A DNA stretch of 64,000 nucleotides, from contig QZLF01000003.1 in the NCBI GenBank assembly GCA_016771945.1, forward strand, positions 372,001-436,000. Reading direction: 5' to 3'. Shown one piece after another: positions 1 through 64,000 of the stretch (its first letter is position 1; each line of letters opens with the position of its first letter). The translations under genes were made by a program, and so were the position numbers. The notes under the pieces are model-generated. The model did no database searches. It was not told the origin of the DNA and worked only from the letters and a program-made list of their open reading frames with translations. Origin of the DNA: Candidatus Leucobacter sulfamidivorax (GTDB taxonomy: Bacteria > Actinomycetota > Actinomycetes > Actinomycetales > Microbacteriaceae).

Positions 1-933
1 GGCACGGGCTGAGGCGGTGCGCACTTCGTCGGAGATCTCGGCGAGAATGCGATCGATCTCCTCCTGGCTCATCCCATTCGACCGAAGCTCTCCGATAGCA
101 CGCGCAATGGGCTCATCGGCGAGAGCCCTCTCCTGATCCTCCTTGGACCGGTAGTGCTGGACGTCGCCGATATAGTGGCCGACGATACGCTGCGTCATAA
201 CTTCGATGAGTGCGGGGCCCTCTCCCGTCCGCGCGCGCGATACGGCGCTCCTGACGGCACCGCGCACCGCATCTGGCGAATTACCGTCCACCTGTAGACC
301 GTCGAAACCGTAGGCGGTGGCACGGTCCGAAAGACGCTCGATGCCGATCATGCTCTCCGTCACCGTCATCTCTGCAAAGGTGTTGTTCTCGACGAGGAAG
401 ATCACAGGCAACTTTTTCGCACCCGCGAAATTCATCGCCTCGTGGACTGCCCCCTGATTCATCGCACCCTCGCCGAAGGCGACGAGAGAAACTCTTCCCG
501 AGCCGTCGAATCGGGCCGCGATGGCCGATCCGACCGCGATCGGGGCGCCGGCGCCGACGATCGAGTTTTCGCCGTACATGCCGTGATCCGGCGAGGAGAG
601 ATAGGCGGATCCGCCGCGGCCGCCGTTGGTGCCGCTTTCACGTCCGAGCAACTCGGCGAAGAGGGCATCGAGCGGAACTCCGCACCCGATCGCCCAGCCG
701 TGTCCGCGATAGGTCGGGAAAACCGCGTCGCGAGACAGGTCCAGGGCCCCGGTGGCACCGACGTACACCGCCTCCTGCCCATTGCAGAGATGGACGGACC
801 CGACGATCTCGTTCGCCAGGCGGAGTCGCAGTACCTCTTCCTCGAAGTATCGGATCCTCACCATCTGGCGAAGATCCTCGATGGGTATGGAAAGGTCGGT
901 GACCGTCGCCGAACCGTCATTCACTTCAACCAC
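1..933 (-). CDS. Thiamine-dependent 2-oxoacid (or acetoin) dehydrogenase E1 alpha subunit, 3' end missing
   Basis: Alpha subunit of an alpha2beta2 E1 component, which decarboxylates a 2-oxo acid or acetoin on thiamine diphosphate and hands the acyl group to E2. About 311 residues are visible. The ThDP-binding motif is seen as GEGAMNQG followed after about 20 residues by VENN, and the phosphorylation-loop-like stretch YRSKEDQE lies near the C-terminal part. An N-terminal FPTYRGHGWAIGCG stretch is typical of the family. The gene is cut by the left edge, so the E1 beta partner expected downstream is not seen. A GTG at 933 shares one base with the TAG stop of the GntR gene (TAGTG), so translation is probably coupled; a second in-frame GTG at 924 is possible. 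Substrate (pyruvate, branched-chain oxo acid or acetoin) cannot be decided. Confidence 0.85.
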   Translation of the reverse strand, partial: MVEVNDGSATVTDLSIPIEDLRQMVRIRYFEEEVLRLRLANEIVGSVHLCNGQEAVYVGATGALDLSRDAVFPTYRGHGWAIGCGVPLDALFAELLGRESGTNGGRGGSAYLSSPDHGMYGENSIVGAGAPIAVGSAIAARFDGSGRVSLVAFGEGAMNQGAVHEAMNFAGAKKLPVIFLVENNTFAEMTVTESMIGIERLSDRATAYGFDGLQVDGNSPDAVRGAVRSAVSRARTGEGPALIEVMTQRIVGHYIGDVQHYRSKEDQERALADEPIARAIGELRSNGMSQEEIDRILAEISDEVRTASARA

Positions 934-1664
934 TACTTCTTTCTGTTTCTCTTCAGCCGTTCGGAAGGCCCGCCGAATGATAAGCCGGGATTCTCGACAT
1001 CGTCCTCGCTTGTGGAGAGTTCGGACTGCAGCACCAAGCGGGTATGGCGAATATGCAGCCGCGTGCGCTCGGACGCCTCAAACGCGTCGCCGCACTCGAG
1101 GGCGGCGAAGATGGTGCGGTGCTCGAGCTCCGCCAGCTTGATACGAGCGGCAGTGACCGAACGGATGTACTCACGACGATACTGCTGCGTCTGGTTGTAG
1201 AGCTGCGTGGCGAGTTTCAGCGCCTGCGGAATGGAGCAGTGCCGATTCACCTGCCGGTGGAACTCTCGGTCCGCGCCTAGCCACGCAGCGGAATCGTGCG
1301 ACACTGCTTCGGCGGCCTCCATCGCTTCACGGATCTCATCGAGGTCCTCCGGGGTGAGTTCGGACGTGCTCCGCGCCACGACCAGGGGTTCGATCGCCTC
1401 GCGCATCTCGTACAAGGCGATGCAATCTTCGAGCGCAACGACCGCGACTCGAGCCCCGGCGTACGGAGTGATGGTCATCAGACCTTCGTCTTCCAATCGC
1501 TGCAGTGCCTGACGCACGGGCAGACGGCTGACGTTGAACTTCTTCGCCCATACTTCCTGACGCACCGCCTCTCCCGGAGCAAGCTCGCCTTCCAGAATCG
1601 CACGACGCAGATCGGCCTCTATCAGCAGGCTGACGCTACCATCCCCCCGCTGTGCGCCGCTCAT
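933..1664 (-). CDS. GntR-family transcriptional regulator, FCD ligand domain
   Basis: DNA-binding regulator of 243 residues. The N-terminal winged helix (about residues 10-75) contains NVSRLPVRQALQRLEDEGL, the signature of GntR recognition helices. The C-terminal all-helical FCD domain (about 85-220) keeps the usual metal and ligand residues: ADREFHRQV, LEHRTIF and RLHIRHTR. FCD regulators usually bind a carboxylate effector and repress a neighbouring catabolic operon. Its start overlaps the aminotransferase stop by ATGA, and its stop overlaps the E1 alpha start, so it is inside the operon it probably controls. An ATTGGATCC-type palindrome upstream of the first gene of the run (7577-7588) is a candidate operator. 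Confidence 0.9.
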   Translation of the reverse strand: MSGAQRGDGSVSLLIEADLRRAILEGELAPGEAVRQEVWAKKFNVSRLPVRQALQRLEDEGLMTITPYAGARVAVVALEDCIALYEMREAIEPLVVARSTSELTPEDLDEIREAMEAAEAVSHDSAAWLGADREFHRQVNRHCSIPQALKLATQLYNQTQQYRREYIRSVTAARIKLAELEHRTIFAALECGDAFEASERTRLHIRHTRLVLQSELSTSEDDVENPGLSFGGPSERLKRNRKK

Positions 1665-2947
1665 TCTCGACCCCCTGCCGGGAGGTCGGTCAGGGCGTCG
1701 ACGAGTGCGTCCCCGATTCGATCGATATCGGCCGATGAGTGCATCGCCGAGACGAACCAGAGACCTCGCGGCAACGCGTAGACGCCGCGTGAGAGAAGGC
1801 CGCGCGTCAGCTCGGTCAACGCAGCGGCATCGGATCTCCGCATTTCCGCGACGTTCTTCGCGGGAGCGTCCAAGCCGTAGAAGAGTTGGAGGATCGATCC
1901 GATGCGATTCACGGTAAGCGGGCGGCCGGTCTCGGTCGCAGCCGCGGAGATGCGCTCCTCCAGCTGCCGCCCGAGGCCCTCGAGCTGGGCGTAGACGGTC
2001 TTCTCCTCATCACGCAGATGCTGTACCGCCCGAATCGCCGCTGCCACTCCCAGCGCCTGACCGTTGTAGGTTCCGCCGATCTTCAACGGCCCGTCGCCCC
2101 TCGCCGCCGAGAAGGCGGCACGCGTTCCGCACACCGCGGCGAGGGGAAAGCCCGCTGCAAGCCCCTTCGCGAGCACCGTGAGATCCGGCGTCACCTCGAC
2201 GAGCGACTGCGCGCCGCCGAGCGCGACCCGAAAACCCGAGATGACTTCGTCGAAGATCAGGAGGGCTCCAGTACGGTCGCACCACTCGCGGATCCTCGCC
2301 AGATAGCCCGGAGTCGGACGGAAGACCCCCTGGTTGCACGGAAAGGGCTCGATGATGACGGCGGCGAGCTGGTCCCCGTACAGTTCCATGACCGCGTCGA
2401 GCTTCGACATCTCGCCCCACTCGATCACGATACGGTCGGCTCTCGCATTCGCGCTGCTTCCCGCATCGTTCGGAGGGCTGACCGGATCGATCCAGCCATG
2501 ATAGTGACCGTCGAATGCAAGGATCAGCTGTCGCCCCGTCGTCGCGCGCGCAATGCGCAGCGCCGTCTGCACGCCTTCGGTCCCGCTATTGCAGAGAGTC
2601 ACCATCTCCGCGCACGGCACCGCGGCACGGATCAACTCCGCGAGCTCCAGTTCGCCGGGATGCTGACCGCCGAAGATGACGCCCCGATCAATCTGCAACC
2701 GCACGGCCGACACGACGTTCGGCGGCAGATGACCCAGAATCGCCGGCCCGAATCCTCCGACGAGGTCGATGTACTCGTTCCCGTCGATATCCCAGATCCG
2801 CGCCCCTCGCGCCCGCTCGAAGGCGATCGGGAAGGGCGAGCCGCCGGCGCGTGCAGCGGAGGTCACCCCGCGCGGCAGTACCTCGCAAGCCCGTTGATGA
2901 TAGGCCTCGGAAGCGGTCCATCGCAGTTCAGCGGCGATCGTATTCAT
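1661..2947 (-). CDS. Class III PLP-dependent aminotransferase (glutamate-1-semialdehyde aminomutase-like)
   Basis: PLP enzyme of 428 residues. It shows the fold-type I landmarks: substrate entrance NEYIDLVGGFGPAILGH near residue 60, the PLP aspartate in LLIFDEVISGFR near 235, and the PLP-binding lysine in VLAKGLAAGFP near 265. Similarity is to the HemL-like branch of class III, but a catabolic operon of this kind suggests a transaminase for an amino acid, beta-amino acid or amine rather than a tetrapyrrole enzyme. The ATG at 2947 is chosen because it overlaps the TGA of the upstream gene by four bases, and the family's N-terminus begins here; a longer reading frame upstream is only an unused extension. 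It ends in an ATGA overlap with the GntR gene. Confidence 0.88.
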   Translation of the reverse strand: MNTIAAELRWTASEAYHQRACEVLPRGVTSAARAGGSPFPIAFERARGARIWDIDGNEYIDLVGGFGPAILGHLPPNVVSAVRLQIDRGVIFGGQHPGELELAELIRAAVPCAEMVTLCNSGTEGVQTALRIARATTGRQLILAFDGHYHGWIDPVSPPNDAGSSANARADRIVIEWGEMSKLDAVMELYGDQLAAVIIEPFPCNQGVFRPTPGYLARIREWCDRTGALLIFDEVISGFRVALGGAQSLVEVTPDLTVLAKGLAAGFPLAAVCGTRAAFSAARGDGPLKIGGTYNGQALGVAAAIRAVQHLRDEEKTVYAQLEGLGRQLEERISAAATETGRPLTVNRIGSILQLFYGLDAPAKNVAEMRRSDAAALTELTRGLLSRGVYALPRGLWFVSAMHSSADIDRIGDALVDALTDLPAGGRE

Positions 2948-3552
2948 GAATGCACTCCGTCGGTCTCGGTAACGGTTGTGGTCGGTGTCGTCTCGATCGC
3001 GAACTCGGTCGGACCGGGTGCGCGGAGGATGGATCGGGTCTCCACGCGCTCGGCGAGCGCGTGCATGCCGGTCTGCGTCGGAGGCAGCACCCCCTGAGCG
3101 ATGACGCTCACCCCGTTGGTCTCCAACCGGCGCTCGATGATCCGCCAGCCTTCGGCGGTCTTCACCAGGCGATCCACGTAGTAGGCGGAAAGCACGTAAT
3201 CGGCCGGACGCAACGCCCCCTGATTGACGCTGCTGCGAGTCCAGCTGTACGTGGTGATGGTCGAGCGGGCGGTCGCGGTCTCCCCATCCAATGCGACGAG
3301 GATGTTGCTGAGCGTATGGACCGAGCCCGCCACGTTCGCGAAGGTTCCGGTGAACCACTCGCGCAACGCAACCGTTCCGCTGATCGGTCCGCCACCGTGA
3401 TCGTCCGAACCGTCGGGAGCGAAGATCTCGTTGACCAGGCCCTCGACGTCCTGGACATCCACGAGATAGCAGTATCGAAGCAAGAGGTCTTCGACCATCG
3501 TCCGTTCATGACTCTGCCGGCACGCTGTGCAGCAGTTGCAAGGAGTTTCCAT
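2944..3552 (-). CDS. SnoaL-like / NTF2-fold protein
   Basis: About 202 residues with an alpha+beta-barrel SnoaL-type core: VEDLLLRYCYLVDVQDVEGLVNE followed by a FAPDG loop and WRIIERRLE at the strand that ends the barrel. Proteins of this fold act as small dehydratases, isomerases or hydroxylase partners in catabolic operons; the specific reaction is unknown. The very N-terminus is cysteine-rich (CNCCTAC), which is unusual and might bind metal. The ATG at 3552 is preceded by a GGAAAG purine run; an in-frame ATG at 3603 is an alternative start. It is translationally coupled to the aminotransferase (ATGA). Confidence 0.7.
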   Translation of the reverse strand: METPCNCCTACRQSHERTMVEDLLLRYCYLVDVQDVEGLVNEIFAPDGSDDHGGGPISGTVALREWFTGTFANVAGSVHTLSNILVALDGETATARSTITTYSWTRSSVNQGALRPADYVLSAYYVDRLVKTAEGWRIIERRLETNGVSVIAQGVLPPTQTGMHALAERVETRSILRAPGPTEFAIETTPTTTVTETDGVHS

Positions 3553-3618
3553 CTCTTCTTTCCATCTGGGTTGAAATCCGTTGACTGTTCGCGAGCATGT
3601 CACCCACGGCCGGATGAG

Positions 3619-5040
3619 TCACATGCCGTACCAATGATCCGGGCGCCGATCCTTCCAGGGCAGATCCTCTTCGATCTCGGCGGCAAGATCGAAAAGCCAG
3701 GCTTCACCGAGGTTTCTCCCACCGAGATGAAGCCCGAAGGGAAGTCTTTCGGAGGTTATTCCCACGGGCAGAGTGATGGCTGGATGACCGGAAATGTTGA
3801 AAAGTGGCGCGACCGGGGCAACGGCGATCTGCCGCTCGACCCATTCGATAGCCGAGCCTTCGAAACGTTCCGGCCCGTTCTCCCCGAGCAACGGCGCGCC
3901 GTACCGCGTGCAGGGAGTGAGAAGAGCGTCGTACTCCTCCATGAAAGCGGCGAAACGTCGGGCGATACCCGTCAGCCCGGTCAAGCATCGATCCAGTTCC
4001 ACGAGCCCGACCGAACGTCCGTATCGCAAAAGCCCGAGAGTGCTGGGCTCGAGAAGCGCCTCGATCCCCTCCTCGCTGAGATCCCGACGCTGCTCGAGCA
4101 AACGGCCCAGCGAGGTGGCGGCGAGTGCCGACCACGCCGTGGTCAGCAGTTCGACCAGTTCACCCCAGTCGATGCTGGGAGGAGTAACCTCCTCGACGCG
4201 GTGTCCGCGTCCGCCGAGCGCGGCTGCGGTCTCGCTGAGCACTCTCGACACCGCGGGATCGGCATCGGTGGGGCCGAACCACAGCGGTGAAACGGCGACA
4301 CGCATCGGGCCCGCAACTCGGTGCAGCGGCACCGATACCGCATACTTCTCGCCCGGCTGGATACCCGACACCATCGAGAACAGGGCACGCGCGTCCCTGA
4401 CCGTGCGGGTCAGGGCGAATTCCGCCGCCATGCCGTACGTCGATTCCCAGACCGTCGGCCCAATGGGGACAGCCCCGCGGCTGGGTTTCAACCCGACCAG
4501 TCCCGTGTAGGAAGCAGGAATCCGGATCGAACCCGCGCCGTCGTTCCCATGCGCCATGGGCAGGATGCCCGCGGCGACCAGCGCGGCCGCCCCGCAGCTC
4601 GATCCGCCCACGGTGCGCTCCGGATCCCAGGGATTCCGGGTCGGGCCAGCGTAGCTCACCTCCCCGTAGCAACCGAGTCCGTACTCGGCCGAGGTCGAGG
4701 TCCCGATCACGGCGAGGCCGGCCGACCGGAACCTCGACATCAAAGTCGAATCGTAGTCACGAACCACTCCGGGTGCGGTGGCCCGACTTCCGCTGTGCAC
4801 CGGGACACCCGCCGCATGGCACATCAGATCCTTGATCGCGAACGGTACCCCGCGAAACCCCTGTCGCGCATCGCAGTCGAGCGGCGTCTCCCATCGCTCC
4901 TCGACGACAGCGCTCAGCGTCTTCAATTCCTGCGCACCCGCGTGCGCGAGTGCGATCAGTTCTCCGCTCGTCGTCTCACCGGAGGCGATCAGTTCCGACA
5001 GAGCGACCGCGTCGAGACGGGAGTATTCTCGGGCGAGCAT
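3619..5040 (-). CDS. Amidase (amidase signature family)
   Basis: Hydrolase of 473 residues that should cleave a carboxylic amide with release of ammonia or an amine. The amidase-signature Ser-cisSer-Lys triad is visible: lysine in PFAIKDLM near residue 85, then [14 protein letters not shown] and the nucleophilic serine in [14 protein letters not shown] near residues 150-185, followed by [10 protein letters not shown]. The C-terminal [14 protein letters not shown] is typical of the family. The start lies three bases after the stop of the upstream flavin enzyme, so the two are cotranscribed. With the monooxygenase and the M20 deacylase it suggests stepwise breakdown of an amide-containing compound. 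GatA is a possible misannotation, but no GatB or GatC is nearby. Confidence 0.88.
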
Positions 5041-5043
5041 CGA

Positions 5044-6156
5044 TCAGGCCTTGACGTACTGGAACTCGTCGGATCCGGTGATGGGACCGTGCTGAACGAT
5101 CGCGTTTGGGTACTTGAACCGAGGAATCACGTAGCGTCCCAGCATGTCGATGGTGTTCATGATCTCCCTGTGAGGGATCCCGTCGAGAATCATCACGACC
5201 TCCTCGACACCCATCGCCTCGAGCTTGCCCAGGCGCTCGATCCAATGATCCGGATCGCCGAGGATGACCGACGGTCCCCGGTTCAGGAAGTGCACGTCGT
5301 CCTTATGCTCCTGCGCCTGACGAATGCGCTCGGTGTAGTCGTAGTCGGCCGAACGGCTGAGCGCCGGGTAGTCCCCGATGAGACGTGAGGCGAAATGCAC
5401 AGTCGCATCTCCTCCGATGCGGATCGCCTCTTCGTTGCTCTCGGCGCATACGGCTGAGAACACGCTCACCCCGACGGAGGAGGTCGGAACCTGCACGATG
5501 TGGTCGGGCTTCTCCAAACCCTCCTGGTAACCGCGAAGGTTGTCCTCGAGCTGTTCCCAACCCAGGTAGAGATCGGAGGTGATCATGCCCAGCCCGTCCG
5601 ATGCGGCCGCGCTCGCGGAATTCGCGGTCGAACAGATCTTGTAGACGGGCATATGGGGATACTGCAGCGGCCGCGGCGTCATCGAACGCAGCGGTACTTT
5701 CCAGTGCTTTCCGTCATGAGTGAACGAATCATTGGTCAGGGCCTTCAAGATGAGCTCCAGCGACTCTTCTGAGCGGCTGGAGGTCTCCTCCAGTGGGATC
5801 CCGAAACCATCGAGTTGCAATACGGTATTCCCACGAGCGATGCCGAGTTCGACACGACCATTGCTGAAGATGTCCAGCGCGGCGAGCCGTTCGGCGACCC
5901 GCACGGGATGGTGGATCGGGAGCAGGAAGCTCATCGGACGGATCTTCATCCGGCTCGTGCGCAATGCGACCGCGGTGTGGATGATTTCCGGGCAGGACGT
6001 GGTAGCCAGGTCTACGAAAAAATGATGCTCGGAAGTTCCCCACGCATCGAATCCACGCTCCTCCGCGAACACGGCTTCTTCGACGGCGTCCCACCAGCGC
6101 TGATGATGCGTCGTTCCATGCGGTGTCCGAGCCTCGGTCATCATGACGAACCTCAT
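5044..6156 (-). CDS. LLM-class flavin-dependent monooxygenase (luciferase-like)
   Basis: Predicted TIM-barrel flavin-dependent oxidoreductase of 370 residues, using FMNH2 and oxygen delivered by a separate reductase. Landmarks are EERGFDAWGTSEHHF near residue 35, VALRTSRMKIRPMSFLLPIHHPVRVAE near 85-110, and DIFSNGRVELGIARG near 115, all characteristic of bacterial luciferase relatives. Members oxidise diverse substrates, from alkanals to N-heterocycles and sulfonates. No flavin reductase gene is in the operon. It lies between the M20 deacylase (58-base gap) and the amidase (3-base gap), which supports a role in oxidative opening or dealkylation of a nitrogen-containing substrate; that is inference. 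Confidence 0.85.
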   Translation of the reverse strand: MRFVMMTEARTPHGTTHHQRWWDAVEEAVFAEERGFDAWGTSEHHFFVDLATTSCPEIIHTAVALRTSRMKIRPMSFLLPIHHPVRVAERLAALDIFSNGRVELGIARGNTVLQLDGFGIPLEETSSRSEESLELILKALTNDSFTHDGKHWKVPLRSMTPRPLQYPHMPVYKICSTANSASAAASDGLGMITSDLYLGWEQLEDNLRGYQEGLEKPDHIVQVPTSSVGVSVFSAVCAESNEEAIRIGGDATVHFASRLIGDYPALSRSADYDYTERIRQAQEHKDDVHFLNRGPSVILGDPDHWIERLGKLEAMGVEEVVMILDGIPHREIMNTIDMLGRYVIPRFKYPNAIVQHGPITGSDEFQYVKA

Positions 6157-6214
6157 TGTTGTCTCCTCAATTTCTGTTGAGCATTGTCTTCCGGTCAGGG
6201 GTCGGGCAAGAAAG

Positions 6215-7555
6215 TCAGATGGTCGTCTTCACCATGTCGAAACCGCACCAGCGCATGGCGAATATCGCATAGGTCGTGCACGCGGTAACCAGTTCATCGC
6301 GCATGACATGCTCGTTCGCGGCGTGGGCGAGCCGGATGTCGCCCGGGCCGTAGTTGATCGCCGGGATCCCGGCTTGCTGGAATCGGATAGTCTCCTCCGC
6401 TCCGAGGAAGCCCTGGATCCGCGGTTCGACCAGGTATTCCGGCTTGTTGCGCGCTGCAAGCGTGTGAGCTTCCAACAGCTCTTGGCAGAGTGGGTGGGCG
6501 GGATCGAGCGAAGCACCCGGGGTGTCCTTGACCCAGGTGATGGCGGGCGGGTGCGCGATCAGCCAGTCATCGGTCCGCGCCAGAGCATCGACGAACCCTT
6601 CGATCTCCTGTTTGATCGCTTCCGGCTCCTCACTCGGCGGATACCACACCACGTACTCGACAGCGAAGGAGTCAGGCACGTAGTACGGAATGCGCGCGCC
6701 AACCGGAGCGCCTTCGATGACCCCTGGCATGATCGTGAAGTGGCCCGGGGGGAAGAAGGGATGCCGCTTGCTCCTGGACCACTGATTCTCGAGTCTCGAG
6801 ATGCCGTCCATCAGCAGCAGCCCCTTGTCGATCGCGCTGACACCGAGATCGTACCCGTCTCCGCCGGGATAGATGGTCGAGCCGCGCATGCCGGCATGCG
6901 TGGCTCGACCGGTCACCTGCATCCGGAAGACCAGGAGACCCGTCGAGCACGGACCCACGGCGAGCAAGGCGGGGCCGCTCGGCTCTGCGACGATAGCGGC
7001 ATCGGCCCGCACGCCTCTTTCAATGGCGGCCCCCGTGCCGAGTCGGTACTGGCCGGTCTCCTCTGCTGAGACCGATTCGAGAATCAAATCGCCCCGGAGG
7101 CGTATGCCGGCGAGCTGCAGCGCCTTCAGCGCATAGGTCTGCGCGACGATGCCGCCCTTCATGTCCGAGGCCCCTCGCCCCCAGACCCGGTCGGGATCGA
7201 CTTTGCCTTCGAAGGGCTCGGCCTCGGTCCAGAGCGAGGGATCGCCGACGGGTACGACGTCGTGGTGCCCGTTGAGGATCAGCGAGCGGCCGTCGCCGTA
7301 CCCCCGGAAATATCCGATCGCGTTGTCGCGCCCCTCCTCGACGTGGAAGAGCGTCGTCTCGCAGGAGAGGTCCTCGTAGATGCCGGCCATGAACCGAGCC
7401 ATCTCCCCTTCGCCGCCGAGAACGCTTTCTCGGTCGACTCCTGGATAGGCCGGATTGATACTCGGGATCCGGATCGCGGCGGCCAGCGTCTCGGCGAGCT
7501 CGTCTCCGATTTGCGCGACCGCGTCACGTATGCGTTCCGCTTCATGCACTGCCAT
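6215..7555 (-). CDS. M20-family metallohydrolase (ArgE/DapE-type deacylase)
   Basis: Two-zinc amidohydrolase of up to 446 residues. Metal ligands are visible in order: NGHHDVVPVGD (first His and Asp), GASDMKGG (bridging Asp), SAEETG (catalytic Glu and metal Glu), EPSG, and C-terminal HAANEHV. The dimerisation insert includes GRATHAGMRG. Such enzymes remove an N-acyl group or hydrolyse an amide or peptide bond. It is the first gene of the leftward operon. A GGGAGG sequence lies upstream; ATG at 7555 is very close to it, so the in-frame GTG at 7549, with an eight-base spacing, may be the real start. Substrate is unknown. Confidence 0.85.
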   Translation of the reverse strand: MAVHEAERIRDAVAQIGDELAETLAAAIRIPSINPAYPGVDRESVLGGEGEMARFMAGIYEDLSCETTLFHVEEGRDNAIGYFRGYGDGRSLILNGHHDVVPVGDPSLWTEAEPFEGKVDPDRVWGRGASDMKGGIVAQTYALKALQLAGIRLRGDLILESVSAEETGQYRLGTGAAIERGVRADAAIVAEPSGPALLAVGPCSTGLLVFRMQVTGRATHAGMRGSTIYPGGDGYDLGVSAIDKGLLLMDGISRLENQWSRSKRHPFFPPGHFTIMPGVIEGAPVGARIPYYVPDSFAVEYVVWYPPSEEPEAIKQEIEGFVDALARTDDWLIAHPPAITWVKDTPGASLDPAHPLCQELLEAHTLAARNKPEYLVEPRIQGFLGAEETIRFQQAGIPAINYGPGDIRLAHAANEHVMRDELVTACTTYAIFAMRWCGFDMVKTTI

Positions 7556-7576
7556 CGCCTCCCTGCGAAATTATTA

Positions 7577-7588
7577 ATTGGATCCTAT
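7577..7588. promoter_or_regulatory. Candidate GntR/FCD operator
   Basis: ATTGGATCCTAT, one mismatch from the perfect palindrome ATTGGATCCAAT that is known as the operator of VanR-like FCD regulators. It sits just upstream of the M20 gene, first of the operon holding the GntR gene. Assignment is inference from motif and position only. Confidence 0.4.
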
Positions 7589-7654
7589 CTTAACCATATT
7601 GACGGAAAAAACCAGAAATAAAACCCAAAAAGAATGAAATTGGCACCAAAGTGA

Positions 7655-7683
7655 TTGACAGGGCGTATCGGCCCGGTTAATGT
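7655..7683 (+). promoter_or_regulatory. Sigma-70-type promoter for the liv-type ABC operon
   Basis: A perfect TTGACA -35 box at 7655-7660 and TAATGT -10 box at 7678-7683, separated by 17 bases. It points into the substrate-binding protein gene about 100 bases downstream. Confidence 0.65.
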
Positions 7684-7786
7684 CGAGAACCAGCAAGCGC
7701 CGCGGATTCGGTTGCTCAATGCGAGAACGGATCCGGCGTCATGCTGAAAAATTCGGCCTCACCGTAGAACGCAGAATGGAGCTTCG

Positions 7787-9031
7787 ATGAAGAAGAAATT
7801 GCTGTCCCTGACCGCGCTCGCAGCACTCGTCTCACTGACGGTCGGATGCGCGCCCCCCGCCAGCGAAACAGAACAGGTGGAATCGATCACCCAGGGCATC
7901 TCCGAGGACAAGGTCGTCGATCTCGGGGCCTTCATCTCGCAGTCGGGTCCGCTGAGTTTCGCCTCCAGCCTCGCCGACGGGGTGCAGAGCAAGCTCGATT
8001 CGATCAACGAGGATGGCGGCATCAACGGATACACCTTCAAGTTCACCGCACTGGACGATGGATCCGATCCGGCCCGCAGCGCGACGCTGGCCCGAGAGCT
8101 CTGGGACGATCAGCAGGTCTTCGCGATCCTGAGCCCCTACGGCTCCGCGCAGCTCGAAGCGAGCATGAGCTACCTGGCGTCGCAGAGCACGCCCGTGCTC
8201 TTCCCCTTCGCCGGCCCGCAGCAATACGCCCCTGAGGGGGAGCTGCTCTACGACAACATCTTCGGTTTCACCCCGTCGTATGCGAGCCTGATCAACCAGA
8301 TGCTGACGATGGCGCATAGCGAACACGACGTTCAGAGCATCGCCATCGTGCACACGAACAACGACTTCGGACAGGAAGGACTCGACGCGGCGAATGCCGT
8401 GGCGGCGGAACTCGGCCTCGATGTAGTCGAGACCATCGGCTACAACATGGACGAAACGAACCTCGCTCCGATGGGTCGCCGGATCGCCGCTTCGGGCGCC
8501 GACGCCGTGGTGTTCTGGCCGAATCTGCCAAGCGCGCTGCAGATCATCTCGAGCGCCGAGAGCGATGGGTATCAGGGTCTTTGGCTGACCAATACCGCAT
8601 TCGTTCCCGCGGCCACCTTCGCCCAGCTGACGGCCATCCCCGGCCTCGACGAGCGCGTATTCATCTCCATCCCCCTGCAGTACGCGGGCCTCGAGAATCC
8701 TTCGAACGCCGATATGACCGAGTACCGTGAGCGCTTCCTGGCGCTCAACCCGAATGGCGATCCCTTCTTCGGATACTTCGGCTGGACCGCGGCTTCGATG
8801 TTCGAGGAGGGAGTGAAGCGCGCGACCGACGACGGCCAGGAACTCACCTGGGAATCGCTGAAGGCAGCGCTGCTGACCTTGGAAGACGAGTCCATCAGCG
8901 GCGCCGAGGGGATCACCTACACCCCCACAGACCGCGTCGGGGTGACCCGGGCGCAGATCATGGCGCTGAGCAATGGCGAGTTGGTGAGCGTCGGCGGGTT
9001 CCAGACGCTTACCGATCCTCTCGTGGGTTAG
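7787..9031 (+). CDS. ABC importer substrate-binding lipoprotein, branched-chain amino acid (HAAT) type
   Basis: Extracytoplasmic receptor of 414 residues. The N-terminus has a lysine-rich start, a hydrophobic stretch and a lipobox ending LTVGC near residue 20, so it is a membrane-anchored lipoprotein. The periplasmic-binding-protein type 1 fold is seen from VVDLGAFISQSGPLSF, SINEDGGINGYTF and VHTNNDFGQEGLDAA. The family binds amino acids, amides, urea or aromatic acids. GGAG lies five bases before the ATG, and a strong promoter lies upstream. It is transcribed away from the deacylase-monooxygenase-amidase operon, so the ligand is probably that operon's substrate; this is inference from arrangement. 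Confidence 0.9.
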   Translation: MKKKLLSLTALAALVSLTVGCAPPASETEQVESITQGISEDKVVDLGAFISQSGPLSFASSLADGVQSKLDSINEDGGINGYTFKFTALDDGSDPARSATLARELWDDQQVFAILSPYGSAQLEASMSYLASQSTPVLFPFAGPQQYAPEGELLYDNIFGFTPSYASLINQMLTMAHSEHDVQSIAIVHTNNDFGQEGLDAANAVAAELGLDVVETIGYNMDETNLAPMGRRIAASGADAVVFWPNLPSALQIISSAESDGYQGLWLTNTAFVPAATFAQLTAIPGLDERVFISIPLQYAGLENPSNADMTEYRERFLALNPNGDPFFGYFGWTAASMFEEGVKRATDDGQELTWESLKAALLTLEDESISGAEGITYTPTDRVGVTRAQIMALSNGELVSVGGFQTLTDPLVG

Positions 9032-9034
9032 ACC

Positions 9035-10942
9035 ATGTGGCTCATTCCCTATGTCATCGACGGCATCGTCCTCGGAGCCCTGTACGCGATCGTTTCGCTG
9101 GGCATGGTCATCGTGTACCAGGCCACGCGAGTGCTGAACTTCGCTCAGGCCGGTATCGCCACGACCTCGGCGTTCGTCGCCTGGAAACTCATCGGCCTGG
9201 GGTGGAGCTACCCGCTCGCTCTCCTAGCGGCAGTGGCGTGCGGAATCGCGCTGGGAGGGCTGGTCGGCATTCTGCTGGCCGCCCTCTCGCGGCGCACGAC
9301 GCCACTCGCACGAACCGTCATGACGTTCGGAGTGACCCTCATCCTCACCTGGGTGAACCGCGAAGCCTTCGGCAACGATGCGCAGTTCATCCCTCGTGTC
9401 ATGGATTCCGACATCGAGCTGTTCGGAATACGCGTGAATGGCCACGGGCTCTACATCATCGTCATCGCCGCCGTCACAATCACCGCCACCCTCCTACTGC
9501 TCTTCAAGACCCGGATCGGCTTGGCCATGCGCGCCCTCAGCCAGGATCCGGAAACCGCTCAGGGCCATGGAATCGGCGTCTCGCGCATCACGGTCGCGAG
9601 TTGGGGAATCGCCTCGGCGCTGGGCGGCCTCTCGGGAGTCCTGGTGGCGTCCTTCATCAACATCGATCATCAGGTCATGACCACGATTCTCATCTACAGT
9701 CTGATCGCGCAGGTCATCGGCGGCTTCGGCTCTCCGCTCGGAGCGATCATCGGGGGAGTCGCTCTGGGAGTCTCCTCGAGCATTATGAGCGCCACCCCGA
9801 TCGCGGACTATCGCACAGTGGTCGTCTTCGGAGCCATGCTCTTGATCCTGTTGATCCGCCCCTACGGCATCGTCGGTAAACCCGAGCTCCACGTCGCCGA
9901 ATCCGGGGGGCAACTCCACGGGCCGCGACTGCCGGGGCGCCTCGATCGTCGTGCGATCATCCTGCCCCTCGTCGTCGTCGGCGCCGCACTGCTCATTCCC
10001 GTGCTCCCGATCCCATGGTCGCTCTCGGTGTTCACTGTCATGTTCGGAACGGCGATCGCGGTCGTCGCTCTCAGCACACTGCTCGGATACACGGGCGAGA
10101 TGTCCGTCGGCCATGGTGCATTCGTCCTGACCGGTGGATACACATTCGCGATCCTGGCGAACGCGTTCCCGCAGATAGCGCTGCCGTTCCTCCTGCTCGC
10201 CGCGATCGGCGCGGCGGCGCTTCTCGGATTCATCGTCGGCATCTTCGCACTCCGACTGTCGGGTCTCTACCTGATGATCGTGACCATCGTCGTCAACTTC
10301 ACCGCCATCGAAGCAACCCTCCATGCACGGCAGATCACCGGAGGCGCCACGGGGCTCGCGTTGGCTCAAGGCCCCTGGCTGGTGATTCGATTCGATTCGA
10401 ATACGAGCATCTACTGGCTCGCCGCCACTCTGTTCCTTCTCACCTGGCTCGTCACGGCGGCAGTGCTCAGATCGCGTATCGGACAGCGCTGGATCGCAGC
10501 ACGGGACTCCCCGCGCGCCTCGAGCGCATTCGGTCTCCGGCCAAACCTCCAGCGTGTCGGCGCGTTCGTCTACAGTTCGGCTATCACAGGTCTCGCGGGG
10601 GCCGTGCTCTGCATCGCGATCGCGCACATCGGGCCGACCAGCTACGGTCTGCACTGGTCGATCTTCCTCCTGCTCGCCGTGGTCATCGGAGGACTCGGCT
10701 CCATGGCCGGCGCACTGGTCGGCGCCGCGGTGATCACGCTCGTCCCCATCGCTCTCAGCAGGTCATCTGGCGCAGTCGACCTGGTTTTCGGGGTCGCACT
10801 CATCATGGTGCTCGCATTTGCACCTGATGGCATCCGCTCCTTCAGAAGTCTCGCCTCCCGTAGACGGAAGCCTGCGAGCGGCAGCGGTGAGGGTTCGGAA
10901 AGGGATTCCTCGGCAGTTCGGATGGAGCACAGCAATGCTTAA
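9035..10942 (+). CDS. Branched-chain amino acid-type ABC permease, LivH-LivM fusion
   Basis: Integral membrane permease of 635 residues in which both subunits of the importer are one chain. Residues 1 to about 290 match LivH (VIVYQATRVLNFAQAGIATTSAF, later MRALSQDPETAQGHGI), and from about 320 onward match LivM (LLGYTGEMSVGHGAFVLTGGYTF). A short hydrophilic linker around residues 290-320 joins them. Each half contains multiple hydrophobic membrane segments. Start follows the receptor stop by three bases. The 3' end overlaps the next ATPase gene by eight bases. Fused LivHM permeases occur in the family but are less common than separate genes. Confidence 0.9.
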   Translation: MWLIPYVIDGIVLGALYAIVSLGMVIVYQATRVLNFAQAGIATTSAFVAWKLIGLGWSYPLALLAAVACGIALGGLVGILLAALSRRTTPLARTVMTFGVTLILTWVNREAFGNDAQFIPRVMDSDIELFGIRVNGHGLYIIVIAAVTITATLLLLFKTRIGLAMRALSQDPETAQGHGIGVSRITVASWGIASALGGLSGVLVASFINIDHQVMTTILIYSLIAQVIGGFGSPLGAIIGGVALGVSSSIMSATPIADYRTVVVFGAMLLILLIRPYGIVGKPELHVAESGGQLHGPRLPGRLDRRAIILPLVVVGAALLIPVLPIPWSLSVFTVMFGTAIAVVALSTLLGYTGEMSVGHGAFVLTGGYTFAILANAFPQIALPFLLLAAIGAAALLGFIVGIFALRLSGLYLMIVTIVVNFTAIEATLHARQITGGATGLALAQGPWLVIRFDSNTSIYWLAATLFLLTWLVTAAVLRSRIGQRWIAARDSPRASSAFGLRPNLQRVGAFVYSSAITGLAGAVLCIAIAHIGPTSYGLHWSIFLLLAVVIGGLGSMAGALVGAAVITLVPIALSRSSGAVDLVFGVALIMVLAFAPDGIRSFRSLASRRRKPASGSGEGSERDSSAVRMEHSNA

Positions 10943-11627
10943 GGTCAGCGATCTCAGCGTGAGCTTCGGCGGTGTGCAGGCGGTCCGGAGAGTGAACTTC
11001 GAGGTTCAAGCAGGGAGCGTGATGGGGCTCGTCGGGCCGAACGGAGCCGGCAAGTCGACGACGATCGAGGCGATCAGCGGCTTCGTGCGCGCGCAGGGTT
11101 CGGCGAAGATCGACGGCATCGAACTCATCGGCCACCGCCCATCGCACGCGACACAGAGGGGGCTCGTGCGCACCTTCCAGCAGGCTCAGCTCTGGGGCGG
11201 CCTGCCCGTGCGTCTGAACATCTCTCTCGGGGCACGGATATCCGGCAAGTCTCCCGTTGTCGCCGAAGTTCTGGAACGCCTCGGCCTCACAACTCAGAAA
11301 GAGGTCTACGCCGCTGATCTGCCCTACGGCACCCGGCGACTGGTCGAAGTGGCCAGGGCCATCGCATGCGATCCGAAGGTGCTGCTCCTCGATGAGCCCG
11401 GCGCAGGGCTCACCGAGGGGGAACGGGATCTCCTGGTCGAAGTGATCACAGCGCTGAAAGAACAGGGGAAGTCGATTCTTCTCGTGGATCACGACATGGC
11501 CCTGATCCGCGCCGTCTCCCATGAGGTGACCGTGATGGACGCAGGGTCCGTCATCGCATCAGGAGACCCGGAGAGCGTATTCAGCAACCCGCGCGTCATC
11601 GAGACCTATCTAGGACCGGGAGAATAA
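10935..11627 (+). CDS. ABC importer ATPase, LivG type
   Basis: Cytoplasmic ATPase of 230 residues that powers the importer. It has Walker A GPNGAGKST near residue 40, a Q-loop in RTFQQAQLW, and Walker B VLLLDEPGAGL; the ABC signature, normally LSxGQ, is degenerate and reads LPYGTRRLVEVARA. The start at the ATG in AGCAATGCTTAAGG is chosen because the family's N-terminus begins MLKVSDLSVSFGG; an upstream in-frame extension lies inside the permease gene. It overlaps the permease stop by eight bases, implying coupled translation. Confidence 0.9.
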   Translation: MLKVSDLSVSFGGVQAVRRVNFEVQAGSVMGLVGPNGAGKSTTIEAISGFVRAQGSAKIDGIELIGHRPSHATQRGLVRTFQQAQLWGGLPVRLNISLGARISGKSPVVAEVLERLGLTTQKEVYAADLPYGTRRLVEVARAIACDPKVLLLDEPGAGLTEGERDLLVEVITALKEQGKSILLVDHDMALIRAVSHEVTVMDAGSVIASGDPESVFSNPRVIETYLGPGE

Positions 11628-12389
11628 ATGACTGGCATTCTGCAACTCACCGGTCTTTCCGGTGGATACAACCAGGGAGACGTGGTGCACGAGGTGAACC
11701 TCGAGATTGCACATGGCGAACTGGTCTCGGTGCTCGGGCCGAACGGAGCCGGCAAGACCACCCTGGCCTGCCTCGTATCGGGTCAACTCACACCGTCGCG
11801 GGGCCGCATCGTATTCAATGGTGTGGAGGTCACCAGAATCCCCTCGGATCGACGGGCGCGGATGGGCGTCGCGCACGTCCCGCAGGGGCGTCGCGTCTTC
11901 CCGGATCTGACCGTCACCGAGAATCTCCAGGTCGCACAGTTCGCGGCCGGTCGCCGAGCAGCGCAGGAATCACGTGATTTCGTCTACGATCTCTTCCCGA
12001 AGCTTCTCACGATCGGCAATCGCAAGGGAGGCGTGCTCAGCGGAGGAGAGCAGCAGATGCTCGCCGTGGGGCGTGCGATGCTGTGCGAGCCTCGGCTCAT
12101 CCTCCTGGACGAGCCGTCGCTCGGTCTGGCGCCTCTCATCGTCGCGCAGATGTACGAGGCATTCGTGAAGATCCGAGAACGCGGGGTCGCGATCCTGCTT
12201 GCCGAACAAGCCGTCGCCTCTGTCATGAAGGTGGCCGACAGAGTCGCAGTGCTCGAGTCCGGCAAGATCGTCCGGCTCGGTGCTCCCGCGACATTCATCG
12301 ACGACGAATTCATCGCCGCAAGCTACTTCGGGGGGAGGGGGCAACGCCCCACGGACACCTCGGCGAGAGATTCGGTGCACGAGGCCTGA
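11628..12389 (+). CDS. ABC importer ATPase, LivF type
   Basis: Second ATPase of the importer, 253 residues. Walker A is GPNGAGKTT near residue 40, the signature is LSGGEQQMLAVGRAM and Walker B is LILLDEPSLGL, followed by the family's AEQAVASVMKVADR. LivF members end with a variable C-terminal tail, here about 20 residues. The ATG follows the LivG stop directly. It is the last gene of the operon and converges on asd; no clear terminator hairpin is seen in the 52-base gap. Confidence 0.9.
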   Translation: MTGILQLTGLSGGYNQGDVVHEVNLEIAHGELVSVLGPNGAGKTTLACLVSGQLTPSRGRIVFNGVEVTRIPSDRRARMGVAHVPQGRRVFPDLTVTENLQVAQFAAGRRAAQESRDFVYDLFPKLLTIGNRKGGVLSGGEQQMLAVGRAMLCEPRLILLDEPSLGLAPLIVAQMYEAFVKIRERGVAILLAEQAVASVMKVADRVAVLESGKIVRLGAPATFIDDEFIAASYFGGRGQRPTDTSARDSVHEA

Positions 12390-12441
12390 ACGATCTTGAT
12401 CCGCGTCTGTCGCGGGCGGGTCGCGCGACTCCGCTGCGCAC

Positions 12442-13599
<1,158 letters not shown>

Positions 13600-14118
13600 T
13601 CAGCGGCCGGTGCCGGCGTAGACGACGGCCTCGGTGTCGGCATCGAGCCCGAAGGCGGTGTGCAGCGCGCGCACGGCCTTCTCCATGAGGTCGGCGCGGG
13701 TGACGACCGAGACGCGGATCTCGCTGGTCGAGATCATCTCGATGTTGATGCCGGCCTCGTAGAGCGCGCGGAACAGCTGCGCGGAGACGCCCGAGGCGTT
13801 GCGCATGCCGGCGCCCACGACGGCGACCTTCGCGATCTGGTCGTCGTACTGCAGGCTCTGGAAGTCGAGCTCCTCGCGCGCCGACTCGAGCGCCTCGACG
13901 ACCTTGCGGCCGTCGCCGAGCGGCACGGTGAACGAGATGTCGGTGAGGTTCGTCTGCGCCGCGGACACGTTCTGCACGATCATGTCGATGTTGGCGTTGG
14001 TCTTCGCGACGATCTCGAAGATCTGGGCGGCCTTGCCCGGGACGTCGGGCACTCCCCCGACAGTGACCTTGGCCTCGCTCTTCTCGAACGCGATGCCCGT
14101 GATGATCGGCTCTTCCAC
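13600..14118 (-). CDS. Aspartokinase beta subunit from an in-frame internal start
   Basis: Within lysC the sequence AAGGGAGATCAG is directly followed by GTG and the peptide [19 protein letters not shown]. In Corynebacterium and Bacillus the aspartokinase beta subunit starts at exactly this place of the alignment, with its own ribosome binding site. The product would be 172 residues containing only the two ACT domains and would form the alpha2beta2 enzyme. Seen: the ribosome binding site and start codon. Inferred: that it is used. Confidence 0.65.
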
Positions 14119-14877
14119 CTGATCTCCCTTCGGATGCCCCTTCGCGGGGTCGTAGACGATGGTGCCCTCCTCGTTCGAGAACGAGGATCGCACGTGCAGG
14201 GCGACGCCGTGCCGGCGGGCGTACTCGACGGCGCGCAGATGCAGCACCTTGGCGCCGGAGGCGGCGAGCTCGAGCATCTCCTCCGCGGTGATCGCGTCGA
14301 TCTTGCGCGCCAGCGGAACGACCCGCGGGTCCGTGGTGAAGACGCCGTCGACATCGGTGTAGATCTCGCAGACCTCGGCGCCGAGGGCGGCGGCGAGCGC
14401 GACGGCGGTGGTGTCGGATCCGCCGCGGCCGAGCGTCGTGATGTCGCGAGAATCGCGGCTGAAGCCCTGGAAGCCGGCGACGATGGCGATCGCGCCCTGG
14501 TCGAGGGCATCGCGCACCCGGTCCGGGGTGACGTCGACGATCTTCGCCGCGCCGTGCTCGGCGGTGGTGATCATGCCGGCCTGGCTGCCGGTGAACGAGA
14601 GCGCCTCGAAGCCCATGCCCTTGATCGTCATGGCGAGCAGCGCCATCGAGATGCGCTCGCCCGCGGTGAGCAGCATGTCGAGCTCTCGCGGGGCCTGGAT
14701 CGGCGTGCACTCGGCGGCGAGGTCGAGCAGCTCGTCGGTGGTGTCGCCCATCGCGCTCACCGCGACGACCACGTCGTTGCCGGCACGCCGGGTCTCGACG
14801 ATTCGCTTCGCCACCCGCTTGATGCTCTCGGCATCCGCCACCGAGGATCCGCCGAACTTCTGCACGATCAACGCCAC
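13600..14877 (-). CDS. lysC: Aspartokinase, alpha chain (with internal beta-subunit start)
   Basis: Phosphorylates L-aspartate with ATP at the first step of the aspartate family. About 425 residues: amino-acid-kinase domain beginning [17 protein letters not shown], with [16 protein letters not shown] and [14 protein letters not shown], then two ACT regulatory domains from about residue 260 ([21 protein letters not shown]). GTG at 14877 is chosen because it matches the family N-terminus and follows GAGGGAGG; an ATG at 14922 is upstream of that site and would add 15 atypical residues. A TAGGAT -10-like box lies at 14921-14926. An internal GTG at 14118 gives the regulatory beta chain. ACT domains normally bind lysine and threonine. 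Confidence 0.94.
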
Positions 14878-15015
14878 GCGCGCGCCTCCCTCACGGATCC
14901 TTGAAAATTTGCCGAGTTCCATCCTAGCCGGGCGCCCATGCCCGCAGGCTGGGGGTCCGTTCCGAGGTGGCGGATCAGGGGCCGAATCGGGAGTGCCGGA
15001 TCGGGGCCGCTCCGA

Positions 15016-15612
15016 TCATCCCATCCTCGTGCGGCCCTCGAAGGCCCGCCCGAGGGTGACCTCGTCGGCGAACTCGAGATCGCCGCCGACCGGCAGACCG
15101 GAGGCGAGGCGCGAGACGGGCACCTCGATGCTGGTGAGCAGGCGCGAGAGATAGGCGGCCGTGGCCTCGCCCTCGAGGTTCGGGTCGGTGGCGAGGATGA
15201 CCTCCCGCACCTCTCCGTCGCTCAGGCGGCGCATGAACTGCGGGATGCTGAGATCGTCGGGGCCGATGCCGTCGATCGGACTGATCGCCCCGCCGAGCAC
15301 GTGGTACAGGCCCCTGAACTGACGGGTGCGCTCGATCGCGGCGACGTCCTTCGGCTCCTCCACGACGCAGATGAGCGTCGCGTCCCGGCGCGGATCGGCG
15401 CAGATCGAGCAGCGCTCCTGCTCGGTGATGTTGCCGCACACCTCGCAGAAGCGCACGCGCTCGCGCACCTCGGTGAGCAGTTCGGCGAGCCGCGACACGT
15501 CGAAGCTCTGCGTCTGCAGGATGTGGAACGCGATGCGCTGCGCCGACTTCGGCCCGATGCCGGGGAGGCGGCCGAACTCGTCGATGAGGTCTTGGACGAT
15601 GCCGTCGTACAC
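15016..15612 (-). CDS. recR: Recombination mediator RecR
   Basis: DNA-binding protein of 198 residues acting with RecF/RecO to load RecA at gaps. It begins with the helix-hairpin-helix region ([17 protein letters not shown]), followed by a four-cysteine zinc site (CEVCGN...CSIC, near residues 57-72) and the Toprim domain ([26 protein letters not shown]). Start codon is GTG. It lies four bases after dnaX, the classical dnaX-recR pair. Length is normal for the family. Confidence 0.96.
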
Positions 15613-15616
15613 GCGC

Positions 15617-18163
15617 CTATTCTCCGTCCTGCGGCAACGGCCGCTCCTCGATGAACCTGGCGCCCAGCAGCTCGCGGACGACCGACTCCCCGTAGCGGTT
15701 GCCGGTCGGCGGCGCGGCGGGGGCCGGCAGAGGCGGGGGTGCCGACGGGGTCACGGGCGGCGGATCGGCCTCCGCCTCATCCCCGGCTACCACCGCGTCG
15801 GCATCCGCACCCCCTGCACCGGCGGCCGGCACGTCGCCTCCGCCGCCGTCACCCGCATCGGCGGTTCCTGGCTCGCCAGTCGAGCGCCCGGCAACGGAGG
15901 GATCGGCGGCCTCGGTCTCGACCTCGGGGGCGAATGGGGCGCCGTCCTCCCCCGGTCCGGCGCCGTACGGGTCGCCGGTCGCGTACGGGTCCTCGTCGTC
16001 GTCGCGCAGGTCGGGGTCGTAGGCCGGGTCGGCGTCCGGATCCCGGTCGGGGCGGAAGCCCGGATCCCCGAACTCGCCGACCCGTGCGGGAGCCGGAGCC
16101 TCCGGGGTCGGGCTCGCCGTGGCGGCCTCCGGGATCGGGCCGGGGCCCGGCGCAGAGTCCTGGGACGGAGCGGGATCCAGCGCGGAGCCCTGAGCGGGAT
16201 CAGCCTGTGGAGAGGGCTCCGGATCGGGAGTGGACTCGCGCTCGGCGGAAGCCTGCATGCCCGCCGGCATCGGCTTCGGCACGTACTTCACGCGAATGCC
16301 GACCGCGGCCGCGATCGCCTCCCGCAACGGCGCGGCGCCCGCCGCCTTGAATGCCTCGAGGTCCGTGCGCGAGGCGATGCCGATGGTCAGCACATCGCCG
16401 TCGATCGCGAGCGGCTGCACGCCCTTGACCGCGTTCCAGGCGTCCCGATCCTCCTCGAGGATCTCCTCGAGGAGCGCCGGCCACACCTCGCGCAGCTCGT
16501 CGAGCGCGACCGGCTCCGGCTGGGCGGTCGCCTGCGCGGCCGGATCCGCATCGGGTGCGGAGGGCGCGGGCTCCGCGGACACAGGCTCACCGCTCGCGGA
16601 CGCAGGCTCACCGCTCGCGGGTTCGGGATCGCTCGCCGGCGCAGCGGCGGGCGGCTCGACGCGGGGAGCGACCTGCCGGGGCTCGGCCGAGGCTCCTACG
16701 CCGTCGTTGCGCAGGAAGTCCCGAGCGGACCGCAGCGTGCTGACGATGTCGACCTCGGGCCCGCTCGCGGCCGGCTGGGCCGCGGCTGCGGGCGTCACAG
16801 ACGCGGAGGTCACCGGCGCGGGGGTCACCGGCGCAGGCGCCTCCGGCGCGGCGGCCTGGGCCTGCGCGGCCTGCCGTTCGGCGGCCTGCGCCTGAGCGGT
16901 GGCGGCCTGAGCGCCGGCGACGGCCGGTTCCTGCGCCGCCCCCGGCATCGGCGTCGCAGGCCCCTGGCCGGCAGACCCCGGCTGTCCCGATCCGGCCGAT
17001 GCGGATGCCGATCCGGCGGCCGCGGGATCCGCCTGCGCAGCGCCGGGAACACCGAACGCCTCCTGGGCGACGAGCGCACGCGCGATCATGAGCTCGAGGT
17101 GGAGACGCGGGGCCGTGGCTCCGCTCATCCGGTCGAGCGCCTCGCTCACGGTGTCGGCGATGCGAGACAGCTCGCCCCGGCCGAAGGCCTGCGACTGCTC
17201 GTACATGCGCTGCAGACGGTCGATCGGCACGCCGCGGAAGACCGCGGAGGCGCCCTGCACGCTCGTGGCCGAGACGACGATCAGGTCGCGCAGGCGCTCG
17301 AGCAGATCCTCCACGAAGCGCCGCGGATCCTGCCCCGTCTGCACGACGCGGTCCGCGGCGGCGAACGCGGCGCCCGAGTCGTGCGCGCCGAACGCGGCGA
17401 CGACTTCGTCGAGCAATTCGGCGCCCGTGTAGCCGAGCAGACCGGTGGCGCGGTCGAGGGTCACCTCGTCGCCCTCGCTGCCCGCGATGAGCTGGTCGAG
17501 GATGCTGAGCGAGTCTCGCACGGAGCCGCCGCCGGCGCGCACCACGAGCGGGAGCACGCCCGGCTCGACGCGCACGCCCTCGCTGTCGACGAGCTGCTGG
17601 GCGTAGTCGACGAGGGTGCCCGGCGCGATCAGGCGGAAGGGGTAGTGGTGGGTGCGGGAGCGGATCGTGCCGATGACCTTCTCGGGCTCCGTGGTCGCGA
17701 AGACGAACTTGACGTGCGGCGGCGGCTCCTCCACGATCTTGAGCAGCGCGTTGAAGCCGCCCGAGGTCACCATGTGCGCCTCGTCGATGATGAAGATCTT
17801 GAAGCGGTCGCGAGCCGGGGCGAACACGGCCCGTTCGCGCAGCTCGCGCGCGTCGTCCACGCCGCCGTGGCTCGCCGCGTCGATCTCGACCACGTCGAGC
17901 GAGCCGCCGCCGTCGCGGCTGAGCTCGACGCAGCTCGGGCAGACGCCGCAGGGGGTGTCGGTGGGGCCCTCGGCGCAGTTGAGACAGCGCGCGAGGATGC
18001 GCGCCGAGGTGGTCTTGCCGCAGCCGCGCGGGCCGCTGAAGAGGTAGGCGTGGCCGATGCGCCCGGTGCGCAGAGCGGTCATGAGCGGCTCGGTCACATG
18101 AGCCTGCCCGATCATCTCGGAGAAGGCCTCTGGCCGGTATCGGCGGTACAGTGCGGTAGCCAC
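15617..18163 (-). CDS. dnaX: DNA polymerase III subunits gamma/tau
   Basis: Clamp-loader ATPase of 848 residues. The AAA+ domain carries Walker [16 protein letters not shown] near residue 45, the zinc cysteines CLNCAEG...CGVCPSC, and Walker [14 protein letters not shown]. Domain III ends near residue 370, after which comes a very long alanine/proline/glutamate-rich low-complexity linker interrupted by a folded block near 520-640 that resembles the tau polymerase-binding region ([23 protein letters not shown]). Actinobacterial DnaX proteins commonly have such tails. The C-terminus [10 protein letters not shown] is short and basic. It is followed by recR at four bases. Confidence 0.95.
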
Positions 18164-18249
18164 GTGTCAATGCTATCGGCGGCCTCCGACACCGACGAGA
18201 CGGCGGCCGTCGACACCGGTCGCGATGCCCGGGGTTCTCGCGGATCGGC

Positions 18250-19437
18250 TCAGCCCGCGACGAGCTCCCAGGTCTGCCGCGCGATCTCGGCCTCCTCGTC
18301 GGTGGGCACGACGAGCACCGCGACACGCGATGCCGCGGTGCTGATGCGCCGGGCCGGCCCCGGCGGTTCCGCGTTCAGAGCCTCGTCGAGCTCGATGCCG
18401 AAATGCTCGAGATCCGCGCACACCGCGGCGCGCGTCGGCGCGTGGTTCTCCCCCACCCCCGCGGTGAAGACGATCGCGTCGGCGCCGCCGAGTTCCAGCA
18501 GATAGGCGCCCAGATAGTGGCGGATGCGGTGCACGTAGACCTCGAACGCGAGCCGGGCCCAGGCGTCGCCGGCCATCGCCGCGGCGGTGAGGTCGCGCAT
18601 GTCGAGCGACCCGCCCAGGCCGAGCAGGCCCGAGCCGCGGTTGAGCAGGCGATCGAGATCTTCGACGCCTATTCCCGCCCGCTGCAGGTGCAGCAGCGCT
18701 CCAGGGTCGATGTCGCCGCCCCGCGTCCCCATGACGAGCCCCTCGAGCGGGGTGAGCCCCATCGAGGTGTCTATCGATCGGCCGCGGTCGACCGCGCACG
18801 CCGAGGCGCCGTTGCCGAGGTGCAGCACGATCTGGCGCAGCTCCCCGACCGGGCGGCCGAGAAACTCCGCGGCCCGGCGGGAGACCACCTGGTAGGAGAT
18901 GCCGTGGAAGCCGTAGCGCCGCACCCCGTGCCGCGCGGCGACCTCACGATCGATGGCGTAGGTATATGCCTTCTCCGGCATGTTCTGGTGGAAGGTGGTG
19001 TCGAAGACCGCCACGTGCGGCACGTCGGGGAACGCCGCCCGCGCGGCCAGGATCGCCTGATGGTTGCCGGGGTTGTGCAGCGGGGCGAGCTCGGCGAGCT
19101 CGAGGATCCGTCGCTCGACCGCGTCATCAATGAGCGTCGGCGCGATGAAGTCGGATCCGCCCTGCACGACGCGATGCCCGACGGCCCGCACGCGCCGTTC
19201 CGTGAGCGGCTCGCCCGAGGACGCGAAGGCCTCGATCATGGCGGCGAAACCGGCGGCATGATCCGGGATCGACATCTCGCGCTCGTGACGGTCCGGGCCG
19301 GAGCGATGAGTGAGATGCCCCAGGGGCTCGCCGATCCGCTCGATCAGACCCCGGGCGAGGCGCTCGCCCGTCTCCGCGTCGATCAGCTGGTACTTGATCG
19401 ACGAGGACCCCGCGTTGACGACCAGGATCCCGCTCAT
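18250..19437 (-). CDS. ackA: Acetate kinase
   Basis: Interconverts acetyl phosphate plus ADP with acetate plus ATP. The 395-residue protein starts ILVVNAGSSSIKYQLID, and contains FDTTFHQNMPEKAYTYA, the GVRRYGFHGISYQ motif, HLGNGASACAVDRGRSIDTSMGLTPLEGL, and FTAGVGENHAPTR, all diagnostic of the acetokinase family. Start overlaps the pta stop by ATGA. Together with Pta it makes the phosphotransacetylase-acetate kinase route between acetyl-CoA and acetate. Confidence 0.97.
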   Translation of the reverse strand: MSGILVVNAGSSSIKYQLIDAETGERLARGLIERIGEPLGHLTHRSGPDRHEREMSIPDHAAGFAAMIEAFASSGEPLTERRVRAVGHRVVQGGSDFIAPTLIDDAVERRILELAELAPLHNPGNHQAILAARAAFPDVPHVAVFDTTFHQNMPEKAYTYAIDREVAARHGVRRYGFHGISYQVVSRRAAEFLGRPVGELRQIVLHLGNGASACAVDRGRSIDTSMGLTPLEGLVMGTRGGDIDPGALLHLQRAGIGVEDLDRLLNRGSGLLGLGGSLDMRDLTAAAMAGDAWARLAFEVYVHRIRHYLGAYLLELGGADAIVFTAGVGENHAPTRAAVCADLEHFGIELDEALNAEPPGPARRISTAASRVAVLVVPTDEEAEIARQTWELVAG

Positions 19438-21539
19438 CGGGGTCCCGCCTGGATCGCGGTGATCGCGATGGTGTTCACGATGTCCTCCACGGTGCCTCCC
19501 CGCGAGAGGTCGTTGACCGGCCGCGCGAGGCCCTGCAGCACCGGGCCGACCGCGACCGCGCCCGCGGAGCGCTGCACCGCCTTGTAGGTGTTGTTCCCCG
19601 TATTCAGATCCGGGAATATGAACACGGTCGCGCGGCCGGCGACGGCCGATCCCGGCAGCTTCGCCGCACCGGTCACGGGATCGTAGGCGGCGTCGTACTG
19701 GATCGGCCCGTCCACCTCGAGCCCGGGATGCGCGGCCCGGACGAGCTCGGTGGCCAGGCGGACCTTGTCGACGTCGACGCCCGCGCCCGACTCCCCCGTC
19801 GAATAGGAGAGCATCGCGATCCGCGGCTCCACGCCGAAGCGCTCCGCCGTCGCCGCCGAGGAGAACGCGATGTCGGCGAGCTGCTCGGCGCTCGGATCGG
19901 GGTTCACCGCGCAGTCCCCGTAGACGAGCACCCGGTCGGCGAGCGCCATGAAGAACACGCTCGACACGACCGAGACGCCCGGCTCGGTGCCGATGAGTTG
20001 CAAGGCGGGGCGAATGGTCTGCGCGGTCGTGTGAGCCGCGCCGGACACCATGCCGTCGGCGTGCCCCTGCTGCACCATCATGGTGGCGAAGACGGTGGCA
20101 TCCGCGAGCTGCTCGAAGGCCTGATCGATCGTCACGCCCTTATGCTGCCGCAGCCGCGCGTACTCTACGACGAGCGGCTCCCGCAGCGGCGAGGTCGCGG
20201 GGTCCACGATCTCTGCGGCGTCGAGCACGAGCCCGAGGGCCGTGGCGCGCTCGCGCACGACGCGCTCCTCGCCCAGCAGGGTGATCCTCGCGATGCCGCG
20301 CCGCAGCACCGTGTCGGCGGCTCGCAGCACGCGGTCGTCGCCGCTCTCGGGAAGCACGATGCGCGCCCCGGTCTCGCCCGCCCGGATCCGCAGCTCGTAG
20401 GCGAAGCGGATCGGCGTGCGCACCCCGCCGCGGTGCGCACTCGTGCGCTCGCGCAGCTCGGCGGTGTCGACGCGGTCGCCGAAGAGTCGCAGCGCGGTCG
20501 CGATCCGCTCCGGATGCTCAGCGCTCAAGAGACCCCGGGAGCGGATCATGCGCTGCGCGGTGTCGAAGGTGCCGAGCTCGGTGCGGATCACCGGCAGCGG
20601 CGAGCCGATGCCGTCGAGTAGGCGCTCGACGTCGGGCGAGAGTTCGAAGGCCCCGTTGAGCACGACCCCCGCGAGCGAGGGAAAGGTCGGCGCCTCGTGA
20701 GCCATCGTCACCGCGAGCAGGGTCTCGGCCCGGTCTGCGGCGATCACCACGGCCGAGCCCTCGAGCAGCCTCGGCAGCACGTGCTCCATCGACATGCCCG
20801 CGATGACCATCTGCCGCACCTCGCGATCGAGGAGGGCGGCATCGCCGCGGGCCAGCGTGCCCGAGACCGCGTCCGCGACGCTCGCGAGGGACGGCGCGAC
20901 GAGCGTCACCTCCTCGGGCACGGCCCAGACCGGGGTGTCGACGGGCAGCGCCGCGCTCACCTCGGCGACGATCTCGTCGAGGGCCTCCGGATCCGCACGG
21001 TTCACCACCACGGCCAGCACGGGCGCGTGGGCCGCCGCGAGCTCCTCCGCTCCCATCTCCGCCACCTGCGCGAGCTCGCGCGCGGTGCGCGGCGTCGACT
21101 GCCCGAGGGTCTCGGGGCCGTCGTGCAGACGTCCCCCAACGATCAGCAGCACCGGGGCATCGAGGTTCGCCGCGATGCGGGCGTTGAACGCGAGCTCCGT
21201 GGGGACGGCGACGTCGGTGAAGTCGCTGCCCACCACCACGACCCAGTCGCAGCGGGCCTTGAGCGCCTCGTAGGCCTCGATGATGCGCTCGAGCGCCGCG
21301 TCCGGATCGTCGCGGGCCTCCTCGTAGCTCACCCCGATGCAGGCCTCGTAGGGCGCCTCGGCGGAGGCTCGCGAGCGCAGCAGTTCGAGCACGCGGTCGC
21401 GCTCTCCCCCGCCGCGGAAGAGCGGTCGGAAGACGCCGACCCGCGAGCCGTCCGCGAGCAGTGCGTCGAGCACGCCGAGCGCCACGGCGCTCTTGCCCGA
21501 GCGCCCCTCGGCCGAGGTCAGGTACAGGGAGGCCACCAC
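19434..21539 (-). CDS. pta: Phosphate acetyltransferase (long form)
   Basis: Transfers the acetyl group between CoA and phosphate. Of 701 residues, the N-terminal third is a P-loop, dethiobiotin-synthetase-like domain (LYLTSAEGRSGKSAVALGVL), the middle is a DRTGG domain (about 210-330), and the C-terminal 330 residues are the catalytic PTA/PTB domain (RIVLPESGDDRVLRAADTVL, MVSGAAHTTAQTIRPALQ, FIFPDLNTGNNTYKAVQRSAGA). This three-domain form is the usual enterobacterial and actinobacterial type. Start is GTG; a second GTG follows directly. It precedes ackA with a four-base overlap. Confidence 0.96.
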   Translation of the reverse strand: MVASLYLTSAEGRSGKSAVALGVLDALLADGSRVGVFRPLFRGGGERDRVLELLRSRASAEAPYEACIGVSYEEARDDPDAALERIIEAYEALKARCDWVVVVGSDFTDVAVPTELAFNARIAANLDAPVLLIVGGRLHDGPETLGQSTPRTARELAQVAEMGAEELAAAHAPVLAVVVNRADPEALDEIVAEVSAALPVDTPVWAVPEEVTLVAPSLASVADAVSGTLARGDAALLDREVRQMVIAGMSMEHVLPRLLEGSAVVIAADRAETLLAVTMAHEAPTFPSLAGVVLNGAFELSPDVERLLDGIGSPLPVIRTELGTFDTAQRMIRSRGLLSAEHPERIATALRLFGDRVDTAELRERTSAHRGGVRTPIRFAYELRIRAGETGARIVLPESGDDRVLRAADTVLRRGIARITLLGEERVVRERATALGLVLDAAEIVDPATSPLREPLVVEYARLRQHKGVTIDQAFEQLADATVFATMMVQQGHADGMVSGAAHTTAQTIRPALQLIGTEPGVSVVSSVFFMALADRVLVYGDCAVNPDPSAEQLADIAFSSAATAERFGVEPRIAMLSYSTGESGAGVDVDKVRLATELVRAAHPGLEVDGPIQYDAAYDPVTGAAKLPGSAVAGRATVFIFPDLNTGNNTYKAVQRSAGAVAVGPVLQGLARPVNDLSRGGTVEDIVNTIAITAIQAGPR

Positions 21540-21593
21540 GCCCCCAGCCTATTGCGCGGGGGTGAATCGGGGATGAATGCCGGTCCTATCGGG

Positions 21594-21686
21594 GAGGGCG
21601 ATAAAGAGCCCTCATGCATCCGGCCAGGCGCTCGAGCAGAGCATCGCTCTGCGCGCCGATGCCGCCGAGCCCGCCTGCGGGCTCGG
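21594..21686 (-). terminator. Cluster of hairpins downstream of ffs
   Basis: Three stem-loops lie between ffs and pta: CCGAGCCCGC/GCGGGCTCGG at 21665-21686, GCAGAGC/GCTCTGC at 21636-21652, and GAGGGC/GCCCTC at 21594-21613. They may end or process the SRP RNA transcript. None is followed by a convincing U tract on the minus strand, so intrinsic termination is not assured. Confidence 0.4.
21605..21622. repeat. Partial duplicate of the ffs 3' end
   Basis: AGAGCCCTCATGCATCCG here matches AGAGCCCTCATGCACCCG at 21718-21735 (one mismatch in 18), the closing helix of the SRP RNA gene. It looks like a remnant of duplication of the 3' end of ffs. Confidence 0.5.
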
Positions 21687-21717
21687 AACAGATCGAGCAC
21701 GCCGAGGTGGAACGATG

Positions 21718-21806
21718 AGAGCCCTCATGCACCCGACAGAGCCCGACTACCCTTGCTCCGTTTCCGGCCTGGGGGAGTTCACCGAGGTATCGCCACATGA
21801 GGGCCA
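21718..21806 (-). ncRNA. ffs: Signal recognition particle 4.5S RNA (bacterial small type)
   Basis: Read on the minus strand, a perfect 9-bp closing helix GCCCTCATG/CATGAGGGC (21721-21729 with 21796-21804) encloses the universally conserved SRP domain IV: CCCAGGCCGGAAACGGAGCA followed by AGGGTA, i.e. the GGAA tetraloop and the symmetric and asymmetric loops bound by Ffh. Length about 85-90 bases fits the small bacterial form. A TAGGCT -10-like box at 21812-21817 lies seven bases before the predicted 5' end. It lies between the ABC exporter and pta. Exact ends are estimated from the closing helix. Confidence 0.9.
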
Positions 21807-21972
21807 CGACGAGCCTACCGCATCACGAGGGCGGCTCGCCTCCATGCCTCGATCCGCCGCTCCCCCTTCGACGCGGTCCTGCGTCACCGGCCGCTCACGA
21901 GCGAGGCGACCCGGCTCAGGGTCGCCGCGACTCGGGGCCCGCAGGGTCGGGAACGGCTGGCGCTCGAGACCG

Positions 21973-24054
21973 TCACCCGTGCTTCCCGTGCGGCTCCTCC
22001 TCCGCCTGTCCTGCGCCGGCGACCGCGGCGGATTCCACCGCGACCTCCTCGGCGAGCTCCTCGTCGAACTCCTCCTCATCGAAGGCGCCCTGGAACTGCG
22101 CCTGGTACAGCGCGTAGTAGGCGCCCTGCCGTGCGAGCAGCTCCTCGTGCGAGCCCTGCTCCACGATGCGGCCGTCCTCCATCATGAGTATGGTGTCGGC
22201 GTCGCGCACCGTCGAGAGGCGATGGGCGATGACGAAGGAGGTGCGATCCGCCCGCAGCGCGTGCATGGCCTGCTGCACGAGCACCTCGGTACGGGTGTCG
22301 ACCGACGAGGTGGCCTCGTCGAGGATCAGCAGCGACGGGTTCGCGATGAAGGCCCGGGCGATCGTGAGCAGCTGGCGCTCGCCCGCGGAGAGCGCGGACC
22401 CGTTCTCGTCGATGACCGTGTCGTAGCCCTCGGGCAGCTGCCGTACGAAGCGATCCACCATCGTGGCCTTCGCGGCCTCGACCACCTCATCGTCGCTCGC
22501 GTCGAGGCGCCCGTAGCGGATGTTCTCGCGGATCGTGCCGCCGAACAGCCATGCATCCTGCAGCACCATGCCGACATTGCCGCGCAGCTCGGCGCGCGAG
22601 AGCTCGGTGATGTCGACGCCGTCCACGAGGATCCGTCCCCGGTCCAGCTCGTAGAAGCGCATGATGAGGTTGACGAGCGTCGTCTTGCCGGCGCCGGTCG
22701 GTCCGACGATCGCGACCGTCTGCCCCGGATGCACCTCGAGCGAGAGGCCCTCGATGAGCGGCTGCTCGGGGGTGTAGCTGAAGCTCACGTCCTGGAACTC
22801 GACATGGCCGTCGCCGCGCTCGGGCAGCCGCGCGACGACCCGCTCGGGATCCTGCTCCTCGGCATCGAGCAGTTCGAAGGTGCGCTCGGCGGAGGCGATG
22901 CCCGACTGCAGCATGTTCGCCATGCCGGCCATCTGACCGATCGGCTGCGAGAACTCGCGCGAGTACTGGATGAACGCGGTGACATCTCCCAGGGTCATCT
23001 GGCCGGCGGTGACGCGGAGCGCGCCCACCACGGCGATGAGCACGTAGATGAAGTACTGCACGAACTGCATGGCCGGCATCATCGCTCCGGAGAGCGCCTG
23101 AGCCTTGAACGCGGCATCGAAGAGACCGTCGTTGCGGCGGTCGAACTCCTCCGCCATCTCGGCGTCGCGGTTGAAGATGCGCACGATCTCGTGCCCGGTG
23201 AACGATTCCTCGATGTGTCCGTTCACCTCGCCGGTGCGCTTCCACTGGGCGACGAAGCGCTTCTGGGCGCGCGCTCCGAGTATCCCCACGATGACGCCCG
23301 ACAACGGCAGGGCGATGAGCGCGATCAGGGCGAGCTGCCACGAGACCACGAACATCATGATGGCGATGCCGATGATCGTGAGCACCGATTGCACGAGCTG
23401 CGAGAACGCCTGCTGCAGCGCCTGCTGAATGTTGTCCACGTCGTTGGTGACACGCGAGAGCACGTCGCCGCGCTGGTGACGGTCGAAGTACGACAGCGGC
23501 AGGCGGTTGATCTTCTCCTCGATGTCCTGACGCAGCTTGAAGACGACCCGCATCACGAGGCGGTTGAGGATGTAGCCCTGCAGCCACATCAGGAAGGAGG
23601 CGACGAGGTAGAGGCCGAGCACCGTGAGGATCAGGGCCCCGAGCAGGCGGAAGTCGATGCCCTCGCCGGGAACCACGTTCGTGCCGGTGAGCATGTCGGC
23701 GTACTGGTCCTGGCCCTGCTGTCGCAGGCCCTCGATGATCTGCTCGAGCGGCACGCTCTGCGGTAGCTGGGCACCCAGGATGCCGTTGAAGATGACATCC
23801 ATCGCCTGGCCGAGCACCTTCGGGGCGATGACCATCAGCACGACCGAGGCGACGACCAGCACCACTACGAAGGAGAACTGCCACTTCTCGGGCGCGAGGA
23901 GCCCGAACAGCCGCTTCGCCGACGGCCAGAAGTGCTTGGCCTTCTTGACCGGCTGATCGCCGAACCAGTCGTCGGCGTCCGGCACGTAGTCATCGGGCAG
24001 TTCGAGATCTTCCGCCTGCTGGGGCGCGGCGTCGCCCTGTTTCTTCTTCGCCAT
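21973..24054 (-). CDS. ABC exporter half-transporter (permease-ATPase), partner 2
   Basis: Membrane exporter subunit of 693 residues. A charged N-terminal extension of about 60 residues (MAKKKQGDAAPQQAE...) precedes six membrane helices (about 75-400) and the ATPase domain: Walker A GPTGAGKTT near 450, signature LSAGERQLLTIARA (an LSGGQ variant), and Walker B LLILDEATSSVDTRTE with the catalytic Glu intact. ATG at 24054 shares one base with the stop of partner 1 (TGATG), so a longer reading frame that continues upstream is not the gene. The pair is a heterodimeric multidrug or lipid exporter of the TmrAB / Rv1272c-Rv1273c kind; cargo unknown. Confidence 0.9.
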   Translation of the reverse strand: MAKKKQGDAAPQQAEDLELPDDYVPDADDWFGDQPVKKAKHFWPSAKRLFGLLAPEKWQFSFVVVLVVASVVLMVIAPKVLGQAMDVIFNGILGAQLPQSVPLEQIIEGLRQQGQDQYADMLTGTNVVPGEGIDFRLLGALILTVLGLYLVASFLMWLQGYILNRLVMRVVFKLRQDIEEKINRLPLSYFDRHQRGDVLSRVTNDVDNIQQALQQAFSQLVQSVLTIIGIAIMMFVVSWQLALIALIALPLSGVIVGILGARAQKRFVAQWKRTGEVNGHIEESFTGHEIVRIFNRDAEMAEEFDRRNDGLFDAAFKAQALSGAMMPAMQFVQYFIYVLIAVVGALRVTAGQMTLGDVTAFIQYSREFSQPIGQMAGMANMLQSGIASAERTFELLDAEEQDPERVVARLPERGDGHVEFQDVSFSYTPEQPLIEGLSLEVHPGQTVAIVGPTGAGKTTLVNLIMRFYELDRGRILVDGVDITELSRAELRGNVGMVLQDAWLFGGTIRENIRYGRLDASDDEVVEAAKATMVDRFVRQLPEGYDTVIDENGSALSAGERQLLTIARAFIANPSLLILDEATSSVDTRTEVLVQQAMHALRADRTSFVIAHRLSTVRDADTILMMEDGRIVEQGSHEELLARQGAYYALYQAQFQGAFDEEEFDEELAEEVAVESAAVAGAGQAEEEPHGKHG

Positions 24055-25790
24055 CACGCGGCCTCCGCCTCGTCGAGCTGGGATCTCACGATCTCCTGGT
24101 ACACCTCGTTCGCGGCGAGGAGCTCGTCGTGGGTGCCCCGACCCACGATCTCGCCGTCCTCGAGCACGAGGATCTGATCCGCCTCGGTGATCGTCGAGAC
24201 GCGCTGCGCCACGATGATGGTCGTCGCGCCCTCCGTCGCGGCGGGCAGCGCCGCTCGGAGCCGGGCGTCGGTCGCCACGTCGAGCGCCGAGAACGAATCG
24301 TCGAAGAGATAGATCAGCGGTTTCGCGACGAGGGCCCGTGCGATCGAGAGCCGCTGCCGCTGGCCGCCCGAGACGCTCGTGCCGCCCTGCGACACGGGCT
24401 CCTCGAGCCCGTGCTCCTTCGCGCGCACGAAGTCCTCGCCCTGCGCGACCCGCAGGGCCTCCCACAGCTCCTCGTCGCTCGCGTCGCTCTTGCCGAAGCG
24501 CAGGTTCGAGGCGATCGTTCCCGAGAAGAGGTACGGCCGCTGCGGGACGAGGCTCACGGTTCTCGCCAGTTGCTCGCGGGTGAGGGCCGAGACGGGCTCC
24601 CCATCGATGCGCACGCTGCCCTCCTGGGGGTCGAAGAGGCGCAGCGCCAGGCCGAGCAGCGTGGTCTTGCCCGAGCCGGTCGAGCCGATGATGGCGGTGG
24701 TCTTGCCCGGCTCCGCCGTGAAGCTGACGTTCTTGATGACGGGACGCTCGGCGCCGGGAAACCCGAAGGTGACCCCGTCGAACTCGACGCGTCCGCGATG
24801 CGGGGTCGCCGCCGTCGCCTCGGCGGGGAATGCGAGCGTCGACTCGGTGTCGAAGAGCTCGCGGAGGCGCTCGGCGCACACCACCGCGCGCGGGATCATC
24901 ATGACCATGAACACGCCCATCATCACGGCGACCAGGATCTGCAGCAGGTACTGCAGGAAGGCGGTGAGCGAGCCGACCTCGACGTCGCCCGCGGCGACCC
25001 GATGCCCGCCGAACCACAGCACCGCCGCCGTCGCGATGTGCAGCACCATCATGATGATGGGGAACATGAGCACGAAGACGTTGCCGACCTGCACCGAGAT
25101 CCGGGTGATGTTGTCGTTCGCGACCCGGTAGCGCGCGGCCTCGAAGGGCTCGCGCACGAAGGCGCGCACGACGCGGATGCCCATGATCTGCTCGCGCAGC
25201 ACGCTGTTGATGTCGTCGACCCGCTCCTGCATCTGCCGGAAGAGGGGCAGCAGCAGCCGGACGAGGAAGCCGACGATCACCGCCAGCACCCCGACCGAGG
25301 CCCACACGAGCCACGACATGCCCGCGTCCTCCCGCAGCGCCATGATGATGCCGCCGACCGCCATGATCGGCGCCGAGATCATGAAGTTCAGCGTCATGAG
25401 CACGAGCATCTGCACCTGCTGCACATCGTTCGTGCCGCGGGTGATCAGTGTGCCGGCGCCGAAGCGCGTGGCCTCGAGGGTCGAGAGCGAGTCCACTTTG
25501 CGGTAGACGCCTCTGCGCAGGTCGCGGCCGATCGCCATCGAGGCCCGGGCGCCGCAGTAGACCGCGGCCACGGCGGCAGCGAGCTGTCCGAAGGAGACCG
25601 CGAGCATGAGGCCGCCGGTGCTCCAGATGAAGTCGGTGTCGCCCTGGGCGATGCCCCGGTCGATGATCTGCGCGTTGAGGCTGGGCAGCCACAGCGCGGC
25701 GATCGTGGCCAGCAGCTGCAGCACGAAGACGGCGGCGATCCACCCCCAGTAGGGGCGCGCGTAGTGCAGGGTGAGTCGGAGAAGAGCCAC
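24054..25790 (-). CDS. ABC exporter half-transporter (permease-ATPase), partner 1
   Basis: Membrane exporter subunit of 578 residues. Six hydrophobic helices (about 15-310) precede an ATPase domain with Walker A GSTGSGKTT near 370, signature TSVSGGQRQRLSIARAL, and Walker B LIYLFDDSFSALD near 495. The catalytic glutamate after Walker B is Asp (FDD, not FDE), the hallmark of the degenerate nucleotide site of heterodimeric exporters; the complementary weakened signature (LSAGE) is in partner 2. GTG start at 25790, preceded by AAAGG. Cotranscribed with partner 2. Confidence 0.9.
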   Translation of the reverse strand: MALLRLTLHYARPYWGWIAAVFVLQLLATIAALWLPSLNAQIIDRGIAQGDTDFIWSTGGLMLAVSFGQLAAAVAAVYCGARASMAIGRDLRRGVYRKVDSLSTLEATRFGAGTLITRGTNDVQQVQMLVLMTLNFMISAPIMAVGGIIMALREDAGMSWLVWASVGVLAVIVGFLVRLLLPLFRQMQERVDDINSVLREQIMGIRVVRAFVREPFEAARYRVANDNITRISVQVGNVFVLMFPIIMMVLHIATAAVLWFGGHRVAAGDVEVGSLTAFLQYLLQILVAVMMGVFMVMMIPRAVVCAERLRELFDTESTLAFPAEATAATPHRGRVEFDGVTFGFPGAERPVIKNVSFTAEPGKTTAIIGSTGSGKTTLLGLALRLFDPQEGSVRIDGEPVSALTREQLARTVSLVPQRPYLFSGTIASNLRFGKSDASDEELWEALRVAQGEDFVRAKEHGLEEPVSQGGTSVSGGQRQRLSIARALVAKPLIYLFDDSFSALDVATDARLRAALPAATEGATTIIVAQRVSTITEADQILVLEDGEIVGRGTHDELLAANEVYQEIVRSQLDEAEAA

Positions 25791-25890
25791 GGGGCGCCTT
25801 TCACTAAGGAAAACCAGCCAACGATAGCACCATCGAAACCGGCCGTGCCAGTGCCGTTCTCCCAGAGAGGAATCGGCCGCGAAAACAAGG

Positions 25891-25918
25891 AGGGGGCGTG
25901 CCGCCCGGCACGCCCCCT
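25891..25918 (-). terminator. Rho-independent terminator of rplJ-rplL
   Basis: A 12-bp perfect stem (AGGGGGCGTGCC with GGCACGCCCCCT, 4-base loop) 19 bases after the rplL stop. On the minus strand it is followed by CCTTGTTTT, a usable U-rich tail. Confidence 0.85.
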
Positions 25919-25937
25919 CTGATCCGCTTCGCGGAGC

Positions 25938-26327
25938 TTACACCAGCTTGACGCTCGCGCCGGCCTCCTCGAGCTTGGCCTTGGCCTCCTCGGCGGCATC
26001 CTTCTTCGCGCCCTCGAGCACGTTCTTCGGAGCCTCCTCGACGAGGGCCTTCGCCTCGCCCAGGCCCAGGCCGGTCAGCTCGCGCACGACCTTGATGACC
26101 TGGATCTTCTTGTCGCCGGCGGCCTCGAGGACGACGTCGAACTCGTCCTTCTCCTCGGCGGCGGCGCCGGCGTCAGCGCCACCGGCGGCGGGGGCGGCGG
26201 CAACCGCGACGGGGGCGGCGGCCGAAACCTCGAAGGTCTCCTCGAAGGCCTTCACGAACTCGGAGAGCTCGATGAGGGTGAGCTCCTTGAACTGCTCGAG
26301 CAGCTCTTCGGTCGAAAGCTTTGCCAT
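25938..26327 (-). CDS. rplL: Ribosomal protein bL12 (L7/L12)
   Basis: Stalk protein of 129 residues that recruits translation GTPases. N-terminal dimerisation segment ([21 protein letters not shown]), an alanine/glycine-rich hinge near 38-60, and the conserved C-terminal domain [23 protein letters not shown] are all present. It follows rplJ by 75 bases, as usual in the rplJL operon, and ends at a strong terminator. Confidence 0.98.
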
Positions 26328-26402
26328 TGTGTTTCTCCTTGATGTGTGTCGCCGTTCGGGCGACGGGTCATGTCCTGCGTACCGGCCTCGGGGGCCGATA
26401 CG

Positions 26403-26912
26403 TTACGCGCTCTGCTTCTCCTGCAGCGCGCCGAAAGCGCGCGCAGCGCTTGCGGGCAGTGCGTTGAACAGCTGCGCGGCACCGAACAGAGAGGCCTTCA
26501 TGGCGCCGGCGGCCTTGGCCAGCAGCACCTCGCGGCTCTCAAGATCGGCGAGCTTGCCAACCTCAGCGGCGGTGAGCGGCTTGCCATCGAAGTAGCCGGC
26601 CTTCACCACCAACAGAGGATGTGCCTTGGCGAAGTCGCGCAGACCCTTGGCGACCGCGACCGGGTCGCCGTGCACGAAGGCGAGCGCCGAAGGACCGGTG
26701 AGCTCGTCATCGAATGCGGTGACGCCGGCCTTGTTGGCGGCGATCTTGGTCAGCGTGTTCTTCGCCACGGCGTACGTCGCGTGCTCACGGATGGAGTTGC
26801 GCAGCTCGCGCAGCTCGGCAACCGTCAAACCGCGGTACTCGGTCAGCAGAACGGCAGTCGACTCTTCGAAATTCTTCTGAAGGTCGGCGACCGTAGCTTC
26901 CTTCGTAGCCAT
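26403..26912 (-). CDS. rplJ: Ribosomal protein uL10
   Basis: Stalk base protein of 169 residues that binds 23S rRNA and carries the bL12 dimers through its C-terminal helix. The N-terminus ([36 protein letters not shown]) and [12 protein letters not shown] are diagnostic. Preceded by a long leader with an L10-binding RNA structure, so expression is autoregulated by the L10-L12 complex. Confidence 0.98.
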
Positions 26913-26993
26913 GGCGCTCCTCTAGCTTGTCGTACCCGGGCGACGGTCGCCGCCCGGTGGCCGTGCCGCTCGGAGCGTCTCCCGAAACGAGAA

Positions 26994-27020
26994 AAGCTCC
27001 GGCGCGCACGCACGGAGCTT
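26994..27020 (-). terminator. Hairpin with U-rich tail in the rplJ leader (candidate attenuator)
   Basis: On the minus strand AAGCTCCG and CGGAGCTT pair around an 11-base loop and are directly followed by TTCTCGTTT. It lies between the L10-binding leader and the rplJ start, where a transcription attenuator would act. Confidence 0.5.
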
Positions 27021-27044
27021 CTGTGAACTCGGGACGGATCCCGA

Positions 27045-27143
27045 TCAAGGAGTTCGTACCTGCGCTGGTCTCCGCTGCCCCGTTTCCGGAGCTGCAGACG
27101 TTCCGGGGCTCTTGCGAGCCCTACCGGCGGTCTTGGGCCGTCG
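27045..27143 (-). promoter_or_regulatory. L10 leader RNA (autoregulatory site for L10-L12)
   Basis: On the minus strand the segments AAGACCGCCGG, the hairpin GGGCTC-GCAA-GAGCCC (27106-27121), TCTGCAG and GGAGACCAGCGCAGGTAC match the conserved layout of the ribosomal L10 leader, in which bound L10(L12)4 controls rplJL. A TAGGGT -10-like box at 27147-27152 would start transcription at about 27140, at the leader's 5' end. Boundaries are approximate. Confidence 0.8.
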
Positions 27144-27152
27144 ACAACCCTA

Positions 27153-27604
27153 CCACACCTCGGCTCCCCCGCTCGTCGCCCAGGGTCTTCTCGAGGTGAG
27201 TCCTCCGCCATCCCGTGCGTGCCGGGATCATCGCCCTGCCGACCCGCGGAAACGACCCGAAAGCCGGGAAGGTCCGTCCTGAACCGTGCCGAGAGGTCAA
27301 AACTCGTGGTGTCCGCCGGGCAGATACCACGGGTTTTGACCTCTCGGCGTGCTTCTCGCATGCTGCGGAGCCTTTCAGCAGTCCATGGTCCTGCGCGCAC
27401 GGAATGACACAGGACGGACTTGGAGAAGACCCGCTCGCCGCTCCGGCACGGGGCGAAACGCGCATATTGTAATATCGCGGCTAGTGAGTGCGACGCCTGC
27501 TCGTCGATTCCTCGACGCAGCAGCCGTCCGCGGGCTGATCGGCGAAGTTCTCTGAATCTCCGGGAGCCTGTGCAAGCGGCGACCGAAAGGCTCGATCGAC
27601 ATTC
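27153..27604. other. 452-base intergenic region with degenerate palindromic repeats, no gene
   Basis: No reading frame here looks like a protein in composition or start site. The stretch holds the long inverted repeat described separately, plus fragments such as ATCCCGTGCGTGCCGGGATCA near 27.21 kb and GTCCTGCGCGCACGGAATGAC near 27.39 kb that resemble ends of intergenic palindromic elements. It separates the rplJL promoter from the next rightward gene. Confidence 0.6.
27288..27348. repeat. 23-bp inverted repeat with 15-base loop
   Basis: Arms 27288-27310 (GCCGAGAGGTCAAAACTCGT...) and 27326-27348 (ending GTTTTGACCTCTCGGC) are complementary except for one position. The loop is GTCCGCCGGGCAGAT. 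It is far larger than an ordinary terminator hairpin and carries no adjacent U tract; it looks like a dispersed palindromic element. Confidence 0.8.
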
Positions 27605-28036
27605 ATGGACGACTCCCCTCACCGGCAACTGCCGACTACGACCGGGATGCATCCCGTCCTGTGGTTCGTCGCCGGCGTTCCGATCGCGGTCGCGGCTGCG
27701 CTCGCGCTCCTCGGAGTGACCTCGATCGTCTACTTCGCCTTGGCCTTGATCGCGGGGGTCGGCATCGCGATATTCGTACTGATATTCATCGGCAACCTGA
27801 TTGCGCGTAGAACGGGGAAGTACCTCCTGCTCAGCAGCAGGGGCTTCGGGTATCGATACACGAGCGACCCGCCCATCGTCCTCGCTCCGCGTTCACGCGC
27901 AGAATCAACCCACGGGCTGAGGCAGGCGTCCCTTCTGCAGCAGTTGCTCTTCGGATTCATCGAGCTGCTCGTCTATGCCGTATGCGTCGGCCTGATGCTC
28001 GCGATCGCAATACTCTGGATGCCGCACGGATACTAG
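27605..28036 (+). CDS. Small integral membrane protein of unknown function
   Basis: Protein of 143 residues not assigned to a family. Two hydrophobic stretches near residues 18-65 (VLWFVAGVPIAVAAALALLG and the following VYFALALIAGVGIAIFVLIFIG) and one near 112-137 (LLFGFIELLVYAVCVGLMLA) predict three to four membrane helices with a basic, Arg-rich hydrophilic middle. ATG start at 27605; no strong ribosome binding site. Its stop codon shares the palindrome CTAG with the stop of the convergent gene. Confidence 0.6.
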   Translation: MDDSPHRQLPTTTGMHPVLWFVAGVPIAVAAALALLGVTSIVYFALALIAGVGIAIFVLIFIGNLIARRTGKYLLLSSRGFGYRYTSDPPIVLAPRSRAESTHGLRQASLLQQLLFGFIELLVYAVCVGLMLAIAILWMPHGY

Positions 28037-28524
28037 TCCTCCATGGCGTTCCCGTAAGCAGTCGCACCCGGGATATCGCCGACGGCCGCCTCGAACATCT
28101 CTTCACCACCACGGCCGCCGAGGACAGAGGACCCTCGGAAGAACTTGTCGCGATCGGGCGCATCCGAAGAACCGTCACCACTCGTGTTCACGACGTAGAC
28201 GGCGCGGTTCGTGCAACTCGACAGCTCCTCGTGCGCGGCGGACCATGTCTCGCCCAGACTGGAGGTCAGCTGCCGCTCGGAGTCGAAGTCGATCGCAAGC
28301 AGTATGACGCAATCATTGTTGGTCGGCACCCCGGGGTGACCGATCTCGACCTCCACATGAGTCACGCCCTCGAGTGCACGTACACGGTCGAGGAACGCCT
28401 CGTTGTATCGATTGACCGATCTCTCCCAGAGAATCGACGGAAGCAGCAACCCACCGACGATCAGCGACAACAGCAAGACCCCGCCGATGATGGACACCAG
28501 CAGGACGATACCGCGCTTCTTCAT
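28033..28524 (-). CDS. Single-pass membrane protein of unknown function
   Basis: About 163 residues: MKKRGIVLLVSIIGG starts an N-terminal membrane anchor or uncleaved signal (about residues 4-30), followed by an outside domain of about 130 residues with strand-rich pattern (VTHVEVEIGHPG, DCVILLAIDFDSE, RAVYVVNTSGDG). It resembles small actinobacterial secreted or anchored proteins but I recognise no family. The ATG at 28524 follows GAGGCGGG; an in-frame ATG at 28641 would add a glycine- and arginine-rich extension in front of the anchor, which is unlikely. Confidence 0.6.
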   Translation of the reverse strand: MKKRGIVLLVSIIGGVLLLSLIVGGLLLPSILWERSVNRYNEAFLDRVRALEGVTHVEVEIGHPGVPTNNDCVILLAIDFDSERQLTSSLGETWSAAHEELSSCTNRAVYVVNTSGDGSSDAPDRDKFFRGSSVLGGRGGEEMFEAAVGDIPGATAYGNAMED

Positions 28525-28680
28525 CGCAACCCGCCTCGCCTTCCTCAGCGTGAAGAGGATCGCCAGCGTCGGCGATGCCGCAGAAGTCGACCATATCCGA
28601 CCGACATGCCTTCCACCCCTTCCACCACCGTATCCATTCATCGCCTCCGGCGGTCCGGCGCATGGACGGCCGGGAGCCGG

Positions 28681-28872
28681 TCAGGCCCAGTGCGGCGGGC
28701 GGTCCTGCCTGAGGCGATCGTCGTTCTCCGAGGCGGATCGCGGCTCGAGCGTCGGATCCTCGGGAGACGGGTCGCTGCCGGCCGGTGCGGGCGTGCTCGC
28801 GCGGCGGGGTCTGCGGCGATCCGCCGCGCTCCTCTCCGTCTCGCGGGAGCGACCTGCCGCCTCGTCGCCCAT
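28681..28872 (-). CDS. Small, charged, disordered protein coupled to the helicase-like gene
   Basis: A 63-residue frame beginning MGDEAAGRSRETERS and ending DRLRQDRPPHWA. Its ATG shares one base with the stop of the upstream large gene (TGATG), the usual mark of translational coupling. Composition is Arg/Glu/Pro/Ser-rich with no hydrophobic core, so it would be disordered. Family not recognised; it may be a chance frame. Confidence 0.35.
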   Translation of the reverse strand: MGDEAAGRSRETERSAADRRRPRRASTPAPAGSDPSPEDPTLEPRSASENDDRLRQDRPPHWA

Positions 28873-31800
28873 CAGAAGAGCGGCTGGGGCGCGGTCTCGC
28901 CCTGCGGCGCCGGCTGATCCGCCGCCGCGGTCTCCGCTCCCTCGGTCTCCGCCTCGTAGCCCAGGATGCCCGCCACCCGCAGCGCCACCTGCTCCGGATC
29001 GGCGAAGAGGTCGAAGCTGTGCACGCGATGGTAGTGCCAGCCGAGCCGGCGCAGCACCGAGGGCCGCAGCCTGAGCGCGTCCCGCAGGCTGCGCTCGCCG
29101 TCGCCGAAGTCGAGATCGACCGCGACAGCGCGTCCGCCGTAGGAGGCCGCGAGCGGGATCGCGCCGTGGTAGTCGAGCGCGACCTCGATGCCGAACTGCT
29201 CGAGCCGGTCGGCGAGTTCGCCGAGCATCGGATCGCGCTCGGCGGGCAGCGCCGGGGGCGCGGGCTCGGGGTGCTCGAGCGCGAGCAGCTCGGAGAGCTC
29301 CACCACGCCGTGCTTGATGCGCGCGGTGTCGAGGTCGGCCGGGCGGAAGCAGCTGACGATGGTCATGGCGCGACGGGCGCGGGTCATCGCGACCGCGAGC
29401 AGCCGCTCGCCGCCGGGCCGGCCGAGCGAGCCGAAGTTCGAGAGCACGCGACCGTGCGGCGTACGGCCGTAGCCGACCGAGAAGATCACCCGGTCGCGAC
29501 TCTGCACCATCGCCTGCTCCAGCGTGAGCACGGCGAAGGGCTCGGCGCGCTCGCCGAGCAGGAAGTCCCGGTACTGGGGCAGCTTCGAGAAGGCCTGCAG
29601 CACCGCCTGCTGCACGCGCACCGCGTGGCGCTCGCTGGCAGTGATGACCATGAGCGACTCGCGCGGCCGCTCGCTCGCGTGCTCGAGCACGAGCTGCACG
29701 ACGCGCTCGACCTCGCCGTCGGTGCTCTCCACCGCTCCGGTGTGCGGATCGGGCAGCCCCTGTCCGTCGGCCACGAAGTCGAGGGTGATGCTCGAGTGCC
29801 CGAGGAAGGTGCCGGCCCACGGCAGCGACTCGATCTCGCCGCCGTAGAAGCGGCTGTTCACCAGGTTCGTGAGGTCCTCGCCGCCGGCGCGGTAGCTGCG
29901 GGTGAGCGCGAGCTCGGGCAGCACGCCGCGCAGCTGGGCGAAGGCGCTCTGCGCGTGCAGCAGCTCGCGGTCGGGCTCGGGGGCGCCGTCCTCATGCAGC
30001 CGCACCGCGATCTCGAAGCGGGAGGGCGTCTGCGTGACGGTGTCGCCGAAGGCGACGACCTGGTTCGCGCGGCGGATCGCCCCGACGTTCTCGACGAGCG
30101 CGGTCGCTCCGGCGTCGAGCAGCAGCGCGGTGTCGAAGCGCATGCCGTCGGGCAGCTGGGCGACCTCGTAGGGCGAGAGCACCCAGACCGGGGCGAGCAC
30201 CTCCATGAGCGTCGGTGCCTGCTGCACGAGCGAGCGGATCGAGGCGCTCCCCCCGCGCAGCAGCTCGCGCAGCGCGAGGGCCTCCTGCCGGGCGCCGGGG
30301 ACCGCGACGCGCCAGGCGTCGGCGAGCTTCGCGGCGAGGCCGGTGCCGCCGGCGCTCGCGTGGGCGTCGTCGACGAGGCGGAAGTCGGACTCCAGGCGCT
30401 CGATCACCGCGGTGTTGGCGCTGAGCAGGGCCTGGTTCGTCTGCAGCATGCGCTCGAGGGCCGACTGCCACCAGGCCTGCTCGAGCTCGGCCGAGACGAG
30501 TGCCACCGGGACGTGGCGCGCGGAGAGATCGTCGAGCAGCGGCTCGAGGTGGGCGGCGCGCAGCCGTTCCACGATCGCCGTGCGCTCCTGGATGTTCTGC
30601 AGCACCTCGCTCTCGCGGGCGAGGTCGGTCGTGCGGCGGGCGAGCACCGGCAGCGGCAGGTTGCGCATCCGGTCGGCGTCGTGCTCGTGGCCGAGCACCC
30701 GATCGAGCTCGTCGAGATCCTGGTACGCGGACTGGAAGGCGACCACGACGTCGGAGATACCGACCGGCACCTCGGGGCGGGCGCCCGCGACGGTCGAGTA
30801 GCGCTGCCAGAGCACCCGCTGCTGCTGGATCTGCACGAGGCGGGCGTACATGTCGCTGACGTGCACGCCGGGGCGCACGTATTCGCGGGCGAGCTTGCGC
30901 AGGCGCCGCCGGTTCGCGTTCGACATCTCCTCGCCGCCGCGCGGGGCGTGGGCGGCGATGACCTCGCTGAGCGAGCGATCGTAGACGTCGGGGGTGAAGC
31001 GGTCGAGCGTGTCGCGGATGCCCATGAGCAGACGCAGGTAGATGCCCAGCTCGGCGATGTTCTCGTAGGCGCGCAGGTTGGTCTGCTCGATGAGGCCGTT
31101 GGCCGCCGAGACGAGCCGAGGCAGCTTCGACTCGGCCAGGTTCACGGCGAGCGAGTAGGCCTGGCGCGCGGCCTCGGTGGTGCGGAAGCTGACGCCGTAC
31201 CAGGGCGAATCCTCGGGCCCGTACTGGAACTGGCCGAGGCGCGCGGCCTCCGTGATGTCCTCGGCGATCGAGGAGCGGTCGAGGGCGAGCTGGCCGAGCG
31301 CGTGGTCGTCGAGCCGCACGGTGGTGCTGGGGGGCGTCGGCAGCAGCGCGAGGCGCGTGAGCTCGCGCAGCGCGTCGAGCGGCGAAGCGGCGAAGCGCTC
31401 GTCGCGCGAGGTGAGCGCCGCGTTGTAGTCGAGCAGCACGCCGCGGAGCCGCACGAGCGCGTCGTCGACCTCGCGCAGCGATTCGCCGCGAGCCGACTCG
31501 TTGCGGCTGATGGCCTCGACGAGGTTGCGGCGCAGCAGGCGCGGCGTGACCGCGAGCCCGCTGAGGCCGACTCGCGAGAGCCGATGCGTGATGCCGTCGA
31601 GCGTCGCCCGCCGGGGCGAGACGACGAGCACGCGCCTGCCCGCTGCGGCGAGGGCCCCGATGGCGTTCGCGACCGTCTGGGTGGCGCCCGTGCCGGGCAG
31701 CGTGCGCACGACGAGCGAGTAGCCCGCCTCGATCTGCGCGAGCACGTCGTCCTGCTCGGCGTCGGCGTCGTAGAGGCGGCGGTCGGTCTCGGGGGCGCGG

Positions 31801-32705
31801 TGATCGGGGTCGGGCGCGGTGACGGGATGGTAGCCCTCGGCGATGCGCCGCCGGGCGACCTCGTCGCCGCAGAGCGCGGAGAGGATCGGGGTGTCGAGAT
31901 CCTTCGCGTCCGCCGCCATGATGCGCGAGACGTCGTGGAAGGAGGAGACCACGAGACGGGGTTGGACGACGAAGCCGGGCACGCCGACCACCATCTGCCG
32001 CAGCCGGTCGATCACGGGCTGGGGCTTGAACACGCCCTCGGACTGCGAGAGCTCGAGCAGCGAGTAGGCGTCGATCGAGATGCCGAACTGCTCGCGCAGC
32101 GTGACGAGCAGCTCGGGGTTCACCGTCGGGCGGTTCTTGAGCTTCAGCTCGAAGTCGCGCCCGTAGCGGCGGATCGCGAGCGGGCGCAGCAGCACCGGGG
32201 CGCAGAACTCCTCGCCCTCGAAGCTCCACTTGGCGATGCCGATGCCAAGGTGCACGGTCTCGAGGCCGCGCACCGTGCGCATCTCGATGGCCTTGTCGGT
32301 GACCCGGGCGGCGGCGCGGCGGGCCTGGCGAAGCGCGAGATCGTCGCGGATCAGCGCGGAGAGCAGGATCTTCTGGCCGGTGATGAACTGGGGCAGACCG
32401 CCGGGGTGCGTGGTGGAGAGCTCGATGCGGTTCGCGGGCTGATCGTCGAAGTGGATCAGCGGGCTCGGCCCGCCGATCTCGGAGAGCTCGCGCTTCCACT
32501 CCTCGTACTCGGCCGCGAAGCGGTCCACCGCGGAGAGCGGGCCCGTGAGGACCGGTTCGGTGAGATGCTCGGCGGGCGCGGCGGTCTCGGGATCGGGCTT
32601 CGGCGCGAGCGATCCCTCGGCAACCGGAGCCTGAGCCCCGGCCGCACGGGCCTCCGACTCATTCGTATTGGCGCTCTGCCGACGGCGCCGATCCACACTC
32701 CACAC
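28872..32705 (-). CDS. Large SF1 helicase-like protein (DUF4011-type) with degenerate ATPase motifs and C-terminal nuclease-like domain
   Basis: 1277 residues. Its arrangement follows DUF4011-type superfamily-1 helicases: N-terminal accessory domain, split RecA-like motor (motif I near 335-345, motif II near 860, motif VI LLAVAMTRARRAMTIVSCF near 1120), and a C-terminal Vsr/DUF559-like endonuclease fold (AVDLDFGDGERSLRD, LRRLGWHYHRVHSFDLFADPE, about 1180-1260). The key residues are lost: motif I reads LPGTGATQT where active relatives have GTGKSQT, motif II reads LLDAGA where DEAS is expected, and motif III reads GDTVTQ instead of GDPKQ. It is therefore probably not an ATP-driven helicase. Followed by a coupled small ORF. 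Confidence 0.8.
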   Translation of the reverse strand: MWSVDRRRRQSANTNESEARAAGAQAPVAEGSLAPKPDPETAAPAEHLTEPVLTGPLSAVDRFAAEYEEWKRELSEIGGPSPLIHFDDQPANRIELSTTHPGGLPQFITGQKILLSALIRDDLALRQARRAAARVTDKAIEMRTVRGLETVHLGIGIAKWSFEGEEFCAPVLLRPLAIRRYGRDFELKLKNRPTVNPELLVTLREQFGISIDAYSLLELSQSEGVFKPQPVIDRLRQMVVGVPGFVVQPRLVVSSFHDVSRIMAADAKDLDTPILSALCGDEVARRRIAEGYHPVTAPDPDHRAPETDRRLYDADAEQDDVLAQIEAGYSLVVRTLPGTGATQTVANAIGALAAAGRRVLVVSPRRATLDGITHRLSRVGLSGLAVTPRLLRRNLVEAISRNESARGESLREVDDALVRLRGVLLDYNAALTSRDERFAASPLDALRELTRLALLPTPPSTTVRLDDHALGQLALDRSSIAEDITEAARLGQFQYGPEDSPWYGVSFRTTEAARQAYSLAVNLAESKLPRLVSAANGLIEQTNLRAYENIAELGIYLRLLMGIRDTLDRFTPDVYDRSLSEVIAAHAPRGGEEMSNANRRRLRKLAREYVRPGVHVSDMYARLVQIQQQRVLWQRYSTVAGARPEVPVGISDVVVAFQSAYQDLDELDRVLGHEHDADRMRNLPLPVLARRTTDLARESEVLQNIQERTAIVERLRAAHLEPLLDDLSARHVPVALVSAELEQAWWQSALERMLQTNQALLSANTAVIERLESDFRLVDDAHASAGGTGLAAKLADAWRVAVPGARQEALALRELLRGGSASIRSLVQQAPTLMEVLAPVWVLSPYEVAQLPDGMRFDTALLLDAGATALVENVGAIRRANQVVAFGDTVTQTPSRFEIAVRLHEDGAPEPDRELLHAQSAFAQLRGVLPELALTRSYRAGGEDLTNLVNSRFYGGEIESLPWAGTFLGHSSITLDFVADGQGLPDPHTGAVESTDGEVERVVQLVLEHASERPRESLMVITASERHAVRVQQAVLQAFSKLPQYRDFLLGERAEPFAVLTLEQAMVQSRDRVIFSVGYGRTPHGRVLSNFGSLGRPGGERLLAVAMTRARRAMTIVSCFRPADLDTARIKHGVVELSELLALEHPEPAPPALPAERDPMLGELADRLEQFGIEVALDYHGAIPLAASYGGRAVAVDLDFGDGERSLRDALRLRPSVLRRLGWHYHRVHSFDLFADPEQVALRVAGILGYEAETEGAETAAADQPAPQGETAPQPLF

Positions 32706-32776
32706 ACCGCCACACTAAGCGGCGCGCCGCGGTTTCCCGGGAAGCGGCGCGGTGTTTTGCGCGACGGCGTGCGGGC

Positions 32777-34171
32777 TCAGCCCCGGGGCTCGGCCGCCGA
32801 GGGCTCGGCCCGATCCTCGGCCGCCCCTCCGGCGGGCTCGGCGGGGATCGGCGTCGCGACCTCGTGCGTACCCCTGGCCCGGGCCACGAGCGACATGCCG
32901 TGGTAGATCACGACGGCCGCGATGGTGCCGAGCGCGATGCCGTTGAAGTCGATCGGCTGCTCGGGCGAGCCGAGCTTCAGGCCGAAGTCGGCGATGCCCA
33001 CGATGAGGGGGACCGCGGCGGTGAACTGGTTGATCGGCCTGGTGAAGTCGACCTTGTGGTCGATCCAGATCTTCACGCCGATGAGCCCGATGAGGCCGTA
33101 GAGCGCGACGGTGACGCCCGCGAGCACCCCGGGCGGCACCGAGAAGATGACCGCGCCGACCTTCGGCGAGAAGCCGAGCAGGATCGCGATGACGCCCGCG
33201 ACCCAGTACGCGGCGGTCGAGTAGACGCGGGTGGCCGCCATGACGCCGATGTTCTCGCCGTAGGTGGTGGTGCCCGATCCGCCGCCGAGGCCCGCGAGCA
33301 CGGTCGAGAGGCCATCGGCGAGGAGGGCGCGGCCCGTGAGTGGGTCCATGTCCCTATTGATCATCAGTCCGACGCTCTTGACGTGGCCCACGTTCTCGGC
33401 GATGAGCACCAGCACGACCGGGAGGAACATCGGCAGGAGCCCCCACAGCGAAGGATCGGCGAACGGGTTGCCTGGCAGGTGGAAATCGGGCAGGCCGACC
33501 CAGGCCGCGCCCTCGACCTGGGAGAAGTCGATCTCCCCCATCGGGACCGCCGCGATGTAGCCGACGACCATGCCGAGCACGATCGAGAGCCGCCCGATGA
33601 GGCCGCGGAAGAGCACCGCGATGAGCAGCACGGCCGCGATCGTGATGAGCGCCACCCAGCCGGAGTTCGCCGTCGCGTCCCAGTTCGTCTTGACGACGGG
33701 GGCCAGGTTGAAGCCGATCAGCGCGACGATCGTGCCCATGACGACCGGGGGCATGAGCGCGTTGATCCACCCCGTGCCCCAGCGCTGCACGACGATGCCG
33801 ACGATCGCCATGAGCACGCCGATCGCGAGGATGCCGAAGGAGGCGCGGGCGAGATCGGGGTGCTCCGGATCGCCGCCGGCGTAGGACGCCATGATCGGCG
33901 CGATGAAGGCGAAGGAGGAGCCGAGGTAGCTCGGCAGGCGGTTACCCGTGAGCACCAGGAACAGCAGCGTGCCGAGGCCCGAGAAGAACAGGGTCGCGGT
34001 CGGCGGGAAACCGGTGATGAGCGGCACGAGGAAGGTCGCGCCGAACATGGCGACGACGTGCTGCGCGCCGAAGCCGATGGTCTTCGGCCAGCTCAGGCGC
34101 TCCTCGGGGAGCACGACCGCATCGGGGGCGACGCTTCGGCCGTCACCGTGCTGCTTCCAGATCTGACTCAC
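32777..34171 (-). CDS. NCS2-family uracil/xanthine permease
   Basis: Membrane nucleobase transporter of 464 residues with about 14 hydrophobic segments. Family marks are LSWPKTIGFGAQHVVAMFGATFLVPLITG at the N-terminus, LPSYLGSSFAFIAPI, LIAENVGHVKSVG near 255, and the substrate motif GGSGTTTYGENIGVMAATRVYS near 290-310. The C-terminal 35 residues are hydrophilic. Uracil is the likeliest substrate by similarity to UraA/PyrP; xanthine or uric acid cannot be excluded. It stands alone, with no pyrimidine genes next to it. Confidence 0.88.
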   Translation of the reverse strand: MSQIWKQHGDGRSVAPDAVVLPEERLSWPKTIGFGAQHVVAMFGATFLVPLITGFPPTATLFFSGLGTLLFLVLTGNRLPSYLGSSFAFIAPIMASYAGGDPEHPDLARASFGILAIGVLMAIVGIVVQRWGTGWINALMPPVVMGTIVALIGFNLAPVVKTNWDATANSGWVALITIAAVLLIAVLFRGLIGRLSIVLGMVVGYIAAVPMGEIDFSQVEGAAWVGLPDFHLPGNPFADPSLWGLLPMFLPVVLVLIAENVGHVKSVGLMINRDMDPLTGRALLADGLSTVLAGLGGGSGTTTYGENIGVMAATRVYSTAAYWVAGVIAILLGFSPKVGAVIFSVPPGVLAGVTVALYGLIGLIGVKIWIDHKVDFTRPINQFTAAVPLIVGIADFGLKLGSPEQPIDFNGIALGTIAAVVIYHGMSLVARARGTHEVATPIPAEPAGGAAEDRAEPSAAEPRG

Positions 34172-34265
34172 TGCGTCTCTCCCTCGAGCTCGTGGACACT
34201 GGGAGAAACTCTATCGACGGCGGCGGTCTTCGCGCGACGGCGACGAACTTCGCGCGACGCCAGCG

Positions 34266-34286
34266 CCGAGAGCCTCCGGCTCTCGG
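34266..34286. terminator. Perfect 9-bp hairpin downstream of the cupin gene
   Basis: CCGAGAGCC and GGCTCTCGG with a 3-base loop, 22 bases past the cupin stop. There is no U tract, so it may be a Rho-independent terminator without tail or simply a transcript-end hairpin. Confidence 0.4.
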
Positions 34287-34308
34287 GACGGCGCCGGGCC
34301 GGCAGAGA

Positions 34309-34668
34309 CTATTCGGCCGCCAGGTAGAACTTGCGCACGTGATCCTTCACGATCCACCGCGTGCGCGTGCCGGCGGTGAGACGCATGACGTCGCCGGTCT
34401 TGACGTCGATACTGCGACCCTCATCGAGCAGCTTGATCGTCGCCCCGCCGGAGATCACGACGAAGACCTCGTCGACCTCGGTGTCGATGACGGCACCGTC
34501 GCGCAGCTCCCAGAGGCCGGCCTCGGCTCCGCCGACCGTGCCGAGGTCGAGCTGACCCTGACGGGGATGGCCGTAGTCGATCTTCTCGGCGGGAACAGGC
34601 TCGAGCGGCACGATGGCGCCACGGCCGTGCACCACCCCGTTCAGGCCCTCGGGCAGCAACTGGCTCAT
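34309..34668 (-). CDS. Cupin-domain protein
   Basis: Small beta-barrel protein of 119 residues. GLWELRDGAVIDTEVDEVFVVISGGATI and the following DVKTGDVMRLTAGTRTRWIV form the two cupin motifs; the acidic residue in VDEVF is typical, but the usual pair of metal-binding histidines is absent. Related to the EutQ/DUF861-type cupins, which are mostly uncharacterised. It stands just downstream of the catabolic island and may belong to it or be independent. No operator-like site is seen upstream. Confidence 0.75.
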   Translation of the reverse strand: MSQLLPEGLNGVVHGRGAIVPLEPVPAEKIDYGHPRQGQLDLGTVGGAEAGLWELRDGAVIDTEVDEVFVVISGGATIKLLDEGRSIDVKTGDVMRLTAGTRTRWIVKDHVRKFYLAAE

Positions 34669-34725
34669 GTGCGTCTCCTCTCCGAGCGGTGCGGTATGGG
34701 CACCAGTGTAGAGGGTCGGCGCCGA

Positions 34726-35574
34726 CTATTCCTCCGCATGGAAACCGGTCGAGAGCGAGAGCTGCCGCCAGGCGGCCAGCTCGCGCGCGACCGACTCCAG
34801 CTTGCCCTCGACGCGCGCCAGCGCATCGGCTCCGAGCGGCAGGCGCAGCGGGGGCGACTCGTCGTTCACGACCGTCACGATCGCGGCGGCGGCCTTCGCG
34901 GGGTCTCCCATCTGACGGCCGTCGTTCGCCGCGGCGACCCCGCGATCGAGACGGGAATCGTAGTCCGCGATCGGCGTATCGGCCGCGACGATCGAGGAGG
35001 GCGAGAGGAACTCGGTGCGGAAGGATCCGGGCTCGATGATCGTGACCCGCACCCCCAGCGGGGCCAGCTCCAACGCCAACGCCTCCGAAAGCCCCTCGAC
35101 CGCGAACTTGGTCGCCGCGTATGCGCCGGAGCCGAGCGCCGCGGCGAATCCGCCCTGCGACGAGATGTTCACGACGTGGCCGCTGCGATTGCTGCGCATG
35201 GACGGGAGCACGGCCCGGGTCACGTTGAGCAGCCCCTCGACATTGGTGGCGAGGAGCTCGCGGAACTGCGCACCGCTCACCTCCTCCACGGCCCCGACCA
35301 GGCCGAAGCCGGCATTGTTCACCAGTACGTCGATGCGACCGAAACGGCTCAGTCCGGCTTCCACGGCATCCCGTGCCGCAGCCTCGTCCCGAACGTCGAG
35401 TGCGACCGCGAGAAGAGCCTCGCCCGCGTCGGGAAACGACTCGCGAACCGCCTCCGCGGCTCGGGCGGCCGCGATCACCGCGTCACCGCGACGCAGCGCA
35501 GCCGCGACGATCTCCCGGCCCAGACCGCGGGAGGCCCCGGTGACGAGCCAGACCCTCCGGACGGAGGGCGTCAT
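34726..35574 (-). CDS. Short-chain dehydrogenase/reductase
   Basis: NAD(P)-dependent oxidoreductase of 282 residues. The Rossmann motif VTGASRGLGREI is at residues 11-22, NNAGFG near 89, and the catalytic Ser-Tyr-Lys seen as NISSQGGFAAALGSGAYAATKFAVEG near 140-165. ATG at 35574 is chosen because it places the Rossmann motif at the normal distance; the frame continues upstream into the cyclase gene without a start context. It is the last gene of the six-gene leftward operon starting at 40551, and could oxidise a hydroxy intermediate. Confidence 0.88.
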   Translation of the reverse strand: MTPSVRRVWLVTGASRGLGREIVAAALRRGDAVIAAARAAEAVRESFPDAGEALLAVALDVRDEAAARDAVEAGLSRFGRIDVLVNNAGFGLVGAVEEVSGAQFRELLATNVEGLLNVTRAVLPSMRSNRSGHVVNISSQGGFAAALGSGAYAATKFAVEGLSEALALELAPLGVRVTIIEPGSFRTEFLSPSSIVAADTPIADYDSRLDRGVAAANDGRQMGDPAKAAAAIVTVVNDESPPLRLPLGADALARVEGKLESVARELAAWRQLSLSTGFHAEE

Positions 35575-35591
35575 CGGAGCACCGCCATGGA

Positions 35592-36494
35592 TCAGAGCAC
35601 CACCATCGCGTTCGCGGTCGAGGAGACTCCCCCGCGCAGGTTGAGCGGCACCGAGACGAAGAAGAACTCCCAGCGATTGCGGGCACGGGCCGCGGAGACG
35701 AGGCGCCGGAGGTCGAGAAGCTCCAGGAACGAGAGCCCGAGCGCCGGGAGCGAGCGACGGTGCAGCGAGCCGTGCTTCGGGTCGCCCGGGCCGGGCTCGA
35801 TCGAGGGGTTGTCGGATCCGAGCAGCGCGATGCCGGTGTCCCAGAGGTACTCCGCCATCGTGGTGCTGCCTTCGAGACCGCTCCACGCCGCGAGAAGCGC
35901 GGGATCCTGATTCTTCAGGTAGGCCTCGGCCCAGCCGGTGTGCACGATGAGGATGTCGCCCTCTCCGATCTGCACGCCCTGCTGGGAGGCGACCTCGCGC
36001 AGTTCGTCGACGGTGAGGCTGCGGGGCTGGAACGGATCGGGCTCGACGACGGTCATGTCGAGCAGCACTGCGCGGCCGGCGATCCCGTGCTCGGCGAAGT
36101 GATGGATGCCGATGCTCTCGCGGGCGATCTCCAACTCGGTCGAGCCGTCGAAGAACCCGAACTCCCTCGCACGCACGTGTCCGAGCCCGTCGAGCTGCGA
36201 GGAGGACTGGGGATTGAAGTGGTGCAGCAGGTCCTCGGCCTCGTTCCGGTTGGGCTGCAGGGACTCGTGCTCGACCGGATCACGGCCGAAGAGCGGCGGA
36301 TCGAAGACGTCGAGCGGCAGGTTCAGGGGGATCGTCACCCCCTCGCGCACGAGCGCGCTCGCCCGGCGCACGTGGGCCGGGGTGATCAGCGACAGCGTGC
36401 CGAGCGCCGGCGGCAGTTCGTCGCGGGCATGGCGCACGTCGATCTCGCCGAGGAACGGCAACTGCGAGAAGGGCTTCCGGTCACTCATCATCAC
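35592..36494 (-). CDS. Cyclase-family metal hydrolase (kynurenine formamidase superfamily), SSSQxDG type
   Basis: Predicted metal-dependent hydrolase of 300 residues. The metal-site motif, HxGTHxDxPxH in kynurenine formamidases, reads SSSQLDGLGHV near residues 95-105, a variant retaining Asp and His, as in the larger bacterial and fungal subfamily. RAVLLDM and GDILIVHTGW match the family's core strands. Cyclase-family proteins hydrolyse amides, lactones or cyclic ketones; which bond is cleaved here is unknown. Start overlaps the enoyl-CoA hydratase stop by ATGA. A second, canonical family member is at 56128-56976 in the same regulon. Confidence 0.8.
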   Translation of the reverse strand: MMMSDRKPFSQLPFLGEIDVRHARDELPPALGTLSLITPAHVRRASALVREGVTIPLNLPLDVFDPPLFGRDPVEHESLQPNRNEAEDLLHHFNPQSSSQLDGLGHVRAREFGFFDGSTELEIARESIGIHHFAEHGIAGRAVLLDMTVVEPDPFQPRSLTVDELREVASQQGVQIGEGDILIVHTGWAEAYLKNQDPALLAAWSGLEGSTTMAEYLWDTGIALLGSDNPSIEPGPGDPKHGSLHRRSLPALGLSFLELLDLRRLVSAARARNRWEFFFVSVPLNLRGGVSSTANAMVVL

Positions 36495-37351
36495 ACCTCG
36501 AAATCGGGGGCGCCGTCTTCGTTGAAGCGGGCGATCGCCGCTTTGAGCCCCATGTCACGGATCCATCCCTGCACTTCCTTCACTTCCTGCGACTGATGCA
36601 GCAGCGCATCGGTCTCGGCGCCCATGCGCGCGTAGGTGAGCAGTCCCTGCAGTTCGGTCACACGGTTGAGGGCTTCCTTCTTCATCCGCAGCACGTTGCC
36701 GGGAGTGCGGGCGATCGAGCGTCCCAGCTCGTCGATGTGCTGCTCGAACTCCTCCTCCGGCACGGCATGCGTCGCCCATCCCCATTCCACGGCGGTCGCG
36801 CCGCTGATGCGGTGACCCGCATCGAACGAGACGAGCTTCGCCCGCTTCGGACCCACGAGATGCACCCACATGGGCGAGAGGTATCCGCCGCCGATGAGCA
36901 GCGAGGGAGAGCTCATGATCACCGCGTTCTCGGCGACCACGGTGATGTCGCAGAACGAGGCAAGCTGCGAGCCGCCGCCGATGCAGTATCCATGAACGGC
37001 GGCGATCACGGGCTGGGGATGCCTCCACAGCCGAGTGAACAGCTCGATGTTCGAGGCGAGACGATCCCGGTCCTCCACCGGGGTTCGCTCGGCGGCGTAA
37101 CCGATCTCGGAGCCGTCCGGAGCGATGTCGTAGCCGGCGCAGAAGGCCCGTCCGGCTCCACGAATCACGACCACCCGATGCCGGGTCTTGCCGAGCAGGT
37201 CGAGGGCTCGATTGATCTCATCGAGAAGACCGTCGCTCAGCGCGTTCAACCGGTGCGGCCGGTTGAGCGTCAGCGTCGCGACGTGATCCTCGATGTGGAC
37301 GATCAGGCTCTCGTACTCTTCGTGGAGGCGGACGGGTCTGCTCTGCGGCAT
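36491..37351 (-). CDS. Enoyl-CoA hydratase/isomerase-family protein
   Basis: Crotonase-fold protein of 286 residues. The acyl-CoA oxyanion-hole residues are in AGRAFCAGYDIAPDG near 70 and in AVHGYCIGGGSQLASFCDI near 125. The position of the first catalytic glutamate is occupied by GGSQ and the second by SSPSLLIGGGY rather than the PE of hydratases, so it may be an isomerase, hydrolase or C-C lyase of the superfamily instead of a plain hydratase. Ends with an ATGA overlap to the cyclase gene; preceded by DUF35 at three bases. Confidence 0.8.
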   Translation of the reverse strand: MPQSRPVRLHEEYESLIVHIEDHVATLTLNRPHRLNALSDGLLDEINRALDLLGKTRHRVVVIRGAGRAFCAGYDIAPDGSEIGYAAERTPVEDRDRLASNIELFTRLWRHPQPVIAAVHGYCIGGGSQLASFCDITVVAENAVIMSSPSLLIGGGYLSPMWVHLVGPKRAKLVSFDAGHRISGATAVEWGWATHAVPEEEFEQHIDELGRSIARTPGNVLRMKKEALNRVTELQGLLTYARMGAETDALLHQSQEVKEVQGWIRDMGLKAAIARFNEDGAPDFEV

Positions 37352-37354
37352 GGG

Positions 37355-38269
37355 CTACTCGATCACCTCGAAGTACTCGATGTCGGCGAGGCTGCCCGTC
37401 CGGCGATCGCTCCAGACCGCGCGTACACGCGCGCCCGGGGCGGTCCTGGTCTTCGCCTCGTCCGGATCGACGTTCCCGATCATGTGGATGAGTCGGGTCG
37501 ACGCGCCATCGAGCACGATCTCCGCGTACACGTACGGCGGCTGCATGCGCTGACCGATGAACTCGATGTGCACCACCGAGCTGGCCTGCACGGTGCCGGT
37601 CGACGCGACGTCGACCCACTGGCCCGTGGGCGCGAAGCAGGCATCGCAGCGGCCTCGCGGCGGCAGCAGCACCCGCTCGCAGGCGGTGCACTGCACCCCG
37701 CGGAGACGGCGATCGCTGCGCACCCCGTCGAAGAAGGTGCCGTAGTAGTGGCCGTAGGCATGCCGGTAGTCGAGCGTCATCGTGTACGCGATCTGCTCGG
37801 AGGATTCGGAGAGCTCTCCGCTCACCTCGCGAGGCGCGAAGCCGGAGGCGCCCTGCGCGGGTCCGAAGCCGGCGAGATCGAGCACCGAGTCGCCGGCGGG
37901 CGCCTCGGCCCAGACGGCCTCCACACGCGCACCGACCTCGAGCTGACCCTCCGCGAAGCCGATGAGGCGATGCGCGAGGGGCTTGTCCGTCCCGTCGATG
38001 CGCACGAGTCCGAGCACGCCGTCGGAGGTCTCGGTGAACGCGACGACCTCACCGAGGGGGGCCAGCTCCACGAAGCCGTCCGAGGGCTCGCCCCGGGGAG
38101 AGAACTCGACGGGTGGGAAGCAGATCTCCGAACCGTGCTTCGAGGCGAGGAGCCGCTGCTTCGAGAGCTCGGCGAGGAAGATGCCGGTCGCCGTCCCCGG
38201 GGTCAGCGTGTAGGGCATCCTGATCTGCGCCGGCATGGAATCCAGCACTGCGTTCCGATTCTCAGTCAT
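37355..38269 (-). CDS. DUF35 zinc-ribbon/OB-fold acyl-CoA-associated protein
   Basis: 304 residues with a duplicated layout: an N-terminal OB-like half (about 1-140) and a C-terminal DUF35 half with rubredoxin-like zinc site CTAC...CDAC (about residues 193-210) followed by the OB fold (WVDVASTGTVQASSVVHIEF). Proteins of this type are partners of thiolase-fold enzymes, for example BbsA with BbsB in benzylsuccinate degradation or the DUF35 partner of Ltp2 in sterol side-chain cleavage, where they channel acyl-CoA. Its position right after two thiolase-like genes supports such a complex. Nine bases separate it from the upstream gene. Confidence 0.85.
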   Translation of the reverse strand: MTENRNAVLDSMPAQIRMPYTLTPGTATGIFLAELSKQRLLASKHGSEICFPPVEFSPRGEPSDGFVELAPLGEVVAFTETSDGVLGLVRIDGTDKPLAHRLIGFAEGQLEVGARVEAVWAEAPAGDSVLDLAGFGPAQGASGFAPREVSGELSESSEQIAYTMTLDYRHAYGHYYGTFFDGVRSDRRLRGVQCTACERVLLPPRGRCDACFAPTGQWVDVASTGTVQASSVVHIEFIGQRMQPPYVYAEIVLDGASTRLIHMIGNVDPDEAKTRTAPGARVRAVWSDRRTGSLADIEYFEVIE

Positions 38270-38278
38270 CGTCGTCCC

Positions 38279-39436
38279 TTACTTCTCTGCACCCACGACT
38301 GCGACGCCGCGGAGATTCGCCCAGCCTCCGCCGGCCTGAGCCACCGCGAGCTCCGCGCCGGGCACCTGGTGGGCACCGGCCTTGCCGGTCACCTGCATCG
38401 CGGCTTCGGCCAGGCGGATCAGCGCCGTCGCACCGATGGGGTTGGCCCCCATGCAGCCGCCCGACGGGTTCACCGGCAGGCTGCCGGTCATCTCGGTCTC
38501 GCCGGAGGCGATCAGCTCGGCCGCGCCGCCCTCGGGGCAGAACCCGAGGCTCTCGTAGTAGCTCAGCTCGAAGCAGGTGTACGGCTCCTGCACCTCCGCC
38601 ACGTCGAACTGGCGGAACGGGTTCGTGATGCCCGCCTCCTTGTAGACCTGCGCGGCGGCGAACTGGAGCGGCTCGGACTGCACCATCCGGCGATCGGGAC
38701 CGTTGTCCGCCTCCCCCCAGTAGGCCATGCCGCGGATCCAGGCCGGACGCTCCGTGATCTTCTCGGCATCCGCCTCGTGCGCGAGGATGACCGCGCAGGC
38801 GCCGTCCGAGATCGGCGGCACGTCGAGGATCTTGATGGGCCAGCAGAGCGGTCGCGAGGCCATGACCTCGTCCACGGTGACCTCGCGCTTCACGTGCGCC
38901 TTTGGGTTGAGCAGCGCATTGCGACGGTTCTTCACCGACACCATCGCAGCGGCCTCCTCCGTGTGGCCCAGCTTCAGCATGCGCGCGTGCCAGTACGCCG
39001 CCGAGAACCCCATGATCCCCACTGCGAACTCACGACCCCAGAACGGATCGTAGAGCGTCGAGATCGAGGCCTGCAGCGCGCCTTCGGAGAGCTTGTCGTA
39101 GGCCACCACGAGCACGCGCCGGGCGGCACCGCCCTTGATCTGGTTCACGGCGGCGAGCGCACCCGCGAGGCCCGTGCCGCCGCCGCTGGTGATGCGCACG
39201 ACGGGCTTGAACTGCGCGCCGATGGCGTCGGCGATCCACTTCTCGGGCTGGTTGACCGCGGCGAACATCGCCGGGCCGCTCGCGATCACCACGCTGTCGA
39301 TGTCGTCCATCGTCAGCTGGGCATCGGCCAGAGCCTCGACCACGGCCTCGCGTGCGAGACCCGCCTGGCTCACATCGGTGCGGCGACGGGCATGCTCGGT
39401 CTGCCCGGTTCCGACGACGGCTACCTTGGTCATCAC
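38279..39436 (-). CDS. Thiolase-fold protein (SCP2/Ltp type) lacking the nucleophilic cysteine
   Basis: 385 residues of SCP2-type thiolase fold. The C-terminal motif is retained (NPSGGCMGANPIGATALIRLAEAAMQ), but at the place of the acylated cysteine (NNNCATG in true SCP2 thiolases) it reads TSGGGTGLAG near residue 85. A classical thiolytic mechanism is therefore not possible; Ltp2-like retro-aldol cleavage is an alternative. QEPYTCFELSYYESLG near 270 is the family's second-half active-site region. Start overlaps the preceding paralogue's stop by ATGA. It probably forms a complex with that paralogue and DUF35. Confidence 0.85.
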   Translation of the reverse strand: MMTKVAVVGTGQTEHARRRTDVSQAGLAREAVVEALADAQLTMDDIDSVVIASGPAMFAAVNQPEKWIADAIGAQFKPVVRITSGGGTGLAGALAAVNQIKGGAARRVLVVAYDKLSEGALQASISTLYDPFWGREFAVGIMGFSAAYWHARMLKLGHTEEAAAMVSVKNRRNALLNPKAHVKREVTVDEVMASRPLCWPIKILDVPPISDGACAVILAHEADAEKITERPAWIRGMAYWGEADNGPDRRMVQSEPLQFAAAQVYKEAGITNPFRQFDVAEVQEPYTCFELSYYESLGFCPEGGAAELIASGETEMTGSLPVNPSGGCMGANPIGATALIRLAEAAMQVTGKAGAHQVPGAELAVAQAGGGWANLRGVAVVGAEK

Positions 39437-40551
39437 GCCACCTCCAGTGCGACTACGCAGTGGTTCTGCATGGCGAAACCACCTGTTCCATGGACGAGCG
39501 CGGACTTCGCCTCGTTCGCTTCGTGCCCTTCCCGCCGCGCGAGTCGGATCAGCGCCTCGTGGAAGCGCACCAGACCGGTCGCCATGACCGGATCGGCCGG
39601 CAGGGCTCCGCCCGAGGGGTTGATGCGCTCATCCCCGGAGCGGTAGAGCTCGATGCCCCGGTGCGGCTCGGCCAGGCCCAGCGCCTCCACCACCATGAGT
39701 TCGCCCACGGTCGTGGTCGCCGAGATCTCGACGAGGTCGAAGTCGTCCGCCGAGTCCTTGCCCGCCATGTTCAGCGCGCCCTTGAGCGCATGCGCTGCGG
39801 CCGGCATCGCATCGCCGTCGCGCGCGGTGAAGAAGTAGCTGTCCATGGCGGATCCGTGGCCCGTGACCCAGACGGGGTTCGGGCTGATCTTCTCCGCGAC
39901 GGTGTCGACCGCGAGCACGATGGCCACGGCCCCGTCCACCGGACGGGAGTAGTCCGAGGCGACGAGCGGCGTGGCGATCGACTCGTCGGAGGGTCGGCCG
40001 CCGTCGGTGACGATCGCGGGATTCGTCTCTGCACGGCTCCAGGCGTGCTCCGAGACGACGCGCAGATCCTCCGGCGAGAGCTCGGCCGATGCCAGATACC
40101 GCTGGGCGGTCAGTGCCGAGGCCGTGCTGTGGCTCAGCCCGACCGGCCGCTGGAGGAAGGGCTCCAGCATTCCACTCCAGAAGTTGTCGATGTCGCTCTC
40201 GGAGGGCTTGGAGTAGGCGATCACCAGCGCCACCGACTTGGGGCCCGCCACGATCTTGTTCACCGCGTAGGTGAGGGCCCAGAGGCCGTCCTCCTCGACC
40301 CGCGATTCCTCCTTGTGGTTCGCACCCATCGCGCCCAGGAAGCCGCAGTTCGAGATGCTGCGGCCGTCGAGGAAGTCGCTGCCCGAATCGATGACGAAGT
40401 CCACGTCCTCGATGCGCAGGCCGGTCCCCTTGAGCGCCGCGACCACGACCTTGTCGATCAGATCGATGTGCTGCTGCTCGGTGTACGCCCCCACGAGGGA
40501 AGTCTGCGCACTTCCCACCGCTGCCACTCTTCGTTGAGATTTCTGTTCCAT
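39433..40551 (-). CDS. Thiolase-fold protein, divergent, lacking the nucleophilic cysteine
   Basis: 372 residues, first gene of the operon. Thiolase fold is recognisable from RVAAVGSAQTSLVGAYTEQQHIDLI, the core helix and the end INPSGGALPADPVMATGLVRFHEAL...GTGGFAMQNHCVVAL. At the nucleophile position it reads VEEDGLWALTYA (Glu in place of Cys, near residue 87). The N-terminal half resembles the companion gene's and the two are likely a heteromeric pair. An inverted repeat related to the other island operators lies 13-28 bases upstream of the start. Confidence 0.8.
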   Translation of the reverse strand: MEQKSQRRVAAVGSAQTSLVGAYTEQQHIDLIDKVVVAALKGTGLRIEDVDFVIDSGSDFLDGRSISNCGFLGAMGANHKEESRVEEDGLWALTYAVNKIVAGPKSVALVIAYSKPSESDIDNFWSGMLEPFLQRPVGLSHSTASALTAQRYLASAELSPEDLRVVSEHAWSRAETNPAIVTDGGRPSDESIATPLVASDYSRPVDGAVAIVLAVDTVAEKISPNPVWVTGHGSAMDSYFFTARDGDAMPAAAHALKGALNMAGKDSADDFDLVEISATTTVGELMVVEALGLAEPHRGIELYRSGDERINPSGGALPADPVMATGLVRFHEALIRLARREGHEANEAKSALVHGTGGFAMQNHCVVALEVA

Positions 40552-40563
40552 GATTCCTTACCC

Positions 40564-40579
40564 AACCATACGTTTGGTT
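40564..40579. promoter_or_regulatory. Operator-like inverted repeat, thiolase-DUF35 operon
   Basis: AACCATACGTTTGGTT: perfect AACCA/TGGTT arms around a 6-base centre. One member of the recurring AACCAA...TTGGTT family in the island; it lies in the leader of the thiolase-like operon. A TAAATT -10-like box precedes it on the minus strand. Confidence 0.6.
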
Positions 40580-40685
40580 AATTTACAAGTGCGACTTCTC
40601 CCCCGGTACGGTCGCCCGGTCGAGGATCCGCCTCTCCTGCACCATTGCGAAAGGTGGCGATTGCGTTCGTCCCGTCGGAAGCGGC

Positions 40686-42728
40686 TCAGCGCCCCACCCC
40701 GTCGAGCACCCGCCTGATCTTCGGAGGGATCGCCTCCTCAGATCCGGTCGCGAGCGAGAAGCCGATGGGGTCGGAGTCCCCGACCAGCCGCAGTCCCTCG
40801 CCCAGCCACTCGTCGGACTGAGCCGCGGCGTAACGGACCGGACCGCCGAGCCAGCGCGGGAAGGCGAAACCCTCGGTGAAGGCCAGATCGACATCGCTCG
40901 CACGATTCGCGATCCCGCTGTCGACGAGACCCGCGGCCGCGACCAGCATGGCGCAGATGATGCGCTGCTGGATCTCCCCGCGGGAGATCGCGCGAGGGCT
41001 GATCCCCTTGGCCTCGCGCGCCCGGTCGATGATGAGAGCCACCTTCGGGTCCTCCGCGCCCCGGGGCGCCTCATCCGAGTAGAGGTACCAGCCGGCGCCG
41101 GTCTTCTTTCCCAGCCGGCCCTGCTCGCACAGGGTGTCCGCAATGGTCGCATAGCGCTGCTCGGGGTTCCGCGTCGCGGCCAGCCGCTTGCGTCGAGCCC
41201 AGGCGATGTCGAGTCCGGACATGTCGCCCACCGCGAAGGGGCCGACCGGCAATCCCAGCGCGCGCATCGCGTCGTCGACCTGGCGCGGCGATGCCCCGTC
41301 CTCGATCAGGTACTCCGCCTGCATGCGATAGTCGGAGTAGACGCGGTTGGCCACGAAGCCGTCGGCGACCCCGGCGAGAATCGGCGTCTTGCGCAGCGTC
41401 TTCGCGATCGCCGCCATCGCTCCGATGGTCTCGTCGCTCGTCTGCTCGGCCCGCACGACCTCGACCAGAGGGTTGCGGTTCGCCGGGTTGAAGAAGTGCA
41501 GCCCGACGAAGCGGGTGCGGTCCTCGAGCGCCTCGGCCATCTCGTTCAGATCGAGGTAGGAGGTGTTCGTCGCGAGCACGGTATCGGCGGAGACGACCGG
41601 TTCGAGATCTCGCAGGAGCTGCTGCTTCACCGCCATGTCCTCGAACACCGCGTCGATCACCAGGTCGACATCGGCGAACGCGGCGAGATCCGAGACTCGG
41701 CTGAGCTCGCCCCACTTCCGCGCGGTCGCACTCGCGGTCTCCAGCCGCCGGCCGGCGTTCTCGAGCACCTCAGCGTTCACCTCGTAGAGCACGACCTCCA
41801 GGCCCGCGCCGAGCAGAGCCTCGGCGATTCCCGACCCCATCGTCCCGGCACCGGCGACGCCGACCCGTCGTATCGGGAGCTTCGGCTTCGCGACGGCGAG
41901 ATCCTTCGCGGCGGCCCGGGCGGCGAAGAACAGGTAGCGCAGGTTGCGGGCCTCGGGTGCCACGCGCAGCTCGTCGAACACCAGGCGCTCCTGCTTCACC
42001 GTCTCGGGTCCGGGCTTCCCGACCCCCGCCAGCACGAAGTCGATCGCCCGCAGCACATTCGGACGCGTCTTCGGGGAACTGCGGTATTTCTCTACCACGG
42101 CGTCGAGCGCGGCCTGGTCCGTGTCGGGCTGGTGCTCCATGAGCACGATGCGGCGTCGCACGGCGTTCTTCGCCCGTGCGACGGCGGTCGCCATCAGGTT
42201 CTCCTGTTCGACCACCTCGTCGACGAGGCCGAGCTCGAGGGCCTGCCGCGCCCCGACGGGCTTCGCCGACGCGATGATGTCGATCGCGGCAGCGGTGCCG
42301 ATGAGCCGCGGGAGCCGCACCGTACCGCCGGCGCCCGGCATGAAGCCGAGGCTGACCTCCGGCAGGCCCAGCTTGGAGTCCGTAGTCGCGATCCGCTCGT
42401 CGCAGGCGAGGGCGAACTCGAGGCCACCGCCGAGCGTGAGCCCATTGAGCGCCGCCACGATCGGCACCTCGAGCGATTCCATCACCTCGATCACCTCGGT
42501 CAGCAGAGGATGCTGCACCGGGCCGTCGAACTCCTTGATGTCCGACCCGGAGTAGAAGTGCGCCTGGGCGCTGTGGACCACGATCGCGGTGAGACCCGGT
42601 TTCTCCGCGAGTCCGGTGAATGCGTCGAAGAGCGCGGTGCGCAGCGCCGTGTTGCCCGTGCTCACCGGCGGGTTGTCGATGGTGACGACCGCGAGATCGC
42701 CCTCGTGCGTCACGGAGACCAGGCTCAT
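40686..42728 (-). CDS. Bifunctional enoyl-CoA hydratase / 3-hydroxyacyl-CoA dehydrogenase (FadB/FadJ-like)
   Basis: Multifunctional beta-oxidation protein of 680 residues. Crotonase domain at 1-190 with SAQAHFYSGSDIKEFDG, ALNGLTLGGGLEFALACDE and the catalytic Glu in LGLPEVSLGFMPGAGGT. Dehydrogenase domain from about 290: Rossmann RRVGVAGAGTMGSGIAEAL, the catalytic His in VGLHFFNPANRNPLVEVV near 425, and the two C-terminal helical domains. It converts enoyl-CoA to 3-ketoacyl-CoA. It is a single-gene unit, divergent from the TesB-like gene with an operator-like site between. Confidence 0.92.
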   Translation of the reverse strand: MSLVSVTHEGDLAVVTIDNPPVSTGNTALRTALFDAFTGLAEKPGLTAIVVHSAQAHFYSGSDIKEFDGPVQHPLLTEVIEVMESLEVPIVAALNGLTLGGGLEFALACDERIATTDSKLGLPEVSLGFMPGAGGTVRLPRLIGTAAAIDIIASAKPVGARQALELGLVDEVVEQENLMATAVARAKNAVRRRIVLMEHQPDTDQAALDAVVEKYRSSPKTRPNVLRAIDFVLAGVGKPGPETVKQERLVFDELRVAPEARNLRYLFFAARAAAKDLAVAKPKLPIRRVGVAGAGTMGSGIAEALLGAGLEVVLYEVNAEVLENAGRRLETASATARKWGELSRVSDLAAFADVDLVIDAVFEDMAVKQQLLRDLEPVVSADTVLATNTSYLDLNEMAEALEDRTRFVGLHFFNPANRNPLVEVVRAEQTSDETIGAMAAIAKTLRKTPILAGVADGFVANRVYSDYRMQAEYLIEDGASPRQVDDAMRALGLPVGPFAVGDMSGLDIAWARRKRLAATRNPEQRYATIADTLCEQGRLGKKTGAGWYLYSDEAPRGAEDPKVALIIDRAREAKGISPRAISRGEIQQRIICAMLVAAAGLVDSGIANRASDVDLAFTEGFAFPRWLGGPVRYAAAQSDEWLGEGLRLVGDSDPIGFSLATGSEEAIPPKIRRVLDGVGR

Positions 42729-42774
42729 GTGCTACCCCTTCGTTCATTCCGCCGAGTGCGGACGCATCCACGTT

Positions 42775-42798
42775 ACCAAACAATCATTCGATTGGTAT
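42775..42798. promoter_or_regulatory. Operator-like inverted repeat between FadB-like and TesB-like genes
   Basis: 24-base site with perfect outer arms TACCAA/TTGGTA enclosing ACAATCATTCGA. Shares the core ACCAAACAATCATT with the site at 57014. It serves a divergent pair; TATATG overlaps its right end and could be the -10 of the rightward gene. Confidence 0.65.
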
Positions 42799-42855
42799 AT
42801 GGTGAAGATACCGAATTCGTGTTCCGACCGTCGCCGGGGGAGAATCTCACCTGTC

Positions 42856-43644
42856 ATGCACTTCTTCGATCACCGGCAACTCGTTTCAGCCCCTGGGGGC
42901 TTCACCGGGATCTGCACGGCCGGCGCCGGCGTGCGCATCTTCGGCGGCCACAGCCTCTCCCACTCCTTGAACGTCGCTTCTCTCGCGATCGATCACTCGC
43001 GTACGGTGAGCTCCCTCCATGCCGTCTTCCTCTCCCCCGGGAACGCCTCCGAGCCCGTCCTGTTCTCCGCCGAGCCCCTGAAACGCGGCAGAGCGCTCGA
43101 CACGGTGCGCGTCGGCGCCGTGCAGGACGAGCGGCAGATCCTCGAGTCCCTGGTGACGTTCCACGATGGCGAGGAGAGCATCGAGTTCCAGGCGGTGGCA
43201 CCCGAGACGATCCCTGCCGAGGCGCTGAGCGACGACCCGCTGCATCGCCACTCGGGTTCCGACGCGCGCTCACCCTTCCATTGCCGGACCGTCCCCTCCG
43301 ATCCTCGAGAGCCACAGGTGCGGACCTGGATCAGGCTCCGCGAGGCGGCCGGCGACGCGCCATCGCTCCTGCACCAGGCGGCCCTCACCTACGCGCTCGA
43401 CTTCCTCATCACGAAGGCCGCGCACAATCCGATCGACGAGGAGGGGGTGCGGCACCTGGGCGCCTCGCTCGATCACGCGATGTGGTTCCACCGCCGCTTC
43501 CGGGTGGATGAGTGGCTGCTCGTCGAGGCCACCTCGAACACCTTTGCAGGAAGCCGATCCCTCTCGCACGCCTCGGTCTACGATCACGCGGGTCGCCTGG
43601 TCTCGAGCGCTTCCCAGGAAGCGCTGTTGCGCCGGACGATCTGA
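42856..43644 (+). CDS. Acyl-CoA thioesterase II-like (TesB family)
   Basis: Double-hotdog thioesterase of 262 residues, which would release CoA from acyl-CoA. N-terminal hotdog SHSLNVASLAIDHSRTVSSLHAVFL and the C-terminal half SLDHAMWFHRRFRVDEWLLVEATSNTF with the final DHAGRLVSSASQEALLR are characteristic of TesB. Start ATG at 42856 is 12 bases after GGGGGAG; the frame remains open upstream, but the family begins here. It may free the CoA pool when the pathway stalls. Convergent with the biotin carboxylase gene; a short AAGCGCCC hairpin (43699-43717) covers both ends. Confidence 0.82.
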   Translation: MHFFDHRQLVSAPGGFTGICTAGAGVRIFGGHSLSHSLNVASLAIDHSRTVSSLHAVFLSPGNASEPVLFSAEPLKRGRALDTVRVGAVQDERQILESLVTFHDGEESIEFQAVAPETIPAEALSDDPLHRHSGSDARSPFHCRTVPSDPREPQVRTWIRLREAAGDAPSLLHQAALTYALDFLITKAAHNPIDEEGVRHLGASLDHAMWFHRRFRVDEWLLVEATSNTFAGSRSLSHASVYDHAGRLVSSASQEALLRRTI

Positions 43645-43715
43645 ACGCCGCCCGCAGATCGGCGTGAGCCCTATGACCCGAGAGGCGGAGAAGCTTCCAA
43701 GCGCCCTCGGGGCGC

Positions 43716-45071
43716 TTACGCCCGATAGCCCGACAGGAACGAGTCCTCGAGCCACTTCGTGGTGATCGGCTCGGCCCCGAAGGTCCCATCCCTCAGTATC
43801 GCGAGCTGAAGGTCGATGGTCGTCGATACACCCGCGACACGGCTTCTCTCGAGCACGCGCACCATCTTCGCGATGGCCTCCTCACGAGTCGGCGCATGCG
43901 CGATGAACTTGGCGATGAGCGAGTCGTAGTACGGAGGCACCGTCGCACCGTCGTGCATATACGTGTCGATGCGGACGCCGTCCCCCTGGGGAACCGTCCA
44001 TTCGGTGATCACGCCGGGGCTGGGCAGGAAACCCGCCGACACGTTCTCGGCGTTGATGCGGCATTCGATGGCGTGCCCCTCGATGACGACGTCCTCCTGA
44101 GAGAAGGAGATCCGCTCTCCGCGGGCGATGCGGATCTGCTCGCGAATGATGTCGACGCCGGTCACCATCTCGCTCACCGGGTGCTCGACCTGCACCCGGG
44201 CGTTGACCTCGAGGAAGACGAACGTCTCCCGCTGCACGTCGACCAGGAATTCGCAGGTGGCCGCGCCGACGTATTTCAGCGCCTGCGCGAGCCGCACCGC
44301 GGCATCGCGGATCCGCCCGACCAGCTCTTCGGAGAGCCCAACGCTCGGGGCCTCCTCGATGATCTTCTGGTACCTGCGCTGCGCCGAGCAGTCACGCTCC
44401 CCCAGGTGGCGGACATCGCCGTGGCTGTCGGCGAGCAGCTGCACCTCGATATGGCGTGCCTTTTCGATGTAGGGCTCGAGGTAGACGGTGCCGTCGCCGA
44501 AGGCGCGCTCCGCCTCCGTGCTGGAGCGGATGAACCCCTCGCGCAGATCCTCGGGTCCGCGGACGATCGTCATCCCGCGCCCGCCGCCGCCGGCGGAGGC
44601 CTTGAGCAACAGCGGGTACGCGTCGAGCTTCTCGGCCGCCTCGATCGCCTCGTCGAGCGAGGAGAGGCCGGCCGTGCCCCGCCCGGTCGGGATGCCCACC
44701 GACTCGGCCATGTTGCGGGCGAGCAGCTTGTCGCCCGACTCGCGCATGATCTCGGCCGAGGGGCCGATGAAGGTGATGCCGTTCTGCTCGCAGGCCTCGA
44801 CCAGAGTCGGACGCTCGGAGAGGAAGCCGTAGCCGGGGTGCAACGCGTCGCAGTTCGCGTTGAGCGCGGCCTGGACGACGCGCTCCGCGGAGAGGTAGCT
44901 CTCCGACGCCGACGCCGGGCCGATGACCACGACCTCATCGGCGAGGCGAGCGGCCAGCGAATCCGTATCCGCCGCCGAGACCACGAGCACGCTCTCGATG
45001 CCCTCGTCGAAGCACGCGCGGATGATGCGAACGGCGATCTCCCCGCGGTTCGCGATGAGGATCCTCTTCAT
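43716..45071 (-). CDS. Biotin carboxylase (AccC-like)
   Basis: ATP-dependent biotin carboxylase, 451 residues, that carboxylates biotin on a carrier protein with bicarbonate. Marks: MKRILIANRGEIAVRII start, HPGYGFLSERP, glycine-rich ATP loop KASAGGGGRGM, ARHIEVQLLAD, GERDCSAQRRYQKIIEEAP and EVNARVQVEHPVSEMVTG. It lies four bases after the carrier gene, so the two are cotranscribed. No carboxyltransferase gene is adjacent; the PYC/OADA-like protein at 54600 in the same regulon is the candidate partner. The frame extends upstream of the chosen ATG but overlaps the carrier gene. Confidence 0.92.
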   Translation of the reverse strand: MKRILIANRGEIAVRIIRACFDEGIESVLVVSAADTDSLAARLADEVVVIGPASASESYLSAERVVQAALNANCDALHPGYGFLSERPTLVEACEQNGITFIGPSAEIMRESGDKLLARNMAESVGIPTGRGTAGLSSLDEAIEAAEKLDAYPLLLKASAGGGGRGMTIVRGPEDLREGFIRSSTEAERAFGDGTVYLEPYIEKARHIEVQLLADSHGDVRHLGERDCSAQRRYQKIIEEAPSVGLSEELVGRIRDAAVRLAQALKYVGAATCEFLVDVQRETFVFLEVNARVQVEHPVSEMVTGVDIIREQIRIARGERISFSQEDVVIEGHAIECRINAENVSAGFLPSPGVITEWTVPQGDGVRIDTYMHDGATVPPYYDSLIAKFIAHAPTREEAIAKMVRVLERSRVAGVSTTIDLQLAILRDGTFGAEPITTKWLEDSFLSGYRA

Positions 45072-45075
45072 GCGG

Positions 45076-45615
45076 TTACACCGCATCCGGACGGATCGTG
45101 ACCAGGATGTCGCCGAACTGCACGGCTCCGCCGTTCTCGACATTGATGCCGGTCACGGTTCCGGAGACCCCCGCGGGAACGTTGTTCATGAGCTTCATGA
45201 TCTCGACGATGCCGACGGTGTCATCGGCGTCGACGTGGTCGCCCACCTGCACGAAAGGCGGAGCACTCGGCTCGGGCGCGCGCCAGAAGGTGCCCACGCT
45301 GGGAGCGGTGACGGTGGCATCGCCGGCTTCGCCTGCGGCAGCGGGCGCAGTCGGGGCGGCGGCGTGAGCGGGTGCTGGAGGGCTCGCCGGAGCGGGCGCG
45401 ACAGGGACGACGGCTGCAGGTGCCGCAGGGACGACGGCTGCGGGCGCAGCGGAGGCGGGCGCAGCGGGCCCTGCGAGCAGATCTCCGCCGCCGAGGCGCG
45501 CGCCATTGCGAGCGACGGCGATCCGCACATCGCCGATGACCACTACCGCCTCGTCCCAGTCAGACCGCTGGAGCGCATCGACGATGCTGTTGATGTCCTG
45601 CGATGAAATGGTCAT
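45076..45615 (-). CDS. Biotin carboxyl carrier protein (AccB-like)
   Basis: 179 residues: an N-terminal helical part (MTISSQDINSIVDALQRSDWDEAVVVIGDVRIAVARN), an alanine/proline-rich swinging linker (about 65-100), and a C-terminal biotinyl domain with the acceptor lysine in VEIMKLMNNVPAG near residue 141. The ATG at 45615 follows GAGGAG. Upstream in-frame GTG would add residues that cover the operator region and is rejected. A TTGACC-17-TATTCT promoter (45679-45707) and an operator-like repeat at the transcription start (45655-45672) lie upstream. It precedes biotin carboxylase. Confidence 0.9.
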   Translation of the reverse strand: MTISSQDINSIVDALQRSDWDEAVVVIGDVRIAVARNGARLGGGDLLAGPAAPASAAPAAVVPAAPAAVVPVAPAPASPPAPAHAAAPTAPAAAGEAGDATVTAPSVGTFWRAPEPSAPPFVQVGDHVDADDTVGIVEIMKLMNNVPAGVSGTVTGINVENGGAVQFGDILVTIRPDAV

Positions 45616-45654
45616 TCCAAGAGCTCCTCGTGAGTAACGTCGCCGTCGAACGTC

Positions 45655-45672
45655 ACCAACCAATCGGTTGGC
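45655..45672. promoter_or_regulatory. Operator-like inverted repeat at the accB-type transcription start
   Basis: ACCAACCAATCGGTTGGC: perfect CCAACC/GGTTGG arms around AATC. It sits directly on the predicted transcription start of the biotin carrier operon, as a repressor site would. Confidence 0.7.
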
Positions 45673-45678
45673 AGTTTT

Positions 45679-45707
45679 AGAATAGACGCTCCCCTTCCGC
45701 AGGTCAA
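45679..45707 (-). promoter_or_regulatory. Promoter of the biotin carrier/carboxylase operon
   Basis: On the minus strand TTGACC (45707-45702) and TATTCT (45684-45679) with a 17-base spacer. Transcription would begin near 45672, inside the adjoining operator-like repeat. Confidence 0.7.
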
Positions 45708-45756
45708 ACTACGGTTCCGGGAGGACGGGCCGACGAAGGCGGGCCGGCAAGTAGTC

Positions 45757-45780
45757 TTCCAAATGTTTGGTTGTTATAGT
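45757..45780 (+). promoter_or_regulatory. Promoter with embedded operator-like repeat for the CoA-transferase genes
   Basis: CCAAATGTTTGG (5-bp arms CCAAA/TTTGG, 45759-45770), TTGGTTG continuing to 45773, and a TATAGT -10 box at 45775-45780. The repeat lies between the -10 and where the -35 should be; the -35 itself is weak. Confidence 0.6.
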
Positions 45781-45875
45781 GATGGCAGAGCGATTCGTCG
45801 CAACGGCACTCTCTCAAACTACCCGCGGCCTGCGGGATCCGGGAGTGCGCTCGAGAAACCGAAGAGGAGCCGTCG

Positions 45876-46550
45876 ATGATCGATAAGCAAGTGGCAAGTA
45901 TCGCGGCGGCCGTCGCCGACATCGGCGACGGTGCGACGATCATGGTCAGCGGTTTCGGCCCTCCCGGCCAGCCGGTCGAGCTGATCGAGGGCCTCCTCGA
46001 ATCGGGGGTTCGCGATCTCACCATCATCAACAACAACGCGGGAGCCGGAGGCGACGCCATCGGCGAGCTCTTCGCCGCCAAGCGCGTGAGCAGGGTGATC
46101 TGCTCGTTCCCGAAGGCGATCGGCTCGACCATCTTCGACGAGCTCTACCTCGCAGGGGAGATCGAGCTCGACCTCGTGCCCCAGGGCACGCTCGCCGAGC
46201 GGATCCGCGCCGCCGGCGCCGGCATCGCCGGCTTCTACACGCGGACCGGCTACGGCACCGAGCTCACCGAGGGGCGAGAGGTCAAGGAGTTCGACGGGGC
46301 CATGTACGTGCTCGAGGAGGCGCTGCACGCGGACTTCGCCCTCGTGCGCGCGCACCAGGCCGATCCCCATGGGAACCTGGTGTTCCGCAAGACCGCCCGC
46401 AACTTCGGACCCATCATGTGCACCGCCGCGAGGACCACGATCGTCGAGGCGAGTGAGATCGTGCCGCTCGGCGGCCTCGATCCGGAGCGCATCGTCACCC
46501 CCGGCATCTACGTGGATCGCGTCGTCGCGGTGCCCGGAAGCGCCAACTGA
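45876..46550 (+). CDS. 3-oxoacid CoA-transferase, subunit A
   Basis: 224 residues. Family I CoA-transferase alpha subunit: MVSGFGPPGQPVELIEGLLESGVRDLTIINNNAG near the N-terminus, and FPKAIGS, FYTRTGYGTELTEGREVKEFDG and NLVFRKTARNFG in the middle. It transfers CoA between succinyl-CoA or acetyl-CoA and a carboxylic acid, here probably either activating the substrate or recovering CoA. It opens the rightward CoA-transferase operon, under its own operator-bearing promoter. Confidence 0.92.
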   Translation: MIDKQVASIAAAVADIGDGATIMVSGFGPPGQPVELIEGLLESGVRDLTIINNNAGAGGDAIGELFAAKRVSRVICSFPKAIGSTIFDELYLAGEIELDLVPQGTLAERIRAAGAGIAGFYTRTGYGTELTEGREVKEFDGAMYVLEEALHADFALVRAHQADPHGNLVFRKTARNFGPIMCTAARTTIVEASEIVPLGGLDPERIVTPGIYVDRVVAVPGSAN

Positions 46551-46568
46551 AGGAGCGTGTGGAGAATC

Positions 46569-47225
46569 ATGAGGCTGAGCAGAGCTGAGATCGCGGCCCG
46601 GGTCGCACAGGACATCCCGGACGGCTCCTACGCGAATCTGGGCATCGGCGTTCCGACGCTGGTTGCGGACTACCTGCCCGAGGGGCGGCAGATCATATTG
46701 CACACCGAGAACGGCCTGCTGGGCATGGGACCGGCACCGGCTGAGGGCGAGATCGATGAGGATCTCATCAACGCCGGAAAGATCTACGTCACCGAGATGC
46801 CCGGCGCGGCCTACTTCCACCATGCGGACTCCTTCGCCATGATGCGCGGTGGCCACCTCGACTTCTGCGTTCTCGGAGCCTTCCAGGTCTCGGCGCGTGG
46901 CGACCTCGCGAACTGGCGCACCAACTCCCCCTCCGCCATTCCCGGAGTCGGCGGTGCCATGGATCTCGCCGTCGGCGCCAAGCACGTCTACGTGGTGATG
47001 GAGCTCTTCACCAAGACCGGCGAATGCAAGCTCGTGGCCGACTGCGACTACCCGCTCACCGGCAAGGAGTGCGTCGAGCGCATCTACACCGATGTGGCGC
47101 TCTTCGAGATCCGCCCCGATGGTGTCCATGTGCTCGAGGTCTTCGACGACGCAGGTCTCGAGGAGGCGAAGCAGCAGATCGGCTTCGCGCTGATCGACTC
47201 GACGGTCGAGCTCGCCTCGCGGTAG
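46569..47225 (+). CDS. 3-oxoacid CoA-transferase, subunit B
   Basis: 218 residues. Contains the catalytic glutamate in LHTENGLLGMGPAP near residue 50, which forms the glutamyl-CoA thioester, and the GIGVPTLVADYLP and GGHLDFCVLGAFQV motifs. GTG at 46557 is an alternative start but would lie directly against AAGGAGC; ATG at 46569 has GGAG at a normal distance. It is 18 bases after subunit A. The product is specific enough for the family but not for the substrate. Confidence 0.92.
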   Translation: MRLSRAEIAARVAQDIPDGSYANLGIGVPTLVADYLPEGRQIILHTENGLLGMGPAPAEGEIDEDLINAGKIYVTEMPGAAYFHHADSFAMMRGGHLDFCVLGAFQVSARGDLANWRTNSPSAIPGVGGAMDLAVGAKHVYVVMELFTKTGECKLVADCDYPLTGKECVERIYTDVALFEIRPDGVHVLEVFDDAGLEEAKQQIGFALIDSTVELASR

Positions 47226-47247
47226 GAGAGCTCCCTCCGAGGACGAT

Positions 47248-47278
47248 CCGGCCCGGCCGCCCGAGGCGGCCGGGCCGG
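47248..47278. terminator. Bidirectional terminator hairpin
   Basis: Thirteen-bp stem CCGGCCCGGCCGC/GCGGCCGGGCCGG with a 5-base loop, 22 bases after the CoA-transferase and 13 bases after the convergent cytochrome gene. No U tract, as is common in very high-GC genomes. Confidence 0.65.
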
Positions 47279-47291
47279 AACGTCGTGACGA

Positions 47292-48863
47292 CTACCGGTT
47301 GGAGACCCGTCCGAACAGGTTCGCGATCGGGGCGATCACAAGGGGCCTCGCCAGCCAGCCGACCGCAGTCGACGCCAGAAGCGCGACGACGAACCACCAG
47401 AAGCCCGCCCAGTTCACCTGATCCGTACCGGCGAACATGTGGTTCAGGTTGCGCAACGCTCCCGTGGCGAGCACGAGGAACACGTGCACGATGACGAAGA
47501 GCACGAAGAAGAGCATCACCGGGAAATGGATCGCCCGGGCCAGCGGCGCGGGATAGAGGCGGTTCAGTCGCCTCGCCCGCTCCGGCCACCACTCGCTCAT
47601 ACGGACACCGGTCACCGCGGCGAGCGGGGCCGCGATGAAGACCACCGTGAAATACATGAGCTGCTGCAGGCTGTTGTAGTTCACCCAGCCGTTCTCGGTC
47701 GGCCACTCCAGGGTCAGGTACTGCAGGCCGGCGGAGAGCGCATTGGGGAACACCTCCCACGACGTCGGCACGATCCTCACCCAGTGGTCGGTGACGAACA
47801 GCAGCACCACGAACACCGCGCCGTTCAGCAGCCACAGGATGTCAATGCTCGTATGCAGCCACAGGTACAGGCTGATCTTCTTCCCGCCCCGCTTCGGGGT
47901 GTAGAAGGCCGGCGGCTTCTGCTGATAGCGCACCAGCAGACCGGTCCGCACGATCAGCACCATGAAGAAGAAGTTCAGGAAGTGCGTCCACCGCGCCCAT
48001 GCCGGGAAACCCTCGTCCGCAGCGATCGGCGGGTGGTACTCGCCGGGGAATCGCGCCATGAACTCGGGGACCCCCGGGAGCGTCGTGACGCCTCGCGCGG
48101 CGAGCACGATGATTCCCGCGACGACCACGGCACCGACGAGACCCCACACCGCGAACTTCACCCACTGCGCGAGCGGGCGGGAGCCGATCATGCGGGGCTT
48201 CCGGACGGGAGACGTCGGCGCTGTTCCCACCGGATCCGCCGCAGCCGCAGCCGTTTCCCTCGCCGATTCGACTTCGACGACCGGAGCGGGAATCACGGGC
48301 GCGGGCGTCGCGGGCGTCGGAGGCACAGGTGCCGGAGTCACAGATGCAATCTCGAGCGGAGTGTCCGAAACCGATTCGAGCGGAGCCGAGGAGCCGGCCG
48401 CGCTTGCGGGCGCCTGCTCGGCAGGCGGCCAGGCTTCGCCGTCAGCCGCCCTTGGCAGACCTCGGCGCAGCAGCCCACCGCTCACGGCAGGCGAGACGAC
48501 GGCGGATGCAGGACCGGCGACTCCCGGCTCCGAGATCGCCGCGGCGCTCGGCGTGCCCGATGCGCTTGCGGCATCGGGCACGAACCTCGGTTCGGGCGAG
48601 GTCTCGCCTGCGGGAGGCCAGGGATCGCCGCCCACCGTCCTCGGCAGACCCCGGCGCAGTGCACTGTCCGGCATCACAGGCACCCGCGGTCCGAGCGGGT
48701 CGGCGGCGATGGGCTCGACCGGCGCGACGGCAGCAGCAGTCGCTATCGAGGCGGATTTGTCGAGACACGGCTCACCGCCCGATAAGCCGCCCGGCGGCCA
48801 CGGTCCGCCGCCCCTCGTGCGCGGCAGACCGCTCCTCCTCTGCACGGTAGCGTCGGGCGACAT
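47292..48863 (-). CDS. Membrane cytochrome b-type protein with N-terminal LPRxxGGxPWPP repeats
   Basis: 523 residues in three parts. Residues 1-150 hold three copies of a tryptophan-proline motif: 9-24 (RRSGLPRTRGGGPWPP), 70-84 (RRGLPRTVGGDPWPP) and 133-147 (RRGLPRAADGEAWPP). A proline/alanine-rich linker (150-225) follows. Residues 235-523 are a cytochrome b561/formate-dehydrogenase-gamma-like domain with about five to six membrane helices and histidines in THFLNFFF, LWLHTSIDILW, RAIHFPVMLF and VIVHVFLVL that could ligate two b hemes. It is two bases after etfA, so it is likely the membrane electron acceptor for reduced ETF. Its role is inference from linkage. Confidence 0.78.
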   Translation of the reverse strand: MSPDATVQRRSGLPRTRGGGPWPPGGLSGGEPCLDKSASIATAAAVAPVEPIAADPLGPRVPVMPDSALRRGLPRTVGGDPWPPAGETSPEPRFVPDAASASGTPSAAAISEPGVAGPASAVVSPAVSGGLLRRGLPRAADGEAWPPAEQAPASAAGSSAPLESVSDTPLEIASVTPAPVPPTPATPAPVIPAPVVEVESARETAAAAADPVGTAPTSPVRKPRMIGSRPLAQWVKFAVWGLVGAVVVAGIIVLAARGVTTLPGVPEFMARFPGEYHPPIAADEGFPAWARWTHFLNFFFMVLIVRTGLLVRYQQKPPAFYTPKRGGKKISLYLWLHTSIDILWLLNGAVFVVLLFVTDHWVRIVPTSWEVFPNALSAGLQYLTLEWPTENGWVNYNSLQQLMYFTVVFIAAPLAAVTGVRMSEWWPERARRLNRLYPAPLARAIHFPVMLFFVLFVIVHVFLVLATGALRNLNHMFAGTDQVNWAGFWWFVVALLASTAVGWLARPLVIAPIANLFGRVSNR

Positions 48864-48865
48864 CG

Positions 48866-49837
48866 CTACCGCCGTCGCTTCTCGAGGGCCTCGATGAGTT
48901 GCGGGACGACGGTGAAGATGTCTCCCACCACCCCGAAGTCCGCGATGTCGAAGATCGGTGCATCCGGGTTCTTGTCGATCGCGACGATCGTCTTCGAAGT
49001 CTGCATCCCCGCCTTGTGCTGAATCGCTCCGGAGATGCCCAGCGCGACATAGAGTTGCGGCGACACCGACACCCCGGTCTGGCCGACTTGGTGCGACTGG
49101 GCGATGTAGCCGGAATCGACCGCTGCTCGCGAGGCGCCTACCGCGGCTCCCAGCGCATCGGCGAGTCGCCCCACCAACACGAACTGCTCTTCCGAACCGA
49201 GGCCCCGCCCACCGGAGACGACCTTCGCCGCTCCGCGCAGTTCGGGCCGCGACGAGACCACGGTCTCCGCCTCGAAGGAATCGATGCGGGCGGCGGGGCC
49301 GTCGACCACCGGCACGTCGAGCACCTCTGCGACGAGGGGCTGCGCCGCCGCCCGCGTCTCGATGGCCCCCTGTCGCAAGGTGACCACGGCGATGCCGAAG
49401 GTGGGCGCCGAAGCCACTGTGTAGTTGCCGCCGTACACCGAGTGCTGGGCGACCACTCCGAGTTCATCGCGGGAGACGCCTACAGCGTCCGCGGCCACCG
49501 CCGCCTTCGTGCGCACCGAGAATCTCGCCGCGAGCCCACGGCCTTCGAGCGAGTGGGGGACGAGCACGGCATCCGGTTTCACGAGCTCCACCGCTGCGCA
49601 GAGCGCATCGACCTCGAAGGCTCCGAGAGCACCGGGATCGGCGCGCTCGGCGATCAGCACACGGGCCGCACCGAACTCCGCGACCTGCGCGCTCGCCGTT
49701 TCGGGGCCGAGCAGCAGCGCGACGGGGCAGCCCAGCAGCGAGGCGGCGCCGATCGACTCGGCCGCGGACTTCGCGGGGACGCCTTCGGGCGTCGTCTCTA
49801 TGACGACGAGGATCGCGTCGGAGGGGAAATCAGTCAT
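48866..49837 (-). CDS. etfA: Electron transfer flavoprotein, alpha subunit
   Basis: 323 residues. N-terminal ETF domain, then the FAD-binding C-terminal domain with the signature [43 protein letters not shown] and [45 protein letters not shown]. It carries electrons from acyl-CoA dehydrogenases to the respiratory chain. ATG at 49837 is chosen because it follows TAGGAGAAGCGCC; an in-frame upstream ATG lies within etfB. It is 10 bases after etfB and two before the cytochrome gene. Confidence 0.95.
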
Positions 49838-49847
49838 GGCGCTTCTC

Positions 49848-50624
49848 CTAGGCGAGGCGGTTTTCGATGAGGAAGTCGGCCAGTCGCTCAGCGGCATCGC
49901 CTTCGTCGACGATCTTCACTCCGGCTTGGCGAGGCGGCTTCTCGCTGATCTTCAGCATGATGGATCGCGGAACCGCGGCATTGTCGACCGCGATGCCCAG
50001 GTCGGGGAGACTCAGCGTCTCGAAGGGCTTCTTCTTCGCCGCCATGATGCCCTTGAAGCTCGGGAATCGGCCGTCCGGGAGCGCCTCCGTGATGGAGATC
50101 ACGGCCGGCAGGGAGGCGGAGACCTGCTGCACTCCCCCGTCGACCGGGCGCCTGCCGCTGACCGACGCCTCCGAGATCTCCACCGCGCTCAGGCCCGAGA
50201 GCAGGACGACCCCGAGGTGTTCGGCGAGCGCCGGGGGCACCATGCCGCTCATGCCGTCCGTGGCGGCGTTGCCCGCGATGATCATGTCGAAGCCCTCCTT
50301 CCGCACCGCGGCCGCGAGCACCTCCGCGGTGAGCATGATGTCGGCGCCGCGCAGCTCTTCGTCCACGATCTGAACCGCACGATCGGCCCCCATGGCGAGG
50401 GCCTTGCGCACCGTGGTCGACGCGCTCTCCGGAGCGATCGAGAGCGCGACGACTTCGACGTCCCCATGCGCGTCCGCGTACGAGAGGGCGACCTCGAGGC
50501 TCCGTTCGCTGATCTCATCGAGCACCGGGTCGCTCGCTCCCCGATCCGCGAGACCGGTTTCGAGGTCGAGCTTCCTGTCACCGTAGGTGTCGGGCACTTC
50601 CTTCACCAGGACGATGATCTTCAT
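49848..50624 (-). CDS. etfB: Electron transfer flavoprotein, beta subunit
   Basis: 258 residues. Starts [20 protein letters not shown], contains the AMP-site region [20 protein letters not shown] and a [15 protein letters not shown] stretch, and ends with [14 protein letters not shown]. Forms a heterodimer with EtfA. GAGGAGAGG is just before the ATG at 50624. A strong promoter and operator-like site lie at 50749-50799. First gene of the etfB-etfA-cytochrome b operon. Confidence 0.95.
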
Positions 50625-50748
50625 ATTGCCTCTCCTCGATGCCATGGAGTCGTGATCGGGCCCGATCTCTCGGGCCGAACGGCCGACCGTAGGCATTCCG
50701 GGACCGCATGCGGCACGAGCGTCCGTCTCGAACGCACATGATCCCTAA

Positions 50749-50768
50749 ATCAAACAATCGGTTGGTAG
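50749..50768. promoter_or_regulatory. Operator-like repeat at the etfB transcription start
   Basis: ATCAAACAATCGGTTGGTAG: CAAAC-AATC-GGTTG core, same core AATC as the biotin-carrier site. It covers the predicted start of the etf transcript. Confidence 0.65.
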
Positions 50769-50770
50769 TG

Positions 50771-50799
50771 ATTATAGGATCTGCATCCCGCCAGGTCAA
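50771..50799 (-). promoter_or_regulatory. Strong promoter of etfBA-cytochrome b
   Basis: TTGACC (50799-50794), 17-base spacer, consensus TATAAT (50776-50771) on the minus strand. Start would fall near 50764 inside the operator-like repeat. Confidence 0.8.
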
Positions 50800-50841
50800 A
50801 CCGGAATCGACGCGGCTCGGAAACCTCGGGCCGGCCCGCTT

Positions 50842-52044
50842 CTACGCGAGCCGCTCCACGACCATCGCCATCCCCATCCCACCGGCGATGCACATCGAGA
50901 CCACGCCCAGCTGCTCATCGCGATGCTTCAGGGAGTTGATCAGCGTCGTCGTCATGCGCGCGCCGGTCATGCCGAAGGGGTGGCCCAGGGCGATGGCCCC
51001 GCCATTGACGTTGAGCTTCTCGAACGGAATGTCCAATTGCCGCGCGGACGGGATCACCTGCGCGGCGAAGGCCTCGTTGATCTCGAACTGGTCGATGTCC
51101 CGCACGGTCATCTTCGCGAGCGACAGAGCGCGACGAGTGGCCTCGACGGGTCCGAGCCCCATGATCTCGGGCGAGAGCCCCGACACCCCGGTCGACACGA
51201 CACGGGCGAGCGGGGTGAGGCCGAGTTGCTCGGCCTTCGAATCGCGCATCACGACCAGTGCGGCCGCACCGTCGTTCAGCGCGCAGGCATTGCCCGCGGT
51301 GATCCTCCCGTCCTCCCGGAAGACCGGAGAAAGGCCGGCGAGGCCCTCCAGCGTCGTCGTCGGGCGGGGACCGTCGTCCGAGCTCACCGTTCGACCGTCG
51401 GGAAGCCGCACCGGGGTCACGTCGATGTCCCAGAAGCCCGCCTCCGCCGCGGCCTTGGCATTCATCTGGCTGCGCAGCGCGAATTCGTCCATCTCGGATC
51501 GGCTGATGCCCGTCAGCGTGGCGACGTTCTCGGCGGTCGTTCCCATATCCATGTAGACGTCCGGCAGATGATCCGTCTCGCGAGGATCCTGCCATCCCAA
51601 CAGCGCATCCTGCTCCCGACCGAGGCTTTCGAACAGCGGGTTGCGCGCCTCGGGGCCATCCGGCACTCCGGGCATCAGCCGCGACATCATGTCCACGCCG
51701 CCAGAGACGCAGACCTCGGCCTCCCCGGACCGGATCGCGTGCACGGCCATGCGGGTGGTCTGCACACTCGAGGCGCAGAAGCGGTTGACCGTCGCGCCCG
51801 GCACACCGTCGAGGCCGAGCAGCACCGAGACCACTCGGGCGATGTTGAACCCCTGCTCGCCCCCCGGCAGCGCCGTGCCGATGAGCATGTCATCGACGGT
51901 CGCCGGATCGAGCTCGGGAACCTTCTCCAGCGCCCGCCGCACCATCTGCGCGGTGAGGTCATCCGGCCGCATCCCCACCAGCGAGCCCTTGAAGGCCCGT
52001 CCGATGGGAGAGCGGGCGGTTGAGACGATGACGGCTTCGGCCAT
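50842..52044 (-). CDS. Acetyl-CoA C-acyltransferase (thiolase)
   Basis: Degradative thiolase of 400 residues. Nucleophilic cysteine in VNRFCASSVQTTRMAVHAI near residue 90, and the C-terminal NVNGGAIALGHPFGMTGARM (catalytic His) and SMCIAGGMGMAMVVERL (second Cys) are all present, unlike the two thiolase-like proteins at 38-40 kb. It releases acetyl-CoA or propionyl-CoA from 3-ketoacyl-CoA. Single-gene unit with its own operator-like site, divergent from an enoyl-CoA hydratase gene. Confidence 0.94.
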   Translation of the reverse strand: MAEAVIVSTARSPIGRAFKGSLVGMRPDDLTAQMVRRALEKVPELDPATVDDMLIGTALPGGEQGFNIARVVSVLLGLDGVPGATVNRFCASSVQTTRMAVHAIRSGEAEVCVSGGVDMMSRLMPGVPDGPEARNPLFESLGREQDALLGWQDPRETDHLPDVYMDMGTTAENVATLTGISRSEMDEFALRSQMNAKAAAEAGFWDIDVTPVRLPDGRTVSSDDGPRPTTTLEGLAGLSPVFREDGRITAGNACALNDGAAALVVMRDSKAEQLGLTPLARVVSTGVSGLSPEIMGLGPVEATRRALSLAKMTVRDIDQFEINEAFAAQVIPSARQLDIPFEKLNVNGGAIALGHPFGMTGARMTTTLINSLKHRDEQLGVVSMCIAGGMGMAMVVERLA

Positions 52045-52063
52045 GATTGCGGGATCCTTATTT

Positions 52064-52111
52064 CAACCGAACGATTGGTTTTATTCTGTCACCTTCGCCA
52101 CCATCGGGCAA
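52064..52111 (-). promoter_or_regulatory. Operator-like repeat and promoter of the thiolase gene
   Basis: CAACCGAACGATTGGTTT (52064-52081) lies directly downstream of an AGAATA -10-like box (52087-52082); TTGCCC at 52111-52106 is an 18-base-spaced -35 candidate. The operator-like site covers the expected start. Confidence 0.5.
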
Positions 52112-52135
52112 CCCGCGCGCAGGCGCGATTTCGGT

Positions 52136-52166
52136 TACAATAAACAAACCAATCATTCGGTTGATT
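52136..52166 (+). promoter_or_regulatory. -10 box and operator-like repeat of the enoyl-CoA hydratase gene
   Basis: TACAAT at 52136-52141, then AAACCAATCATTCGGTTGAT (about 52146-52165) with arms AACC/GGTT around AATCATTC. The repeat covers the predicted transcription start; the -35 is not obvious. Confidence 0.55.
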
Positions 52167-52213
52167 AATTTACGTCCTCGTCCGCAGCACAGACCACAGT
52201 AAGGATCACCCGC

Positions 52214-52999
52214 ATGCCCTCGGAACGCACTGCAGAATTCGGATCGTTCACCCTCGCCGTCGACAGCGGGGTCGGGCTCGTCACCTTCGAACGCCCTCCG
52301 GTGAACAGCTTCCGCGTCTCCACCTACGAGGAGCTGCTCGCACTGACCGAGCACCTGGAGAGCAGTCGCGACGTGCGCGCCGTCGTGCTCGCGGCCGGCG
52401 AGCAGTCGCGCTGCTGGTGCGGCGGGGCCGACGTCAACGACTTCGCGGACATGGACAGCGAGAGCCGAGCCGAACGCTACGAGTTCGTCAATGCGGTGAT
52501 CCCGCGCTTCGCGAGGCTCGAACGACCCGTCATCGCGGCCATCTCCGGTCATACCATCGGGATCGGGATCATGCTCGCAGCCGTCTGCGACATCAGAATC
52601 GCCGCCGACACCGCTCAGTTCGCGACGCCGGAGATCAACTACGGCCTCATCGCCGGCACCTCGCGGATCCTCAACTTCCTGGGCGTGCCGGAGGGGCTGG
52701 TTCGCGAGCTCGCCTATACGGGGCGGCGCGCGAGCGCACAGGAGCTCGGGGAGGCCGGATTCCTCGGACACGTCGTCCCGAAGGAGGAGGTGCTGACATC
52801 CGCCCTCGCTCTCGCAACGGATATCGCCGCGAAGGGGATCGATATCCTCGCCACCCGCAAGCGCGTCTTCGTCGAGCACGAGCAGATGGGCTGGTTCGAG
52901 GCCTACCGGCATGCGCAGAAGGCATCCTCCGCCCTCGTCGGCTCCGATGACGCGAAGGCCGGAGTCGCCGCATTCCTCAGCGGCGAGTCCCGTCCCTGA
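52214..52999 (+). CDS. Enoyl-CoA hydratase/isomerase-family protein
   Basis: Crotonase-fold protein of 261 residues. Oxyanion-hole stretches AGEQSRCWCGGADVNDFAD and AISGHTIGIGIMLAAVCDI are present. The second catalytic glutamate is retained in FATPEINYGLIAGTSRIL; the first (usual GGCELA) is replaced by GIGIMLA, so it may act as an isomerase or with a single acid-base residue. Single-gene rightward unit with operator-like upstream site, divergent from the thiolase gene. Confidence 0.85.
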   Translation: MPSERTAEFGSFTLAVDSGVGLVTFERPPVNSFRVSTYEELLALTEHLESSRDVRAVVLAAGEQSRCWCGGADVNDFADMDSESRAERYEFVNAVIPRFARLERPVIAAISGHTIGIGIMLAAVCDIRIAADTAQFATPEINYGLIAGTSRILNFLGVPEGLVRELAYTGRRASAQELGEAGFLGHVVPKEEVLTSALALATDIAAKGIDILATRKRVFVEHEQMGWFEAYRHAQKASSALVGSDDAKAGVAAFLSGESRP

Positions 53000-53049
53000 G
53001 ACGCCCGACGCCGAAGCGCTCGAAGGCCGTGGAAGTACGGCGACCGGAG

Positions 53050-53526
53050 TCAGGCGGCAGGAAGCTCGACGAACTCGAGCGTGATCCCGTCGTGATTCAC
53101 CGCGTAGCACGCCCTGCCGCCCGCCCGAGGCCCGACCGTGATCTCCGTCGGCACTCCCCCGGCGCTCCAGCCGTAAGGGCGCGCGCGATCCAGGACATCC
53201 TCGATGCTCACGACGTAGAAGGCGAGATGAGCCGAGCCGACGTCGCAGCTTCTCCCCCCGAGCCGACCGCGATCATCCGGTGCGCGATAGCTCAGCAGTT
53301 CGACGGCGATGCCGTGCCCCTGGACGAAGCACGCGTCTATCTGCGCTCCGGCCACTCCGGTGACCGCGCTGCTGAACTCGGCGTCCAGAGAGACCTCGGC
53401 TCCCGCCTCGAAACCGAGCACCTCGATGAAGAAATCCCTCGTGCGTTCGACATCGCTCACCGTCAACCCGAAATGCCCGCACCCGATCACCGACGTCACG
53501 ACCGCCCCACGCCCTTCCTCACTCAC
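53050..53526 (-). CDS. VOC-superfamily protein (glyoxalase/epimerase-like)
   Basis: About 158 residues of paired beta-alpha-beta-beta-beta modules: GCGHFGLTVSDVERTRDFFIEVLGFEAG with the first metal His, a middle AHLAFYVVSIEDVLDRARPYG and a C-terminal Glu in GITLEFVELPAA. Members include methylmalonyl-CoA epimerase, ring-cleavage dioxygenases and glyoxalases; an epimerase acting on a carboxylated acyl-CoA would fit the biotin carboxylase in the same regulon, but that is a guess. GTG at 53526 overlaps the upstream stop by GTGA; a later in-frame GTG at 53499 is possible. Confidence 0.75.
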   Translation of the reverse strand: MSEEGRGAVVTSVIGCGHFGLTVSDVERTRDFFIEVLGFEAGAEVSLDAEFSSAVTGVAGAQIDACFVQGHGIAVELLSYRAPDDRGRLGGRSCDVGSAHLAFYVVSIEDVLDRARPYGWSAGGVPTEITVGPRAGGRACYAVNHDGITLEFVELPAA

Positions 53527-54590
53527 TCGCCTGCGCGACCATGCGCGGCGAGCCTCACCAGGGACTTCCCGACGTTGGCGCCCCGCAGCATGCCGATGAA
53601 TCCCGCGGGAGACGCTTCGATCCCCTCGATGACCGTCTCGTCGAAGACCAATCGGCCATCGGCGAGCCATTGCGAGACCTCCCGGGTGAACTCGTCGAAC
53701 TCGTCGAAGTACATGCGCGCGAGGAAGCCCTGCAGCGTCAGCCCCTTCTCGATGGCGGAGAAGAGGTTCTTGATCCCCGGCCGCTCCTCTCCCAGCAGGT
53801 TGTAGCCGGCGATCTGGCCGCAGAGCGCCACCCGCCCGCCCTCTCGCAGGTGCAAGAGCGCGGCATCCAGGTGATCCCCGCCCACGCCGTCGAAATAGAG
53901 GTCTATTCCGTCGGGCGCGGCCCGTCGCAGGCTGTCGAGCACCGGAGCGGAGCGGTAGTTGAAGGCCGCGTCGACTCCGAGATCATCGATCAGGTGCCCG
54001 ACCTTCTCATCGGAGCCGGCGCTCGCGACGACAGAGGCCCCCTGCAGCTTCGCCATCTGCACGGCGAGCGAGCCGACGGCTCCGGCCGCCGCCGAGACGA
54101 ACACCGTCTCCCCCGGCGCCAGCCGCCCGACGCGGAACAATCCCGCCCAGGCCGTCAGCCCGCTCGGACCGAGCACCCCGAGGTGGTGGCGGGAGTCGAA
54201 TCCGCCCCCGACCTCGACCCGACGCGGTGAATACCATCCCCGATCCGAGACGGCGACGACGGCGTGCTCGCGCCAGCCGGCAAAGTGGTGCACACGGTCG
54301 CCGACGGAGAAATCCCCGTGCGCCGACGCGAGCACTTCGCCGACCGCCCACCCGTCCAGCGCCTCGCCCAGTGCGTATGGCGCGAAGTACGACGATTCGC
54401 CCGCGGTCATCCTGAGCCTCATCGACGGGTCGAGGGAGAACCACTCGTTTCTCACGAGGATCGACCCCCGAGTCAGCTCGGGAAGCGGGATCTCCCTCAC
54501 CTCGAAGTCCGAGACCCTCGGCTCGCCATCGGGATACCTCTTGAGGGCCACGGCCCTCGTCCCGGAGGGGAGCCCGATTCGATCCGCCAC
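53523..54590 (-). CDS. MDR-family NADP-dependent oxidoreductase (quinone oxidoreductase/enoyl reductase-like)
   Basis: Zinc-free medium-chain reductase of 355 residues. It resembles the CurA/leukotriene-B4-dehydrogenase branch: NEWFSLDPSMRLRM near the N-terminus, GPSGLTAWAGLF near 145, and the nucleotide motif SAAAGAVGSLAVQMAKLQGASVVASAGS near 170-195. The family reduces double bonds of alpha,beta-unsaturated carbonyls with NADPH. GTG start, ten bases after the TIM-barrel gene; ends by GTGA overlap with the VOC gene. Confidence 0.88.
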   Translation of the reverse strand: MADRIGLPSGTRAVALKRYPDGEPRVSDFEVREIPLPELTRGSILVRNEWFSLDPSMRLRMTAGESSYFAPYALGEALDGWAVGEVLASAHGDFSVGDRVHHFAGWREHAVVAVSDRGWYSPRRVEVGGGFDSRHHLGVLGPSGLTAWAGLFRVGRLAPGETVFVSAAAGAVGSLAVQMAKLQGASVVASAGSDEKVGHLIDDLGVDAAFNYRSAPVLDSLRRAAPDGIDLYFDGVGGDHLDAALLHLREGGRVALCGQIAGYNLLGEERPGIKNLFSAIEKGLTLQGFLARMYFDEFDEFTREVSQWLADGRLVFDETVIEGIEASPAGFIGMLRGANVGKSLVRLAAHGRAGE

Positions 54591-54599
54591 CGATCCGCC

Positions 54600-56066
54600 T
54601 CAGGCCTGCTTGGCCAGCGTCACACTGTACTCGGGAGTCGCCACCGAGAAGGAGGTCGCCCGGCTCCGCTCCGCGATGAGGTCGGTGACCGCATCCACGA
54701 TGGCATTCGCCGAACGGCGAGGATCCGTGCGGATCGGCCCCTTCGAGATCATGGCGTCGACCTCCTCATTGCTCATCATGTACCGCAGCAGGAACTCCTC
54801 GTCGGAGATGCCGGGCGAGAAATGGGAACGCAGCTCGGCGAGGCTCGGATCCGGTCGAGTCCAGGTCTCCAACGCCTTCGCGCGAGGGCTCGAGAGGATA
54901 CGGTCGAGGACCTCCTGATTCATCGTGCCGGCGACCGGGCCGTAGTGTCCCAGGACATAGTGGACGACCTCGTCGGGCACGATGCTGTAGGGGTCGCCGG
55001 TCACGATGTTGAGGACGGCCTGGATACCCACGAACTGGGAGAAGGGCGTGGCCATGATCGGCTCGCCGAGGTCGCGTCGCACCTGCGGGATCGCCGCCAG
55101 CACCTCTGGCAGCCGGTCGCCCATGCCGTGCCGTCCCAGCTGGTTGATCAACGTCCCGGTCATCCCGCCCGGAAGCTGGTGGTCGTAGATACGCGGATCG
55201 TATTCGGCGGGGACGCCGAGGAGGTGCCCGCCATCCTTCGCCACACGAGTGAGGATCTCGGCGACGGGGGCGAAGGTGCTCCGGTCCAGCGAGTGGGTGA
55301 AGCCCAGATACTCGACGATGTCCGCCATCATCTCGGTCGACGGGAGCGACGCGCCGTTCGCGAGAGGCCTGGATGCGGTGTGCAGGCGATTGAATCCGCT
55401 CTCCAACGCGATGATGTAGTTGTGCTGGGCAAGGCCGGTGGTGTTGTGGGCGTGCATCTCGAGCGGCGTCTGCCCGACGGCGTCGCGGATGGCCGGCAGC
55501 AGCGTACGCGCCCGCTCGGGCTTCAGCACTCCCGCCGCATCTTCGAAGTAGATCGACTCCACACCGTCCCAGGTCGCCATCTGCGAGGCGCGCTCGGCGA
55601 AGAAGGCGTCGTCGTGCACGCTCGTGTAGCCGTACATGATGGCCGGTACGGGCTGACCTCCCGCATCGCGCACGACGCCGACCATGTGCTTCATGATCTC
55701 CATGTCGTAGAGGCAGTCGTACAGCCAGAAGCTCGTGGCGCCGTGTTTGATGAGCGTCTGGATCCACAGATCGAGAACCACCTGAGGCGTGTGCGCGAAG
55801 CCGACCGCGCTGATCGTGCGCAGCCCCGACCGAAGCTCGTTGCCGGGAAGCCCCGCCACCAGGAAGTCGAGGGTGGCCCAGGGGTCGTCGAAGTACTCGC
55901 GGAGCTGCACGGTGAACATGCCCGCCCCGGTCAGGTCGATGGTCCGATAGCCGCCTTCGGCGAGGTACGGGAGCGTGTCGGCGGCCTCATAGGCGCGCAT
56001 GCGCATGCCCCAGAGGCTCTGCTGTCCGTCGCGAAGCGACTGCTCGACGAAATCGATATGGGTCAT
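54600..56066 (-). CDS. HMGL-like TIM-barrel protein of the PYC/OADA carboxyltransferase group, catalytic Lys replaced
   Basis: 488 residues resembling the carboxyltransferase domain of transcarboxylase 5S, oxaloacetate decarboxylase alpha and pyruvate carboxylase. Metal ligands are seen in VEQSLRDGQQSLWGMRM (Asp near 13) and MHAHNTTGLAQHN (two His near 205). The carbamylated metal-bridging lysine (family motif IKDMAG) reads YFEDAAG, Glu near residue 175, so a typical carboxyltransferase mechanism is doubtful. No biotinyl domain; a C-terminal conserved region (about 320-460) corresponds to the PYC_OADA domain. With AccC- and AccB-like proteins in the same regulon, a three-part carboxylase is possible. 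Confidence 0.82.
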   Translation of the reverse strand: MTHIDFVEQSLRDGQQSLWGMRMRAYEAADTLPYLAEGGYRTIDLTGAGMFTVQLREYFDDPWATLDFLVAGLPGNELRSGLRTISAVGFAHTPQVVLDLWIQTLIKHGATSFWLYDCLYDMEIMKHMVGVVRDAGGQPVPAIMYGYTSVHDDAFFAERASQMATWDGVESIYFEDAAGVLKPERARTLLPAIRDAVGQTPLEMHAHNTTGLAQHNYIIALESGFNRLHTASRPLANGASLPSTEMMADIVEYLGFTHSLDRSTFAPVAEILTRVAKDGGHLLGVPAEYDPRIYDHQLPGGMTGTLINQLGRHGMGDRLPEVLAAIPQVRRDLGEPIMATPFSQFVGIQAVLNIVTGDPYSIVPDEVVHYVLGHYGPVAGTMNQEVLDRILSSPRAKALETWTRPDPSLAELRSHFSPGISDEEFLLRYMMSNEEVDAMISKGPIRTDPRRSANAIVDAVTDLIAERSRATSFSVATPEYSVTLAKQA

Positions 56067-56127
56067 TGCCTAACTTTCTCAGAGATGAACGTTGTTCGAG
56101 GAGATCGGGGAGCTGAAAAACGGCGCA

Positions 56128-56976
56128 TCAGGCAGGCGCGAAGGCGAGCGGACGGATCGGCGAGCCGGTACCGCCGCCGATGCGCAGCGGCGAAGCGGCG
56201 AAGAAGAAGTCCCGTATCCCGTCTGCGGCGAGCTGCTCGAGCGAGAGCGACTCCATGATCGGGATGCCGTTCTCGACCAGCAGATGCACGTGCACCGAGA
56301 GCGCGGGAACCTGCAACTGGGGCTTGTGCTCGAAATTGACGGTATCGGCTCCGACCGCGCGTACGCCCCGCTCGGAGAGCCAGCGCGCACCGCTGAGCTT
56401 CACGCCGGGTATCCCGGCCTCGAGCCCGAGATACCGGTCGCTGTCCTCCCAGAACTGCATCCAGCCGGTGCGGAACACGACGATGTCGCCGGCCTTCGGC
56501 TCGGGCCTCCCGGAGAACCAGGCCTCCAGCTCCTCGGCGCCGAAGCCGTCCTCGTGGGTCATGACCCGATCGAAGATCTCCACTCCGTCGACCAGATGCC
56601 CGGGCCCGAAGAGCGGCGGAAGCTCCTCGACCGAGCCGACGGCGATGCCCGAGTGGGATTCCTGCTGCGCATCGACCTCCCGCCCGCCGAAGACGCATCC
56701 GTCCAGGGAGATGTGCCCCGGGGCGTCGACGTGGGTGCCGACATGCGCCCCCATGGTCAGCAGCTCCATCGAGGACGAGATCCCTCCGGGATAGGGATGC
56801 TCGCCGTGCTTCTTCACCAGGGTGTAGGAGAACGGCGGATGAGCCGCATGGTGGGTCATCCCATGCTCGAGCCTGACCGCGAGGTCGTACGCCCGGACGG
56901 AACCGGCCTCGGGCCAGGAGACCAGCCCGTCCCAGGAACCACCGCCCCAGTTGGTATCTCGTCCCGTCACCGTCAT
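56128..56976 (-). CDS. Cyclase-family metal hydrolase (kynurenine formamidase-like)
   Basis: 282 residues with the canonical metal motif MGAHVGTHVDAPGHI near residues 76-90 (His, His, Asp, His), a catalytic-region KAGDIVVFRTGW and VRAVGADTVNFEH near 200. It hydrolyses an amide, lactone or cyclic ketone; the substrate is not known. First gene of the leftward operon containing the TIM-barrel, MDR and VOC genes. An operator-like repeat lies between it and the divergent TetR gene. Confidence 0.86.
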   Translation of the reverse strand: MTVTGRDTNWGGGSWDGLVSWPEAGSVRAYDLAVRLEHGMTHHAAHPPFSYTLVKKHGEHPYPGGISSSMELLTMGAHVGTHVDAPGHISLDGCVFGGREVDAQQESHSGIAVGSVEELPPLFGPGHLVDGVEIFDRVMTHEDGFGAEELEAWFSGRPEPKAGDIVVFRTGWMQFWEDSDRYLGLEAGIPGVKLSGARWLSERGVRAVGADTVNFEHKPQLQVPALSVHVHLLVENGIPIMESLSLEQLAADGIRDFFFAASPLRIGGGTGSPIRPLAFAPA

Positions 56977-57013
56977 ATGCTCGTCTCCCTCGTCGCGATC
57001 TATGCACCCAGAT

Positions 57014-57034
57014 TACCAAACAATCATTTGGTTG
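57014..57034. promoter_or_regulatory. Operator-like inverted repeat between the cyclase operon and tetR
   Basis: TACCAAACAATCATTTGGTTG; arms ACCAAA/TTTGGT around CAATCA. It stands in the divergent promoter region beside the TetR gene and is the best example of the island's repeat family, consistent with TetR autoregulation. Confidence 0.7.
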
Positions 57035-57110
57035 CGATAGATTTCATTCATCGCAGGATTATCCTGATATCTTCGTGTCCAGCACAACTGTGATCGGAGG
57101 AAGCAGCCGC

Positions 57111-57749
57111 ATGGGAGCTTCGAAGACGCCCTCGGACCGCTCCACGCCGCCCCAGAGCCCCAGGAAACAGGAACGCCGCAACCGGGACAACTCGGTCATG
57201 AAAGAGGCGATCGCGATCATGGCCGAGAAGGGGTATGCGGCCACTTCGATCCAGGAGGTCGCCGACCGCGTGGGCGTGCTCAAGGGCAGCCTGTACCACT
57301 ACTTCAATTCGAAGGAGGAGCTGCTCTTCCGCATCCTGGAGGAATCGTATCTCCAGATGAACGCCATCGAAGCCGAGGTCGACGAACTCGAACTGCCGCC
57401 GTTCGATGCGCTGCTCGAGCAGATCCGGCGCTCCAGCGTCTGGTTCCTCCAGAACCAGGAGCGCGCGCACATCTTCTTCACCGAGACGAAGCATCTGACC
57501 GATGACCGCCTCACCCAGGCCCGGGAATGGGGCAGGGCGTTCGAGCGCCGGCTGAGCTCCCTCATCGTCGCGGGCCAGGAGGCCGGCTCGATCCGCTCCG
57601 ACGTCGATCAGCGCCTGCTCACCCGCTTCACCATCGGCGCGATCAACAACATCCGTTTCTGGCCCAGCCGGCCCGGCGGCAAGCAGTTCACCGTCGACGA
57701 CCTGACCGACGGCGTCGTACTGCTCGTCGGGGACGCCCTCAAGAGCTGA
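57111..57749 (+). CDS. TetR-family transcriptional regulator
   Basis: 212 residues. The helix-turn-helix (AIMAEKGYAATSIQEVADRVGVLKGSLYHYFNSKEELL, about residues 45-80) follows an Arg/Pro/Ser-rich N-terminal tail of about 35 residues. Ligand domain ends with a LTRFTIGAINNIRFW helix of the TetR C-terminal type (TetR_C_17-like). In related repressors an acyl-CoA is the inducer. The ATG at 57111 has GGAGG ten bases upstream; an ATG at 57075 is in frame. It is the only regulator within the acyl-CoA island, so it probably binds the repeated site; that is inference. Confidence 0.9.
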   Translation: MGASKTPSDRSTPPQSPRKQERRNRDNSVMKEAIAIMAEKGYAATSIQEVADRVGVLKGSLYHYFNSKEELLFRILEESYLQMNAIEAEVDELELPPFDALLEQIRRSSVWFLQNQERAHIFFTETKHLTDDRLTQAREWGRAFERRLSSLIVAGQEAGSIRSDVDQRLLTRFTIGAINNIRFWPSRPGGKQFTVDDLTDGVVLLVGDALKS

Positions 57750-57801
57750 CCGGCGACCCCGCAGATCAGACGACCCCGCGGACAGGAGTCGGCGCGCGAA
57801 A

Positions 57802-57830
57802 CCCCGCGCACGGCTCTGATGTGCGCGGGG
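57802..57830. terminator. Hairpin terminator between tetR and acyl-CoA dehydrogenase
   Basis: Perfect 10-bp stem CCCCGCGCAC/GTGCGCGGGG with a 9-base loop, between convergent genes. No U tract. Confidence 0.7.
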
Positions 57831-57860
57831 GGTCCTCGCTCGTGTCCGTTGCCTCCGGTT

Positions 57861-58757
57861 TCAGAGGCCGGCCCGCAGCCCTTGCACCACCTCACGGGTC
57901 GCGAGCATGTGACGGAGGTAGAAATGCAGGCCGAGCTCCCAGGTGAAGCCGAGACCGCCGTGCACCTGCAGCACGATCTCCGCGGCATCGATGCAGCGGG
58001 AGATCGCGAATTCCGTGCCCCGCATGGCCTCATCCGGCATCAGACTGCCCCAGATGACGGTCGTGTCCGCTTCCTCGACGGCGATCATCGCGTCGGCGAG
58101 ATGGTGCTTCACCGCTTGGAAGGAGCCGATCGGTCTGCCGAACTGCTCGCGCTCCTTCGCGAATTCCACCCCGAGATCGAGGAGCCGGCGTGCGGCCCCC
58201 ACCGAGCTCGCCGCAGAGATCACCGCGACCTCGCGCGCGACCTCGGACGAGAGCGCCGTGCGCATGGGCGCTTCGATGCCCCGGGCCGCGAGATCAAGCC
58301 GGTGCGCCGTGCCCGACGGCGCCGCCACGATCTCGTCGACTCCGGACCCGAGCCCGGTCGCGACACCGATCCCCGGCATGGTTCCGAAGGGGAGATACCC
58401 CGAGTCTGCAGCGAGCGTCGCGCTCGGCAGCGCGATGGTGACGGGGCCCTCCCACTCCTGAGCCGCTGACGAATGGCGTTTGGCGATGACGGTCTCGAGA
58501 TAGGGCAGCGGCACCAGCCGAGAACCCCAGACCTGCGCGACCTCCACGAGATCGCGCAGGCTCGCGCCCTCGCCCTCGTCCACGACACCCAGGAGGTCCC
58601 ACCCGCCCTCGGCGAGCAAGTCCCACTCGAGGGGGACGCCCTGTTCGGCGTAAGTGGAGATGTTCTGGGTGCCGATCGTCTTCTCGAGGAGTTCCCCGAT
58701 CGCCTCCGCCGCCAGCTCACCGAGCTCGTTCGCGGCGGTCTGAATCAATACGCTCAT
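57861..58757 (-). CDS. Acyl-CoA dehydrogenase, short subunit
   Basis: 298 residues, shorter than usual acyl-CoA dehydrogenases (about 380). The N-terminal and middle domains are eroded, whereas the C-terminal helical domain is well kept: EFAKEREQFGRPIGSFQAVKHHLADAMI and IVLQVHGGLGFTWELGLHFYLRHM. Such short chains pair with a full-length partner in heterotetrameric enzymes known from sterol side-chain degradation. ATG at 58757 overlaps the stop of the long subunit by ATGA, and the frame does not start earlier because that would cover the other gene. It would oxidise a branched or ring-bearing acyl-CoA; the substrate is not predicted. Confidence 0.88.
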   Translation of the reverse strand: MSVLIQTAANELGELAAEAIGELLEKTIGTQNISTYAEQGVPLEWDLLAEGGWDLLGVVDEGEGASLRDLVEVAQVWGSRLVPLPYLETVIAKRHSSAAQEWEGPVTIALPSATLAADSGYLPFGTMPGIGVATGLGSGVDEIVAAPSGTAHRLDLAARGIEAPMRTALSSEVAREVAVISAASSVGAARRLLDLGVEFAKEREQFGRPIGSFQAVKHHLADAMIAVEEADTTVIWGSLMPDEAMRGTEFAISRCIDAAEIVLQVHGGLGFTWELGLHFYLRHMLATREVVQGLRAGL

Positions 58758-59893
58758 CGTGGGAGTCCCAACACTCGTTCCGAAATGATGTTCCGCTGAA
58801 TCTCGTTCGTGCCGGAGTAGATCGACACCGCCTTCGCCTCGAAGTAGTGATAGCGCCAGTGCTCCCGGTCCTCCGCGGCGCCGTGCTCGACGCCGAATCG
58901 GGTCACGTCCTGCCAGAGGTCGCTCCACTGCACCTTGAGCATCGATGCTGCGCGCCAGAACCTCTCGTTCTCCTCCGCCTCCAGGTCGACCACCTTGGCG
59001 AGCTGCCAGCGCAGCACCTCGGTGCGCACATCGAGCGCTTGGAGGTCTCTGGCGAGATCCTCGCGATCGGCGAGCGATTCGAGCAGCAGATCGACGTCGG
59101 CCCTGATGTCGACGTATCTGGCAGCGGTCTCAGAACCGCCCCGCTCATCGCTCAGCAGGGCCATCGCGATCCTCCAGCCCTCGCCCTCCTCGCCGACCCG
59201 ATCGGCATCCGCGACGAACACGTCATCGAACTGCGTCTCGGCGAAATGCACCGCGCCCGAGATCTGGCGGATGTCCTCGACCACGACCCCCTCGGTACTC
59301 ATGTCGACCAGGAACATCGAGAGATTCTTGTACCGCGGGGCATCAGGGTCCGTCACCGCCAGCACGAAGATGTGGTCGGCGTGCTGGGCGAAGGTGGTCC
59401 AGGTCTTGCGCCCGGTGATCCGGTATCCGCCATCGACGCGCCTCGCGCGGGTGGTGACGCCCGCGAGATCGGAGCCCGCGCCCGGCTCCGAGAACCCCTG
59501 GCACCAGACTTCCTCACCGCTGAGCAGCGGCTGGAGGTATCTCGCCTTCTGCTCAGCGGTGCCGCTGCGCACCAGCATCGGCGCGACGAGAGTCTTCCCG
59601 ATTCGCGAGAAGCCGTCCGGCGCCTGAGCCTTCGCCGCGAGCACGTGGAAGATGACGTCCTCCGCGAGACCGAGCCCCTGCCCGCCGTACTCGCTCGGGA
59701 ACCGGATGCCGGCGAAGCCGCCGGCCCAGAGCTGACGGTCCCATTCCCGGCGGATCGCGTCCGACTCCTCGTTGCTCAACGCACCGCGGTTCTCCCGCCA
59801 GGCCTTGGGGACACTCGCCTCGAGCCACGTTTCGGCACGACTGACGAATTTGCTCAGCTTCTCACCGCCGGGTGCGGTCTCTGATTCCATCAT
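58754..59893 (-). CDS. Acyl-CoA dehydrogenase, long subunit
   Basis: 379 residues. FAD-binding motifs WCQGFSEPGAGSDLAGVTTRA near 130 and GGYRITGRKTWTTFAQHADHIFVLAV near 155 are clear; the end reads VSIYSGTNEIQRNIISERVLGLPR. The MCAD-type catalytic Glu would lie in the YEGT motif, here YSGT, so the base may be elsewhere or in the partner, as in heteromeric FadE pairs. It passes electrons to ETF encoded at 48.9-50.6 kb. It is followed with ATGA overlap by the short subunit and preceded by the importer permease with 52 bases between; those bases hold a weak operator-like CAAACGAATAATCGGTC. Confidence 0.92.
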   Translation of the reverse strand: MMESETAPGGEKLSKFVSRAETWLEASVPKAWRENRGALSNEESDAIRREWDRQLWAGGFAGIRFPSEYGGQGLGLAEDVIFHVLAAKAQAPDGFSRIGKTLVAPMLVRSGTAEQKARYLQPLLSGEEVWCQGFSEPGAGSDLAGVTTRARRVDGGYRITGRKTWTTFAQHADHIFVLAVTDPDAPRYKNLSMFLVDMSTEGVVVEDIRQISGAVHFAETQFDDVFVADADRVGEEGEGWRIAMALLSDERGGSETAARYVDIRADVDLLLESLADREDLARDLQALDVRTEVLRWQLAKVVDLEAEENERFWRAASMLKVQWSDLWQDVTRFGVEHGAAEDREHWRYHYFEAKAVSIYSGTNEIQRNIISERVLGLPR

Positions 59894-59945
59894 TGCTCTT
59901 CACTTCCGCTTTCAAACGAATAATCGGTCAGGACTTGCGGCGCGG

Positions 59946-60983
59946 CTAGGCCGGAGCTCTCCTGCGGGACCGGAGCAGCGCTCCGACCCGACTCCAGGGA
60001 AAGAGACGGATCCCGGCGGCCACCGCGAGCACCAGGCTCTGCACGAGCAGCTGCATCGAGGTCGGCGCGCCGAGCGTCAGCACCATCTGGACCACGAGCG
60101 AGAGCAGCAGGCAGCCGAAGGCCGTGGCGACCACGCTTCCGCGTCCGCCGGTGAGGGCCGCGCCGCCGATCACCACAGCGGCGATCACCGGAAGCATGTA
60201 GTTCACTCCGAGGTCGTAGGTGGTCTGGCCCGCATAGCCCGCGAGCAGCAGGCCCGCGAGCCCGCCGAAGGCCCCTGCAATCACGTAGCTGAAGAGGATG
60301 TACCCTCGAACGTTCACGCCCCCGGCGAGCGCCGCCGCCGGACTGGAGCCCACGGCGGTGAACCTGCGCCCGAACAGGCTCTTGCTCATGACGATCGCCA
60401 CGATGACCACGAGGATCACGGCGATCCAAGCGATGAGCGGGAGTCCCAGGAACGAACCCGAGGCGATCGTCCGCAGCTCTTCGGGCGCGAGTTTCGCCTG
60501 CCCGCCCGAGACCGTCCAGACCACGCCGATGATGAGCGAGTTGGAAGCCAGGGTGGCGAGAAGCGGCGTGATGTGCACGCGCGTCACCAGCAGCCCGTTC
60601 AACAGCCCCGAGGCGAGCGAGAGCACCGCGACGATGAGCAGCACCAGCCAGAACGGCAATCCGTTCGAGCTGAAGATGCCGCTCGCGACCGCTGCGAGCG
60701 TCATGACTCCGCCGACGGAGAGATCGATGCCCTTCTGCTGGATCACGAGGGTCTGACCGATCGCCGCGACGGCGGAGATGCCCGCGGGCACCAGAATGGC
60801 CACGACCGACGCCGGCGTCAGGGTCTTCGGCACGAACACCGCCGCGACCACGAAGAGGAGTATCGTCGCGATGAGCACCGGCAGGGCCTGTCTGCCGCCG
60901 AGCTGGAGCAGGGCTCGACCGATCGCGGAACCCGGCTCATTCGGGCTCGACGTGATCGAGACCGTTTGCGTTGTCGGCTCCAC
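59946..60983 (-). CDS. ABC importer permease, ribose (CUT2) type
   Basis: Membrane permease of 345 residues with about eight to ten hydrophobic helices. The RbsC-like signature GIDLSVGGVMTLAAVASG near 90-105 and FTAVGSSPAAALAGGVNV near 225, GGAALTGGRGSVVATAFGCLLLSL near 280 are present. GTG at 60983 is preferred since a full GGAGGTG ribosome binding site lies five bases before it, rather than the ATG at 61007 that overlaps the upstream gene. It follows the fused ATPase-permease by 16 bases. Confidence 0.9.
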   Translation of the reverse strand: MEPTTQTVSITSSPNEPGSAIGRALLQLGGRQALPVLIATILLFVVAAVFVPKTLTPASVVAILVPAGISAVAAIGQTLVIQQKGIDLSVGGVMTLAAVASGIFSSNGLPFWLVLLIVAVLSLASGLLNGLLVTRVHITPLLATLASNSLIIGVVWTVSGGQAKLAPEELRTIASGSFLGLPLIAWIAVILVVIVAIVMSKSLFGRRFTAVGSSPAAALAGGVNVRGYILFSYVIAGAFGGLAGLLLAGYAGQTTYDLGVNYMLPVIAAVVIGGAALTGGRGSVVATAFGCLLLSLVVQMVLTLGAPTSMQLLVQSLVLAVAAGIRLFPWSRVGALLRSRRRAPA

Positions 60984-60999
60984 CTTGTCACCTCCTGTG

Positions 61000-63519
61000 C
61001 TATGCATGGCGCGCGGCCGCCTTCTTGCGGGCGATCGAGTACATCGCCACCGCCCCGAGCGTCATCGCGCCCACCAGGTAGTACTGCCAGTCGGGTGTGA
61101 GCTTCAGGAACACCGTCAACGCGTTGACGACCTGCACGAGCAGCGCGCCGAGCAGCGCCCCGATGAACGAACCGCGACCGCCGAACACGCTCGCCCCGCC
61201 GACCACCGCCGCCGTGATGCTGAGCAGGGTGAAGTTGACACCCGATCGCCCGTCGCCGATCGCGGTCTGCGCCATGAACAGCACGCCCGCCAAGGCGGCG
61301 AAGAGGCTCGAACCGAGGTACGCTCCGAGACGGATCAGGCGAGGGTTCAGCGCGTTCACCCGCGCCGCTTCCGGTTCCGACCCGACCGCGCGCAGGCCGA
61401 TCCCCCACTTGCTGCGCTTGAGCAGCACGCCGAGCACGATGCCGAGCGCGAGGACCACGAGGAACGACGCGGGGACCGGTCCGATGAGCAGCCGGATCGG
61501 TTCCACCACAGCGCGGCTGATCACTCCTCCCGGGCTCGGACGAAGCGTGAGCGAGATGCCCTGCACCGCCATATAGGTCACCAGAGTCGCGATGATGGGA
61601 CTCAGCTTGACGAGATCGATGAGCACCCAGTTGACGCCCCCGATGACGAGCGCGACCACGAACATCAGCACCCAGCCCGTCCCCTGCTGGAACAGCGTCG
61701 CACCGTCGATGAGGTAGAAGGAGGCCACGATCACGACGAGTCCGACGAGAGGCCCCGTCGACAGGTCGATGCCTCCGGTGACGAGCACCAGGAGCTGCCC
61801 GAAGGCTACGAGCCCGAGGACGGCAGTGAGCGTCAGCACGCCAGAGATGTTCTGGCCGCCGAGGAACAGCGGATTCGCGATGAACCCGACGATCGCAAGG
61901 GCGACGACGAAGACGCTGACGACGGCGACGGGAGAGCCGTCGCCCGCCATCCAGTTGACGAAGCGTCCGGCACGACCCGATCCGCGCTTGCGCTCGGTAT
62001 CCGCGGTGAGCACGGTCGAGGTGATCGCGTGCTCGGACACCTCCGGCCCTTCGAGGGTCCGCACCACGTGCCCGCGCGAGAAGACCAGGACCCGATCCGC
62101 GATACCCGCGAGTTCGGCGGCATCGGAGGAGAGCACGATCACGACGGCACCGTCGTTGGCGGCACGGCGCATCACCTGGTAGATCTCGCTCCGGGCGCCG
62201 ATATCGACGCCCTGGGTGGGCTCGTCCACGAGGAAGAGCCTCGGTCCGCCCTGCAGCGCGCTGCCGATGAGCGCCTTCTGCTGATTCCCACCCGAGAGGG
62301 AGTCGATCGACGTCTCGGGAGTCGGCGTCTTGACGTTGTAGCCGGCGATCACGTCGCCGACCAGCGCGCGCTCCCGCCTGGCGCTCACCCAGCCGGCCGA
62401 GCTCAGCTTCTTCAGATTGCGGAAGCCGATGTTCTCGCGCACGCTGAGGCCGGAGAGGATCCCCTCGTTGTGCCGATCTCCGGGCAGGTACACCACGCCG
62501 CTCCCGGTCGCGGCCCGTCGTCCGTATCTCGGGAAGCGGCGCTCCCCCACGACGACCTCGCCCGTGGATCGCTCCACTCCGGCGAGCGCCCGCAGCAGGT
62601 CCCGCTGACCGTTCCCCTCGATGCCCGCGAGCCCGATGATCTGCCCCGCAGGGAACTCCATCGAGAGCGGCGCGAGGCCGCGCGCGGAGAAGTCGCTGAC
62701 CGCGACGCCGCCGCCTCGGGGAGAGACGGCCTCGGACTTCTCCGGGAAGTACACATCGAGATCCCGCCCGATGATCAGGCTCACGATCTTCTCCTCGGAG
62801 GTGTCCGAGGCGTCGAAGGTGCCCACCGTGCGCCCGTTCCGCAGCACCGTCAGGCGGTCCGTGATCTCCTTGACCTCGCCGATGCGGTGGGAGATGTAGA
62901 CGACCGCCTTCCCGCGGGCCACCTGCTCGCGGATGTGGCCGAACAGGATCGAGACCTCGTCCCTGAGCAGGTGCTCGGTCGGCTCGTCGAGTACGAGGAT
63001 CTTCGGATCCTGGCTCAGCGCGCGGCAGATCTCCACGATGAAGCGCTGCTGCGGCTGCAGCTGCTCGACCCGGTCGGTCGCCCTCACCGGGACGTCGGGG
63101 CTCCAGAGCTGCAACTGCTCCGTGGCCCACTGTTCGATTCGGGATGAGCCCGGACGCTTGTCCGGGCTCACCCCGAGATAGAGATTCTCGGCGACTGTCA
63201 GGTCCGGCAGCAGGGCGGGCTCCTGTCGCACGATCGCCAGTCCGAGCTCGCGCGCGAGCTCCGGACTCGCGTCCGTGAGCTCCTCGCCCGCGAGCCTGAC
63301 CGTTCCCTCGTTCGCCTTCAGCGCACCCGAGGCGATCGCCATCAGCGTCGACTTCCCGGCACCGTTCTCGCCGAGCACACCGTGGACTTCACCGTATCTG
63401 ACGGTGAGGTTCACGTTGTCGAGGGCCCGAACCCCCGGGAACACACGGGTCACGCCGCTCATCTCGAGCGCGATCGCCTGGCTCCCCTCGGCTTCGTCGA
63501 GAATCTCCTTCTTGGACAT
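61000..63519 (-). CDS. Fused ABC ATPase-permease, ribose (CUT2) type (RbsA-RbsC-like)
   Basis: 839 residues that join two parts usually encoded separately. Residues 1 to about 510 are the double-ATPase (RbsA-like): Walker A GENGAGKST near 55, a non-canonical first signature LQPQQRFIVEICRAL, Walker B LVLDEPTEHLL; second half IGLAGIEGNGQRDLLRAL and SLSGGNQQKALIGSAL with LVDEPTQGVDIGAR. From about 525 it is a permease (TGGIDLSTGPLVGLVVIV, LRAVGSEPEAARVNAL, GGASVFGGRGSFIGALLGALL). ATG at 63519 gives the family N-terminus. The fusion is in frame with no stop between. Confidence 0.9.
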   Translation of the reverse strand: MSKKEILDEAEGSQAIALEMSGVTRVFPGVRALDNVNLTVRYGEVHGVLGENGAGKSTLMAIASGALKANEGTVRLAGEELTDASPELARELGLAIVRQEPALLPDLTVAENLYLGVSPDKRPGSSRIEQWATEQLQLWSPDVPVRATDRVEQLQPQQRFIVEICRALSQDPKILVLDEPTEHLLRDEVSILFGHIREQVARGKAVVYISHRIGEVKEITDRLTVLRNGRTVGTFDASDTSEEKIVSLIIGRDLDVYFPEKSEAVSPRGGGVAVSDFSARGLAPLSMEFPAGQIIGLAGIEGNGQRDLLRALAGVERSTGEVVVGERRFPRYGRRAATGSGVVYLPGDRHNEGILSGLSVRENIGFRNLKKLSSAGWVSARRERALVGDVIAGYNVKTPTPETSIDSLSGGNQQKALIGSALQGGPRLFLVDEPTQGVDIGARSEIYQVMRRAANDGAVVIVLSSDAAELAGIADRVLVFSRGHVVRTLEGPEVSEHAITSTVLTADTERKRGSGRAGRFVNWMAGDGSPVAVVSVFVVALAIVGFIANPLFLGGQNISGVLTLTAVLGLVAFGQLLVLVTGGIDLSTGPLVGLVVIVASFYLIDGATLFQQGTGWVLMFVVALVIGGVNWVLIDLVKLSPIIATLVTYMAVQGISLTLRPSPGGVISRAVVEPIRLLIGPVPASFLVVLALGIVLGVLLKRSKWGIGLRAVGSEPEAARVNALNPRLIRLGAYLGSSLFAALAGVLFMAQTAIGDGRSGVNFTLLSITAAVVGGASVFGGRGSFIGALLGALLVQVVNALTVFLKLTPDWQYYLVGAMTLGAVAMYSIARKKAAARHA

Positions 63520-63523
63520 CGTT

Positions 63524-64000
63524 TCAGCCGTGAACCTTCTGCAGATCCTCATCGCTCAGCGGCGTGGACCAGTCGATGTCGGGGGACATGCCGGCCTCGC
63601 AGCGGGGCGCCTTGTCGGCGAACGTGTCGATCGACACGAAGGGACGCACCATCCACGGCTCGGTAGTGGTCTCCCCCGTCACCGCTGCCACCAGGTGTCG
63701 GAAGGCGACGACGCCGTGCGTCTGGGAGCCGTCCCAGGAGAACAGCGGGAACTCCTTGTCCTGCCAGGCGCAGCCCACGCCGTTCGTGGTGTTCGCGTTG
63801 GCGAGGTAGGGCAGCTCCATGCCTGCCTCCTCGTAGGCCTCGAGAACCGCGAGATCGTACGCGCCGGCATCGGTGATCACCGCGTCGATGCGGCCGTGCT
63901 TGGCCAGCAGGCCGGTCATCACCCGCTTCTTCTCGACGGCGGAGTTGTTGGTCACCTGGTACTCGTCCTCGACGAGCTCGATGTCGGGGTAGGCCGCGAT
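63524..64000 (-). CDS. ABC importer sugar-type substrate-binding protein, 5' end missing
   Basis: C-terminal 158 residues of a periplasmic-binding protein type 1, ribose/autoinducer family: IDAVITDAGAYDLAVLEAYEEAG and FSWDGSQTHGVVAFRHLVAAVTGE, ending DEDLQKVHG. The beginning lies beyond the right edge of the window. Four bases separate its stop from the fused ATPase-permease start. Together with the two following genes it forms a complete CUT2-type importer; substrate is unknown, perhaps a small polar compound rather than a sugar, given the acyl-CoA dehydrogenases downstream. Confidence 0.85.
   Translation of the reverse strand: MAAYPDIELVEDEYQVTNNSAVEKKRVMTGLLAKHGRIDAVITDAGAYDLAVLEAYEEAGMELPYLANANTTNGVGCAWQDKEFPLFSWDGSQTHGVVAFRHLVAAVTGETTTEPWMVRPFVSIDTFADKAPRCEAGMSPDIDWSTPLSDEDLQKVHG

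What the first reader, a model, noticed from the sequence alone, without database searches (positions are those of the whole stretch)
40564..57034. A family of AACCAA...TTGGTT inverted repeats at every promoter of the 34.7-57.7 kb island defines a probable TetR regulon
Eight related sites occur at 40564, 42775, 45655, 45759, 50749, 52064, 52146 and 57014, each upstream of one or two of the ten transcription units between 34.7 and 57.7 kb. In at least three units (45.7, 50.8, 52.1 kb) the site covers the predicted transcription start just after a good -10 box. One TetR gene lies beside the 57014 site. Spacing between arms is not constant (2 to 12 bases), so more than one mode of binding or more than one factor is possible. 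Seen: the repeats and promoters. Inferred: that the TetR protein binds them and that they form one regulon. An island-wide shared operator groups genes that are otherwise scattered and of unclear function into one pathway.
Basis: partly seen in the sequence, partly recalled or inferred. Interest (0 to 1): 0.75.

Follow-up and report, generated by a model that had tools for sequence, protein, structure and literature searches.

The report
TetR operator family of terpenoid-type island
A short DNA address, repeated at the promoters of a large bacterial catabolic gene island, very probably binds one TetR repressor; the same pairing of repressor and address occurs in related islands, among them Rhodococcus plasmid clusters that look made for eating the eucalyptus terpenoid 1,8-cineole.

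Summary
In detail: all eight sites exist (within 2 bases). Best described as a 16-bp palindrome, AACCRAWY|RWTYGGTT, it has 14 places in the 3.84-Mb genome at up to 2 mismatches; 12 lie in 28 kb spanning the island, the other two inside ORFs elsewhere. Three strong sites (64750, 68802, 68915) beyond the window were not used to design the pattern. Among 54 genus genomes only three carry a close TetR match and clustered sites. In four promoters aligned with genome G062, operators are 74/76 identical, flanks 283/384. TetR homologues on three Rhodococcus plasmids and in 4 of 6 further loci drawn blind sit among the motif. The odd spacings come from half-sites overlapping in 4-bp steps. Most likely the TetR protein represses all these operons and is released by a pathway CoA thioester (inferred). 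Two Rhodococcus relatives hold P450cin-type P450s, so the island is probably a lower pathway for terpenoid-like keto-acids. In passing: its biotin carboxyltransferase has Glu where relatives have Lys, 7/7 against 0/10. A new regulon of a known kind.

The parts
40564..40579 (.). operator, 16-bp form (AACCATACGTTTGGTT), upstream of the thiolase/OB/ECH/cyclase/SDR operon (-)
   Evidence: 16/16 conserved in the G062 orthologous promoter
42774..42797 (.). operator with stacked half-sites (gap 8/4/0), between FadB (-) and thioesterase (+)
   Evidence: 23/24 conserved in G062
45654..45673 (.). operator with stacked half-sites, 5 bp after the -10 (TATTCT) of the BCCP-BC operon (-)
45757..45772 (.). 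operator, 16-bp form, upstream of the CoA-transferase A/B operon (+), before a TATAGT -10 (by eye)
50748..50767 (.). operator with stacked half-sites, 3 bp after the TATAAT of the ETF-beta operon (-)
   Evidence: 19/20 conserved in G062
52065..52080 (.). operator, perfect 16-mer, upstream of thiolase (-); no counterpart seen in G062
52147..52162 (.). operator, perfect 16-mer, after the TACAAT (by eye) upstream of ECH (+)
   Evidence: 16/16 conserved in G062
57014..57033 (.). operator, 20-bp form, between the cyclase-carboxyltransferase operon (-) and TetR (+)
   Evidence: matching site between TetR and cyc2 in G067
59914..59929 (.). weak operator (2 mismatches), upstream of the acyl-CoA dehydrogenase at 58754-59893 (-)
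57111..57749 (+). TetR-family repressor (ORF from GTG 57075; ATG 57111 with a GGAGGA before it looks the better start)
   Evidence: TetR_N E 1.5e-16; sequence read
34726..40551 (-). operon: two SCPx-type thiolases, ChsH2-like OB protein, ECH, cyclase, SDR
40686..42728 (-). FadB-type ECH/3-hydroxyacyl-CoA dehydrogenase
42589..43644 (+). TesB-like acyl-CoA thioesterase (start not fixed; longest ORF given)
43716..45615 (-). biotin carboxylase and BCCP (biotin site MKLMN), BCCP start read as ATG 45615
45876..47225 (+). 3-oxoacid CoA-transferase subunits A and B
   Evidence: TIGR02429 over its cut-off for A
47292..50696 (-). ETF-beta, ETF-alpha and a cytochrome b561-type protein
50842..52044 (-). 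acetyl-CoA C-acyltransferase (thiolase)
52214..52999 (+). enoyl-CoA hydratase
53050..56976 (-). operon: cyclase, 5S/OadA-type carboxyltransferase (Glu for carbamyl-Lys), LTB4-type reductase, glyoxalase-fold protein
57861..63955 (-). two acyl-CoA dehydrogenases and a sugar-type ABC importer that continues past the window end

Best explanation
The repeats are operators of one regulon. The TetR-family protein at 57.1-57.7 kb binds, as a dimer, a 16-bp palindrome AACCRAWY|RWTYGGTT (8-bp half-site WACCRAWY) that at several promoters follows the -10 box directly, and keeps RNA polymerase off the operons of a 37-kb acyl-CoA catabolic island (34.7 to about 71.6 kb in extended coordinates), its own gene included. 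At some promoters (42.8, 45.65, 50.75, 57.0 kb) half-sites overlap in 4-bp steps, which gives 20- or 24-bp forms that may hold two registers or two dimers. An intermediate, most likely a CoA thioester, releases the repressor when the substrate is taken up. Shown: sites, positions, conservation, co-occurrence with this TetR clade. Inferred: binding, repression, ligand.
For: 12 of 14 genome-wide 16-mer places lie in the 28-kb span; the other 2 are inside ORFs elsewhere. Strong sites at 64750, 68802 and 68915, outside the window, were not used in designing the pattern; they lie at the start of an ABC-importer binding-protein gene and between a divergent aminotransferase and SDR. Of 54 genus genomes, a TetR match at E up to 1e-25 is only in G067 (59%) and G062 (56%) besides the own genome; at up to 1 mismatch the own genome has 8 places, G062 4 and G067 2, all in island contigs, while the other 51 genomes have 21 places in 14 genomes, at most 2 each (reversed control 5 places in 54). 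Operators conserved 74/76 against 283/384 in flanks in the four own/G062 promoters that I aligned. In the rearranged G067 island there are 7 sites, 6 outside called ORFs and the seventh between the TetR and cyc2 alignments. Rhodococcus plasmid islands with TetR homologues at 45.5, 43.6 and 35.5% have 7, 5 and 5 merged sites, of which 5, 3 and 5 lie outside ORFs. Blind test: six further TetR relatives among 394 class genomes; four loci have sites, 17 in all against a permuted mean of 0.86, 0 of 500 permutations reaching 17. GVLKGSLY invariant in the six island TetRs.
Against: No binding or expression data. In the blind test 2 of 6 loci (L100, L103) have no site at up to 2 mismatches; L100's two best places are weak, one of them just before the likely ATG of its TetR gene, and L103 has nothing. 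L101 and L102 come from one genus and are alike, so not independent, and L104 has one site only. The G062 TetR gene has no site at up to 2 mismatches nearby. The 52065 site has no counterpart in G062. Of 60 other TetR loci, 6 have a place within 400 bp at up to 2 mismatches; 5 of these are from genomes with 27-45% G+C in the fetched stretch. Permuted half-sites reached the observed totals in 1, 0, 6, 3, 0 and 4 of 500 for the six islands. The Lux/SDR2 divergent promoter near 65.7 kb has no zero-gap site at up to 2 mismatches, only a 12-bp gap -4 place at 65710.
Confidence: 0.86

Rival explanations
1. The operators belong to another regulator (for example the PucR-type protein at about 71.6-72.4 kb, or a distant global regulator), and the TetR gene is only one more target.
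For: A PucR-type HTH gene lies at the far end of the island; an autoregulatory site alone does not name the binder. I did not annotate every gene of every relative.
Against: tblastn of the PucR protein gave no match at E up to 1e-3 in any of the 15 fetched stretches of related islands, while TetR matched in each island. LuxR-type genes were seen in the R. pyridinivorans and R. opacus islands only. The motif follows the TetR clade in a blind draw. Palindrome length and symmetry fit a TetR dimer.
Confidence: 0.08
2. Two factors share the sites: a 16-bp zero-gap form for one and a 20/24-bp form for another.
For: Both forms exist, and the form at a promoter is kept between the own genome and G062. 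At up to 1 mismatch the gap-4 form too is mostly in the island, 3 of 4 places.
Against: Gaps go in 4-bp steps with overlapping half-sites, and each long form contains a zero-gap 16-mer with 1-2 mismatches, which one protein in two registers explains.
Confidence: 0.05
3. The repeats are chance or a composition effect of AT-rich promoters in a GC-rich genome.
For: Promoters here are AT-rich, and permuted half-site patterns of like composition occasionally score as high (1 of 500 for the own island).
Against: Genome-wide specificity, conservation against flanks and the blind test.
Confidence: 0.01

Closest known systems
PfmR (TTHB023) of Thermus thermophilus, TetR repressor of phenylacetate/fatty-acid genes
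   Same: TetR repressor with several target promoters in acyl-CoA metabolism, own promoter included; 16-bp palindromic operator TACCGACCGNTNGGTN (Agari et al. as quoted in PMC7022988, passages read), close to WACCRAWYRWTYGGTW. 3vpr_A matches the TetR here with E 1.6e-13; that 3vpr is PfmR is recalled.
   Different: Only distant sequence similarity; different genes; the in-vitro consensus in PMC7022988 differs from the Agari form.
KstR2 (cholesterol-ring catabolism repressor released by HIP-CoA)
   Same: Actinobacterial TetR repressor of an acyl-CoA degradation regulon; 4w97/4w1u match with E about 3e-12. The CoA-thioester ligand is recalled.
   Different: Another operator (AnCAAGnnCTTGnT, recalled) and other genes.
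1,8-cineole catabolic operon of Rhodococcus (R. jostii TMP1, Jakubovska and Meskys 2016; seen only as a cited reference and table row in PMC11279926)
   Same: The R. pyridinivorans P23 plasmid island has P450cin (E 7e-262) and a diketocamphane-monooxygenase-like protein, and the R. opacus one a P450 92% identical to it, together with orthologues of this island's TetR, BC, carboxyltransferase, cyclases, CoA-transferase and FadB.
   Different: The own genome has no P450cin orthologue (best match 29% identity); the substrate of the own island is unknown.
AtuR, repressor of acyclic terpene utilisation in Pseudomonas
   Same: TetR-type repressor of a terpenoid catabolic cluster with a biotin carboxylase (recalled; search listing only).
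   Different: No sequence comparison made; inverted repeats and enzymes differ as recalled.

Membership tests
TetR family of repressors | TetR_N HTH domain over the Pfam cut-off | tested here: met
   PF00440 E 1.5e-16, 60.3 bits against 24; PF17932 C-terminal domain E 1.1e-14
TetR family of repressors | palindromic operators at own and target promoters | tested here: met
TetR family of repressors | binds DNA and is released by a small ligand | not testable with these tools
   needs EMSA/footprint with candidate ligands
named TetR equivalogues of NCBIfam (FadR, KstR, ScbR and others listed) | NCBIfam equivalog model over its cut-off | tested here: not met
   22 models matched, none over its cut-off: ScbR 55.2 bits of 150, FadR 49.7 of 200, KstR 32.0 of 280; no PfmR or KstR2 model was listed
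1,8-cineole catabolic island | P450cin orthologue | tested here: not met
   own genome best 29% identity; met in the R. pyridinivorans and R. opacus relatives
pyruvate carboxylase / oxaloacetate decarboxylase / transcarboxylase 5S | metal-site Asp, His, His and carbamylated Lys (roles recalled) | tested here: not met
   Asp, both His and the pocket Arg kept, Lys replaced by Glu in 7 of 7 island proteins, Lys in 10 of 10 other relatives, all 10 from the own genus

The most novel reading that the evidence does not exclude
The regulon defines an actinobacterial system for methyl-ketone intermediates of terpenoid breakdown, in which BCCP, biotin carboxylase and a carboxyltransferase with a Glu-for-carbamyl-Lys metal site carboxylate a methyl ketone to a 3-oxo acid; the co-regulated 3-oxoacid CoA-transferase and thiolase then split it, and a CoA thioester from this sequence is the signal for the TetR repressor. 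1,8-Cineole yields just such a ketone, 5,5-dimethyl-4-(3'-oxobutyl)-dihydrofuranone (PMC4097962, passages).
Probability: 0.3. Interest if true: 0.75.

Novelty: new member of a known kind. Interest (0 to 1): 0.52.

Why it matters
It turns some 30 scattered acyl-CoA genes into one testable regulon, gives the operator letter by letter, and ties it to a repressor clade that also sits in Rhodococcus islands with P450cin. The motif can be used to find and delimit such islands in other actinobacteria. It points to an uncharacterised biotin-dependent carboxylase in the lower pathway, a part of cineole breakdown that the review passages I read do not describe.

Tried and rejected
A 20-bp gap-4 model as the main operator: less specific, 26 places at up to 2 mismatches genome-wide, 7 of them in the island span, control 3. 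TetR relatives from the public genome scan (41 loci, at most 49% identity over short stretches): none is a close orthologue; they served only as part of the 60-locus count. The 19 TetR loci L005-L023 from 40 relatives: at up to 2 mismatches only L014 has a place near its TetR. The island DNA against plasmids: 9 records, none covering much of it. The own LLM gene as a diketocamphane monooxygenase: only a partial match, E 3.9e-25 over residues 43-161. Literature on a biotin-dependent methyl-ketone carboxylase in terpene breakdown: 0 papers held all five terms, and 0 papers met the search on the 5S carboxylated lysine, so nothing is claimed about print beyond those searches. No title or abstract start in the listings names a regulator of cineole catabolism; these papers were not read for it beyond the passages. 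Naming the organism: the 16S gene was read but not compared with named records; no name is given. Structure prediction was not run.
Full report
WHAT WAS CHECKED. The window is C3:372001-436000 of a 3.84-Mb genome in 11 contigs. Coding strands were settled by codon-position G+C and families by Pfam: the genes at 34.7-57.0 kb are thiolases, FadB, enoyl-CoA hydratases, CoA-transferase, ETF, biotin carboxylase, BCCP, a 5S/OadA-type carboxyltransferase, cyclases, reductases and a thioesterase, with one TetR gene at 57.1-57.7 kb.

THE MOTIF. A 20-mer with 3 mismatches allowed hit only the window. A 16-mer, AACCRAWYRWTYGGTT, with up to 2 mismatches has 14 places in the whole genome: 12 between C3:412,564 and 440,930, one in C1 and one at C3:155,178; the reversed pattern has none. 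The two outliers lie inside ORFs. Three strong sites, at window positions 64750, 68802 and 68915 when the numbering is carried past the window end, were found by this scan and were not used to design it. The first overlaps the first codons of the longest ORF of an ABC-importer binding protein (a later start is likely); the other two lie between a divergent aminotransferase and SDR. A weak ninth window site is at 59914. With half-sites WACCRAWY and gaps from -6 to 12, the gaps cluster at -4, 0, 4 and 8. The gap-4 20-mer is less specific: 26 places at up to 2 mismatches, 7 in the island span, control 3; at up to 1 mismatch 3 of 4 are in the span. In the 37.3-kb own island the 16-mer has 12 merged hits, 10 outside called ORFs, where 8% of bases are intergenic; 500 permuted half-sites average 0.49, and 1 reached 12. 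That permutation set holds near-copies of the real half-site. In a leave-one-out test of a position weight matrix all 12 sites outscored every position of window 1-34000.

PROMOTERS. Two of the four sigma-70-like hits in 40.4-57.3 kb (11/12 at 50.8 kb, the best, and 9/12 at 45.7 kb; shuffles give 1.2 hits on average) end 3 and 5 bp before the operator. At 52147 and other sites the operator follows a -10-like stretch, by eye. At 45757 and 68915 it precedes the -10-like stretch. Both placements could block RNA polymerase.

COMPARISON WITHIN THE GENUS. Of 54 genus genomes (the own one included) three have a TetR match at E up to 1e-25: the own one, G067 (59%) and G062 (56%). At up to 1 mismatch the 16-mer has 8 places in the own genome, 4 in G062 and 2 in G067, all in island contigs; the other 51 genomes have 21 places in 14 genomes, at most 2 each; the reversed control has 5 places in the 54. 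The G067 island holds orthologues of most of the genes tested, in another order; its 7 merged sites lie before transcription units, 6 outside called ORFs and one between the TetR and cyc2 alignments. In the four promoters that I aligned between own and G062 (ETF-beta, FadB, thiolase, ECH), the operators are identical at 74 of 76 bases and the flanks at 283 of 384. Not every site is kept: the thiolase-side site at 52065 has no counterpart in G062, and the G062 TetR promoter has only a weak one.

BEYOND THE GENUS. TetR homologues on plasmids of Rhodococcus opacus G13 (45.5%), R. pyridinivorans P23 (43.6%) and R. qingshengii VT6 (35.5%) were the three best of 445 plasmid records with a match. Their neighbourhoods have 7, 5 and 5 merged 16-mer hits at up to 2 mismatches, of which 5, 3 and 5 are outside ORFs, including places upstream of each TetR gene. 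Over the six islands, permuted half-sites reached the observed total in 1 (own), 0 (G067), 6 (G062), 3 (R. opacus), 0 (R. pyridinivorans) and 4 (R. qingshengii) of 500. As a blind test, six more TetR relatives at E up to 1e-45 were drawn from 394 genomes of the class with a profile of the six TetRs and their surroundings fetched, up to 20 kb each. They have 5, 0, 5, 6, 0 and 1 hits, 17 in all against a permuted mean of 0.86 and a maximum of 13. Two of the six come from one genus and have alike islands. The two misses count against full generality; in one of them (L100) a weak place lies just before the likely ATG of its TetR gene. The stretch GVLKGSLY, in the recognition helix by analogy with other TetR proteins (recalled), is invariant in the six island TetRs. 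Of 60 other TetR loci none of those whose helix my script could read has it, and 6 have a 16-mer place nearby, 5 of them in stretches of 27-45% G+C.

WHAT THE ISLAND MAY DO. The R. pyridinivorans relative is very probably a 1,8-cineole island: its P450 matches P450cin with E 7e-262, and its flavin monooxygenase matches 3,6-diketocamphane monooxygenase with E 7e-101. The R. opacus P450 is 92% identical to it. Review passages describe the cineole route in Rhodococcus as far as a lactone with a 3-oxobutyl (methyl ketone) chain (PMC4097962). The genes shared by the R. pyridinivorans island and the own one are the TetR, both cyclases, BC, carboxyltransferase, CoA-transferase, FadB, ECH, thiolase, two acyl-CoA dehydrogenases and a CoA ligase, and a BCCP. 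The own genome has no P450cin orthologue, so its substrate is not cineole by that route. I infer a lower pathway for terpenoid-like keto-acids or lactones. The carboxyltransferase keeps Asp, both His and the pocket Arg of the pyruvate-carboxylase type but has Glu in place of the carbamylated Lys in 7 of 7 island proteins, while 10 of 10 other relatives examined, all from the own genus, have Lys. The columns rest on alignment; their catalytic roles are recalled. A biotin transporter gene (BioY) in the R. pyridinivorans island fits a need for biotin.

MECHANISM AND LIMITS. I commit to repression by the TetR protein at these sites, own promoter included, with release by a pathway CoA thioester. 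Shown by sequence: sites, places, conservation, co-occurrence. Inferred: binding, repression, ligand, substrate. TetR is the only regulator gene found in all six islands compared; the PucR-type gene at the island's far end has no match at E up to 1e-3 in the 15 fetched stretches of relatives, but not every gene of every relative was annotated. The operator resembles that given for PfmR of Thermus (TACCGACCGNTNGGTN, quoted in PMC7022988, passages), but no NCBIfam equivalog model reached its cut-off, so this TetR is filed only in the TetR family.

Noticed in passing
window 54600-56066 (-): Carboxyltransferase of the 5S/OadA type with Glu in place of the carbamylated Lys; 7 of 7 island proteins from several genera, Lys in 10 of 10 other relatives of the own genus. 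Possibly a carboxylase for a methyl ketone.
   Followed up: partly
window 28872-32705 (-): 1277-aa protein with weak matches to the MTES_1575 endonuclease-like and DUF4011 domains, both under the curated cut-offs; may be a defence-type protein.
   Followed up: no
L001:5525-6760 and L077:3353-7131: Sugar-type ABC importers (Peripla_BP_4, BPD_transp_2) carry the operator in an otherwise acyl-CoA island; G067 has two such importers. Their substrate may be the terpenoid or a glycoside of it.
   Followed up: partly
L088 (R. qingshengii VT6 plasmid pLP1) 7450-30449: An island with mycofactocin-coupled SDRs, MaoC and OB/thiolase proteins beside a 35%-identical TetR with the same motif; a different pathway seems to use the same repressor-operator pair.
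   Followed up: partly
extended window coordinate 64806: A second, degenerate operator copy (AAACATACGGTTGGTA) next to the likely -35 of the importer operon (by eye); the G067 importer promoter has its site at that relative position.
   Followed up: partly
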